40,001 bases of DNA from Lentilactobacillus diolivorans DSM 14421. GTDB taxonomy: Bacteria > Bacillota > Bacilli > Lactobacillales > Lactobacillaceae. The DNA lies in assembly GCF_001434255.1 (NCBI RefSeq), contig NZ_AZEY01000080.1, positions 1 to 40,001 on the forward strand, given 5' to 3'. Shown here piece after piece: positions 1-40,001 of the stretch. Made by a program: the position numbers and the translations under genes. A model generated the notes under the pieces. It saw only the letters and a list, made by a program, of their open reading frames with translations, was not told the DNA's origin and searched no databases. Position 1 is the stretch's first letter, and the number at the start of each line of letters is the position of its first letter.

Positions 1-1
1 A

Positions 2-61
2 AGTTCTATAAAAGATTTAATTGTTAAGAATATGGCACAACTAGCACAACGCGTTATTTAG
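2..61 (+). CDS. 3' end of an unidentified gene (truncated by window edge)
   Basis: An open frame enters from the left edge and ends at TAG 59-61. The visible 19 residues end in NMAQLAQRVI. Helix-like composition and a stop just before a terminator-like hairpin suggest a real C-terminus of a + strand gene converging on the sugar transporter. Too little is visible to name it. The in-frame ATG at 32 is an internal Met, with no ribosome site in front of it. Confidence 0.4.
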   Translation, partial: SSIKDLIVKNMAQLAQRVI

Positions 62-68
62 TTAAAAC

Positions 69-180
69 GTGGACCAGCAAGCAGCCCCCGGCCATATAAG
101 CCTCCTAACTTGATATTCCAAAATCAGGAATATCAAGTTAGGAGGCTTATATTCTGGGGTCTAACCGCTTGCTGGTCCAC
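69..180 (+). repeat. Long nested hairpin repeat, copy A
   Basis: The outer stem GTGGACCAGCAAGC (69-82) pairs perfectly with 167-180. The inner stem 94-119 pairs perfectly with 127-152 around a 7-nt loop (AAAATCA). Between them are two asymmetric internal loops: GGCC opposite TCT, and an extra TAACC on the 3' side. It lies between two convergent genes and could act as a two-way terminator. Copies B, C and D share the same outer stem. Copies E to I have different stems with the same architecture. Confidence 0.9.
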
Positions 181-213
181 TCTGGTTATTTAATAATAGA
201 ACATCAATATTTT

Positions 214-1164
214 TTAACCCAATGCTTTTAAATTTGATATCAGGACGCTCCCTAAGATCACTAGTCCGGAACCAATAACGATACGAACCATTTGATCTTT
301 GGTTTTATATTCGTGAAGCAGGTAGATGCCGCCAAACGTGCCAATAATAACGCCGGTTTGTGAGAGGGTCGTGGCCATCGCTTGGCCAATGAGTGGGTTA
401 GCAGCGGAGATGAACATAAATAAATTTCCGATACCCCAATCAATGCCTGTTGTGAGGTTTTTCCAAGTGTATTTCTGAAACATGATGGTTCGCTCGTGGA
501 ATAAGAAGATAATAATTAAGATCGAACCAATGACTTGACCGACCGCTTGAGGAGTCACAATCGCAGTCATATAATTGATGCCGTTATTAGCGTTATGAAT
601 ATGGTTACTAATATACCCAACTTTGACCAACAGATTTGGAAAAACAAAATAAAGCATAAAGCCAACTGTTGAAATAATTAAGGCGATCATTCCTTGATTG
701 TAAGTTGCTGGTCGTTTAGTGGCTTGATGTTTATCTAAGGTTGAACGTGCGGCTGTCAAGATTGCACCGATGGTAATTAATGCAATTGAGATTGACCCAA
801 ATAGCCACATTTTAACGGTAATCCATTCACCTAAAACGGCTGCGGCCATCAGCGCATTTGAAATAATTTGACCGGCTGTTGAAATTGGTAACGCTGAAGA
901 AACCCCCATTTTTTTGAACGCAATGAATTGTTCAGACGTGCCAACGGCCCAAAACAGCCCTGAAAGGATGCCAACGATCCAAATACGATCAGTTATAATA
1001 ACACCGCGTGGAATAACGAATGTTAAATAAATAAAGGTACCTAAGATTAAAGCGCCAAGCGATTCACCTAAGACCTGCTGGCCAGCTGAGCCACCCATTT
1101 TTGTACAAATTAAGCCAACTGATCCCCAAGTTAATGGTGGGATTAAGGCCATTAAAATTGCCAT
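214..1164 (-). CDS. GRP-family sugar uptake protein (GlcU/RbsU-like)
   Basis: This 316-residue, very hydrophobic protein has about ten predicted membrane segments and begins MAILMALIPPLTWGSVG, the N-terminus typical of the glucose/ribose porter (GRP) family within the drug/metabolite transporter superfamily. Known members (GlcU, RbsU) import glucose or ribose by proton symport without phosphorylation. Length is normal for the family. The ATG at 1164 has GGGG eight bases upstream. The polyol dehydrogenase is upstream on the same strand, but a hairpin lies between them, so co-transcription may be partial. The substrate cannot be read from the sequence; a polyol or pentose is possible given the neighbour. 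Confidence 0.85.
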   Translation of the reverse strand: MAILMALIPPLTWGSVGLICTKMGGSAGQQVLGESLGALILGTFIYLTFVIPRGVIITDRIWIVGILSGLFWAVGTSEQFIAFKKMGVSSALPISTAGQIISNALMAAAVLGEWITVKMWLFGSISIALITIGAILTAARSTLDKHQATKRPATYNQGMIALIISTVGFMLYFVFPNLLVKVGYISNHIHNANNGINYMTAIVTPQAVGQVIGSILIIIFLFHERTIMFQKYTWKNLTTGIDWGIGNLFMFISAANPLIGQAMATTLSQTGVIIGTFGGIYLLHEYKTKDQMVRIVIGSGLVILGSVLISNLKALG

Positions 1165-1217
1165 AATAATTTCCCCAATCTAATTCGATAATAGTAGAAA
1201 AGTAGATTTCAAAAGAT

Positions 1218-1266
1218 AAGGACATGAGTCAAATATTCGAAATTAGAATATCCAACCCGTGTCCTT
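1218..1266 (-). terminator. Imperfect hairpin downstream of polyol dehydrogenase
   Basis: The outer arms AAGGACA and TGTCCTT continue inward with G-U pairs, and the inner arms ATATTC and GAATAT close the loop. On the - strand it is followed by ATCTTTTG, a weak T tract. It probably attenuates or ends transcription between the dehydrogenase and the sugar porter gene. Confidence 0.5.
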
Positions 1267-1324
1267 AACGTTCAGAAATTAACATATTCTCTTTTTCACT
1301 TTGACGTGTCTAAACGATGACATA

Positions 1325-2434
1325 TTAACTCCTCAATTTTTCGTTGGGATAAATCATGACTTTTAGTGAGCCGCCCTTATCAGTTCTGGTTTCTTCAAGC
1401 GCATCACGAGTCTCATCTAAACTGTAGTAATTAGTCAATAAGTTTTCAAGAACGTCGAGGTGTTTAGCCAGAATCTTAACGCCCAATGCATAGGTGTTGG
1501 CATATCGGAAAATACCGAAGATTTGCGTTTCGTGATCAGTCATGAAAGGAATGTCCAATGGAATTTTGTCAGTGGTTGGCACACCAACATAAGCAATTTT
1601 ACCACCCCGTTTTAGTGCTCGGAGGCCTTCGCGTTCAGCTGCCGGATTACCAGAAGCATCCATGACGTAGTCAACACCTTCATTGTTTGTTAGAGACATA
1701 ATCTCTTCAAGCGAATCAGTCTTTCGGATATCGATGATTTCATCGGCACCCATCTTCTTAGCAGTTTCAAGACGTAAATCCTCACTGTCGCTGACAATGA
1801 TCCGGTCGACACCAAACTGACGAAAAGCAAGAATTGCAAGGAGACCAACGGCGCCCATTCCGGAAATAAAGGCTGTGGTTCCGGGCTTAACGTCTAGCTT
1901 CTGGCAAACGTGAACGCCGACGGAAAATGGTTCGTTTAATGCGGCAATTTCATATGGCATTTCATCAGGAATTGGGAAAACAAAATCTTGTGGGTAAACG
2001 ATTAATTCGGAAAGATCACCATCGACTGGTGGCGTTGCCATAAATTTCATATTTGGGCAGAGATTGTATTTACCTTCTCGACAATAATTGCAATGGCCAC
2101 ATGGCACACCTGGTTCAATTGCTACTCGATCACCGCGTTTAACGGTGGTGACCTCATCACCGGTTGCGACTACGATTCCTGAACTCTCATGTCCAAGAAT
2201 GAGTGGCTTTTTAACAACGAAGTCACCAATATGACCGGTATCATAATAGTGGACATCTGACCCACAAATGCCAACTGCCATCACTTTGATTAAAACGTCG
2301 GTCGGCTTCATTGCGGGAAGTGGGGTATCTTTCATTTCGATATCAAAAACTTTGTTTAAAACCGCACTGCGAGTTGTTTTAGGGTAATTATCCTTTGTAT
2401 AATTTGGAAGTGAAACACGTTCTTTAACATCCAT
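1325..2434 (-). CDS. Zinc-dependent polyol dehydrogenase (sorbitol/xylitol dehydrogenase family)
   Basis: A 369-residue medium-chain dehydrogenase. Catalytic zinc ligands are visible as C57 (GICGSD) and H82-E83 (GHESSG). The structural zinc loop has C112, C115, C118 and C126. The Rossmann motif is SGMGAVGLLA. The GHIGDF segment and overall match place it with NAD-dependent sorbitol/L-iditol/xylitol dehydrogenases, which oxidise polyols to ketoses in the cytoplasm. It has an N-terminal extension of about 20 residues relative to typical members. The ATG at 2434 follows AGGAGG by eight bases. It is divergent from a LacI-type regulator with LacI/cre-like palindromes between them, so regulation by that repressor and CcpA is likely. 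Exact substrate unknown. Confidence 0.88.
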   Translation of the reverse strand: MDVKERVSLPNYTKDNYPKTTRSAVLNKVFDIEMKDTPLPAMKPTDVLIKVMAVGICGSDVHYYDTGHIGDFVVKKPLILGHESSGIVVATGDEVTTVKRGDRVAIEPGVPCGHCNYCREGKYNLCPNMKFMATPPVDGDLSELIVYPQDFVFPIPDEMPYEIAALNEPFSVGVHVCQKLDVKPGTTAFISGMGAVGLLAILAFRQFGVDRIIVSDSEDLRLETAKKMGADEIIDIRKTDSLEEIMSLTNNEGVDYVMDASGNPAAEREGLRALKRGGKIAYVGVPTTDKIPLDIPFMTDHETQIFGIFRYANTYALGVKILAKHLDVLENLLTNYYSLDETRDALEETRTDKGGSLKVMIYPNEKLRS

Positions 2435-2537
2435 GATAAAATCCTCCTAGGTAATTTGTATTTAAACGCTGATAAATAATATCTGCACATCATTAAGTGA
2501 ATTGAAGCGGCCACTTTCAATCTTTCGAATAACATGA

Positions 2538-2549
2538 GTAAGCGATTAC
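2538..2549. promoter_or_regulatory. LacI-family operator-like palindrome
   Basis: GTAAGCGATTAC is palindromic except for one central pair. It closely matches the core of the perfect operator at 7072-7093 (GTAAGCGCTTAC), so it may bind the same local LacI-type regulator. It is about 100 bases upstream of the dehydrogenase start. Confidence 0.55.
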
Positions 2550-2730
2550 GCAGATTGGATAATCACGCTCAAGTATTTGAAACACGATTCAACTAATTGA
2601 TGAGGGATTAAGTTGTTAATAATTGCTGAAGTAAGGGAGATCAGGGAATTATCAGTTATAAACCTCACTAATTAGTTTAAAAGTAATTGAAAAGAAGTCT
2701 AGCGGGCTCCTCAAGCATTTCTTGTTATTG

Positions 2731-2744
2731 GGGAAGCGCTTACA
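2731..2744 (-). promoter_or_regulatory. cre-like / LacI-type box
   Basis: On the - strand it reads TGTAAGCGCTTCCC, which fits the catabolite-responsive element consensus (TGNNANCGNTNNCA) except at the last base. It lies about 85 bases upstream of the regulator -10 box. CcpA or the local LacI protein could bind. Confidence 0.6.
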
Positions 2745-2866
2745 CATATTATTGCACCAAATGATATCGCTGTCAATTTTTAATTAAAAATATATTTGAC
2801 CTTGATAATTGTTTAACTGAGTAAGGTATAATTAGATTATTAAACAAAAATGGAGACTAAATAATA

Positions 2867-3853
2867 TTGAGAGTAAAAATTGCTGACATTGCTAAAATTG
2901 CTGGACTATCAACGGCTTCGGTCTCTCGAATTTTAAATGACCGTGGCGGATATAGTAAGGCGACTGCAAGTCGGGTAATGCAGATTGCCGACGAACTGGG
3001 TTATTATAAAGATCGTTCTGCGTCAGATCTTGCCAGCCAAAGTAACCATACAATTGGGCTTATCTACACGGATTCTGAAACTAATTTTAATGATTTGGTT
3101 ATTAAAGGAATTATGGCAGAGGCCACAATAAATAAATTGGACACTATTTTAATGATTGCCAAGAAGAATGATCCAATCAGTTTAACTAAAGTTGTCCGGG
3201 ATATGATTGAACGCCGGGTGTTTGGCTTGTTATTTGTTTCGATCCAACCTAATCAGCAGGTGATTGGGATGCTTAACCAAGCTGGTATTTTTTCCCAGGT
3301 AGTTGGGGCATCCACTGAAAATCAAGTTTCGTATGTTTCCTCCGATGATTTTCAGATTGGGTATCAGGCAACCGATTATTTGATTAAGGCTGGTTACCAG
3401 AGAATTGGATTTGCTGGCGCGGATATCACTAATGATTATGTCGGTCAACTACGACTCCAAGGGTATCGGCAGGCATTAAAGACGCATCAAATGACATTTA
3501 ACCAGGAATGGTCATGTGAAGGCAATTTTAGTTATCAATCAGGGATAACAGCTGCCAAGTATTATCACAATCATTCGACTGTTGATGCGATTATTGGTGC
3601 GAGTGATGAAACTTCATGGGGATTACTAAACGGATTTTATGATTTGGGTGTTTTGGTTCCTGACGATATTGCAATTATGAGTATTGACGGTACTGAATTG
3701 TGTACACAAACCCGGCCGCAGTTGACCAGCATTACGCAAAATTTTGCGTTAATGGGAAAAACAGCGGTTGATCGATTGGTGAATCATGCTGATTCTTCTC
3801 AAACCACAACCACCAGTATTCCATTAAAAATTGAGAAACGGGAAACATCATAG
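2867..3853 (+). CDS. LacI-family transcriptional regulator
   Basis: This 328-residue regulator has an N-terminal helix-turn-helix (KIADIAKIAGLSTASVSRIL, about residues 4-23) and the hinge helix region, followed by a periplasmic-binding-protein-like sugar-sensing domain. Length is standard for LacI/GalR regulators. Translation starts at TTG 2867, with GGAG about 11 bases upstream; there is no suitable ATG. It sits between the dehydrogenase and the glucosidase/symporter operon and converges on the latter through a shared terminator. It probably represses that operon through the 22-bp palindrome at 7072-7093. The inducer is likely an alpha-glucoside or its product; that is inference from neighbours. 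Confidence 0.93.
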   Translation: MRVKIADIAKIAGLSTASVSRILNDRGGYSKATASRVMQIADELGYYKDRSASDLASQSNHTIGLIYTDSETNFNDLVIKGIMAEATINKLDTILMIAKKNDPISLTKVVRDMIERRVFGLLFVSIQPNQQVIGMLNQAGIFSQVVGASTENQVSYVSSDDFQIGYQATDYLIKAGYQRIGFAGADITNDYVGQLRLQGYRQALKTHQMTFNQEWSCEGNFSYQSGITAAKYYHNHSTVDAIIGASDETSWGLLNGFYDLGVLVPDDIAIMSIDGTELCTQTRPQLTSITQNFALMGKTAVDRLVNHADSSQTTTTSIPLKIEKRETS

Positions 3854-3914
3854 GGTAACGAGGAAGAGTCCGGTAATCAATTGTTCATTTCTGAAAAATG
3901 ATAAGTATTACAAA

Positions 3915-3971
3915 AAAATCACGTTTTCTTAGCAGTCATTGACATACTTACTGCTAAGAAAACGTGATTTT
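3915..3971. terminator. Bidirectional terminator between LacI regulator and glucosidase
   Basis: The 20-base arms 3916-3935 and 3951-3970 are fully complementary, with core GTTTTCTTAGCAG. The arm is preceded by a run of A and followed by TTTTC. It serves the convergent LacI regulator (+) and glucosidase (-), and abuts the glucosidase stop codon. Confidence 0.9.
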
Positions 3972-5644
3972 CACTTAAATAGATAGGCCTTTGATTCATA
4001 TGGTCGAATTTCAGTCCCTTGATCATCAGCATAATTTGAAATGACTAATTTACTTGCATGAGCTTGATCATAGTCACGTGAAACTGTTTTGGCTGTAAAG
4101 TTGCTAATAATCAACATTTTCTGTCCTTCATAGTTACGTGTATAGGCAAAGATATCCTTGTCATCAGGATCCAGCTCGTGGTAATTACCATAAACGATTA
4201 GATCAAACGTATGGCGGAGCTGGATAAGTTTTTGATAGAAAGCAAAGACTGAATTGGGATCGTTAACCTGGTTAGCTGCATTGATTTGGGAATAGTTGGG
4301 ATTAACAGTCATCCATGGGCGACCAGTGCTGAAGCCGGCGTTCTTACTAGTATCCCATTGCATTGGTGTTCGCGCGTTGTCCCGTGACATGTTTGCCAAA
4401 TAGTCTAACATCGTTTCTTTACTAACGATTTTTTCTTGGTTAACCAGTTCGTCAAATGCGTTTAGTGATTCCAGATCTTGATATTGGGAGATGTCAGTGT
4501 AGTGGCAGTTAGTCATCCCTAATTCTTCGCCCTGGTAAATATAAGGGGTTCCCTTTAAGAGATGAAGAGTTAGAGCCAGCATTTTTGCCGATAAAGTGTG
4601 ATATTGTTCGGAATCGTTACCAAATCTGGAAACAGCTCGCGGTTGGTCATGGTTATTCCAGTAGAGACTATTCCAACCAGTTGCGTTAAGGCCATTTTGC
4701 CATTTGGAAAGAGAAGCCTTCAAATCAGTGAGCTTTACTGGAATATTATTCCATTTACCGAGGCGTTTGTCTTTATTTGGCGTTAAGGTAACGTGCTCAA
4801 ATTGAAAAATCATGTCTAGTTCGTGATGACCTCGACCGGTGTATTTTTTGGCATCGTCAACTTTTGAACCAATCATTTCACCAATTGAGACCATATCATA
4901 TTTACTGAGGACCTCATGATTCATTTCTTTGAGATAATTTTCCAAACGAGGGCCATCAGCCACGATCGGTTGGGCATCCGCATATAAGGCATGTCCGGGG
5001 TTAGGGGCGTCAGGGTAGCCATCTGGTTTGTCCAATAAACTGATCGAGTCCATTCGAAAGCCGTCAATGCCTTTATCAAGCCACCAGCGCATCATCTTAT
5101 AAACATCCTGACGCATTTTGGAATTCTGCCAATTAAGTTCCGGCTGCTCCTTGGCAAATAGGTGCATATAGTATTGGCCAAGCTTTTTACTATATGTCCA
5201 TGCTGGTCCACTAAAGTAAGATCCCCAGTTATTTGGTAACTTTCCCGGTTCGCCATCTTGCCAAATATAATAGTCGTGGTAGGGATTGTCTTTTGACTTT
5301 TGAGACTCGATAAACCATTTTTGCTGATCAGAACTATGGTTTACGACTAAATCCATGACAAGCTTGATGTGACGTTTATGAGCTTCAGTTAACAATTGAT
5401 CAAATGTGGCCATATTACCAAAGACTGGTTGGATGTCCTCATAATCGCTCACGTCATAGCCGTTATCACGATCAGGGGACTTATAAATTGGGTTCAACCA
5501 GATGACATCGACCCCCAATTTTTGAATATATGGCAGTCGCTTAATAACACCTTGCAGGTCACCAATACCATCGCCGTCGCTATCCTGAAAGCTACGTGGA
5601 TAAACTTGATAAATAACTGCATTTTCCCACCATTTTTTTATCAT
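3971..5644 (-). CDS. GH13 alpha-glucosidase (oligo-1,6-glucosidase / MalL-like)
   Basis: A cytoplasmic retaining alpha-glucosidase of glycoside hydrolase family 13, 557 residues from the ATG at 5644, which has AAGGAG seven bases upstream. The earlier in-frame Met codons lie inside the upstream gene. The N-terminal WWENAVIYQVYPRSF segment, the DLVVNH motif, nucleophile D199 (GFRMDS), acid/base E256 (IGEMIG) and transition-state D333 (NNHDQP) are all present. It is the second gene of an operon with the sugar symporter four bases upstream. The residue after the nucleophile is Ser; in this subfamily that position helps set alpha-1,4 against alpha-1,6 preference (Val in isomaltases, Thr or Ala in maltases), so linkage preference is unclear. 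Confidence 0.92.
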   Translation of the reverse strand: MIKKWWENAVIYQVYPRSFQDSDGDGIGDLQGVIKRLPYIQKLGVDVIWLNPIYKSPDRDNGYDVSDYEDIQPVFGNMATFDQLLTEAHKRHIKLVMDLVVNHSSDQQKWFIESQKSKDNPYHDYYIWQDGEPGKLPNNWGSYFSGPAWTYSKKLGQYYMHLFAKEQPELNWQNSKMRQDVYKMMRWWLDKGIDGFRMDSISLLDKPDGYPDAPNPGHALYADAQPIVADGPRLENYLKEMNHEVLSKYDMVSIGEMIGSKVDDAKKYTGRGHHELDMIFQFEHVTLTPNKDKRLGKWNNIPVKLTDLKASLSKWQNGLNATGWNSLYWNNHDQPRAVSRFGNDSEQYHTLSAKMLALTLHLLKGTPYIYQGEELGMTNCHYTDISQYQDLESLNAFDELVNQEKIVSKETMLDYLANMSRDNARTPMQWDTSKNAGFSTGRPWMTVNPNYSQINAANQVNDPNSVFAFYQKLIQLRHTFDLIVYGNYHELDPDDKDIFAYTRNYEGQKMLIISNFTAKTVSRDYDQAHASKLVISNYADDQGTEIRPYESKAYLFK

Positions 5645-5648
5645 ATTA

Positions 5649-7049
5649 TTACTCCTTGTTTTCATGTTTTTCAATTTCACCATATGTCTCATGAACTACT
5701 GAAACACTAATTGCCGCCAGAACCATTAATATACCGGCAATTAACATCATCCAGTGTTGGTTACCAATACCATGATTGCCGCCAAACCAGCCAATAATGG
5801 TACCACCAACAAGGTTTGCCAAAATTTGAGGAATACAAATTGTACAGTTAAATAATCCTAAATAAGTGCCAATATTATTGCCGTCCAAAGAATTAGTCAG
5901 GATGGTAAACGGAATTACTGTGTTAGCTCCCCATGCGAGACCAAATGCAATAAATGAGAAGATTAACGTGTATTTATTTGTGACTACGAATACAGATCCC
6001 AGACCAACTGCGCCCATAAGTAGTGAGAATGCCCAGAAACTTCGGCGTTGACGTGGGTATTTGGCGATAAATAATGGCCAAAAAGCGCCAACGACTGCTG
6101 AAACGGCACTTAAAAGTCCGAACCAATTGCCAGCTTCCTGGAATCCTTTAGAAGCCACGTTAGTTGTATGCCAAACTTTTTCGGCAATCCCACCGGTAGC
6201 ATAGGTTGCCATATACATGTAGGCAGCCCAATAGAAGAGTTGAACCAGTCCGGTGGTCCAAAATGCGGTTGGGGCTTCCTTTAACAATTCCCAAATGTGT
6301 TTGTGATTGGGCTTTTCACTAATTTGGTGGAATGCCGCATATTCCTTTGGTGGAAGTTCATGAACCTTAAAGAATGTGTAGATACAGCAAATGAGTAATG
6401 TCGCCGCTGCAAAGTAAAATGAAAATTTAACCGTGTTGGGAACGACGCCGTGTGGGGCAATATTTGAAATGCCAATTGTAGTTAATAGAAGTGGAAAAAT
6501 CGAGGCCACCACTTGGCCCATGTTTAAAACAAACGTCATAATGGAGTAAGATTTTTCTTTTTGGCCCTCATTGACCATATCGCCGCTTAACATTTTGAAT
6601 GGCTGCATTGCCATGTTTGATGAAACATCCAAAAATAATAGCGAAAGCACACCAAAAACCATAGAAGCCGTTGTCCCAAATCCCAAATTAAGATTTCCGG
6701 CATTTGGAATAAGAATTAAAACAATCATACTAATCAAACCGCCAATGTAAAGCCAGGGTAATCTACGACCGAAGCGAGTCCAAGTGCGGTCCGAAAGAGA
6801 ACCAACCAGTGGCTGCACAAACATCCCTGCTAATGGAGCTGCCAGCCAAAAGTAGCCAATGTCGTTGGGATTAGCACCGATGGTTTGGAAGATTCGTGAC
6901 ATGTTGGCAGACTGCAGTGCAAATGCCATTTGAACGCCGAAGAAGCCAATATTCATGTTCCATAGAAATGAATTTGTTCGATTACTTTTATTTAAAATAG
7001 CTGTGTCAATTTTTGACACTGGTTCATGTTTGGAGAGATCTGTTTCCAT
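5649..7049 (-). CDS. SLC45/GPH-like sugar:proton symporter (oligosaccharide uptake)
   Basis: A 12-TM major-facilitator protein of 466 residues. The segment ALQSANMSRIFQTIGA and the motif SDRTWTRFGRRLPW (a GRR cation-symporter signature) are typical of the SLC45/GPH-like sucrose and maltose symporters of lactic acid bacteria. The ATG at 7049 follows GGGTGGG; the longer open frame would start inside the promoter and is rejected. It is the first gene of a two-gene operon with the GH13 glucosidase, so it probably imports intact maltose, isomaltose or a related glucoside for intracellular hydrolysis. The promoter shows a LacI-type operator and a cre-like box directly upstream. Confidence 0.88.
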   Translation of the reverse strand: METDLSKHEPVSKIDTAILNKSNRTNSFLWNMNIGFFGVQMAFALQSANMSRIFQTIGANPNDIGYFWLAAPLAGMFVQPLVGSLSDRTWTRFGRRLPWLYIGGLISMIVLILIPNAGNLNLGFGTTASMVFGVLSLLFLDVSSNMAMQPFKMLSGDMVNEGQKEKSYSIMTFVLNMGQVVASIFPLLLTTIGISNIAPHGVVPNTVKFSFYFAAATLLICCIYTFFKVHELPPKEYAAFHQISEKPNHKHIWELLKEAPTAFWTTGLVQLFYWAAYMYMATYATGGIAEKVWHTTNVASKGFQEAGNWFGLLSAVSAVVGAFWPLFIAKYPRQRRSFWAFSLLMGAVGLGSVFVVTNKYTLIFSFIAFGLAWGANTVIPFTILTNSLDGNNIGTYLGLFNCTICIPQILANLVGGTIIGWFGGNHGIGNQHWMMLIAGILMVLAAISVSVVHETYGEIEKHENKE

Positions 7050-7071
7050 AATGAACCCACCCTTCATTATT

Positions 7072-7093
7072 TTTACGTAAGCGCTTACGTAAA
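7072..7093. promoter_or_regulatory. Perfect 22-bp LacI-family operator
   Basis: A perfect palindrome of 22 bases centred on the GCGC of GTAAGCGCTTAC, with flanking TTTAC and GTAAA arms. It lies directly downstream of the -10 box of the symporter operon, over the expected transcription start, an ideal repressor position. Confidence 0.9.
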
Positions 7094-7096
7094 TTA

Positions 7097-7124
7097 ATTG
7101 TATGCGCTTTCCAAAAAATGTCAA
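7097..7124 (-). promoter_or_regulatory. Sigma-A promoter of symporter-glucosidase operon with overlapping cre-like box
   Basis: On the - strand, TTGACA (7119-7124), a 16-base spacer, then TACAAT (7097-7102). The box GGAAAGCGCATACA (7099-7112, - strand) overlaps the spacer and -10 and matches 12 of 14 cre positions by eye. CcpA repression plus the local operator would give catabolite control and substrate induction. Confidence 0.8.
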
Positions 7125-7225
7125 CTTAGAACGTGAAGAAATGATGGTGTGTAATGCAGGACGCTATAAAAATGTGTAACTGAGTTGATTCCAAGCAGAC
7201 CAATTTAACGAGTTAGCAAGGTTAT

Positions 7226-7357
7226 ATGGTTCGCAAACAAAGCTTTTATTCTAGACCATTTACCCGTTATATCAATGAATGTCAGGGTGTGCAGTTACTG
7301 GAATCTTTCCGGAAACTGGTTCGCATATTAAAGAAATCGATTGAAAACAAGTCATAA
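7226..7357 (+). CDS. Possible 43-residue small protein (uncertain)
   Basis: This open frame starts at ATG 7226, with AAGG five bases upstream, and ends at TAA 7355-7357. The product is basic and amphipathic-looking, with SFYSRPFTRYI near the start and RKLVRILKKSIENKS at the end. It lies in an otherwise empty gap of about 410 bases (7125-7535). No family is recognised. It may be a small protein, the remnant of a larger gene, or chance. Confidence 0.25.
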   Translation: MVRKQSFYSRPFTRYINECQGVQLLESFRKLVRILKKSIENKS

Positions 7358-7468
7358 AATAGATGGATACCAAATAGGAAAAAATACTGATTAGGAGATA
7401 ACGTGATCACTAAAGCATGGATGCGTAACGGTTGAAATGGCCGATTATCAGTCATTCTTATGACCGCG

Positions 7469-7477
7469 TGGTATAAT
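7469..7477 (+). promoter_or_regulatory. Extended -10 promoter of the amidase gene
   Basis: TGGTATAAT (TG, one base, then a perfect TATAAT at 7472-7477) lies about 60 bases upstream of the amidase start. No good -35 is visible, which fits an extended -10 promoter. Confidence 0.6.
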
Positions 7478-7535
7478 TTTTAGAAATATGATTTTATTTC
7501 TAATAAACCCGGAAAGTTAACTAGGAGGCTTCTAG

Positions 7536-8321
7536 ATGAAAATTTCAATTTCACTTGCCCAGCTTGATATTTACTTTGGTGATCCAGATAAAAATTTTGC
7601 GCAGATTGAGCCGGCTGTTAAAATGGCTGCTGAACAACATGCCGATATTGTGATTTTTCCCGAAATGTGGAATACCGGCTATGATTTAACGCGGTTTGGC
7701 GAAATCGCCGATCCAGAGGGTAAACGAACCAAGGCATTACTTTCAAATTTGGCAAAGAAGTACCAACTAACGGTCCATGGCGGTTCGGTTGCGGTGGCTC
7801 GTGATGGTGCCTTTTATAATACGACCTATATTTTTGGTCCGGATGGTAAACAGTTAGCCACGTACGAAAAGGTCCACTTATTTGGTTTGATGCGTGAAGA
7901 TAAATATCTGGCTGCCGGTCACGAAGAAGATCATTTTCAAATTAAGGGTGTTGATGCCACCAGCGTGATTTGCTATGACATTCGTTTTCCGGAATGGTTA
8001 CGGACGTTGAGTCTTGACAATAGTCGCATCATATTTGTCCCGGCTGAATGGCCAACTTCGAGGATTCCCCAATGGCGCCGGTTATTGGCAGCCCGGGCAA
8101 TTGAAAACCAAAGCTTTGTCGTGGCGGTTAATCGCGTGGGAAATGATCCAGACAACCCGTTTGGCGGTCATTCGGGTGTTTATAATCCAATGGGCGATGA
8201 GCTATTGTCATTGGATGATCAACCTCAGCTTAAAACGATAACGATTGATACAGATGAAACTGATGATGCTCGCGGCTTTATGCCGGTATTTGCAGATCGA
8301 CGGCCCGAATTATACCGGTAA
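7536..8321 (+). CDS. Nitrilase-superfamily carbon-nitrogen hydrolase (omega-amidase-like)
   Basis: 261 residues with the Glu-Lys-Cys triad of the nitrilase superfamily: E43 (IFPEMWNTGY), K112 (YEKVHLF) and C146 (VICYDIRFPE). The WNTGY and CYDIRFPEW segments resemble the YafV/omega-amidase branch, which hydrolyses alpha-ketoglutaramate or succinamate-type amides; it could also be a metabolite-repair amidase. Length is normal. The ATG at 7536 has AGGAGG seven bases upstream. It appears monocistronic, with its own extended -10 promoter, and is followed by the T-box leader of the next gene. Confidence 0.85.
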   Translation: MKISISLAQLDIYFGDPDKNFAQIEPAVKMAAEQHADIVIFPEMWNTGYDLTRFGEIADPEGKRTKALLSNLAKKYQLTVHGGSVAVARDGAFYNTTYIFGPDGKQLATYEKVHLFGLMREDKYLAAGHEEDHFQIKGVDATSVICYDIRFPEWLRTLSLDNSRIIFVPAEWPTSRIPQWRRLLAARAIENQSFVVAVNRVGNDPDNPFGGHSGVYNPMGDELLSLDDQPQLKTITIDTDETDDARGFMPVFADRRPELYR

Positions 8322-8338
8322 GGGGGTTCAACGTCTGC

Positions 8339-8366
8339 TTGACATTTTGAGGAATCGACTTAAAAT
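8339..8366 (+). promoter_or_regulatory. Promoter of the T-box leader
   Basis: A perfect -35 TTGACA (8339-8344), a 16-base spacer, then TAAAAT (8361-8366). Predicted transcription start is near 8373, just before the T-box stem I. Confidence 0.7.
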
Positions 8367-8372
8367 AAAATC

Positions 8373-8648
8373 AATTGCATAACATTAAATGTTGATGAGA
8401 AGAGTAACCAATTTTTGATTTTTAGAGAGTGCAGAGACAGCTGGGAAGGCATAATTAAAAGATTGGTGAAGATGAACTCGAATAATAGGCGGGTGCAAGC
8501 TACGCCTACGACTAGCAACCGTTACCTTGCCAAAGCGCTGAATTTAATAACCGATTCGCGTTTCTTAAGGTAGTCATTGCGATTACGAAAATAGGTGGCA
8601 CCACGTTAACAACGTCCTTGTAATTAATTACAGGGGCGTTTTTATTTT
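8373..8648 (+). promoter_or_regulatory. T-box riboswitch leader (specifier tentatively GAT, Asp)
   Basis: The leader shows the order expected of a tRNA-sensing T-box: an AGTA-type specifier-loop 5' side (AGAGTAACC, near 8401), AGAGAG, a distal loop, then the 3' side GGTGAAGATGAAC (near 8464). The conserved T-box follows as AGGTGGCACCACG (8593-8605), with the competing terminator at 8611. If CCAAT (8408-8412) pairs with ATTGG (8462-8466), the exposed triplet is GAT (Asp) followed by GA, as in classic T-boxes. ATG (Met), one base on, is the alternative. Uncharged tRNA would allow read-through into the Ldh2-family gene. Confidence 0.88.
8611..8648 (+). terminator. T-box terminator hairpin
   Basis: The arms 8611-8625 and 8626-8640 pair along their length with a few G-U pairs (AACGTCCTTGTAATT with AATTACAGGGGCGTT), and a T tract follows. 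This is the terminator that competes with the antiterminator. Confidence 0.9.
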
Positions 8649-8712
8649 GAAATCATTAGCTTTTTTGGTGTTTAGAGCCATCAACATTAAATCAATAGAA
8701 AAGGGGATTATT

Positions 8713-9795
8713 ATGCGAATTGAATCATCATCCGAAAAGTCATTTCTCGAACAAGTATTTACCAAAACCGGTTTTTCTTCAGCAGATAGTGAATTACTGG
8801 CCGACACTTTAACTGACGCGGATTTACGTGGGATTTCGTCTCATGGTATTCAGCGATTGGCTTGGTATTTGAACATGGTCAAAGAAGGAACCATTGTGCC
8901 ACAGAATAAGGTCAAGGTCTTAAAGGAAACGCCAACCAGCTTATTTGTGGATGCTAATCAAAATATGGGACAAATTGCCTCGGCGTTTGCGATGAGAAAG
9001 CTCATTGAAAAAACAAAAAAGAGTGTAGTTTCAATTGCGGTTATTCGTAATTCCAATCATTTTGGGACAGCGGGGTATTATTCCCGGATGGCTGCTAAAG
9101 CAGGGCTAATTGGGGTCTCAAATACCAATACCCGACCATTGGTGGTTCCAACCAATGCAACTGAAGCTTTCTTGGGATCCAATGCGTTCGCATTTACCTT
9201 TCCGGCAGAACCCCATCCCTTTGTCTTTGATGGGGCAACCTCAGTGGTTTCAAGTGGTAAGATTCAGGTTTTGGATAAGAATAAAAAAGACATCCCTGGT
9301 GAATGGGCAGTTGATAAAGATCGAAAAATTGTTAAAAACGCAAAAGCTGCGGAAGATATTTTGTCAACGGCTGCCTTTACGCCACGTCAAAAGGGTGGCG
9401 GTGTATTAACCCTTGGTGGTCTCTTTGAAAATAATTCCAACTACAAGGGAATGGGCAATTCGTTGGTTGTTGAACTGTTGACCGGCATTTTGGCTCAAGG
9501 ATCAATTTCAGCCGATACTAGTGTTGGCAAACATGACTTTAGTCAATTCTTCCTGACAATTGACCCATCCTTCTTCGGCGATTTAGATGTCTTAAGGAAG
9601 AATGCCACCGACATGTTTAATCGAATTCGCCATTTGGATCATACCCCAGGGACTGAAATCAAAATTCCGGGTGACCGTGAATATAAAAACTATGCGGAAA
9701 ATACGAAAAATGGGGTCACCATTGATGATCAAACTGCCAAAGATTTGGCTCGAGTTGGTGGGGAGCTTGGTGTTGAAGTGCCAAAGGAATTGTAA
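8713..9795 (+). CDS. Ldh2-family malate/L-lactate (2-hydroxyacid) dehydrogenase
   Basis: A 360-residue member of the NAD(P)-dependent Ldh_2 (malate/sulfolactate/ureidoglycolate dehydrogenase) fold, distinct from classical LDH. Family marks are RGISSHGIQRL near the N-terminus, NSNHFGTAGYYS in the middle, and YKGMGNSLVVELLTG in the C-terminal half. The start at ATG 8713 has AAAGGGG seven bases upstream; the earlier in-frame ATG at 8647 falls on the T-box terminator tail and is rejected. Control by a T-box ties it to amino-acid supply. With an Asp specifier it could interconvert malate and oxaloacetate for aspartate synthesis, but substrate cannot be fixed from sequence. An acetyltransferase follows 35 bases downstream and may be co-transcribed. 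Confidence 0.85.
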   Translation: MRIESSSEKSFLEQVFTKTGFSSADSELLADTLTDADLRGISSHGIQRLAWYLNMVKEGTIVPQNKVKVLKETPTSLFVDANQNMGQIASAFAMRKLIEKTKKSVVSIAVIRNSNHFGTAGYYSRMAAKAGLIGVSNTNTRPLVVPTNATEAFLGSNAFAFTFPAEPHPFVFDGATSVVSSGKIQVLDKNKKDIPGEWAVDKDRKIVKNAKAAEDILSTAAFTPRQKGGGVLTLGGLFENNSNYKGMGNSLVVELLTGILAQGSISADTSVGKHDFSQFFLTIDPSFFGDLDVLRKNATDMFNRIRHLDHTPGTEIKIPGDREYKNYAENTKNGVTIDDQTAKDLARVGGELGVEVPKEL

Positions 9796-9830
9796 AGAAA
9801 TAGTATTGGGAAATTAATCGGGGGCAATTG

Positions 9831-10250
9831 ATGAACAATCAAATTACTTTTAACTGGCATGACAAAATTGATATTCCACAATTAAAATCCCTTTATCAAT
9901 CGGTTGGTTGGACCAATTATTTAGTAGACTTTAGGACAACTGTCGCTGCTTATCGGTCATCTAGTTATTTATCGGTAAAGGTAGCTGGTGAACTGGTCGG
10001 AATGATCAGAATCATTACTGATCAGCAGACAATTATCTATATTCAAGACTTGCTGGTTAGACCAGAATTTCAAAGAAGAAAGATCGGAACGCGCTTGGTC
10101 AATCTGGTTTTGAAACGATATCGAGAAGTTGGGCAGGTTGTGTTGATGACCGACCAAACTGAAAAGACAGCTCGTTTCTACCAATCACTAGGCTTTATTG
10201 ATGCTGATTCATCCGGATATGGTCACGCATTTGTTATTGATAGAAGATAA
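9831..10250 (+). CDS. GNAT-family N-acetyltransferase
   Basis: A protein of 139 to 140 residues with a GNAT core: a VKVAGELVGMIRII strand pair, IYIQDLLVRPEFQRRKIGTRLV giving the acetyl-CoA loop (QRRKIG, a Q/RxxGxG/A-type motif), and RFYQSLGF near the C-terminus. It transfers an acetyl group from acetyl-CoA to an unknown amine. I chose ATG 9831 over the adjacent TTG 9828 because of spacing to GGGGG (9820-9824). It lies directly after the Ldh2 gene and ends at a strong terminator, so it is probably in the same T-box-controlled transcript. Confidence 0.85.
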   Translation: MNNQITFNWHDKIDIPQLKSLYQSVGWTNYLVDFRTTVAAYRSSSYLSVKVAGELVGMIRIITDQQTIIYIQDLLVRPEFQRRKIGTRLVNLVLKRYREVGQVVLMTDQTEKTARFYQSLGFIDADSSGYGHAFVIDRR

Positions 10251-10252
10251 AT

Positions 10253-10298
10253 AAAAAGCTGTGAACGCCAAGTTAAGATTGGCATTTGCAGCTTTTTA
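10253..10298 (+). terminator. Terminator after acetyltransferase gene
   Basis: AAAAAGCTG and CAGCTTTTT arms, extended inward by AACGCCAA pairing with TTGGCATT, around a 7-base loop. The A tract before and T tract after also allow use from the - strand gene at 10348. Confidence 0.9.
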
Positions 10299-10347
10299 TG
10301 ATAGGAATTTTAGCGCCTATACGTAACGTTATTAATTGGGTAGAACT

Positions 10348-11265
10348 TTACTGGTTCACAATAATGACTCGGCCATCATGTTTCTCTTCCAGCAGTTGAT
10401 GGCCCTTAACAAAGCCATCCCGGGAGAATGGTAATGTGTAGCCGATGTTAACTGTTAATTTGCCATCCTTCATCAAATCAATGACTGCCTGTAAAGCTTC
10501 GCGATCAGTCATGTCATTAGTGGGATGGACATGGACAAACTTTAATGGCTTGTCTGTTGACGGCGAATCATGAGCAACGCTGGCAATTGTGCCGTTGGGT
10601 TTAACCATTTTAATGTCATCATCCGTGCCAGCTCCGTTCATGGCACTATTGATGACAACGTCTCCCTGGTCAGCTAAAACAGTTGCCGGATCACTTTGAT
10701 CATATGCAACAAAGCGACTGGCTCCAATTGATGTCACAAAGTCTTCATTATGACTTGATGCGACACCGATGACGTTAGCCCCTAAGTCCGTTGCAATCTG
10801 AACGGCAAGTGAACCCACGCCGCCAGAAGCACCTTTGACAATAACGGTTTGTCCCGGCTGAACGTTAGCAAAATATTTAACAGTTTTGTAGGCCGTAAGT
10901 CCGGGGGTGATAATCCCGGCGGCTCTGGTTGGCGTAATCCCATCCGGAACTTCAACGGTCGCGTCTGATTCTGCCAATACGAATTCAGCGTATCCATGTT
11001 CCGTGTGGGTTAACACAAGATCACCTTCAACAAAATCGTCAATATTCTTGCCGACTTTAGTGACCTCCCCGACAACATCCCGGCCTGGAATGGTTGGGGA
11101 TGTCACTGCGCCAAAGCCACCTGCTCTTTCAGAACGTTCACGATTATTTAAGCCGACTGCAATCGTTCTTACCAATAATTGATTTGCGGATGGCGATGGT
11201 TCCGGCACGTCATATTCTTGAAAAACGTCAGGACTACCATGATGATCGTAACCAAATGCTTTCAT
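10348..11265 (-). CDS. NADP-dependent quinone oxidoreductase-like (zinc-free MDR) protein
   Basis: A 305-residue medium-chain reductase of the quinone oxidoreductase type. It has the GroES-like N-terminal domain (GLNNRERSERAG, TIPGRDVVGEV) and the Rossmann motif KGASGGVGSLAVQIA, but lacks zinc-binding cysteines. Such enzymes reduce quinones or enones with NADPH in the cytoplasm. The ATG at 11265 sits nine bases from GGGGAGG; the in-frame TTG nine bases earlier would touch the ribosome site and is rejected. It stands alone, sharing a terminator region with the convergent acetyltransferase. Physiological substrate unknown. Confidence 0.85.
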   Translation of the reverse strand: MKAFGYDHHGSPDVFQEYDVPEPSPSANQLLVRTIAVGLNNRERSERAGGFGAVTSPTIPGRDVVGEVTKVGKNIDDFVEGDLVLTHTEHGYAEFVLAESDATVEVPDGITPTRAAGIITPGLTAYKTVKYFANVQPGQTVIVKGASGGVGSLAVQIATDLGANVIGVASSHNEDFVTSIGASRFVAYDQSDPATVLADQGDVVINSAMNGAGTDDDIKMVKPNGTIASVAHDSPSTDKPLKFVHVHPTNDMTDREALQAVIDLMKDGKLTVNIGYTLPFSRDGFVKGHQLLEEKHDGRVIIVNQ

Positions 11266-11367
11266 ATTCTTCAACCTCCCCTAAGTAATTCGAATTCGTC
11301 TTACTGGCGCCATTGTAAGCGGAAACACTGAAGAGAGCAAGCAAAGCGATTGTTAATTGTCCTGCGG

Positions 11368-12933
11368 CTATTTATTTAAGTCTTGGCTTGAAAAATGATT
11401 TTGCATTAAAGCGGCGGCACCAATTGCACCAACGACAACGATGATCCCAGAAGTAACGGCTACGGCTGCCATCCCGTTATCATACGCATGAATCACAATC
11501 CGCTGGAGGTCCTGTGCAAACGGTGCCTTAGCCATTCTTGTTGAAAAGGCGATTGTGTGACCAGAGAATGGCCCGGCGTTTACTAGTGCCTCTTTGATCC
11601 CGTCAAGTGCATGGGCGGGCAGTGATGAAATAGTATGCAGATGCCCGTTTAGATAAGTTTCATATTGAGCATCCTGAATCAATCCAAGCCCAACAACCCC
11701 GACGGTCGTTCCAAATTGACGAAAGACGTTTAGCAAACCAGAGACCATTCCCATTTCATTTGGCAGGGCGCCTTCCATCCCGGCAGTGTTTAATAGTGGG
11801 TTGACCATCCCATTGGCAATCCCCATGAGGACCATACCGGGCCATAGTTCGACAAAGCTGACCGTTGGGCTGATTGACTTGGCCATCAAGAAGAAGCCGC
11901 CGCCACCAACTAAGAGACTGATGACGATCATCCATTTTTTCGAATACCGAGCGCTGAGAATTCCGGCTACCGGTCCTAGAACCAGCGACCAGCCACTGAT
12001 TGTTAATTGTCGGACTCCAGTTTGAACAGCTGAGTAGCCAATATAATTTTGCATCAGGGCGGTTAGAAACGCGTTGTAGGCATAGATCCCGGCTCCCAAG
12101 GCAAATGCAACGGTAATCGTTCCCAGAAAGTGGGGGCGTTTGAACATTTGAATATCCATCATGGGATCCTCAACCCGCATTTCGACGAGGACGAAAATAA
12201 TCATGATGATCACGCCACCAATCAGAAGGCCACTGACTTCCGGCTTGAACCAATTCCAGTGGGGATGACTTTCTTTTACGATTAAGCCATAGATAATTGC
12301 AAATAAACCAATTGCGGAAAGCATCATGCCGATCAAGTCAATTTTGTGATTTTTACCATAACTGGGCGTTTCCTGAACGTAAATGACCGTTAAAATTGTC
12401 GCAATAATGCCAAAGGGGACATTGACATAGAAAATCGCCGGCCAGCCAAAATGTTCAACCAGGTAACCGCCGATTAGCGGGCCGGAAGCTGAAGATACCC
12501 CAATAATTGAACCAAGGATACCAAGTGCTAAGCCGCGTTGTTTGCCGCTAAAGTTAGAAGCAACCAGTGCCATCGAGAGGGACATCATACCGGAACCACC
12601 AATCGCTTGGACACCACGGCCAATATCTAAAACAAAGAGGCTGGGGGCCATCCCGTTAATTGCCGAAGCAATCACAAATAGAATCAGTGACCCAAGGAAA
12701 ATCTTCTTCCGGCCATACATATCACCTAATTTTGACATAATCATCAAGGTGACCGCATAGACCAGTGTGTAGGCGTTTAGCACCCATTGTAAATTAGTGA
12801 AAGTGGTATTAAAGCCCCGCGCCATGGTTGGCAAGGCCACGTTGACAACCGTGACGTCCAAGAGGCCCATGAAGACCCCTAATCCCATGGCAAGCAGGGC
12901 AATCCACTGCTTGGTAGTTGTTTGTTTATTCAT
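11368..12933 (-). CDS. DHA2-family (14-TM) multidrug efflux transporter
   Basis: A 521-residue major-facilitator exporter of the EmrB/QacA (DHA2) family with about 14 predicted membrane segments. Family motifs are GLLDVTVVNVALPTM in helix 1, KLGDMYGRKKIF in the first cytoplasmic loop (motif A), and GPLIGGYLVEHFGW around helix 5 (motif C). It should export drugs or toxic organic compounds using the proton gradient. The ATG at 12933 has AAGGAG eight bases upstream and overlaps the end of the padR-like gene by eight bases. The two are therefore one operon under the PadR operator. Confidence 0.92.
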   Translation of the reverse strand: MNKQTTTKQWIALLAMGLGVFMGLLDVTVVNVALPTMARGFNTTFTNLQWVLNAYTLVYAVTLMIMSKLGDMYGRKKIFLGSLILFVIASAINGMAPSLFVLDIGRGVQAIGGSGMMSLSMALVASNFSGKQRGLALGILGSIIGVSSASGPLIGGYLVEHFGWPAIFYVNVPFGIIATILTVIYVQETPSYGKNHKIDLIGMMLSAIGLFAIIYGLIVKESHPHWNWFKPEVSGLLIGGVIIMIIFVLVEMRVEDPMMDIQMFKRPHFLGTITVAFALGAGIYAYNAFLTALMQNYIGYSAVQTGVRQLTISGWSLVLGPVAGILSARYSKKWMIVISLLVGGGGFFLMAKSISPTVSFVELWPGMVLMGIANGMVNPLLNTAGMEGALPNEMGMVSGLLNVFRQFGTTVGVVGLGLIQDAQYETYLNGHLHTISSLPAHALDGIKEALVNAGPFSGHTIAFSTRMAKAPFAQDLQRIVIHAYDNGMAAVAVTSGIIVVVGAIGAAALMQNHFSSQDLNK

Positions 12934-13486
12934 CTAAATTCTCCTTATCATTTTTCATTTTTTGACGGCAATTATCAATCCAATTGGTTTTAGCGTGGCA
13001 AATGGAAATGCTTAAGTCTAATGAGCGAATGGCCCAGACGAGATAAGGTTGATTTGAGTCAGGATCAGCTAATTTTTCGGATAAATGTTGCTTAACCTTG
13101 GTATAGACGTTAAAATCCGTTGCCACTGCATTTTCATAATCGGTAAGAATCTGCTGTTGCGTCTGGGGATCGACACCGGCCATTCCTCTGAATTTAAACC
13201 GCCAAATTGATTCTCGTTTGGCGTCATTCGGGACTTCGGCAGCCATTAATTGTTGAAATCGATTAATCCCGGTCTGGGTAATGTGAGCCAGTTTTTCATT
13301 TCGCGGATTTTGGGTATTTTCGATGAATTCGATATATCCCTTTTTGGATAACTTTTGCAATAATGGGTACATGACCCCGTTTGAAATTTCACGACGAGGA
13401 ACCAAACTGCTTTCAAAGATGATTCGCAGCTTATAGCCGGAAACATCCCGTGACATGAGTAATCCAAGAATTAATAGTTCGTACAA
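12926..13486 (-). CDS. PadR-family transcriptional regulator
   Basis: A 186-residue repressor. The N-terminal PadR winged helix is clear (LLILGLLMSRDVSGYKL, then SNGVMYPLLQKLSKKGYI), and a C-terminal Vir_AS-type helical dimerisation domain follows. PadR proteins usually repress their own operon and release it when a phenolic acid or drug binds. The start is TTG 13486, six bases from AGGAGG. It is the first gene of an operon with the DHA2 exporter (eight-base overlap). The promoter carries a long inverted repeat that fits auto-repression. The ligand is unknown, probably an exporter substrate. Confidence 0.93.
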   Translation of the reverse strand: MYELLILGLLMSRDVSGYKLRIIFESSLVPRREISNGVMYPLLQKLSKKGYIEFIENTQNPRNEKLAHITQTGINRFQQLMAAEVPNDAKRESIWRFKFRGMAGVDPQTQQQILTDYENAVATDFNVYTKVKQHLSEKLADPDSNQPYLVWAIRSLDLSISICHAKTNWIDNCRQKMKNDKENLDE

Positions 13487-13498
13487 TCTAAGCCTCCT

Positions 13499-13548
13499 AT
13501 ATGTCGTAACGACTTATCTATAATAGGTCGTTACGACATATTATGCAA
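13499..13548 (-). promoter_or_regulatory. PadR operator and promoter of the efflux operon
   Basis: Fifteen-base perfect inverted arms ATATGTCGTAACGAC (13499-13513) and 13527-13541, with a 13-base gap. On the - strand a promoter overlaps it: TTGCAT (13543-13548), 17-base spacer, TATTAT (13520-13525). One operator arm fills the spacer and the other lies at the start point, so a bound PadR dimer would block polymerase. Confidence 0.9.
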
Positions 13549-13594
13549 GACCTTTTTGAATTCAAGTAGCAAGAGTAAGCGGTTCAATGAACAA

Positions 13595-13638
13595 CAAAAA
13601 AGGAATCCAGATAAGTTCAAAAATCTTATCTGAATCCC
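13595..13638 (-). terminator. Terminator of the 135-residue membrane protein gene
   Basis: The arms around GGAATCCAGATAAG and CTTATCTGAATCCC pair with one bulge. Read on the - strand, the stem is followed by CTTTTTTGTTGTT. Confidence 0.8.
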
Positions 13639-13647
13639 GTTACGATA

Positions 13648-14055
13648 TTATTTTTTCATGCAGTTGAATTCAAACCATCTGGCTATCCAATATGTACAAA
13701 AATAAATTGTGATAAAGAAACCAGCAATGCATACAAGGTAACTAATCGTCCACAAGACTTGTAAATAACCGGGAAGCTTTACCGATTGAAACGAAAAGAA
13801 GATAAATGTAGATAGAACGTCAACAATTATTGCTACTCGTTGTCCAAACTTTGAATTAGATTGTTGTCGTCGATTTTTAATAAATAGGTAACTCATAAAA
13901 TGTATCGAAATGATTTGTGACATGATTGTTGCTATCAGAAATATGAGCCTGCCCCTTAGTGGGTAGTTTAAAAAGAATGAGAAAAGAGATGCAATTAAAA
14001 TACCCAGGATATCTAAAGCAAGTAACCAATGATATCGATTTATTGTCGATTCCAT
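13648..14055 (-). CDS. Small four-TM membrane protein, unknown function
   Basis: 135 residues with four predicted membrane segments (about residues 12-30, 36-58, 72-92 and 103-128) separated by short basic loops (KNRRQQSNSK). No family recognised. The ATG at 14055 has AAGGGG upstream with a rather long spacing of about 13 bases. It appears monocistronic, with its own terminator at 13595-13638. Coding appearance and terminator support a real gene; function cannot be stated. Confidence 0.7.
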   Translation of the reverse strand: MESTINRYHWLLALDILGILIASLFSFFLNYPLRGRLIFLIATIMSQIISIHFMSYLFIKNRRQQSNSKFGQRVAIIVDVLSTFIFFSFQSVKLPGYLQVLWTISYLVCIAGFFITIYFCTYWIARWFEFNCMKK

Positions 14056-14222
14056 TTTTAAATTAGGCCCCTTTCAAAAAGGTGGAATTCGTTCAGCACT
14101 AAAATGTTAACAAACAGAAGTTTCCTAAGCAAATCGTCAATTTTATGTAGCAATAAGATCAACCAATACTGGTTATTTGCAAACTAGTCACGTCGTTTCT
14201 GTAGCTGGTATTAGAAAGAGTC

Positions 14223-14257
14223 AAAAAGCGTCTCGAGTTTTTCTCGAAACGCTTTTT
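14223..14257. terminator. Terminator of sugar porter gene
   Basis: AAAAAGCGTCTCGAG pairs with CTCGAAACGCTTTTT (one G-U/mismatch zone) around TTTTT. It works in both directions, and lies directly after the - strand sugar porter. Confidence 0.9.
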
Positions 14258-14283
14258 GGATAGATAAGATGTTATTTTATGAA

Positions 14284-15681
14284 TTATTTAGTAGCCGATT
14301 GCTTAGCTTCCTGTTTAACAGCGGCGTTATGACGCATATCCATTTCAATTTGTTCAAGTGTTTTACCACGGGTTTCAGGAACGACGTAGATCACAAAGAA
14401 GATTGAAATAAATGCGAAGAAGGTAAAGACGGCAAATGGGCCACCAACGTTGTTACCAAACATTGTCAGCAAGGCCAAGAAGAATTGCGAAACGATAAAG
14501 TTACCAATCCAGTTGGCAGCTGATCCGATTGAATTACCAACACCACGGACGTTCAATGGGAAGATTTCACCGATCATTAACCAGCAAATTGGACCCCATG
14601 AAACGGCAAATCCAAAAATGTAAATTCCAATTAAAATCATGGTTGGAACAGCAGCGGCAGAAACACTAATCGTAAAGTTCAATACGGAAAGGATCCCAAT
14701 TGAGATAGTCATCACGATTGAACCGAATAATAGAATCGTTCGTCGGTTGAACTTATCCATAATGTTGTAGGCCAAAACCGTGCAAAGAAAGTTGACAACA
14801 CCGATCCCGACGGAAATCCAAATGGCGTCACCTTCAGCGAAACCAAAGCCTTTGATAAAGACTTGTGGTAAGAAGTAGATCACCGAGTTAATTCCGACTA
14901 ATTGTTGTAGTAGCATTAAGCCAATTGCGACAACAACCGCTGGCCGGGCAATGGTAAAGAGTTCTTTAAGCCCACCCTTTGGTTCTTTAGCAATCTTAAC
15001 GATTCCTTCCAACTCTTTGTCAGGATCTTCATTTGTCTTAGCACGTAAACCATGTAAGACATTTCGGGCTTCGTCAACTTTGCCCTTCTCAACTAGGTAA
15101 CGCGGTGACTCTGGTAAAATAATGGATCCAATAAATAAAACGAGTGCAGGAATCAAAGCGGATCCAAGCATCCAACGCCAGTCACGAATGCCGAGTAAAT
15201 TATGGTGTAAGAAACTTAAGTTTGAAACGTAAGCTAACAAAATACCAGCTGTGATCATCAATTGAAACATCGTTCCAAGAGAACCACGGTGTGGCGCGTC
15301 GGCGAGCTCAGCCAGGTAAGCCGGTGTCAAAGCTGAGGCAGACCCGACGGCAAATCCCAAGATAATTCTGGCAATAATCATTGAAATGAATCCCATGGCG
15401 ACCATTGACAAACCTGATCCAACCAAGAAAAGAATGGAAGCCAAAATCAATAATCGTTTTCGACCGAATTTATCTGATAATGATCCGATTGATAAGGCAC
15501 CAATTGAGGACCCAATTAGAACGGATGATGTGATGAATCCAGTCTGTTCAATGTTTAGGCTAAAGTTCGATTCAATTAATGGTGAAGCACCTGAAATAAT
15601 TCCAGTATCAAATCCGAACAGTAAGCCACCTAACGCACCGAAGATAAAAATGAAGAACGTGTTTAACTGACGAACTTTCAT
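14284..15681 (-). CDS. Sugar porter family MFS transporter (XylE/AraE/GalP type)
   Basis: A 465-residue, 12-TM proton-coupled sugar transporter. Signature motifs are GGLLFGFDTGIISGA in helix 1, DKFGRKRLL in the 2-3 loop, PESPRYL before the central loop, the QQLVGINSVIYF sugar-binding helix 7, and PETRGKTLEQIE at the C-terminus. It imports a hexose or pentose such as glucose, galactose, xylose or arabinose. The ATG at 15681 has AAGGAGG eight bases upstream. It is a single-gene unit with a strong terminator. A perfect cre palindrome over its -35 shows CcpA catabolite repression, which favours a non-preferred sugar. Confidence 0.93.
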   Translation of the reverse strand: MKVRQLNTFFIFIFGALGGLLFGFDTGIISGASPLIESNFSLNIEQTGFITSSVLIGSSIGALSIGSLSDKFGRKRLLILASILFLVGSGLSMVAMGFISMIIARIILGFAVGSASALTPAYLAELADAPHRGSLGTMFQLMITAGILLAYVSNLSFLHHNLLGIRDWRWMLGSALIPALVLFIGSIILPESPRYLVEKGKVDEARNVLHGLRAKTNEDPDKELEGIVKIAKEPKGGLKELFTIARPAVVVAIGLMLLQQLVGINSVIYFLPQVFIKGFGFAEGDAIWISVGIGVVNFLCTVLAYNIMDKFNRRTILLFGSIVMTISIGILSVLNFTISVSAAAVPTMILIGIYIFGFAVSWGPICWLMIGEIFPLNVRGVGNSIGSAANWIGNFIVSQFFLALLTMFGNNVGGPFAVFTFFAFISIFFVIYVVPETRGKTLEQIEMDMRHNAAVKQEAKQSATK

Positions 15682-15745
15682 AGTTTAATCCTCCTTAATA
15701 AATTTAAAATAATGGCAATTAAATAAAACCCTTTTACGAGTTTAA

Positions 15746-15782
15746 ATTGTAAGCCTTTTCATAGTAAATGCAAGCGCTTGCA
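15746..15782 (-). promoter_or_regulatory. Promoter of sugar porter with perfect cre site on the -35
   Basis: TGCAAGCGCTTGCA (15769-15782) is a perfect 14-base palindrome matching every fixed position of the cre consensus. On the - strand the -35 TTGCAT (15768-15773) overlaps it; a 16-base spacer and TACAAT (15746-15751) follow. CcpA binding would exclude polymerase. Confidence 0.9.
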
Positions 15783-16059
15783 ATAATGACTTATTTTCAA
15801 AAGTAGCAGGAATTACCACCATGCCAGTTAATGGTGAGCGCTGAAAATAATTTTACACTTTTCGTTAAATTATCTTCTTTTCGCATAGTAACTCTAACTA
15901 CAACCTAATTTTAGTGATTTTTAAGCTGTGGATGCAAGAAATTGCATTTTTTTGTCATGTGGATGAGGTGATTTTTCATATATTCGATGTAAGGGATAAT
16001 CAGGCTTTTGATGATCGGTTGATTAAAAATATTGAAAGATTTGGCAGCCGAGCGGAAAT
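15783..16059. other. Gene-poor spacer with protein-like frame running into repeat E
   Basis: No gene with a ribosome site is seen here. A + strand frame is open from about 15870. It holds ATG 15932 and reads DEVIFHIFDVRDNQAFDDR before ending at TAA 16088-16090 inside the first half-hairpin. The composition looks protein-like, but there is no Shine-Dalgarno, so this may be a decayed gene end or chance. Confidence 0.3.
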
Positions 16060-16131
16060 GTGGTCTAGAAAACAACTCCCGGCCATATAAGTCGTCCAGC
16101 CAAATATTCAAGCCCGGAATATCTGGCTGGA
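16060..16131 (+). repeat. Partial (5'-arm) copy preceding hairpin repeat E
   Basis: It contains the 5' outer arm, the invariant CCCGGCCATATAAG box and a short inner hairpin (CCAGCCAAATATTC with GGAATATCTGGCTGG), then stops. The flank GGCAGCCGAGCGGAAA occurs before both this half and the full copy, so the unit is a tandem partial duplication. Confidence 0.8.
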
Positions 16132-16151
16132 ATTGGCAGCCGAGCGGAAAC

Positions 16152-16261
16152 GTGGTCCCAAAGGCAGCTCCCGGCCATATAAGCCACTCAGCCAAATATT
16201 CAAACCCGGAATATCTGGCTGAGTGGCTTATATTCTGGGAGCTAATCGCCTTTTGGACCAC
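16152..16261 (+). repeat. Long nested hairpin repeat, copy E
   Basis: The outer stem GTGGTCCCAAAGGC pairs with GCCTTTTGGACCAC (one bulge position). The inner stem ATATAAGCCACTCAGCC pairs with GGCTGAGTGGCTTATAT and continues to ATATTC/GAATAT. The invariant GGCC opposite TCT and the 3' TAATCG are kept. The outer and inner stems differ from copies A-D at both sides together, which is covariation. It ends four bases before the stop codon of the small - strand frame at 16265. Confidence 0.9.
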
Positions 16262-16264
16262 TCT

Positions 16265-16411
16265 TTATTTATTCATTCTCCGATAAATCACATATAGAAC
16301 GATTGCCACGACGATGCCAATTCCGATCATTGGTTCTTCTCTAAAAATAAAATGAAGAAAGCGAACGGAATGTAATCCGTGAATTCCAACAAAAAAATTA
16401 AAGTTATCCAT
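16265..16411 (-). CDS. Possible 48-residue single-TM small protein
   Basis: ATG at 16411, TAA at 16265-16267. The N-terminal half is mixed and ends FREEPM. It is followed by a clear membrane segment IGIGIVVAIVLYVIYRR and a positive C-terminal tail MNK, as in many small bacterial membrane proteins. The ribosome site is weak (AAGAAAG region about nine bases upstream). It is divergent from the cardiolipin synthase gene, and its stop abuts hairpin repeat E, as the purine permease stop abuts copy B. Function unknown. Confidence 0.5.
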   Translation of the reverse strand: MDNFNFFVGIHGLHSVRFLHFIFREEPMIGIGIVVAIVLYVIYRRMNK

Positions 16412-16485
16412 AAATTTCGACTTCTTTCTTGTATACTGATTATGTATTCTTATTTTAGACCATCCGTGGCCGTCAGGAGGAAATT

Positions 16486-17946
16486 ATGAATATTGATTGG
16501 TCATCGATATTTAATATCATCGTTGTTGTAAACGCAATTTTTGCCATTATTACGGTCTTTCGGGAAAAAAGGGATATTGCCGCAATTTGGGCATGGTTAC
16601 TAGTGCTGGTGTTCTTACCGGTCGCTGGTTTTATTGCTTATGCCTTTTTAGGTCGAAAGTTGCCCAAGAACCGATTATTCAAGTTGCATAAGCATGTTCA
16701 GATGCAGTTGGACGAACGATTAAAAGAACAACGAGCGCAACTTGGTCACAGTGACAAAACACCGGCCGATGAGGTTGTTCGACGTTCGCGAAACGCTGTT
16801 GATATGTTCATGACAACTGATTCGGCATTTTTGTCTCGTCAGAATAAAGTACGAATCCTTACGAACGGTAACGATTTGTTTCATCGGGTAATCGAAGATA
16901 TTGAAGCTGCTCAAAAGAGTATTCATATCGAATTTTACACCTTTTATAATGATCGAATTGGTAACGAAATCTTAGATTTACTGGTTAAAAAGGCCCAGCA
17001 GGGAGTTGAGGTTCGGGTTATTTATGATTCTTGGGGGTCAATGGGGACTACCCGTAAATTTTTTCAACCCTTACTTGATGCCGGTGGTCGGGCCTTCCCA
17101 TTCTTGAACACCCGATCAGTTCTTTTGGATTTCCGGATTAACTTCCGTGATCACAGAAAGATTATTGTCATTGATGGCAAGATTGGTTATACGGGCGGTT
17201 TTAATATTGGGGATCAGTATTTAGGGCGTAAAAAGAAATTTGGCAATTGGCGTGATACCCACATCCGAATTATTGGTTCGGGCGTGTTTGGCCTTCAAGC
17301 AAGGTTCATTCTTGATTGGAACGCCACCAGTCCGCGGGATCAAATTGATGAAGATGAAGTTGAGGCTAAGTATTTTCCGGTCACGACGACTAAGGGAACG
17401 GTTAACATGCAGATTGTCTCGAGTGGCCCGGATTCTGATTTGCAGCAAATCAAAATGGGGTACATCAAACTAATCACGATGGCGACTAAATATTGTTGGA
17501 TTCAATCACCATATTTAATTCCTGATGATAGTGTGATGGATGCGTTACGAATTGCAGCAATGTCAGGGGTCGATGTTCGGATTATGGTGCCAAACATGCC
17601 GGATCACCCGTTTGTTTATCGGGCAACTCAGTACTATGCCCGCCAATTATCAGAACAAGGCGTTAAAATTTACTATTATAACAACGGCTTTATCCATGCC
17701 AAGACAATGGTCATTGATGACGAGATTTCATCAGTTGGCTCAGCTAACCTTGATTATCGAAGCTTTAAACTCAATTTTGAAATTAATGCGTTTATTTATG
17801 ATCAGAAGTTTTCGCAGGATATGCGTCAGATCTTTATTAATGATATGACTGTCAGCAACTTACAAACAGCTGAAATGTTTGAAAAACAGTCATTATGGTT
17901 GAAGTTTAAACAGACATTTAGCCGGCTGCTGTCACCGATCTTGTGA
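16486..17946 (+). CDS. cls: Cardiolipin synthase
   Basis: A 486-residue membrane enzyme that joins two phosphatidylglycerol molecules to give cardiolipin and glycerol. Two N-terminal membrane segments (about 7-27 and 34-54) precede two phospholipase D domains. The first has H223, K225 and D230 (DHRKIIVID), the second H404, K406 and D411 (IHAKTMVID), each followed by the typical GGFN and GSAN motifs. Length is the normal value for Firmicute ClsA-type enzymes. The ATG at 16486 follows AGGAGG by six bases. It is monocistronic. Catalytic residues are intact, so it should be active. Confidence 0.96.
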   Translation: MNIDWSSIFNIIVVVNAIFAIITVFREKRDIAAIWAWLLVLVFLPVAGFIAYAFLGRKLPKNRLFKLHKHVQMQLDERLKEQRAQLGHSDKTPADEVVRRSRNAVDMFMTTDSAFLSRQNKVRILTNGNDLFHRVIEDIEAAQKSIHIEFYTFYNDRIGNEILDLLVKKAQQGVEVRVIYDSWGSMGTTRKFFQPLLDAGGRAFPFLNTRSVLLDFRINFRDHRKIIVIDGKIGYTGGFNIGDQYLGRKKKFGNWRDTHIRIIGSGVFGLQARFILDWNATSPRDQIDEDEVEAKYFPVTTTKGTVNMQIVSSGPDSDLQQIKMGYIKLITMATKYCWIQSPYLIPDDSVMDALRIAAMSGVDVRIMVPNMPDHPFVYRATQYYARQLSEQGVKIYYYNNGFIHAKTMVIDDEISSVGSANLDYRSFKLNFEINAFIYDQKFSQDMRQIFINDMTVSNLQTAEMFEKQSLWLKFKQTFSRLLSPIL

Positions 17947-18056
17947 TTTAACGGATATTTATGGATAGCGATTGGGTTTAGAACGTACCGATTATCCAAA
18001 TAATAAAGGGCATTCTAGAAATGAGCAACATGGTGGAACCCCTTTCAGAAATAGCT

Positions 18057-18300
18057 TATAATAATAGTGAAAGGTGAATGACTGATCACCTGTTTTGACA
18101 AACGAGGGACATGCAGAATGTAAGTAAAGCGCTAGGTCAGCGTGCCTAGATCCGAGTAGTTTGTCACCGTTTTAACCCAACAACAGAGATATTAAACACA
18201 ACGTTTTACCGACCAGCTAGGTCAATGATTGGTCTAATGCCTTTCAGAATGATTTATTCGAATGGTGTCTTTACACTCAAAGGGTGTGGGGCACTATTTT
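18057..18300 (+). ncRNA. Candidate structured non-coding RNA
   Basis: There is no open frame in this part of the cls-queT gap. A TATAAT (18057-18062) is followed by AGGTGA/TCACCT (hairpin), then GACAAAC (18097-18103) pairing with GTTTGTC (18159-18165). The latter encloses two smaller hairpins (ACAT/ATGT and CTAGG/CCTAG). GACC/GGTC pairs further on, and the stretch ends in a GTGT..ACAC/GTGT..GCAC hairpin followed by ATTTTTTG. A second possible promoter is TTGACA at 18095. Promoter, structure and terminator together suggest a small RNA of roughly 165-230 nt. I do not recognise a known family. Confidence 0.35.
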
Positions 18301-18344
18301 TTGTGGCCTGGTTTTCGATTAAGCGTAAAACAATAAGCAGAATG

Positions 18345-18453
18345 AGACAAAGAGCGATTTTACGGCAAGAATGGCTTTTGCCTCACGTTTTGGCTTAGTA
18401 ATAGTTGTGATTACAAAAATGGGACTGGACAAAATTACTTTTGTCTCAGTCCC
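18345..18453 (-). repeat. Reduced hairpin repeat, copy I, with upstream terminator module
   Basis: In - orientation it reads GGGACTGAGACAAAA terminator, then the TGTAATCACAACTATTACT box, AAAACGTGAGGC, and a short remaining stem (GGCAAAAGCC type). It aligns with locus H (38094-38275) but lacks the inner hairpin. The terminator part is 18419-18453 (GGGACTG/CAGTCCC) and probably ends the queT transcript as well. Confidence 0.65.
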
Positions 18454-18496
18454 GTTATTAATTGAAATTCATCGAATATGAGCGATTTTTCGGTCA

Positions 18497-19015
18497 TTAT
18501 TTTGATAGGTCGTACTTTAAGTTAATCATATAAATGATAACTGCACCAAGTGTCATGCAGACAAATTCTCCAATGGCTGTGGTTAAATAAGCGCTCCAGA
18601 ATGTTGGCCAAAAGGCACTACTTCCAAGAAAAGCAATTTCACCAGCAACGATAAACATGTAGAAGGTTCCGATTAATACGGACGCTGCTAATTTCTTGAT
18701 AACTGACTGAATGTGGTTAGTAACTAACCGAATTGTAATAAGGGCAATTAATGTTTCACCAGTCCCGATAACCAAGTCAAGTGGGCCAAGTGATGAGATC
18801 ATGTTGGAAATAAAGCAGCCTAGGGTAACGGCCAAAATATAACGCTTGTTAAAAGGGACTAAGTTATTGAGACCCTCTGAAAAGCGAAACTGGATGGGAC
18901 CAAAACTTGTGGCTGCAAAGACCATCGTCACAACGACGTAGAGTGCAGCAACAACGGCAGCCTTGGTTAAATCAGCCAAGTTGTCGATGCCGAATACATC
19001 AATCTTAGAATTCAT
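18497..19015 (-). CDS. queT: QueT-family queuosine-precursor transporter
   Basis: 172 residues with five to six membrane segments. The motif GPIQFRFSEGLNNLVPF followed by GCFISNM is characteristic of the QueT family, S-components of ECF transporters that take up preQ1/preQ0 for queuosine tRNA modification. The energy-coupling partners are not in the window. The ATG at 19015 has GGAAGG about ten bases upstream. Many homologues carry a preQ1 riboswitch; I looked in the 5' region and could not make a convincing one. A possible promoter is TTGTCG, 16 bases, TATAAG, near 19060-19090 on the - strand. Confidence 0.85.
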   Translation of the reverse strand: MNSKIDVFGIDNLADLTKAAVVAALYVVVTMVFAATSFGPIQFRFSEGLNNLVPFNKRYILAVTLGCFISNMISSLGPLDLVIGTGETLIALITIRLVTNHIQSVIKKLAASVLIGTFYMFIVAGEIAFLGSSAFWPTFWSAYLTTAIGEFVCMTLGAVIIYMINLKYDLSK

Positions 19016-19266
19016 AATAAATTCCTTCCTATAAAGTTTTTTTGGAACCTTATTACCTTACAGCTTATAACCCATGTGTGCAAGTCGACAATCAACAGTG
19101 AAGGAAGCTGGTTTTGTCGATAAAAGTAGTTAATGCGAGAAACGGTATTTCGCTTAGATGTTTGTAATTCGATTGTTATCTGGAAAATGTGAGAAAAAAG
19201 ATAGCCTATGGAATGTGCCTGTCATTTGTGCCGCGCCCTTAAGGCAATTTCCGGTGTAAAGAAGAA

Positions 19267-19308
19267 GATCCAGTCAGAAATTGGGTTTCGTCAATTTCTG
19301 ACTGGATC
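19267..19308. repeat. Perfect long hairpin (17-bp stem)
   Basis: The arms GATCCAGTCAGAAATTG (19267-19283) and 19292-19308 are perfect complements around an 8-base loop. No T tract follows on either strand, so a simple terminator is unlikely. It sits in the 450-base gap between queT and the decayed repeat module before copy B. Confidence 0.75.
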
Positions 19309-19349
19309 TCAAGCTGGATAATAAACGGTTTGTCCAGACGGGGCTGGTG

Positions 19350-19440
19350 TAGACGTGATTATTATCTGAGCAAAAACATGTCACAAAAGGCACTTCCGAT
19401 CGCTTAACTGAATTATCCAACTATTCAAGTTCAGAATAGC
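19350..19440 (+). repeat. Decayed upstream module of hairpin repeat B
   Basis: The stretch GTGTAGACGTGATTATTATC, then AAAAGGCACTTCC, then GAATTATCCAACTATTC aligns with the first half of locus H (38136-38215). It is a degraded partial copy placed upstream of full copy B. Confidence 0.6.
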
Positions 19441-19467
19441 TCGTTGAACTTTTTATTTGGTTGAAAC

Positions 19468-19581
19468 GTGGACCAGCAAGCAGGTCCCGGCCATATAAGC
19501 CCCTTAACCTTAACATTCCAAAATCAGGAATATTAAGGTTAAGGGGCTTATATTCTGGGACCTAAGCGCTTGCTGGTCCAC
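19468..19581 (+). repeat. Long nested hairpin repeat, copy B
   Basis: Same outer stem as copy A (GTGGACCAGCAAGC). The inner stem differs on both sides together (AAGCCCCTTAACCTTAA with TTAAGGTTAAGGGGCTT). The middle stem is GTCCC/GGGAC here against CCCC/GGGG in A. It ends nine bases before the purine permease stop codon and may end that transcript. Confidence 0.9.
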
Positions 19582-19589
19582 TCTATTAT

Positions 19590-20900
19590 TTAGTTATTCA
19601 AAATCCACAAGAAGATAATGAAGACAACTGCCAATCCATACATCATGGCACTGACTTCTTTACCTCGGCGAGCGGCAATCATAGTGATAGGATAGGTGAT
19701 AAATCCAAGGGCAATCCCATCCGCAATACTATAAGTGAATGGCATTCCGACCAAAGTAATAAATGCCGGTGCGGCAATCTCAAATTTTTCCCAATGAACG
19801 TTTTTCAATGACTGCGCCATTAACACACCAACAATAATTAATGCTGGTGCCGTTACTTGACTTGTGATGACTGTTAATAATGGTGAAAAGAAAGTTCCTA
19901 AGACAAACAGGATGCCGACAACAACGGCGGTGAAACCGGTTCGGCCACCAACGGCAATTCCGGCAGATGACTCAACGAAAGCTCCCATTGGAGAGGTTCC
20001 TAAAATTGACCCCACCGCCATCGTTGAAGAGTCGGCGATTAAAGCCCGGCCGATGTGTGGAATCCGGTTGTCTTTAATGAAGCCGGCTTGTTCAGCCAAA
20101 CCAACCAGTGTTCCAGCTGTATCAAAGAATGTTACCAACAAGAAAGTGAGCACAACAACGATTAATTGTAATGAATTAATATCGCCGATATGTGAAAGTG
20201 CTACGCCAAAAGTTGGGGCTAAACTGGGCATTCCCGATACCCATTGATGTGGTAAGGGGATTAGCCCGGTTACCATCCCCAGAATGGCATTCAAAACCAT
20301 GCCAATAAAAATGGCACCTGGGACTTTTCGACTCATTAAAATGAGTGATACCAACAAGCCAAAAATTGTCAGCCAAGTTGTTCCGACGTGAAGAGACCCC
20401 AGACTTACTAACGTGTCTTTACTTGATTGGATTAGGCCACCATCGTTCATGCCAATAAAGGCGATGAACAAACCAATCCCACCACCGATAGCAGCTTTGA
20501 AGTCAGCAGGAATGGAGTCGATGATCTTCTCACGTAACTTTAAAGCAGTTAAAATAATAAAAATAACTGAAGCAACAAAAACACCTGCCAGAGCAGTTTG
20601 CCAAGAAACTTTCATCCCTAGAACAACGGAATAGGCAAAGAAAGCGTTAATCCCTAAACTAGCTGAAATGGCAATCGGGTAATTGGCAATAATTCCCATT
20701 AAGAAACAACCAAAAGCTGATGCCAAAGCGGTAGCGGTAAAAATAGCTCCCTTATCCATTCCTGTGACACCTAATACGTTTGGATTAACAAATAAGATGT
20801 AAACCATTGAAACGAATGTCGTAATGCCGGCAATCGTTTCTGTGCGGAAATTAGTATTCCGACCCTTAAAATCGAAATACTTAGCAATTGAATTTAGCAT
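19590..20900 (-). CDS. AzgA-family (NCS2-like) purine permease, guanine/hypoxanthine type
   Basis: A 436-residue protein with 12-14 predicted membrane segments. NFRTETIAGITTFVSMVYILFVNP at the start and ASLGINAFFAY in the third helix are marks of the AzgA/PbuG/PbuO branch, which takes up guanine, hypoxanthine or adenine by proton symport. TFFDTAGTLVGLAEQAG is the conserved central motif. Length is normal. The ATG at 20900 follows GAGGGAG by seven bases. A TATAAT lies on the - strand at 20957-20962. No purine riboswitch is evident in the short leader. It is monocistronic, with copy B of the repeat immediately downstream. Confidence 0.92.
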   Translation of the reverse strand: MLNSIAKYFDFKGRNTNFRTETIAGITTFVSMVYILFVNPNVLGVTGMDKGAIFTATALASAFGCFLMGIIANYPIAISASLGINAFFAYSVVLGMKVSWQTALAGVFVASVIFIILTALKLREKIIDSIPADFKAAIGGGIGLFIAFIGMNDGGLIQSSKDTLVSLGSLHVGTTWLTIFGLLVSLILMSRKVPGAIFIGMVLNAILGMVTGLIPLPHQWVSGMPSLAPTFGVALSHIGDINSLQLIVVVLTFLLVTFFDTAGTLVGLAEQAGFIKDNRIPHIGRALIADSSTMAVGSILGTSPMGAFVESSAGIAVGGRTGFTAVVVGILFVLGTFFSPLLTVITSQVTAPALIIVGVLMAQSLKNVHWEKFEIAAPAFITLVGMPFTYSIADGIALGFITYPITMIAARRGKEVSAMMYGLAVVFIIFLWILNN

Positions 20901-21070
20901 ATAATAGCTCCCTCTATAGTTCGGATATAATAAAAAAAGACCATATTTATACTATCATTATAGCGGAACTTGTTCAATAAACGAATTAAATTGACAATTG
21001 ATTGAATTTTGTTTCGAAATATACTTGTGAAGGTGGAAGGGGTTTCAATTCATTAATTGGCTGATTGCAT

Positions 21071-21107
21071 AAAAAAAGACTGGACAATTTTTGTCTCAGT
21101 CTCTTTC
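21071..21107 (-). terminator. GAGACAAAA-type terminator after DJ-1/PfpI gene
   Basis: AAAGACTG pairs with CAGTCTCTTT around a GGACAA..TTGTCT inner stem. On the - strand it ends in TTTTTTT. It belongs to the recurrent AGACTG/GACAAA terminator group of this genome. Confidence 0.85.
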
Positions 21108-21182
21108 ATTGAAGTTAGCAATGATCATCGAATCGCAATGAAATCCGCTTCGGTGAGATTACTTAATGTGTGAGATCTAAAC

Positions 21183-21692
21183 CTACTTGGCTAAAACCTG
21201 AGCGATGGCGTGATTAAAGTCATCTAAGTCGTCGGGGGTTCGACTCGTCACCAAATTGTGGTCAACTACTACGGATTTATTTTCAACTTCAGCGCCGGCA
21301 TAGTACAGATCAGGACGAACCGAAAGAAAGGCGGTCATGCTGCGTCCCTTGGTTAATCCGGTCTGGATAAAGATTTGGGGACCGTGACAAATCGCAAAAG
21401 TGGGTTTGTTATCCAACAAGAATGCTTTAACAAATTGAACAAATCGGTCATCTGCCCGAAGTTGATCAGGGGAAAAGCCACCAGGTATTAAAAGGCCGTC
21501 GAAGTCATCAGGAGAGACATCAGCGATTCCCTTGTCGGCGATAATCTTCAAACCGTGTTTACCTGTAATTTTGTTGCCAGCTTGATTTTCGATCACAACG
21601 ATTTCGTTACCCTTGGCCTTTAAAGCGTCAACGGGAGATGTAAACTCGATATCTTCAACATCATTTGTGACAATAACAGCAATTTTTGACAT
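21183..21692 (-). CDS. DJ-1/PfpI family protein (type 1 glutamine amidotransferase-like)
   Basis: 169 residues covering a single class-I amidotransferase-like domain. The nucleophile elbow is C102-H103 (AICHGPQ), and the partner acid is E16 (DVEDIEFTSP). This matches the PfpI/YhbO/YraA subfamily, described as deglycases, glyoxalase III-like hydratases or stress proteins; the exact reaction is disputed for the family. The ATG at 21692 has AAAGGAG eight bases upstream. It appears to be a monocistronic cytoplasmic protein with its own terminator. Confidence 0.9.
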   Translation of the reverse strand: MSKIAVIVTNDVEDIEFTSPVDALKAKGNEIVVIENQAGNKITGKHGLKIIADKGIADVSPDDFDGLLIPGGFSPDQLRADDRFVQFVKAFLLDNKPTFAICHGPQIFIQTGLTKGRSMTAFLSVRPDLYYAGAEVENKSVVVDHNLVTSRTPDDLDDFNHAIAQVLAK

Positions 21693-21798
21693 AGTTTGTA
21701 CTCCTTTATTTTTATTTGAATTCTTATTTTATAATACTGCTTTAACAAGATGCAAGAAATTATTTTTGTAAAAGTTTGGTAAAATCGAGTAAACAATA

Positions 21799-21832
21799 TC
21801 GGCACTTCCGTATGGTTCTACAAAAGTGCCGA
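21799..21832 (-). terminator. Terminator-like hairpin after aldo/keto reductase
   Basis: CGGCACTT and AAGTGCCG are perfect arms around a 16-base loop. On the - strand it is followed by ATATTGTTT, a weak T tract. Confidence 0.6.
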
Positions 21833-21875
21833 CATGATAAAAGTCATAGTTAAACTGTGTTTGTCCCGCTTTGAT

Positions 21876-22826
21876 CTAAATGTTTTCACTTTTAAACGCA
21901 TTATCAATCATATTATATTCTTCATCCGATAAAGCAATATTTAGCGCGTTTAAGTTACTTTCAACTTGGCTTGGTGCTTTGGCGCCGGGAATGACAACCG
22001 TCACGTCCGGGTTCTTGACGTACCATGCCAGGACAACTTGAGCGATCGTTGCATCATGATTTTCAGCGATCGGTTGAAGATTGTCCACGGCGTCGGTGAT
22101 TGCCCGGAACCGGGTGCCTGAAAAGTTCGGATCATTTTGTCGCAAATCTCCTTCTGGAAATTGAACTGGTGTGCCATCGTATTTACCGGTTAATAATCCT
22201 GAGGCAAGCGGGAAGAATGGGACAAATGAGATGTGTTCTTGCCGCAGATAAGGGAACAACTCCTTCTCAGCATCTCGATGAACTAAGCTATACTGATCCT
22301 CAACGACGTCAACTTGATGATTCTTGTTGGCCTCCTTTAGTTGATCAAGGGAGAAGTTGGAAACGCCAATGGCTTTTATGAGTCCCTGCTGCTTTAATTG
22401 ATTTAAAACCGCAATGGCTTCATCCTTTGGCGTCTCTTTATCTGGAAAATGAATATAGAAAATATCCAGATAATCGGTTCCCAAACGTTGCAAGCTATCT
22501 TTAACGAACTTTTCAAGATCTTTGGGGCGATTGCTGATGGTAACTTTGCCGTCTTTAACGATTTGAGCGCCTTTTGTGGCAATCTTGATTTTTGAACGAT
22601 CGTAATCTTTGATAACCTGGCCGATCAATTCCTCAGAGCGCCCCAAGCCATATGCATAGGCAGTATCCAATAGGTTAATGCCACCATCCAAAGCGGTTCG
22701 AACCGACTGCATACCGGTTTTCTCGTTAAGATTTGGAAATAAATTGTGGCCGCCAACTGCATTGGTTCCCAGACCAAGTGGGGTTGTTTCAACGTCTGAT
22801 TTACCGATTTTAACGTTTTTCGTCAT
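21876..22826 (-). CDS. Aldo/keto reductase
   Basis: A 316-residue NADPH-dependent (beta/alpha)8 reductase. Tetrad residues are visible as D and Y in LLDTAYAYGLGRSEE, K in KIKIATKGA and H in FYIHFPD. GVSNFSLDQLKE and VVIPGAK are standard family motifs near the cofactor pocket. It reduces aldehydes or ketones; the substrate is unknown. I chose the ATG at 22826 (AAAGGAGG 11 bases upstream). The frame is open for 20 more codons, but those lack a ribosome site and cover the divergent promoter. It shares an intergenic region of 85 bases with the NmrA-like gene. Confidence 0.9.
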   Translation of the reverse strand: MTKNVKIGKSDVETTPLGLGTNAVGGHNLFPNLNEKTGMQSVRTALDGGINLLDTAYAYGLGRSEELIGQVIKDYDRSKIKIATKGAQIVKDGKVTISNRPKDLEKFVKDSLQRLGTDYLDIFYIHFPDKETPKDEAIAVLNQLKQQGLIKAIGVSNFSLDQLKEANKNHQVDVVEDQYSLVHRDAEKELFPYLRQEHISFVPFFPLASGLLTGKYDGTPVQFPEGDLRQNDPNFSGTRFRAITDAVDNLQPIAENHDATIAQVVLAWYVKNPDVTVVIPGAKAPSQVESNLNALNIALSDEEYNMIDNAFKSENI

Positions 22827-22911
22827 AAAAAGTGAAACCTCCTTTGATTTTCTACTTATATTATGATACAGATAGTAGTGATTCAAAAATATTTAGACTG
22901 GAAGTTATCAT

Positions 22912-23469
22912 TTGAAAAAATTGTTGATTCTTAACCAAAATAATCCAATTGTGTCATCTTTGATCCCGTTATTACACCAGAATCCAGATATCGATTACCA
23001 AATCTTTTCTGGAAACCCAGAGTCGGCCGGTGATTATATCAAGGCTTTAAGGGATGTTGATTGGATCTTTTCGGCACTTGGCCCCAACGATGTTGATTTG
23101 GATTTTGAGGAACTATTTGATGCCATAGATGAGGTGCAACCACCAATTAGTCATTTTGTAATGTTGTCGGCTGCGGGCGTCGATGACGAGCTGGTTTCAC
23201 CGATCAATTATCCAGGTGTTAAGGATCAGGCTGAGTTTCTTAAACAGCAGCGTTACGCAATTAAAATTGTTGATGAATCTGAACTCCCTTATACTATAAT
23301 TAGGTTGAGTAAGCTGTCGGAAAATGATAGCTTGGATTATAAATTATTTAATGAGGGAATCAAGATGCCAAACGCCACTGTTTCAAGTAGAGCAGTCGCT
23401 AAACTGGTACTTGAGGTATTTCAAAGCAATCAATTAGTTAATCGATCCGTTGGTGTCATTAACGGCTAA
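22912..23469 (+). CDS. NmrA/atypical SDR-like NAD(P)-binding protein
   Basis: 185 residues, shorter than complete NmrA-type proteins. It has a Rossmann-like start (KKLLILNQNNPIVSSLIP, with the usual Gly-rich motif replaced by NQNN), a VDWIFSALGPND strand, the FVMLSAAGVDDE segment typical of atypical short-chain reductases, and YTIIRLSKLSEN. The altered Gly motif makes tight cofactor binding uncertain. The start is TTG 22912, seven bases from GGAAG. It is divergent from the aldo/keto reductase and 61 bases upstream of a small unknown gene. Role unknown, perhaps redox sensing. Confidence 0.7.
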   Translation: MKKLLILNQNNPIVSSLIPLLHQNPDIDYQIFSGNPESAGDYIKALRDVDWIFSALGPNDVDLDFEELFDAIDEVQPPISHFVMLSAAGVDDELVSPINYPGVKDQAEFLKQQRYAIKIVDESELPYTIIRLSKLSENDSLDYKLFNEGIKMPNATVSSRAVAKLVLEVFQSNQLVNRSVGVING

Positions 23470-23530
23470 CACAGTAAGTCTGTCAGTATCGTTAATTTTC
23501 CTTAATTCTATACAGTTAGGAGTGTTATAC

Positions 23531-23884
23531 TTGGCAATTAAGTTGGACTCAGAACAACTTGAGACATTAAAAACACAGGTTTCTGAAGCAAACAAAAAAT
23601 CACATTTTGTTATCATTTCTGCGATTTCAAAAAAGGAACATTCCGGCGTTCGCCTAGTCACTGATTGGAATAACTATTTAAATATGAAACGGACAAATGG
23701 CGAAAAGTTTGATTTTGAGATTATTCGTGACATTGTCCCGATTACTGACAATTTGGTTTATTGGGCGGTTGCACAACAAAATTTACACGATGCACAAGTT
23801 TCCGGTCAACAAAATGATCAGGTAGTTGATGATTTGGAACTTTATACAAATCGGGTTATGCAGGAGAATAAAGTCCGTGCATAG
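23531..23884 (+). CDS. Conserved-looking small protein of unknown function (117 residues)
   Basis: The frame is open further upstream, but TTG 23531 has a clear AGGAG eight bases before it, giving 117 residues starting MAIKLDSEQLETLK. The protein is soluble and acidic, with no membrane segment and no recognised motif; the middle part (IIRDIVPITDNLVYWAVAQQ) looks like packed helix. It is probably co-transcribed with the NmrA-like gene and is followed by a strong terminator. Function not assignable. Confidence 0.7.
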   Translation: MAIKLDSEQLETLKTQVSEANKKSHFVIISAISKKEHSGVRLVTDWNNYLNMKRTNGEKFDFEIIRDIVPITDNLVYWAVAQQNLHDAQVSGQQNDQVVDDLELYTNRVMQENKVRA

Positions 23885-23931
23885 TGAATTATTCGAATTG
23901 TGTTCACATCTTTTAAATTGGTGATAGATGT

Positions 23932-23983
23932 AAAAAGACGAGATTGAGGCAGGATGATACGTCTGCTTCGGTCTCGTTTTTTG
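23932..23983 (+). terminator. Terminator after the 117-residue protein gene
   Basis: AAAAAGACGAGA pairs with TCTCGTTTTTT, with inner arms TTGAGGCAG/CTGCTTCGG, followed by a T tract. Confidence 0.9.
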
Positions 23984-24115
23984 AATTTGAAAGACGGTTC
24001 TTCACGTGGCGGAATGGTGGTGGGATGCTAATAAAAGCAGCTTATTGCTACGTAGCCGAATTATCCAAATATTCAAGCTAAGAAAATCTTGTTGAACTTT
24101 TTATTTAGTTAAAAC

Positions 24116-24225
24116 GTGGACCAGCAAGCAGACCCCGGCCATATAAGCCCCTAACTTAATATTCCAAAATCAGGAATATCAAGTTAGGGGCTTATATTCT
24201 GGGGTCTAACCGCTTGCTGGTCCAC
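24116..24225 (+). repeat. Long nested hairpin repeat, copy C
   Basis: Outer stem as copies A and B. The inner stem AAGCCCCTAACTT pairs with AAGTTAGGGGCTT and is followed by AATATTCC/GGAATATC. A decayed half module (GAATTATCCAAATATTC, 24058-24074) lies just upstream in the same orientation. Confidence 0.9.
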
Positions 24226-24615
24226 TCTGGTATAAAAAGTCCCCACACAACCAAAGTTGTTGGGGACTTAGGACATTGGGTTATCGAATTTATGTATCCG
24301 CCTGGTTTTGGCCAGGCGTTATTAGGAGTAAGGACCAATCGGCGATTTCGAACTTGAAAGATATATTGGGGGTAGATCGTTAATTCTTGCTTCCGATATT
24401 AAATCGTAGTTACGCCAAAAGGCCCTCATAACAAGATCAATGCAAGCATAAAGCTTTCATTTAGGTCAATTAATGGATGCAAACCTACATCCACCACTAA
24501 TAATAGCCTTTTTTTCGTAATGTTCAACGATAACGTCTTTAAAGCTTTTATTACTTCAAAAATGGGTGATTTGTGACTTTTGACGGTGTTTTGTGTGTGG
24601 TAATATGGTGACAGA
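24226..24615. other. Gene-free gap with two hairpins
   Basis: It contains the stems AAGTCCCCACACAAC/GTTGTTGGGGACTT (24237-24269) and CGCCTGG/CCAGGCG (24299-24318). The remaining 300 bases show no gene with a ribosome site on either strand. The - strand frame here continues into hairpin repeat F and is not credible. Confidence 0.5.
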
Positions 24616-24725
24616 GTGGAATCACAAGCGGTTAGCTCCCAGAATGTAAGCACCCCAGCCCCATATTCTGGTTTTGAATGTGGGGCTGGGGTGCTTACAT
24701 GGCCGGGAGCTGCTTGTGATTCCAC
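24616..24725 (-). repeat. Long nested hairpin repeat, copy F (opposite orientation)
   Basis: The outer stem GTGGAATCACAAGC pairs perfectly with GCTTGTGATTCCAC. The inner stem GTAAGCACCCCAGCCCC pairs with GGGGCTGGGGTGCTTAC. In - orientation it keeps GGCC opposite TCT and the 3' TAACCG. Stem sequences differ from A-E on both sides. Confidence 0.9.
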
Positions 24726-24750
24726 GTTTCGGCCGGGTAACAAAGACGAT

Positions 24751-24815
24751 CCCCCATATTCTGGTTTAGAATGTGGGACTGGCGCTTATATGGCCGGGAG
24801 CTGCTTGTGAAAGCA
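24751..24815 (-). repeat. Partial (5'-arm) copy adjoining repeat F
   Basis: In - orientation this half carries the outer 5' arm, GGCCATATAAG and a short inner hairpin (CCCACATTC/GAATATGGG), and lies upstream of full copy F. It is the same full-plus-half arrangement as loci E and G. Confidence 0.8.
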
Positions 24816-24837
24816 CGTTCGGCTAGGTAACCGAAGC

Positions 24838-24945
24838 GATTGAGGATGAGACAATAATCGTTTTGTCCAGTCTCTGTTAGTGTAAATACAATTATCACCG
24901 GGAAAAAGGCTGGAAGTTAAGTGTCTTTTGTCCCACTCTGACCCC
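24838..24945 (+). repeat. Terminator/box module and 3' remnant of an H-type repeat
   Basis: ATGAGACAATAATCGTTTTGTCCAG is a GAGACAAAA-type hairpin. It is followed by GTGTAAATACAATTATCACC and CTGGAAGTTAAGTGTC..GTCCCACTCT, which aligns with the box and the 3' arm of locus H (38136-38275), with the middle missing. It ends 35 bases before addB. Confidence 0.6.
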
Positions 24946-24980
24946 GTGACTCAAGATTATAAAAATGTGAGGTAAATACC

Positions 24981-27900
24981 GTGACGCTACAATTTGTTCT
25001 TGGAAAAGATGGTTATGACCATCAGTCAAAGATGGTTGAAATCCTCAAACGACAGAAATTAACTCAACCAGGTGATAAATTCTTTTACTTGGTTCCCAAC
25101 CATATTAAGTTTGAATCGGAAGTTGAAATTTTAAAACAACTGGCTGATCCCGATGAATCAGTCACCGCACAAAGTGATATTCAAATTTTGTCATTTACGC
25201 GATTGGCCTGGTTCTTTCTCCGGAAGACGCCAACCTATCAAAAGCAGCGGATTAGTAACGCGGGGATCAGTATGCTGCTTTACCAAATTATTGTCGACAA
25301 CCAGAGCCAATTAACTTTATTTGCCCAGGAAATTCATCATCCCGGCTTTATTGATCAGCTAGCTCGCCAAATTGCTGAAATGCAGGCGGGAAATGTAATG
25401 CCGGAAACATTGCTGGAGATGCTGGAAAACAGCCAGTCTCAGTTATCAAATGATTTGCGGGATAAATTACACGACTTTTCAATTATTTATACAGCCTACG
25501 TTAATCGGATTGATGATAAATATTTTGACAACCATAACGTTTTAAATTTGCTAAGCGACACGTTGATTAACGATGATCTTAGCCATTATCATTTCTATAT
25601 TTCTGATTTTTCTAAATTAACGGCTCAAGAATGCACGTTAGTCGAAACTTTGATCAAAAAAGCGGGGAGCGTTACGGTGTCGCTCATTTTGGACCAAGCC
25701 TATCCGGTTGAGCTGCCCAAGAAACCTAATTTATTCTATCAACCTGCCAAGTTATTTCAGCGATTGTATCAATTTGCGGCTCAAAATAAGATTCCTTATT
25801 TACCAGTTGTAACAGCCGATCAACCGCGAGTAGCCCCTGATCTTCTTAAATTGGAAAAATACTGGGAACAGTCAAGTAGTTTAGGAAAGATTGATGCCGA
25901 TAACCGAATAGATAATAAATCAATTCAGGTCTACCAAGCTGATAATGGTTATTCAGAATTAAATCAGGTTGCGACGATGATTCATCAGTTGGTTGCAACT
26001 GGAAATTACCGTTATTCAGATTTTTTGATTTTGACCCGTCGACTTGATAATTATGAAACTATTTTAGACCCAATTTTTCAGACTCAGCAAATTCCGTACT
26101 TTAAAGATATTCAAAAATCTATGGTTGACCATCCGCTGGTTGAATTATTAGCGGCGCTATTTGATATTTATGACCCGGATAATAGTCGAAACTATCGTTA
26201 TGACGATGTGATGCGCTTTTTGAAATCGGAACTTGTTTTGCCGGTTAGTCATCATCGTCCCATGAAGCTTTCGGCATATCGACAGGCGGTTGCATTAACT
26301 GAAAATTTGATTTTAAAGAATGGGTATGAGGGCAGTCGTTGGACTCAAAAAGAGGATTGGCAGTATGTTTGGGTCCCTGATGAAGACCAAAAGCCAATTA
26401 TTACCGATAAAGACCGGGAAACCACTCGTCAAATTAACGTGATCCGTCATTTAATTAAGGAAACGCTACCCAAGTTCTATCGTCGATTCTATAAAGCTAA
26501 AACTAATCGCGAAGCAGCAGGTCTGTTATACCGATTCTTAACAGATGCCGGGGTTATTGATCGACTGCAGGAGTGGCGGAACGCAGCTATTGATGCCGGT
26601 GATATTAACCGCTCAAACGAGGTTGAACAAGTTTGGCGGACATTTTGTTCGCTACTGGACGAGTGTGTCAATATCTTGGGCGATCAACCGTTCGTTGCGA
26701 CTGATTTTTGGTCATTAATCTATGCCGGCTTTGAAGGGGCAAATTATTCGCAAATTCCATCAACTTTGGACCAAGTGACAGTTTCTGAAAGCGGCATGGT
26801 TCAAATGAGTAATCGCCGGGTCACTTTCATGATTGGATCCAACGATGACATGATGCCGGCTAGACTAAACAACGAAAATTTATTTGGTGACGATGATATT
26901 TCACAATTACAGCAAAATTTGGATGACAATCAATATTTAAGTGATCCAAGTGATGTTGCGATGGCCTTTGAACCGTTTTTAAATTATTTGGCGTTTATGT
27001 CGCCGTGTGAAAAATTAATCTTTACGTATACTAACAAGTTAAATGATGAGTCAACTGTAAATCTATCGCCATATGTGGCAAGAATTGCCCACTATTTCGG
27101 GATTGACAAGCTGACGCATTATCCGGCGATTCCAGATAATAATCAACCAATCAGCGCGGTTTATATTGGGACAAAACGTGGCACGCTGCATCATTTAATC
27201 CAAGTTGCCCAGGCTGCTTACCGGAATCAGGCACAACTGAATTCAATGTGGGCTTTTGTGTATCAACAACTTAGATCTGATCCAACGATTGGTCGGCTTA
27301 CCGATCATCTATTAACGAGCATTAATTATCGCAATCAGCCACGTAAGTTGAACAAGCAGATCGTGGCGGATTTGTATGGGGATGCCCTGAATATTTCGAT
27401 TTCTCAGCTCGAATCCTTCTATAATAATCCTTACGAATATTTCCTGAAATATGGATTGCGATTACAGGAGCGGGATCAATTTGAATTGTCATCAGCCTCG
27501 ACCGGACAGTTTTTCCACGAAGCGCTTGATAAAATTATTTCTCAGATTCATGACCAGCATGTTGATTTGACGGGCCTGAGTGATGACGATATTAATCAGT
27601 TAGTTGCTGAAAATGTGTCCGCAATTATTCATGATCCAAATAATTTTCAGTACGTTATCTTGACCAGCAGCAACCGGATGAATTATGTCACGCTACAGCT
27701 GCAGGCAACCATCCAACAAATGGTTCGGGCATTGCGTGATCAGCAAAAAGTAACGCCAATGCGGCCGCGAAACACTGAATTAATCTTCGGTCAACCGACT
27801 GCCAAGGGCCTCAAAGGACTATCGTTTGATTTGCAGGATGGAAAGTCAGTTAATGTCCGGGGGCGGATTGACCGAATCGATTCAATGAAGGTTGGCAATA

Positions 27901-28526
27901 AACGTTATTTTGGTGTGGTCGATTATAAATCAAGTGATAAAAAATTTGATTTTAACCAGGCATATGCAGGGACCTCGATGCAGTTGATGACCTATTTGGA
28001 TGTTTTGAAATATAACCTACCGGATTTAAACCCTGATGATGCAGAGGCTTTACTAGCCGGAGCACTGTATCTGCACGTTGTTAATGCTAAATTTAGCACG
28101 AGTGACTTGCAAAAGGATTCGTTTGAACGCGCGTTGCTGAAGAAGCATAAATACCAAGGAATTTTGGTTGATGATGTGGATCTGGTTGAGCGTTTGGACA
28201 CGGAACTTAAGTCCGGCTATTCATCGATATTTCCATTTGAAAAAAAGAAAAATGGCACTCTTGGGGCTCGGAGCTCGGTAATTTCGGAGAATGAGTTGGA
28301 TGCCTTTTTAAAGCATACAGAAAATTTGATTGTTAAAGCGTCTGAGCGAATCTTTGATGGTGATATCCAATTGTATCCGGTAAAGATTAAGCAGAAGTCG
28401 TCAATGCAGTACACACCGTATAAATCGATTATGAACTTTGATCCACTGTTGCCGGAAAATAAGTATCATCAGATTCCTGAATATGGTAAGAAAAAGATTG
28501 CAGAAATGCTGAGGGAAGGAAAATAG
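24981..28526 (+). CDS. addB: ATP-dependent nuclease subunit B (AddB/RexB)
   Basis: At 1181 residues this is the B subunit of the AddAB (RexAB) helicase-nuclease, which processes double-strand breaks for recombination. The RecB-type nuclease motif is at about residues 955-985 (GRIDRID, then GVVDYKSS) and QLMTYL. The N-terminal Walker A is degenerate (VLGKDGYDHQ). The four cysteines that hold the iron-sulfur cluster in Bacillus AddB appear replaced: NNPYEYF near residue 815, and MQYTPYKSIMNFD near 1145, where that protein has Cys. The start is GTG 24981 with GAGG eight bases upstream. addA begins one base after its stop. Confidence 0.95.
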   Translation: MTLQFVLGKDGYDHQSKMVEILKRQKLTQPGDKFFYLVPNHIKFESEVEILKQLADPDESVTAQSDIQILSFTRLAWFFLRKTPTYQKQRISNAGISMLLYQIIVDNQSQLTLFAQEIHHPGFIDQLARQIAEMQAGNVMPETLLEMLENSQSQLSNDLRDKLHDFSIIYTAYVNRIDDKYFDNHNVLNLLSDTLINDDLSHYHFYISDFSKLTAQECTLVETLIKKAGSVTVSLILDQAYPVELPKKPNLFYQPAKLFQRLYQFAAQNKIPYLPVVTADQPRVAPDLLKLEKYWEQSSSLGKIDADNRIDNKSIQVYQADNGYSELNQVATMIHQLVATGNYRYSDFLILTRRLDNYETILDPIFQTQQIPYFKDIQKSMVDHPLVELLAALFDIYDPDNSRNYRYDDVMRFLKSELVLPVSHHRPMKLSAYRQAVALTENLILKNGYEGSRWTQKEDWQYVWVPDEDQKPIITDKDRETTRQINVIRHLIKETLPKFYRRFYKAKTNREAAGLLYRFLTDAGVIDRLQEWRNAAIDAGDINRSNEVEQVWRTFCSLLDECVNILGDQPFVATDFWSLIYAGFEGANYSQIPSTLDQVTVSESGMVQMSNRRVTFMIGSNDDMMPARLNNENLFGDDDISQLQQNLDDNQYLSDPSDVAMAFEPFLNYLAFMSPCEKLIFTYTNKLNDESTVNLSPYVARIAHYFGIDKLTHYPAIPDNNQPISAVYIGTKRGTLHHLIQVAQAAYRNQAQLNSMWAFVYQQLRSDPTIGRLTDHLLTSINYRNQPRKLNKQIVADLYGDALNISISQLESFYNNPYEYFLKYGLRLQERDQFELSSASTGQFFHEALDKIISQIHDQHVDLTGLSDDDINQLVAENVSAIIHDPNNFQYVILTSSNRMNYVTLQLQATIQQMVRALRDQQKVTPMRPRNTELIFGQPTAKGLKGLSFDLQDGKSVNVRGRIDRIDSMKVGNKRYFGVVDYKSSDKKFDFNQAYAGTSMQLMTYLDVLKYNLPDLNPDDAEALLAGALYLHVVNAKFSTSDLQKDSFERALLKKHKYQGILVDDVDLVERLDTELKSGYSSIFPFEKKKNGTLGARSSVISENELDAFLKHTENLIVKASERIFDGDIQLYPVKIKQKSSMQYTPYKSIMNFDPLLPENKYHQIPEYGKKKIAEMLREGK

Positions 28527-28527
28527 A

Positions 28528-31500
28528 ATGGATTATACACCAGATCAACAAAAAGCAATTCAAGACCGGCCTAGTGGTAATATCCTGGTTTCGGCTTCAG
28601 CAGGTTCTGGAAAAACCCGAGTGTTGGTTGATCGCATTATTAATATGGTTGAAACTCAGGACGTTAATATTGACCAATTACTGGTCGTAACGTTTACCAA
28701 TGCGGCAGCCAAAGAGATGCGTGAGCGGCTGCAAACTGCGCTCCGTCAAGAATTCAGTAAAACGACCGATCCGCAAAAGAAACGTCATTTGTTGGCTCAG
28801 ATTCAAAAAGTGGCCGTCGCGGATATTACGACGATGGATGCGTATTGTCAAAAATTGGTTTCGCGTTACTACTATATATTAGGGATTGATCCTAACTTTC
28901 GGATTTTATCGGATGATACCGAAAAGGCATTATTGAAAGATCAAGTCTGGGGAAATGTCCGTGAAGATTTATATGGTAGTGATGCCGATGGCTCCTTTGC
29001 CAGACTGACCGAAAATTTTTCTAATGACCGTAGTGATGAAGGTCTGACTAAATTGGTTTATCGAATGGACGAATTTGCCAACGTCAATGAGGATCCTGAC
29101 GACTGGTTAAAAAAAGCAGCAGAATTTTATGAAATTGGTGATGATGGCTTGTTTGCCAGTCGCCTTTATCAGCAGCAGATTAAGCCCGAGTTGACGGATG
29201 TTTTGACTCGGATGGAAATGGACCATCGTTTGATGATTGAGTATGCCCAGCGAGCTGAATTACCAAAAGACGAAAAAGTATTTACAGATCAGTTAAAGAA
29301 AATTGAACTGTTGGAGACGCAATTAACAGCATTATCCACATGGAATGACCTTCGCCAGGCGCTTAACCAATTTGAATTTACCGATTTACCACGGTTAAGT
29401 AAGGCTAGTGACGATCAAAAGATTTTGCATAAACAAATTGGTTCCTTGAATAGTAAGATGAAGGATCAGTTTAAGGCGTTAGTTGCCAATTATTTTGTTC
29501 GTGATGAACAGGAAAATGTGAGCCTCATGCAAGCGGCTCAAAAACGGGTTCAAAAATTGATTGATGTCCTTCAGGATTTTCGTCAGGCGTATCGGCAAAC
29601 CAAATCTCGGCGGCATTTGATGGAATTTATTGATATTGAACGGGCTGCTTATGATATTTTAAATGCGGATAGTGATCAAGCCCGGATGATTCAAGAGCGT
29701 TTGCGAAATCAGTATGTTGAAATCATGGTTGATGAGTATCAGGACAATAATCGGTTGCAAGACGCAATTTTAAACAAGATTGCCAAGCCAACTGAAGGAA
29801 ACCGGTTTATGGTCGGGGACGTTAAACAGTCGATTTACCGCTTCCGGTTGGCGGATCCAACCATGTTTATCGAAAAACAACATGCCTATGCCAATGAGCA
29901 CAACGATAACGAGCTCATCACGTTGGCAGAAAATTTTCGATCAGCCAGGAATATTGATCGGTTTACTAATCTTATTTTTGAGCAGATTATGGATCAAGAA
30001 GTGGGAAATATTGATTACGATGAGCGAGCAAAATTAAAATTTGGGGCGGCCTATTACCCTGATGATTTAAAAGCTAACGTCTCACTTATTTTGTATCAGA
30101 CTGATTCTTCGGCTCAAAATGACAATTTGGATGAACAGAATCAAATCGAGGACAGCGATACCGGTCAGGCTGAAATCATTGCCCAAAAGATTCAAAAGTT
30201 AGTTGATGATAAACAGCCAATCTTTGATAAACGATTGGGAAAAAATGGTGGTATGCGTCCAGTTCAATACGGTGATATCGCTATTATTTCACCGACTCAT
30301 AACAGTGAGATCACACTGTCGGATGTCTTTACGCAATACGGGATTCCTGCTGAAGTCAGCGGGGCCAAGAGCTATTTTAAGACAACTGAAATTCAAATTA
30401 TGATGTCATTATTGTCGATTATTGATAATCCATTTCAAGATATTCCACTGGTTGCCGTTTTACGGTCACCCATTGTCGGTTTGGATGAGGATCAATTGGC
30501 CTATTTGCGGATTAATCACAAGACTGGTAATTATTATCAGGCAGTATTGGATTTTTATCGGCAATATCCTACCGGCAAGCCGTCAGACTATGGGCAGTTG
30601 ATTTATCAAAAAGTCGGGACCTTTCTTAATCAGCTGGACCACTTTAAAGACGTGGCGCAACAGGATGGACTGGTAGCGTTAATTTGGGACATCTATAATC
30701 AAACCGGCTTTTTGGATTATGTTGGCGGGATGCCGGCCGGGTATCAACGGCAGACCAATTTACACGCATTGTATGATCGGGCTGCTGACTACGAAGCAAA
30801 CGGGTTTAAAGGGTTATTTCAGTTTGTATTGTTTATTCAGCGGATGCAAAAGCGTGATGACGATTTGGCAACGACAGCACCAACCACTTCAGACAATATG
30901 GTTCACGTCATGACCATTCATGGCAGTAAAGGGTTGCAATTTCCAATTGTTTTTCTGAATGATCTTGGCAAGAATTTTAATCAACAGGATAGTAAAGGCA
31001 ATTATATTTTAAATGATCACTTGGGAGTAGGAATTTCCTATTTAGACACGAATACCCGGGAAGTCAAAGAGCCCTTGCAAAAACAAGCAGTTATTGATAT
31101 TGCCAAGAACGCCAGTCTGTCAGAGGAAATGCGAAAACTTTATGTCGCGATGACCCGAGCGGAGCAACAGCTGTATCTTGTTGGCAAGATTAAAGGCAAA
31201 ACGGTTGATGAGCAAGCTTTAATTGCACAGTGGCAGTCACAGACCGACACGCAAAGCTTATTGTTACCAGCGGCATCCCGGAATGCTGCTAAAAGTTATT
31301 TGGATTGGGTAGGCCCGGCGATTTCCCGACATCCGATGACGTTAAATGAATTTGGTGATTCTCAAGGATTTAGCCAATTTGACGGAGATAAAACTGATTT
31401 TCAAGTTGAATTTTATGATAATGATAAAATCATCAACCATGCTGGTCAAAAGGCCGTCGAAAAAGTGGCTCCTGAAGATTGGTTAAAGACTGTCGATCAA

Positions 31501-32280
31501 ACAAAGCAATCAGTTGATCGGCCCGATTTAAACAAAGTGGCAGCGGTACTTAATTATCAGTATCCGTATTTGGCCGCAACTCAAACCACGGCCTACCAGT
31601 CAGTTTCGGAAATTAAACGATTATTTGATGATCCGGATAATGTCCAGTTGGGCAACTATGGGATGCTGGATGTCGACCAAGTTGCCAAACCGGGGCGATA
31701 TACTCAACCGGATTTGGCATCACCAAAATTTATTTCGGGTAATGCGAAGAGTCAACCGGCACCAACCGATATTGGAACCGCGACCCATATGGTATTACAA
31801 CAAATTGATTTATCAACCGAACCAAGTGAGATTGGCGTGTCATCAGTGATTGATCGGTTGGTCAAACAGGGAATTATCTTAGGAAATGTAGCTGCTAAGA
31901 TTAATATTGATGGGATTCTGAATTTTTACCAGAGTGAGGTCGGCAAAATTGTGTTGGCAAATCCGATGACAACCTACCGTGAAGCACCATTTTCGCTATT
32001 GATGCGGGCAAAGGATGTGTTTGCCAACTTTAAAGATGACCGTGATCAACGGATCTTAATTCATGGAATCATGGATGGCTATGTTGTGACTGATGAAGGG
32101 GCTTATTTATTTGATTATAAAACCGACCATTTAACACCTAAAACAACGGTTAAGACAATTGTTGAACGATATCGGGGCCAAATTGAATTGTACGGTTTAG
32201 CGCTCGGAAAAATACTTGGGCGGCCGGTTACCCACAAGTATCTATATCTTATTTCTGATGGTGAATTGATAACCGTATAG
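28528..32280 (+). CDS. addA: ATP-dependent helicase/nuclease subunit A (AddA/RexA)
   Basis: At 1250 residues this is the UvrD-like helicase and nuclease subunit of AddAB. Walker A is at residues 22-30 (SASAGSGKT), and motif Ia is TFTNAAAKEMRERL. The Walker B region is MVDEYQDNN, helicase motifs GDVKQSIYRFR and TIHGSKGLQFPIVF follow, and motif VI is YVAMTRAEQQLYLVG. The C-terminal nuclease motif is LFDYKTD near residue 1195. All key residues are present, so both helicase and nuclease should work. It is translationally coupled to addB (one-base gap). Confidence 0.97.
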   Translation: MDYTPDQQKAIQDRPSGNILVSASAGSGKTRVLVDRIINMVETQDVNIDQLLVVTFTNAAAKEMRERLQTALRQEFSKTTDPQKKRHLLAQIQKVAVADITTMDAYCQKLVSRYYYILGIDPNFRILSDDTEKALLKDQVWGNVREDLYGSDADGSFARLTENFSNDRSDEGLTKLVYRMDEFANVNEDPDDWLKKAAEFYEIGDDGLFASRLYQQQIKPELTDVLTRMEMDHRLMIEYAQRAELPKDEKVFTDQLKKIELLETQLTALSTWNDLRQALNQFEFTDLPRLSKASDDQKILHKQIGSLNSKMKDQFKALVANYFVRDEQENVSLMQAAQKRVQKLIDVLQDFRQAYRQTKSRRHLMEFIDIERAAYDILNADSDQARMIQERLRNQYVEIMVDEYQDNNRLQDAILNKIAKPTEGNRFMVGDVKQSIYRFRLADPTMFIEKQHAYANEHNDNELITLAENFRSARNIDRFTNLIFEQIMDQEVGNIDYDERAKLKFGAAYYPDDLKANVSLILYQTDSSAQNDNLDEQNQIEDSDTGQAEIIAQKIQKLVDDKQPIFDKRLGKNGGMRPVQYGDIAIISPTHNSEITLSDVFTQYGIPAEVSGAKSYFKTTEIQIMMSLLSIIDNPFQDIPLVAVLRSPIVGLDEDQLAYLRINHKTGNYYQAVLDFYRQYPTGKPSDYGQLIYQKVGTFLNQLDHFKDVAQQDGLVALIWDIYNQTGFLDYVGGMPAGYQRQTNLHALYDRAADYEANGFKGLFQFVLFIQRMQKRDDDLATTAPTTSDNMVHVMTIHGSKGLQFPIVFLNDLGKNFNQQDSKGNYILNDHLGVGISYLDTNTREVKEPLQKQAVIDIAKNASLSEEMRKLYVAMTRAEQQLYLVGKIKGKTVDEQALIAQWQSQTDTQSLLLPAASRNAAKSYLDWVGPAISRHPMTLNEFGDSQGFSQFDGDKTDFQVEFYDNDKIINHAGQKAVEKVAPEDWLKTVDQTKQSVDRPDLNKVAAVLNYQYPYLAATQTTAYQSVSEIKRLFDDPDNVQLGNYGMLDVDQVAKPGRYTQPDLASPKFISGNAKSQPAPTDIGTATHMVLQQIDLSTEPSEIGVSSVIDRLVKQGIILGNVAAKINIDGILNFYQSEVGKIVLANPMTTYREAPFSLLMRAKDVFANFKDDRDQRILIHGIMDGYVVTDEGAYLFDYKTDHLTPKTTVKTIVERYRGQIELYGLALGKILGRPVTHKYLYLISDGELITV

Positions 32281-32374
32281 CAAAACATGACTGCCAATTT
32301 GAAGATTAATTTGCTGTTCCTTACACTTCGGTAAAATTCACCCCTTTAACCATAAATATTTTCAAAGGTAATGA

Positions 32375-32380
32375 TATAAT
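32375..32380 (+). promoter_or_regulatory. Extended -10 promoter of L,D-transpeptidase gene
   Basis: TGATATAAT gives a TG motif one base before a perfect TATAAT, 34 bases upstream of the gene. The -35 is poor. Confidence 0.55.
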
Positions 32381-32413
32381 CGAGTAAGTATTTTTGAAAA
32401 TAGGGGATAAATT

Positions 32414-32977
32414 ATGAACAGATTTGTGCAAATTATTCTCGCGGTTACTATTGCCACGATGGTGACTGGCTGTTCGAACCCAAACAGTCAGTCTAATAAT
32501 TCCAGCAAAAAAACGGCGGCTGTTAAAGCTGAACAGCCAATTAATTGGAAGCAAGCTTCTCAAGATAAGCCCTACCCTACGATCAGTCAAAATAATGGGC
32601 GTTATATTCAGGTTTCCCTTGAGAAACAGCGTGTCTATATCATGAGTCCCAAGCATCGGGTTTTGTACACGATGTATGCCTCGACTGGTAAGAACCACTC
32701 AACGCCTCGCGGAACGTATCATATTCAGCAAGAACGTGGTAATTTCTTCTATAATCAGCAGTCAAAGGAGGGCGCTCATTATTGGACGTCCTGGAAAGAT
32801 CATGGTATCTATTTATTTCATACAGTGCCAACCAACGCTAAGGGTCATTATATTGTGTCTGAAGCAGATCGATTGGGCAAAACGGCTAATTCTCATGGCT
32901 GTATCCGATTAGCCGTGCCGGATGCTAAATGGATTAATCACACGGTGCCGGCTGGAACAAAGGTTGTTGTTAAATAA
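32414..32977 (+). CDS. L,D-transpeptidase lipoprotein (YkuD domain)
   Basis: 187 residues. The N-terminus is a lipoprotein signal peptide with lipobox VTGC (lipidated C20). A low-complexity Ser/Asn/Lys linker follows, then a YkuD catalytic domain with STGKNHSTPRGTY and the active-site motif SHGCIRL. The enzyme sits on the outer face of the membrane and forms 3-3 peptidoglycan cross-links or attaches groups to the wall. Spacing of the catalytic His and Cys is normal. The ATG at 32414 follows AGGGG by eight bases. It is monocistronic and downstream of addA. Confidence 0.92.
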   Translation: MNRFVQIILAVTIATMVTGCSNPNSQSNNSSKKTAAVKAEQPINWKQASQDKPYPTISQNNGRYIQVSLEKQRVYIMSPKHRVLYTMYASTGKNHSTPRGTYHIQQERGNFFYNQQSKEGAHYWTSWKDHGIYLFHTVPTNAKGHYIVSEADRLGKTANSHGCIRLAVPDAKWINHTVPAGTKVVVK

Positions 32978-33093
32978 GGGGCTAATTATTTCTTCAAACT
33001 AATTAGGTTTTAGGTTTAGAGCACTTTTTAGCCGTTTCAGAACCGATGGGGTGTCATTAAACAATAAATTAAAATGAGTTAGGAGCGATTCAT

Positions 33094-34239
33094 TTGGTTA
33101 AATTCAATACGTTATTAGTTCGAGGCGGTAAGCCTGACGATAATAATACTGGTGCAGTCAATGTCCCAATCTATAATTCTTCAACATTTCGCTATCCCAA
33201 GTTGGGGACGGATGTTCGCTGGGATTATGAACGTTCAGGTAATCCAACTCGGGATGCTGTTGAAAATGTTTGTGCGGAGTTGGAAAACGGCGATCGTGGA
33301 TTTGCTTTTTCTAGTGGCATGGCTGCCATTCATGCGGCGTTGTCACTTTTTAAGCCGGGTGATCATATTATTATTGGCGACAATATTTATGGTGGCACTT
33401 TCCGGTTGGTTAATGATTTCCTGAAGCCCCGGGGAATTGAATTTTCAGAGGTGGATACGCAGGATGTGCAAGCTGTTGAAGCTGCTTTTCAGAAAAACAC
33501 CAAAGCAGTTTACTTTGAGACGGTTACTAATCCACTCTTGAAGGTTTCAAGCGTGAAGCAATTGGCACAGGTTGCCCATCAACATCATGCAATGGTTATC
33601 GTGGACAATACCTTTTTAACACCATATCTTCAGCGGCCATTAGATTTAGGAGCAGATCTGGTCTTGCACTCTGCAACAAAGTATTTAGGTGGTCATTCCG
33701 ATTTTACGGCTGGGATTATTGTGACTAAGACTAAAGAATTAAGTGACCAAGTCTATACATTACAGAACAGTATCGGGGCTGTTTTGGCACCTCAGGAAGC
33801 CAACCTGCTGCGTCGGGGCATTCAAACATTGAATATTCGAATGGATCGCCATATTCAAAATGCTCAAAAAATTATTGACTACCTTCTGAGTAATCCGAAA
33901 GTTGGGAAAGTTTACTACCCAACGGTTGATAAATCGAGTGAAGATTATCAGATTATCACGGATGAAGCCAATGGTGCCGGGGGTGTCTTGTCATTTGAGC
34001 TCCAAGATGGCTTGGATGCTGCCAAATTTGTTAATAGTCTAAAACTAATTATCTTAGCAGTAAGTCTGGGGGCAGCTGAAAGTTTGGTTGAGGTTCCAGC
34101 GTTTATGTCGCATTTTGAAATTCCCAAGCCACAACGATTGGAAATGGGAATCAAAGATGAATTGATTCGACTGTCGGTAGGTTTGGAGGACGCGGATGAC
34201 TTAATAGCGGACCTGGACCAGGCGTTTGCGAAGATTTAG
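33094..34239 (+). CDS. PLP-dependent cystathionine gamma/beta-lyase family enzyme
   Basis: A 381-residue Cys/Met metabolism PLP enzyme. The PLP lysine is K196 (LHSATKYLGGHSD). YERSGNPTRDAVE, SSGMAAIHAAL, YGGTFRL and VVDNTF-type (VIVDNTFLTPYL) motifs are all present, and SLGAAESLVEVPA lies near the substrate carboxylate. It could be cystathionine beta- or gamma-lyase, or a C-S lyase releasing thiols; sequence alone does not decide. The start is TTG 33094, eight bases from AGGAG. It is monocistronic, with repeat G starting nine bases after the stop codon. No T-box or S-box leader is seen. Confidence 0.92.
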   Translation: MVKFNTLLVRGGKPDDNNTGAVNVPIYNSSTFRYPKLGTDVRWDYERSGNPTRDAVENVCAELENGDRGFAFSSGMAAIHAALSLFKPGDHIIIGDNIYGGTFRLVNDFLKPRGIEFSEVDTQDVQAVEAAFQKNTKAVYFETVTNPLLKVSSVKQLAQVAHQHHAMVIVDNTFLTPYLQRPLDLGADLVLHSATKYLGGHSDFTAGIIVTKTKELSDQVYTLQNSIGAVLAPQEANLLRRGIQTLNIRMDRHIQNAQKIIDYLLSNPKVGKVYYPTVDKSSEDYQIITDEANGAGGVLSFELQDGLDAAKFVNSLKLIILAVSLGAAESLVEVPAFMSHFEIPKPQRLEMGIKDELIRLSVGLEDADDLIADLDQAFAKI

Positions 34240-34247
34240 AAACCAGA

Positions 34248-34358
34248 GTGTGATAAGCAGCGGTTAGTCTCCAGAATATAACGCCACCACCCCAATCTTC
34301 CTGATTTTGGAAGATTGGGGTGGTGGCGTTATATGGCCGGGGCTGCTGCTTATCACAC
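34248..34358 (-). repeat. Long nested hairpin repeat, copy G (opposite orientation)
   Basis: The outer stem GTGTGATAAGCAGC pairs perfectly with GCTGCTTATCACAC. The inner stem TAACGCCACCACCCCAATC pairs with GATTGGGGTGGTGGCGTTA. In - orientation it keeps GGCC opposite TCT and TAACCG on the 3' side. All stem sequences differ from the other loci while pairing is kept. Confidence 0.9.
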
Positions 34359-34385
34359 GTTTTGGCTAAGTAGCCAAAAAACTGA

Positions 34386-34453
34386 TACTTCCAAATTGAT
34401 TTTGGAAGATTGGGATGGTGGGGTTATATGGCCGGGGGCTGCTGCTTATCACA
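34386..34453 (-). repeat. Partial (5'-arm) copy adjoining repeat G
   Basis: A duplicate of the GGCC-side arm (GTGTGATAAGCAGC in - orientation), with an inner hairpin CTTCCAAA/TTTGGAAG. It lies upstream of full copy G in the element's own orientation. Confidence 0.8.
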
Positions 34454-34599
34454 CGTTTTGGCAAGTTTCTGTTGGTGTAAACACGATTGTTACCGAGCAG
34501 GACGCGGGAAAAAAACAATTTCCGGCTGTGTCACCGAATGATCCAAATATTCAAATCCAGAATATCTCCTTGAAATTTTTACTTAGTAGAAATCAAATC

Positions 34600-34713
34600 G
34601 TGAACCAACAAGCAAACCCCGGCCATATAAGCCCCCTAACCTTAATATTCCAAAATCGGGAATATCAAGGTTAGGGGGCTTATATTTTGGGGTCTAAACG
34701 TTTGCTGGCGCAC
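34600..34713 (+). repeat. Long nested hairpin repeat, copy D (slightly decayed)
   Basis: The outer stem GTGAACCAACAAGC with GTTTGCTGGCGCAC is a mutated version of the A-C stem. The inner stem AAGCCCCCTAACCTT pairs with AAGGTTAGGGGGCTT. The box module (GTGTAAACACGATTGTTACC) and a decayed half copy lie upstream at 34476-34565. It separates the lyase gene from the small membrane protein on the other strand. Confidence 0.88.
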
Positions 34714-34762
34714 TCTCTTTAATTCAGTCCGCTTGAAAATGGATTTATGGTCAGTGAATTTG

Positions 34763-34954
34763 CTAATTTAAATTGAATAAATTAATTAAAACAACGCTCA
34801 TTACCAGCGCAATTGCAATTAATCCAATTGAAAATTTGGTAAACCACTGGTGATTAATTTTGTTTAACAGGAAAAAAACACCAATCAAACAAATGACACC
34901 AATCGTATACATGATAATCAGGGCGGTTTTTACAGCAGTATCTGCTTGAATCAT
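34763..34954 (-). CDS. Small two-TM membrane protein, unknown function
   Basis: 63 residues from ATG 34954 (AGGTGAT just upstream; the GTG at 34963 lies within that site). Two hydrophobic helices, AALIIMYTIGVICLIGVFFLL-like and FSIGLIAIALVMSVVLINL, flank a basic turn (NKINHQWFTK). No family recognised. Repeat D lies just downstream on the same side as its stop and may serve as its terminator. Small two-helix proteins of this kind are common in lactobacilli, but no role can be inferred. Confidence 0.65.
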   Translation of the reverse strand: MIQADTAVKTALIIMYTIGVICLIGVFFLLNKINHQWFTKFSIGLIAIALVMSVVLINLFNLN

Positions 34955-35046
34955 CAATATCACCTCATTAAAAATAATTGTACAACAGAATCTGTCGTTT
35001 TATCCAAGTAAAATGAGCCGAACACGTTTTCCAATTCAAAAAAATA

Positions 35047-35099
35047 TCAGCCGGCCCATCACCTATTTAAGAAAAAGTGATGGACCGGCTGACTTTTTT
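35047..35099. terminator. Bidirectional terminator, acetyltransferase side
   Basis: TCAGCCGGCCCATCAC pairs with GTGATGGACCGGCTGA (one C-A/G-U position). TTTTTT follows on the + strand and ATATTTTTTT on the - strand. It ends the 35115 gene and insulates the small membrane gene. Confidence 0.92.
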
Positions 35100-35114
35100 G
35101 AATTTAAATTAAGG

Positions 35115-35648
35115 TTACTTAATTAATAATTGGTAAGCGTATCGGGGGGATTCTTCACTATCGGCCTCTTCCATGTAAATAGTGCCGCGTTTTGTAAAGC
35201 CGTTTGTTGTGATGACATGCTGCATACCTTTGTTATCAGGATGCGTGTCAATTCGAACATCTTTATAACCCAAAACATTTGAAATAGTGATCAGACCACT
35301 AATCATTTTTTCAGAAAGGTGTTGGCCGCGAAAATCCGATGACATTGCAATTCGGTGAATCGCTGTGTAACGGCCGTGGACACCATTTAACCATTCACCA
35401 TCATGGATTTTTAGGTAACTGACGTCTAATCCTTGATGAAGAGCGGCAGTAGCGGCAATTTTACCGTCGATGATGAGAACGTAAGAGATACCGGACTTAA
35501 CATCGGTCTCCAGATCTTCATCACTGGGATAGCCGTTTTGCCATTGGTCGATTTCTTGTTGTTTTAAATAGGCTTTGGCATCACCTATGATTTTTTTAAT
35601 TTCTGGAAGGTCTTGATTAGTTGCTTGACGTAAATATGTTGCAGGCAT
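35115..35648 (-). CDS. GNAT-family N-acetyltransferase
   Basis: 177 residues with a GNAT fold. It starts YLRQATNQDLPEIKKII, has the LIIDGKIAATAAL strand pair, IHRIAMSSDFRGQHLSEKMI supplying the acetyl-CoA loop, and VRIDTHPDNKGMQHVITTNGF, which matches the C-terminal motif of the family. The usual Q/RxxGxG/A is changed to FRGQHLS, a common variant. The ATG at 35648 has AAGGATG upstream. It is monocistronic, with a strong terminator. The acceptor substrate is unknown. Confidence 0.88.
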   Translation of the reverse strand: MPATYLRQATNQDLPEIKKIIGDAKAYLKQQEIDQWQNGYPSDEDLETDVKSGISYVLIIDGKIAATAALHQGLDVSYLKIHDGEWLNGVHGRYTAIHRIAMSSDFRGQHLSEKMISGLITISNVLGYKDVRIDTHPDNKGMQHVITTNGFTKRGTIYMEEADSEESPRYAYQLLIK

Positions 35649-36053
35649 TAATGCTCACATCCTTATTAATATTTCTAATCTGAATGATTAGATAATTCAA
35701 CACGAAAGAGCATTATAGAGCAAAAGTATTTAGGGTGCAATAGAAAAGATAAAAAAGTTAGGTTGTCAGGTTATTGTGGTTATAAAATGATTATTAAACG
35801 CTGATCTAACAGCTTCTATGTTGATACACGGGCTTGAACATTATTTTGTGGCTGTTCTTTTAGGCGTAATTTTAATGTAACTATTTGATGTGACGGTCAC
35901 TATTATCATGGGTTGGTCGTTAAATCGAAAAAGCACCAGCTAAAACCTTAAATTAAAGATTTTAGCTGGTACTCATTAAAATAGTTTAGATCAAAATGTT
36001 GGTTTGCCCGAACTGAAAATCAAAACGAGATTTACCAAATTGAATTGTCCTTA
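35649..36053. other. Intergenic stretch, only a terminator visible
   Basis: About 400 bases hold the CsbD terminator (35935-35970) and AT-rich promoter-like sequence next to the acetyltransferase start. I see no gene or other structure here. Confidence 0.5.
35935..35970 (-). terminator. Terminator of csbD-like gene
   Basis: ACCAGCTAAAA pairs with TTTTAGCTGGT, with CTT/AAG inside. On the - strand it is followed by GCTTTTTCG. Confidence 0.85.
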
Positions 36054-36278
36054 TTAATCTTTCTTTTGGCTGTCGTCTTTTTTCTTATCTTTTTTATCTA
36101 ACAGGTCGTTTGCTTTTTCAGCGACCTTATCCTTAGCTTTTTCCAGTTTTTCTTTAGCTTTTCCGGATGCATTTTGTAACTTGCCCTTTAATTCGAGCTT
36201 GTCATCACCACTGGCTTTTCCAAGTCCTTCTTTTGTCTTACCGGCAACTTGATCTGATTTATTTTTTAAATGACTCAT
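36054..36278 (-). CDS. CsbD-family stress protein
   Basis: 74 residues, highly charged and Lys/Asp-rich, with the CsbD pattern NKSDQVAGKTKEGLGKASGDDKLELKG split across two short helices. A Lys-rich tail (KDKKKDDSQKKD) follows. CsbD-like proteins are small, induced under general stress, and of unknown molecular function. Length and composition are normal. The ATG at 36278 is preceded by AAAGGATGTG. It is monocistronic, with its own terminator. Confidence 0.9.
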   Translation of the reverse strand: MSHLKNKSDQVAGKTKEGLGKASGDDKLELKGKLQNASGKAKEKLEKAKDKVAEKANDLLDKKDKKKDDSQKKD

Positions 36279-36413
36279 TATGACACATCCTTTCTTATTT
36301 CTAACATTATCATATCTGATTGATCCATCATTCGCAAAAATGATGATCGGAAAATTACTGAATATTAATCAAGGTGGTGCTATGATTATTGTGAGATTAG
36401 GAGTGATTTCTGG

Positions 36414-38003
36414 ATGGCTAACAATAAAATTGCAAAAAAGCAGAAAGTCCGGTCAGGTCAAGCGACTCATCAAGAATCAAATATCTTTAAAGTTCTTGGA
36501 TTAATGGCATCAAGATTGCTTGGGGAAAATTCGTATGCCAAAAGTTCGATTTATTCTGAAAGATTAGCGCGGGGGGCACGGGAATATTTAGAACGGCCGT
36601 TAAAGACAAGCATGTCACTGGCAGAATTTAAAATGAACAAAGCAACTCAGATGGGGTATCTTGTTGCGGTTAAGGATTTAATAGACGTGTCCTTTGATCA
36701 ATTTACTGCAATGACGCTCTGGGCAACTGGTCAAAATACAGCTCAGGTGATTAATCGTGCTGCGGGTAGTGACTATTCAACTTATCTGGATCAAAGTACC
36801 AATCCGCAACGGTTTACTGCTGGATATCGGGCGGCCGTTATTCAATTTGTTAGGGCAGTTGCCGGGGAAAACGGGGTGATTGGACAGTTTAATCAGGCAT
36901 TAAAAGCATTAACTTTTTCCCAACAAATTGCTTTGACTAATGGTTTGTTTGCCCATACTTACGATTATCTTGGCGGAGTTAACCCGTTTCAAAAAATCAA
37001 AAGTAATGCCAGCGCTTTGTCGTCCACTAACGAAAAAGTTGTGAAGGGTATTTTAGCAGAGGCCAATAATGGCTTTTTAACTGGTCAGGTTGTCGGTGAG
37101 CATGGTCAGTCAGTTATTGGTGATTATGCTTATCGCGGAGATGATTTTACCAGTCAACATGATCTACCGGCAATGATGGTTCAATCGTTAAACACACATA
37201 GTCTGACCGATGCCATTAATAAATTTGTTAATGTGACGTTGAAACAACTTATTAATTGTCTAAGTGCGATTGGCTTGGCTGCGTTTGTCTATCGATCTTT
37301 AACTCCCACTAACCGTGATTTGATTGGTGTCCCGGAAACCGATGACACTAATCAGGACAAAATTATTGATGCGACCATTCAGCATTTTTCTACTATTAAC
37401 AATAAAATTGATTTTCCCGAAACAATTACTGAATTGGCAGACAAATTGGCCATCCTGGATTTAAGCGGCACCGGTAAGTCAAGAAGTTCAAGCTTGCAAA
37501 ATCTTCAACAACGGTACAGTGTCGTTTTAAATAATGAAAATCACCCCGTTGTTAATGATCGAGGTGAGCTTGTTAAGGTTAATTATGGTGTCTTTGAATT
37601 GCTTTATGAAACATTAAAACAAACAATTGGACTGCCACTCATTGTGAGTTACACAGTAACAAGAAACCAGCTTTTAACTGAAATTAGAGCTGGTGTGTAT
37701 TTGGCATCACGTCGAGTGAGTGAACCGGATCTGCGACTTGAAGCAACTTTGACTGACTTTGTCCGGGATGTTGCCCGCTACCAGGTTGACCAGTTGATCG
37801 GCTTGGTTATTCGTGGTCAAAATGATCGTGCGGCCAAGAAACAGGCTGGCAGCTTGGGCGCTTTTCATCATTTGATGCGGGTAGACTCTGATCTGCAATC
37901 AATCAATCCACAGTATGGTGCCTTAATGAAGGACACTAAGAAGTTGTATTACCAGTTATATCAGAGCTCATTTTTGACTCAGGACGCTCCCAGTCATCAG
38001 TAA
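36414..38003 (+). CDS. Large soluble protein of unknown family (529 residues)
   Basis: ATG 36414 has AGGAG about ten bases upstream. The product is 529 residues with a basic Lys-rich N-terminus (NNKIAKKQKVRSG), no signal peptide and no clear membrane helix. Much of it looks alpha-helical. The first half contains AREYLERPLKTSMSLAEFK and LAEANNGFLTGQVVGEHG; the second half has LDLSGTGKSRSSS, which resembles but does not satisfy a Walker A motif. I recognise no domain. It stands alone between csbD-like and thiolase genes, with a GAGACAAAA terminator after it. Codon use and ribosome site support a genuine gene. Confidence 0.85.
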   Translation: MANNKIAKKQKVRSGQATHQESNIFKVLGLMASRLLGENSYAKSSIYSERLARGAREYLERPLKTSMSLAEFKMNKATQMGYLVAVKDLIDVSFDQFTAMTLWATGQNTAQVINRAAGSDYSTYLDQSTNPQRFTAGYRAAVIQFVRAVAGENGVIGQFNQALKALTFSQQIALTNGLFAHTYDYLGGVNPFQKIKSNASALSSTNEKVVKGILAEANNGFLTGQVVGEHGQSVIGDYAYRGDDFTSQHDLPAMMVQSLNTHSLTDAINKFVNVTLKQLINCLSAIGLAAFVYRSLTPTNRDLIGVPETDDTNQDKIIDATIQHFSTINNKIDFPETITELADKLAILDLSGTGKSRSSSLQNLQQRYSVVLNNENHPVVNDRGELVKVNYGVFELLYETLKQTIGLPLIVSYTVTRNQLLTEIRAGVYLASRRVSEPDLRLEATLTDFVRDVARYQVDQLIGLVIRGQNDRAAKKQAGSLGAFHHLMRVDSDLQSINPQYGALMKDTKKLYYQLYQSSFLTQDAPSHQ

Positions 38004-38093
38004 TTTCCATAGACGGATAACGATTAAAACTCGAAACACGATTGAGAGCATTACCGGTACCTGATTTAATTTAATAAGGTATCTGAAATAAAA

Positions 38094-38133
38094 GACGGGG
38101 CTGAGACAAAAATAATTTTGTCCCAGCCCCGTC
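38094..38133 (+). terminator. GAGACAAAA-type terminator / upstream module of locus H
   Basis: GACGGGGCTGAGACAAAA pairs with TTTTGTCCCAGCCCCGTC, a stem of 18 with one G-U pair around a 4-base loop. It ends the 529-residue gene and forms the first module of repeat locus H. No long T tract follows (TTGTG). Confidence 0.75.
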
Positions 38134-38165
38134 TTGTGTAATCACGATTATTACCAAGTGAAAAC

Positions 38166-38275
38166 GTGCGCCAAAAGGCAACTTCCTGCCGCGTAACCGA
38201 ATTATCCAAACATTCAAGCCCGGAATATTCGGATAATCCGATTACGCTCTGGAAGTTAACCGCCTTTCGTCCCAC
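38166..38275 (+). repeat. Long nested hairpin repeat, copy H
   Basis: The outer stem GTGCGCCAAAAGGC pairs imperfectly with GCCTTTCGTCCCAC. The middle stem is AACTTCC/GGAAGTT. GCC lies opposite TCT, then the inner stem GCGTAACCGAATTATCC pairs with GGATAATCCGATTACGC (one mismatch). The 3' TTAACCG is present. A TGTAATCACGATTATTACC box (38137-38155) lies just upstream. It lies between the 529-residue gene and the convergent thiolase. Confidence 0.88.
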
Positions 38276-38305
38276 TCTCGTCTTTTATTAATATAGATAT
38301 AATCG

Positions 38306-39490
38306 TTAATATGCTGGATTTCTGATTAGCATGGCAGATCCCATGCCGCCTCCCATACACAGTGAAGCAATTCCGTATTCACGGTTTGTGCGCTTTAAGT
38401 TGTTAATCAGGGTGGTAACAATTCTGGCACCCGAGTCGCCGAGTGGGTGACCAAGTGCAATTGCACCGCCATTAATGTTTACTTTGTTTAATGGGATATT
38501 CAAATCCCGGGTGACTGCTACACATTGCGAGGCAAAAGCTTCATTGATTTCAAATAGGTCGATGTCTGCAATTGTCATCCGAACCTGCTTGAGTAACTTA
38601 CTGATTGCATAATAAGGTGCGTACCCCATTATTTTTGGATCAATGCCACATTCGGCGTATCCCATTATTTCTGCAATTGGATTTAAGTGTTGTTGCTTTG
38701 CTTTGGTTTCAGTCATAAGAAGCAGGGCGGCTGCGCCATCGTTTAATCCGGCAGAATTGCCAGCTGTTACCGTTCCGTCTTCTTTAAAGGCAGGTTTTAG
38801 TTTTGACAATTTTTCTAAACTGGTGTCGAATCGGACGGGCTCGTCTTGACTGATTGTGTGACTGCCGTCTTTGTCTTTAACTTTTATTGGAATAATTTCA
38901 TCGGCAAAATAATTGTTCCTGATTGCATTTATTGCATGTTGATGGGAAAGCAGTGCGAATTGATCTTGGTCATTTCTGCTGACATTGTATTGAGCAGCAA
39001 CGTTTTCAGCGGTTAAACCCATGGGACGGTTTGAAAACGCGTCAAGTAGGCCATCTTTTTCTAAACCATCGTACATTGTCACTGAGCCAAACTTTGTAGA
39101 CTGACGTTGATTCATATTGAAGTAAGGAACGTTTGACATGCTCTCAGTGCCGCCCGCCAAAATCATTTTTGATTCGCCAAGTAAAAGTGACATTTGTGCC
39201 TGACGAATTGCTTTAAGTCCTGATCCGCAAACTTGGTTTATAGTAAAAGCAGTTTTATTTTGTGGAATATTACTATTAAGTTCAATTTGGCGTGCAACAT
39301 TTTGGCCGTTACCGGCTTGAATTGCATTTCCAAAAATGACTTGATCAACTTGATCGGCAGATTGGCCTAAATTGAATAGCACTTTTTTTGATACAATGGT
39401 TGCTAGTTGAACGGCGGAAAAGTTCTTAAGAACGCCACTTAGTTTTCCAATGGGTGTTCTTTTTGCATCCGTAATTACAATTTTCTCCAA
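38306..39490 (-). CDS. Acetyl-CoA acetyltransferase (thiolase)
   Basis: A 394-residue biosynthetic-type thiolase that condenses two acetyl-CoA into acetoacetyl-CoA, the first step of the mevalonate route in lactobacilli. Catalytic residues are the nucleophile C88 (INQVCGSGLKA), H348 (IALGHPLGDSGAR) and C378 (SLCMGGGMGSA). NEAFASQ is also present. The start is TTG 39490 with AAGGGG nine bases upstream; the first ATG is much too late. It is monocistronic here, with no other mevalonate gene in the window, and divergent from the rRNA operon. Confidence 0.94.
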   Translation of the reverse strand: MEKIVITDAKRTPIGKLSGVLKNFSAVQLATIVSKKVLFNLGQSADQVDQVIFGNAIQAGNGQNVARQIELNSNIPQNKTAFTINQVCGSGLKAIRQAQMSLLLGESKMILAGGTESMSNVPYFNMNQRQSTKFGSVTMYDGLEKDGLLDAFSNRPMGLTAENVAAQYNVSRNDQDQFALLSHQHAINAIRNNYFADEIIPIKVKDKDGSHTISQDEPVRFDTSLEKLSKLKPAFKEDGTVTAGNSAGLNDGAAALLLMTETKAKQQHLNPIAEIMGYAECGIDPKIMGYAPYYAISKLLKQVRMTIADIDLFEINEAFASQCVAVTRDLNIPLNKVNINGGAIALGHPLGDSGARIVTTLINNLKRTNREYGIASLCMGGGMGSAMLIRNPAY

Positions 39491-39627
39491 AGGTCACTGA
39501 CCCCTTTTCATTATTTTCAAGTGCTAGTATACAGGGTTCCGGATGTGTTTGCAGGGTTTTGTGATCGCTTTTAATGTTTCGTAATTCTTTCTTGCCAAAA
39601 AACTTTTCAAGAATTTCGAAAAAAGTG

Positions 39628-39656
39628 TTGACCGATCTCAAAATAGCTGGTAGTAT
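39628..39656 (+). promoter_or_regulatory. rRNA operon promoter P1
   Basis: TTGACC (39628-39633), a 17-base spacer, TAGTAT (39651-39656). It is the upstream member of a tandem pair, as usual for Firmicute rrn operons. Confidence 0.75.
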
Positions 39657-39715
39657 ATTACTCGTTGCTTCGATGCGACTAACACATATACCAATTGCTT
39701 CTTAAAAAGTTTTTG

Positions 39716-39744
39716 TTGACTTACAAGATTCGATGAGATATAAT
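39716..39744 (+). promoter_or_regulatory. rRNA operon promoter P2
   Basis: TTGACT (39716-39721), a 17-base spacer, perfect TATAAT (39739-39744), preceded by an A/T-rich stretch (AAAAAGTTTTTG) that could serve as an UP element. It lies 88 bases downstream of P1. Confidence 0.88.
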
Positions 39745-39750
39745 TGTTAT

Positions 39751-39985
39751 TGCCGTTGAGGTAAAGGAACATAAGGGTTTTGAATGACGAACGTTTTTAA
39801 AATGTAAGTCAGAAATGTTTGTGTTTCCGAGGTAGACCTTTGAAAACTGAACAAAATTTTCGACAAACGAATGTGTAGGGCGCTTCGATTTTTAATCGAA
39901 GCCAAACATTTGCGAAGTCAATTCGCTTTGAATAAAAGTAACAACAAAATAATCATGAGCTTATTTCGAGCTTATCATTTTAACT
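39751..39985 (+). ncRNA. Pre-16S rRNA leader with boxA-like antitermination site
   Basis: The leader contains CTTTGAAAACTGAACAAA (about 39838-39855), matching the boxA region of Gram-positive rRNA leaders. A hairpin CTTCGATT/AATCGAAG (39883-39901) and GCGAAG/TTCGC follow. The 5' strand of the RNase III processing stem should lie near its end; its partner is beyond the window. Confidence 0.75.
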
Positions 39986-40001
39986 ATAAGATGAGAGTTT
40001 G
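39986..40001 (+). rRNA. rrs: 16S ribosomal RNA, 5' end only
   Basis: GATGAGAGTTTG at the right edge is the start of the universal 16S 5' sequence (AGAGTTTGATCCTGG). The exact mature 5' end is uncertain by several bases. The rest of the gene is outside the window. Confidence 0.85.

Follow-up and report, generated by a model that had tools for sequence, protein, structure and literature searches.

The giant hairpins of the window

What is the long palindrome that recurs along the genome of Lentilactobacillus diolivorans DSM 14421, and is it kept as DNA or as RNA? The window analysed here, a stretch of 40,001 nucleotides from this 3.26 Mb genome (G000), had been taken from its sequence alone to hold one hairpin family at nine loci (A to I), and eight of the nine are indeed giant hairpins, with scores of 95.7-134.1 bits from a covariance model (R1) that was built partly from these window copies themselves. 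The exception is locus I (18345-18453), which by eye is an eroded remnant with a companion hairpin (18421-18453) and not a giant hairpin, and which has no R1 match at E≤0.1. Strands below are those of the sense (RNA) strand, the loops having earlier been described on the opposite one.

On the minus strand, hairpin A (68-183; 134.1 bits, fold -82.8 kcal/mol) starts 30 nt past the stop of gene 214-1164(-), and hairpin B (19467-19584; 129.1 bits) starts 5 nt past the stop of gene 19590-20900(-), a stop that is also followed by hairpins in genomes G008, G021 and G022. Hairpin E (16151-16264; 120.2 bits) by eye abuts the TAA of a short minus-strand frame, and no ORF of at least 60 aa ends within 400 nt of it. 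Also on this strand are hairpin C (24115-24228; 128.5 bits), hairpin D (34599-34716; 110.2 bits, fold -61.8 kcal/mol), which has several mismatches, and hairpin H (38165-38278; 95.7 bits), which has a divergent stem type and lies 27 nt past the stop of gene 38306-39490(-). Sense-strand downstream of H we recognised by eye a short companion hairpin (GGGGCTGAGACAAAA..TTTTGTCCCAGCCCC; 38094-38134), and a query spanning both (38090-38285) matches Loigolactobacillus backii plasmids with 86% coverage and 81.8% identity. The plus strand has hairpins F (24613-24726; 119.9 bits) and G (34245-34359; 113.3 bits), the latter starting 5 nt past the stop of gene 33094-34239(+).

The wide spans first drawn for E, B and F each contain one hairpin and, besides it, degenerate partial units that are not second hairpins. 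Beside E this is one arm with an apical hairpin (16059-16150, minus strand), seen by eye and caught in part by R1 (16095-16131, 21.8 bits, E 0.037); beside B it is a partial unit with linker (19376-19466, minus strand), assigned by eye and by comparison with array units. Further partial units, identified from sequence and fold (F2 and G2, respectively), follow F (24727-24839) and G (34360-34465) downstream on the plus strand.

Architecture and conserved motifs

Read on the sense strand, the hairpin of about 115 nt begins with AGA and a 14-bp outer stem, continues through a 4-nt 5′-side bulge (GNTT), a stem of 6-7 bp and an internal loop of the AGA/GGCC type, and ends in an inner stem of about 26 bp with a small apical loop, often of 7 nt. 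The outer stems, the GGCC/TCT internal loop and the TAAnCG excess on the 3′ side, all reported from the sequence alone, hold on the strand on which they were first described. The arms of the outer stem had been said to match in every copy; they do so fully in A, B, C, F and G and at 13 of 14 pairs in E, but only partially, with several mismatches, in H and D. After the stem comes a linker, also conserved, that approximates GTTTCRGCTARGTAA; some copies have a companion hairpin there, and giant and companion hairpins were seen together in H and, among 20 copies of G005, in several.

The bulge is highly conserved: the aligner finds it in 112 of the 124 copies of the window's own genome, and it is also present in other genera. 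Its fourth base is T in 202 of 202 copies, a statistic that rests on copies selected for a 4-nt one-sided gap at that position, because rows in which the aligner found no bulge were dropped.

Covariation and the strand signature

Do the arms match because a fold is maintained? In an alignment of 32 copies from the window's own genome 97.3% of pair cells pair, versus 90.5% after shuffling and 28-46% when the partners are slid by 1-3 columns, and 26 of 43 pairs have two-sided changes (shuffled mean 8.5); none of 500 shuffles reached any of five measures, in a test whose structure was derived from the same alignment and in which related sequences can beat shuffles without structure. Two-sided changes are found in 45 of 47 pairs across a diverse alignment (35 distinct of 36 rows counted). 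Covariation beyond chance, as proposed from the sequence alone, is thus upheld, and the element is confirmed as real.

Arm matching may have a second source. Copying of one arm onto the other looks direct in copies L018 and L028, which have converted arms, and in L006, which lost its bulge; such copying can account for part of the matching and would inflate the covariation. Because it can match arms by itself, covariation alone is insufficient proof of RNA selection, and the case is carried instead by a strand-specific excess of G-U mismatches. On the sense strand, G-U and A-C mismatches in the window's own genome stand at 124:9 in the middle and inner stems and 163:26 once the outer stem is included (112 of 124 copies, the 12 in which the aligner found no bulge being dropped), at 176:20 in 90 of 106 items from 33 other genomes (12 dropped for the same reason and 4 as duplicates), with 29 of the 33 genomes leaning in the same direction, and at 76:9 in the diverse alignment, counts that are not independent because the copies are related by descent. 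The counter-point to an RNA reading is that in a single-stranded DNA hairpin of the sense strand, too, G-T would be tolerated more readily than A-C. The earlier view that selection acts on a folded nucleic acid with fixed unpaired motifs stands, but the RNA-like strand is the opposite of the one described.

Position at the 3′ ends of genes

Where do the hairpins lie? For 83 of 214 copies the sense-strand hairpin starts between -2 and +9 nt from a stop codon (stops of ORFs of at least 80 aa), versus 3 of 214 at the other end; by copy set the counts are 54 of 124 in the window's own genome, 10 of 32 and 19 of 58, whereas the other end gives 3 of 124 and 0 of 90. The remaining 131 copies lie outside this interval of any detected stop. 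Covariation, strand-specific G-U tolerance and a place on the coding strand past stops are among the features expected of a structured 3′-UTR RNA, and these three were found.

In the 150 nt downstream, hairpins that resemble terminators show only weak enrichment and no sense-strand bias: 9 of 121 on each strand in the window's own genome versus a background of 3 and 2 of 120, 6 of 32 on each strand in G005, and 9 of 58 (sense) and 20 of 58 (antisense) in the others. Within 350 nt the counts are 32 of 118 (sense) and 31 of 118 (antisense), with a background of 13 of 117 each. The idea of a fixed cassette of giant hairpin plus terminator is not carried by the counts at either distance.

Copy number and spread

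The window's own genome has at least 124 distinct copies. The search of further genomes by covariance model that the sequence-only reading had asked for gave R1 matches in 18 of 60 genomes, the window's own included (16 of 24 within the genus), and matches to a second model, R2, in 110 of 395 Lactobacillales genomes and 35 of 80 genera, in a sample of one genome per species. The nearest neighbour of a copy is in the same genome for 157 of 192 copies (shuffled mean 76), which points to growth within lineages.

What stands at sites that lack the hairpin? We compared seven filled and empty sites, hand-picked between G005 and G006 (85.6% identity in the window region) from a larger set of differing sites that includes tandem differences and further copies, with the direction of change inferred. 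At six of them (S1, S2, S3, S5, S6 and J1, of which S6 and J1 have a far flank without clear alignment) the species without the element has an ordinary intrinsic terminator, and the seventh, S4, is a deletion remnant. A classical MITE would have terminal inverted repeats and a target-site duplication; no such duplication was seen by eye at S1, S2, S3 and S5, where the sequence looks replaced and the species are highly diverged. The proposal that this is not only a repeat spread by copying accordingly needs amending, since same-genome neighbours and filled and empty sites indicate that the element does also spread.

Two queries gave no match in phages. Four stretches of viral contigs hold the pattern, and R1 has no match there at E≤0.1. 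On plasmids, no clean empty site came from the L. backii copies or from the IS30-linked ones found in L. plantarum and L. gasseri, and an apparently split element turned out to be a hairpin with an ISL3-family insertion at its apex.

Had the hairpin been catalogued before? The first reading could match it to no named family and had set a match in Rfam as one refuting outcome; at gathering score there were 0 matches in the window and, at 13 other loci, none but a T-box that lies apart from the hairpin. Sub-threshold matches over the hairpins (34150-38400 plus eight loci) were mostly microRNA precursors, with rliD at 21.6 of 50 bits. A search of the open literature found no description of such a hairpin in lactobacilli, and the papers listed by one using sequence strings were all unrelated by title. 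Because both Rfam and the open literature searched were silent, the hairpins are probably unannotated.

RNA, DNA or by-product?

The explanation that we consider probable is that a dispersed non-coding palindrome settles at gene 3′ ends, where it replaces intrinsic terminator hairpins and is kept as folded RNA at the 3′ end of the mRNA. Its strongest competitor, though an improbable one, is a single-stranded DNA mobile element. A transposase that reads hairpins, whether of the Y1/HUH type or another, would then act on the sense-strand DNA hairpin with its conserved bulge and internal loop, much as happens in REPIN/RAYT or IS200/IS605, and would target terminators because these form DNA hairpins too. 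The conservation of extra-helical bases in just one arm, the preference for one strand and the use of hairpins as targets do resemble such systems, and the lineage-specific expansion also speaks for this explanation. It does not, however, predict stop-codon adjacency at one end only, nor does the transposase follow the hairpin: among genomes of the genus Y1_Tnp occurs in 6 of 16 with the hairpin and 1 of 8 without, and G006 (two contigs), with its 53 R1 matches, has neither a Y1_Tnp nor an RVT_1 match. On this distribution, which covers the Y1 family only, we reject a RAYT origin. The reverse-transcriptase family RVT_1 does not track the hairpin either (5 of 16 genus genomes with it, 3 of 8 without, none in G000 or G006), and a retron origin is rejected on that ground.

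Still less likely is that these are merely oversized intrinsic terminators that were duplicated and have no other role. They occupy terminator positions, and T stands at +3 and +4 past the stem in 97-100% of the 153 of 214 copies profiled, but the conserved CAC-G-TTT gives way to C/T and mostly non-U bases, and the tail is not U-rich past about four bases. Termination also needs less than a stem of about 50 bp with a conserved bulge and loop. A purely mutational artefact, in which template switching in the palindrome copies arm onto arm with no structural selection, accounts for the converted arms, the bulge lost in L006 and the further 3′-arm units behind 47 of 124 copies, but we regard it as very improbable because it would erase a bulge that persists in most copies and across genera and does not predict a 6- to 14-fold sense-strand excess of G-U over A-C.

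In our best reading the element is a mobile hairpin of the EFAR/REP kind, which displaces terminators and would work as a 3′-UTR RNA. As RNA it could form a barrier against 3′-5′ exonucleases, might serve as an RNase III site, or might slow the terminating ribosome, as is reported for REPs that have a stop within 15 nt. It may spread by recombination or template switching between hairpins and not by a dedicated resident transposase. A bolder version, which we put forward tentatively and hold to be rather unlikely, would see in all copies one RNA domain that has escaped recognition and that sits at mRNA 3′ ends immediately after stops, across much of the Lactobacillales and perhaps other Bacilli. 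A cellular RNA-binding factor or an RNase would bind it through the GNTT bulge and the internal loop, and it would multiply by hairpin-templated recombination, replacing native terminators with no transposase of its own. More than 120 sites of one genome share one mobile RNA-like structure; if the reading is true, a repeat family rewrites mRNA 3′ ends, and the conserved bulge would point to an RNA-binding partner. The element would then exemplify a repeat that lands on the terminator itself, and it offers a direct test of the question “Are mobile palindromes selected as DNA or as RNA?”

Comparison with known systems

Among the known systems closest to the element is EFAR (Enterococcus faecalis repeats), which Venditti et al. 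in 2007 reportedly described as elements of about 170 bp with two stem-loops and modular variants, said to insert into stem-loop targets of 24-37 nt with loss of most of the target. Measured against this description of EFAR, our element shares the terminator targets, the partial units and, in some copies, the companion hairpin. Stem-loop targets with target loss correspond to the terminators at six of seven empty sites, and the two-stem-loop layout may have a counterpart in the companion of H and several G005 copies, although a terminator-like second hairpin is not general here. EFAR is not known to show an RNA signature tied to one strand, to adjoin stop codons or to have a GNTT bulge, and these features set the present element apart in a comparison by description and not by sequence. 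Pneumococcal BOX is a modular element with a repeated inner module, and, again compared by description and not by sequence, ours is modular too, its repeated module being one hairpin arm with the apical loop. The stem-loops of low-GC Firmicutes are described as terminator-like, whereas ours are hairpins of about 115 nt that belong to a single repeat family and conserve both a bulge and an internal loop.

EFAR is named among the MITEs of enterococci in the relevant passage of PMC3733652, where REPs are given as 20-40 bp with a GTAG or CGTC tag and often accompanied by IS200/IS605 transposases. Ribosomes stall at REPs that lie no more than 15 nt from a stop, and mRNA gains stability from REP hairpins, according to the portion of PMC12306157 that cites this earlier work. 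Like the REP/BIME sequences of enterobacteria, the element is a many-copy extragenic palindrome behind genes; as far as those passages describe REPs, it differs in its length of about 115 nt, its motifs and its having no Y1 partner. The miniature mobile elements YPAL, ERIC and NEMIS, as summarised in the sections of PMC2229807 that concern them, are likewise of about 100-170 bp and transcribed with genes as RNA stem-loops, and YPAL targets lie in or beside dyad symmetry; target sites are duplicated in that account, whereas none was seen by eye here. Finally, bacterial inverted repeats peak at +50 to +80 past stops in the part of PMC13155455 that reports their positions, in contrast to the -2 to +9 nt at which the giant hairpin often begins.

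The giant hairpin and its covariation

Eight of the nine loci that the sequence-only reading had grouped as giant nested hairpins are such hairpins, each 114-118 nt long, and the ninth, locus I, is an eroded remnant. In the assembly of L. diolivorans DSM 14421 (G000; 3,261,379 b in 109 contigs, the window being C23 in full), blastn with hairpin B as query gave 115 matching pieces. A covariance model trained on 32 copies (R1) led us to at least 124 distinct giant hairpins once opposite-strand duplicates were taken out, a lower bound in that 150 of 1,624 candidates were scored and extra copies were found in fetched flanks. Between genes 214-1164 and 1325-2434, R1 also matches 1193-1302 weakly (23.8 bits; GC 30%), perhaps an ordinary AT-rich terminator.

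The covariation of the stems claimed earlier held up. Among 32 G000 copies, 97.3% of pair cells hold standard pairs, two-sided changes occur in 26 of 43 pairs against 8.5 on average in shuffles, and only 28-46% of cells pair once the partner column is displaced by 1-3 positions. A diverse alignment of 36 rows (35 distinct), drawn from 27 genomes and one plasmid, has two-sided changes in 45 of 47 pairs, and 94.2% of its cells pair against 65.4% when shuffled and 36-44% when slid, the structure having been derived from one aligned copy, which biases comparison with slid versions in its favor; any of these measures was matched by none of 500 shuffles. Templated copying may add to the identity of the arms, because three copies suggest direct copying from arm to arm: both arms carry GGCC in L018 and AGAA in L028, and the bulge is gone from L006.

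A preferred strand and conserved unpaired parts

Could duplex DNA or copying alone maintain such a structure? If so, G-T and A-C mismatches would be expected to be about equally frequent. On the sense strand of 112 of the 124 G000 copies, the middle and inner stems hold 124 G-U, 9 A-C and 20 other mismatches and the outer stem 39, 17 and 40, while in 33 other genomes the stems of 90 of 106 items hold 176, 20 and 187, counts that are not independent as the copies are kin. The G-U excess appears in 29 of these 33 genomes, with three equal and one reversed, and the diverse alignment has 76 G-U to 9 A-C. Orientation was fixed by the bulge, independently of the mismatches, and most of the copies counted were found with R1, a model of the opposite strand. 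The strand that shows the excess, opposite to that on which the loops were originally described, is here called sense. A DNA hairpin of the sense strand would be expected to show a similar G-U preference.

The fixed unpaired motifs reported in the sequence-only reading are, on the sense strand, a bulge and an internal loop. Where the aligner detected a one-sided bulge of 4 nt (202 copies), its sequence is GNTT, with G at base 1 in 93-95% across three groups of copies, T at base 3 in 93-97% and T at base 4 in 100%, followed 3′ by A or T and then G. The loop is AGA facing GGC(C) in most copies of G000 and its congener G005, and varies more elsewhere. Across genera the inner stems have little common sequence except a TAA/TTA step close to this loop, and each of the three groups has a linker of approximately GTTTYRGCTARGTAA after the stem, as profiled in 153 copies. 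Short GGGACTGAGACAAAA..TTTTGTCCCAGCCCC-type hairpins lie beside giant hairpins at 38094-38134 and 18421-18453.

Stop codons and terminators

Taking open frames of 80 codons or more, we called an element adjacent if its start on the sense strand lies between -2 and +9 nt from the stop. G000 has 54 adjacent copies out of 124, G005 has 10 out of 32, and the other genomes have 19 out of 58; measured from the opposite end, the same distance is found in 3 of 124 and 0 of 90. In some copies stop and element overlap (e.g., T-AGAGTG). Orthologs of gene 19590-20900 (minus strand), behind whose stop hairpin B begins, carry a hairpin at the stop in G000, G008, G021 and G022; by eye, it is eroded in G005, G006 and G009 and absent from G001, G003, G016, G018 and G019, with the stop codon position unchanged in at least some of the hairpin-less orthologs.

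What occupies such positions where the element is absent? We compared seven filled and empty sites between G005 and its congener G006, which are 85.6% identical over the window region. At S1, S2, S3, S5, S6 and J1 the element-free species has an ordinary terminator hairpin at the element's position, whose right arm or T tract is traceable into the filled site at S1, S2 and S5, and which is only roughly traceable at S3; at S6 and J1 the alignment of the far side is unclear, and S4 appears to be the element's deletion remnant. The giant hairpin thus appears to replace terminators, the direction of change being one that we infer. The empty S6 site in G006 also has a short hairpin similar to the GGGACTGAGACAAAA..TTTTGTCCCAGCCCC type by itself.

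Range, expansion and mobilization

The proposed covariance-model search of relatives succeeded: R1 matches 18 of 60 genomes, G000 included, with 16 of 24 in the genus, and 29 of 395 Lactobacillales genomes. R2, built on the sense strand from diverse copies, matches 110 of the 395, in 35 of 80 genera, and 9 of 299 genomes in a class-wide sample (G000, one further Lactobacillales and seven outside the order). At the new loci from two R2 scans, starts fall -2 to +9 nt from a stop in 9 of 27 on the sense side versus 1 of 27 on the other, a measure free of circularity, and GNTT lies around the expected position in 23 of 27, a partly circular count since R2 includes the bulge. Outside Lactobacillales, where homology is tentative, some matches share the bulge, and a tandem array is seen in one. 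At L319 1500-1860 (G605, also outside the order), giant hairpins of a different sequence type stand in tandem, their motif resembling an intergenic repeat common in Bacillaceae. Whole or partial copies occur on plasmids of L. plantarum, L. gasseri, L. backii, L. brevis, Lactococcus and Enterococcus.

Of 192 copies, 157 have their nearest neighbor in their own genome (shuffled mean 76, maximum 99), and families have therefore expanded inside lineages. The suggestion that this is not only a repeat that spreads by copying finds support in the strand-biased G-U; lineage expansion and the filled and empty sites show that it spreads as well.

One to four extra 3′-arm units, typically spaced ~90-100 nt, follow 47 of 124 G000 copies; some also follow 7 of 58 copies in other genomes, with none among 32 G005 copies. 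Slippage or template switching seems to have produced them as a by-product. Tandem ~93-nt units (arm, apical loop and linker), the last a full hairpin, occur at L007 (G000:C60:89838-90233), L005, L009 and others, and any unit of such an array could pair with the single opposite arm. An ISL3-family element splits the apical part of a hairpin (L092 3026-3039, L215 1040, L216 701), its left junction in an L. backii plasmid and its right in a Pediococcus damnosus plasmid, and both junctions share 14 nt of the intact L092 hairpin. An IS30-type transposase gene adjoins the element on plasmids of L. plantarum and L. gasseri, where its 5′ part leads into a piece of element arm and apical loop (L093 2803-3053; L094 2854-3053).

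Neither enzyme family compared follows the element: Y1_Tnp occurs in 6 of 16 genomes with hairpins and 1 of 8 without, RVT_1 in 5 of 16 and 3 of 8, and neither was found in G006 (two contigs, 53 R1 matches). Our preferred, if unproven, route would be recombination or template switching between hairpins.

Possible function and known systems

The element is a strand-preferring, covarying hairpin with a conserved bulge and loop, often behind stops and at the sites of relatives' terminators. In keeping with the earlier failure to match it to a named family, no Rfam family matches at gathering score, and we found no account of it in lactobacilli in the literature covered, chiefly open-access papers. 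In behavior it resembles EFAR of Enterococcus, by description rather than sequence, and REP/YPAL. Stable terminator-like stem-loops close to stop codons are general in low-GC Firmicutes, according to PMC1590033. We suggest that the giant hairpin would be co-transcribed with its gene and act at the mRNA 3′ end, where the outer stem before the bulge would be reachable by a terminating ribosome. The closest experimental precedent that we found for hairpin action near stops is the REPs of E. coli, which, according to PMC12306157, stall ribosomes when at most 15 nt from the stop and protect mRNA.
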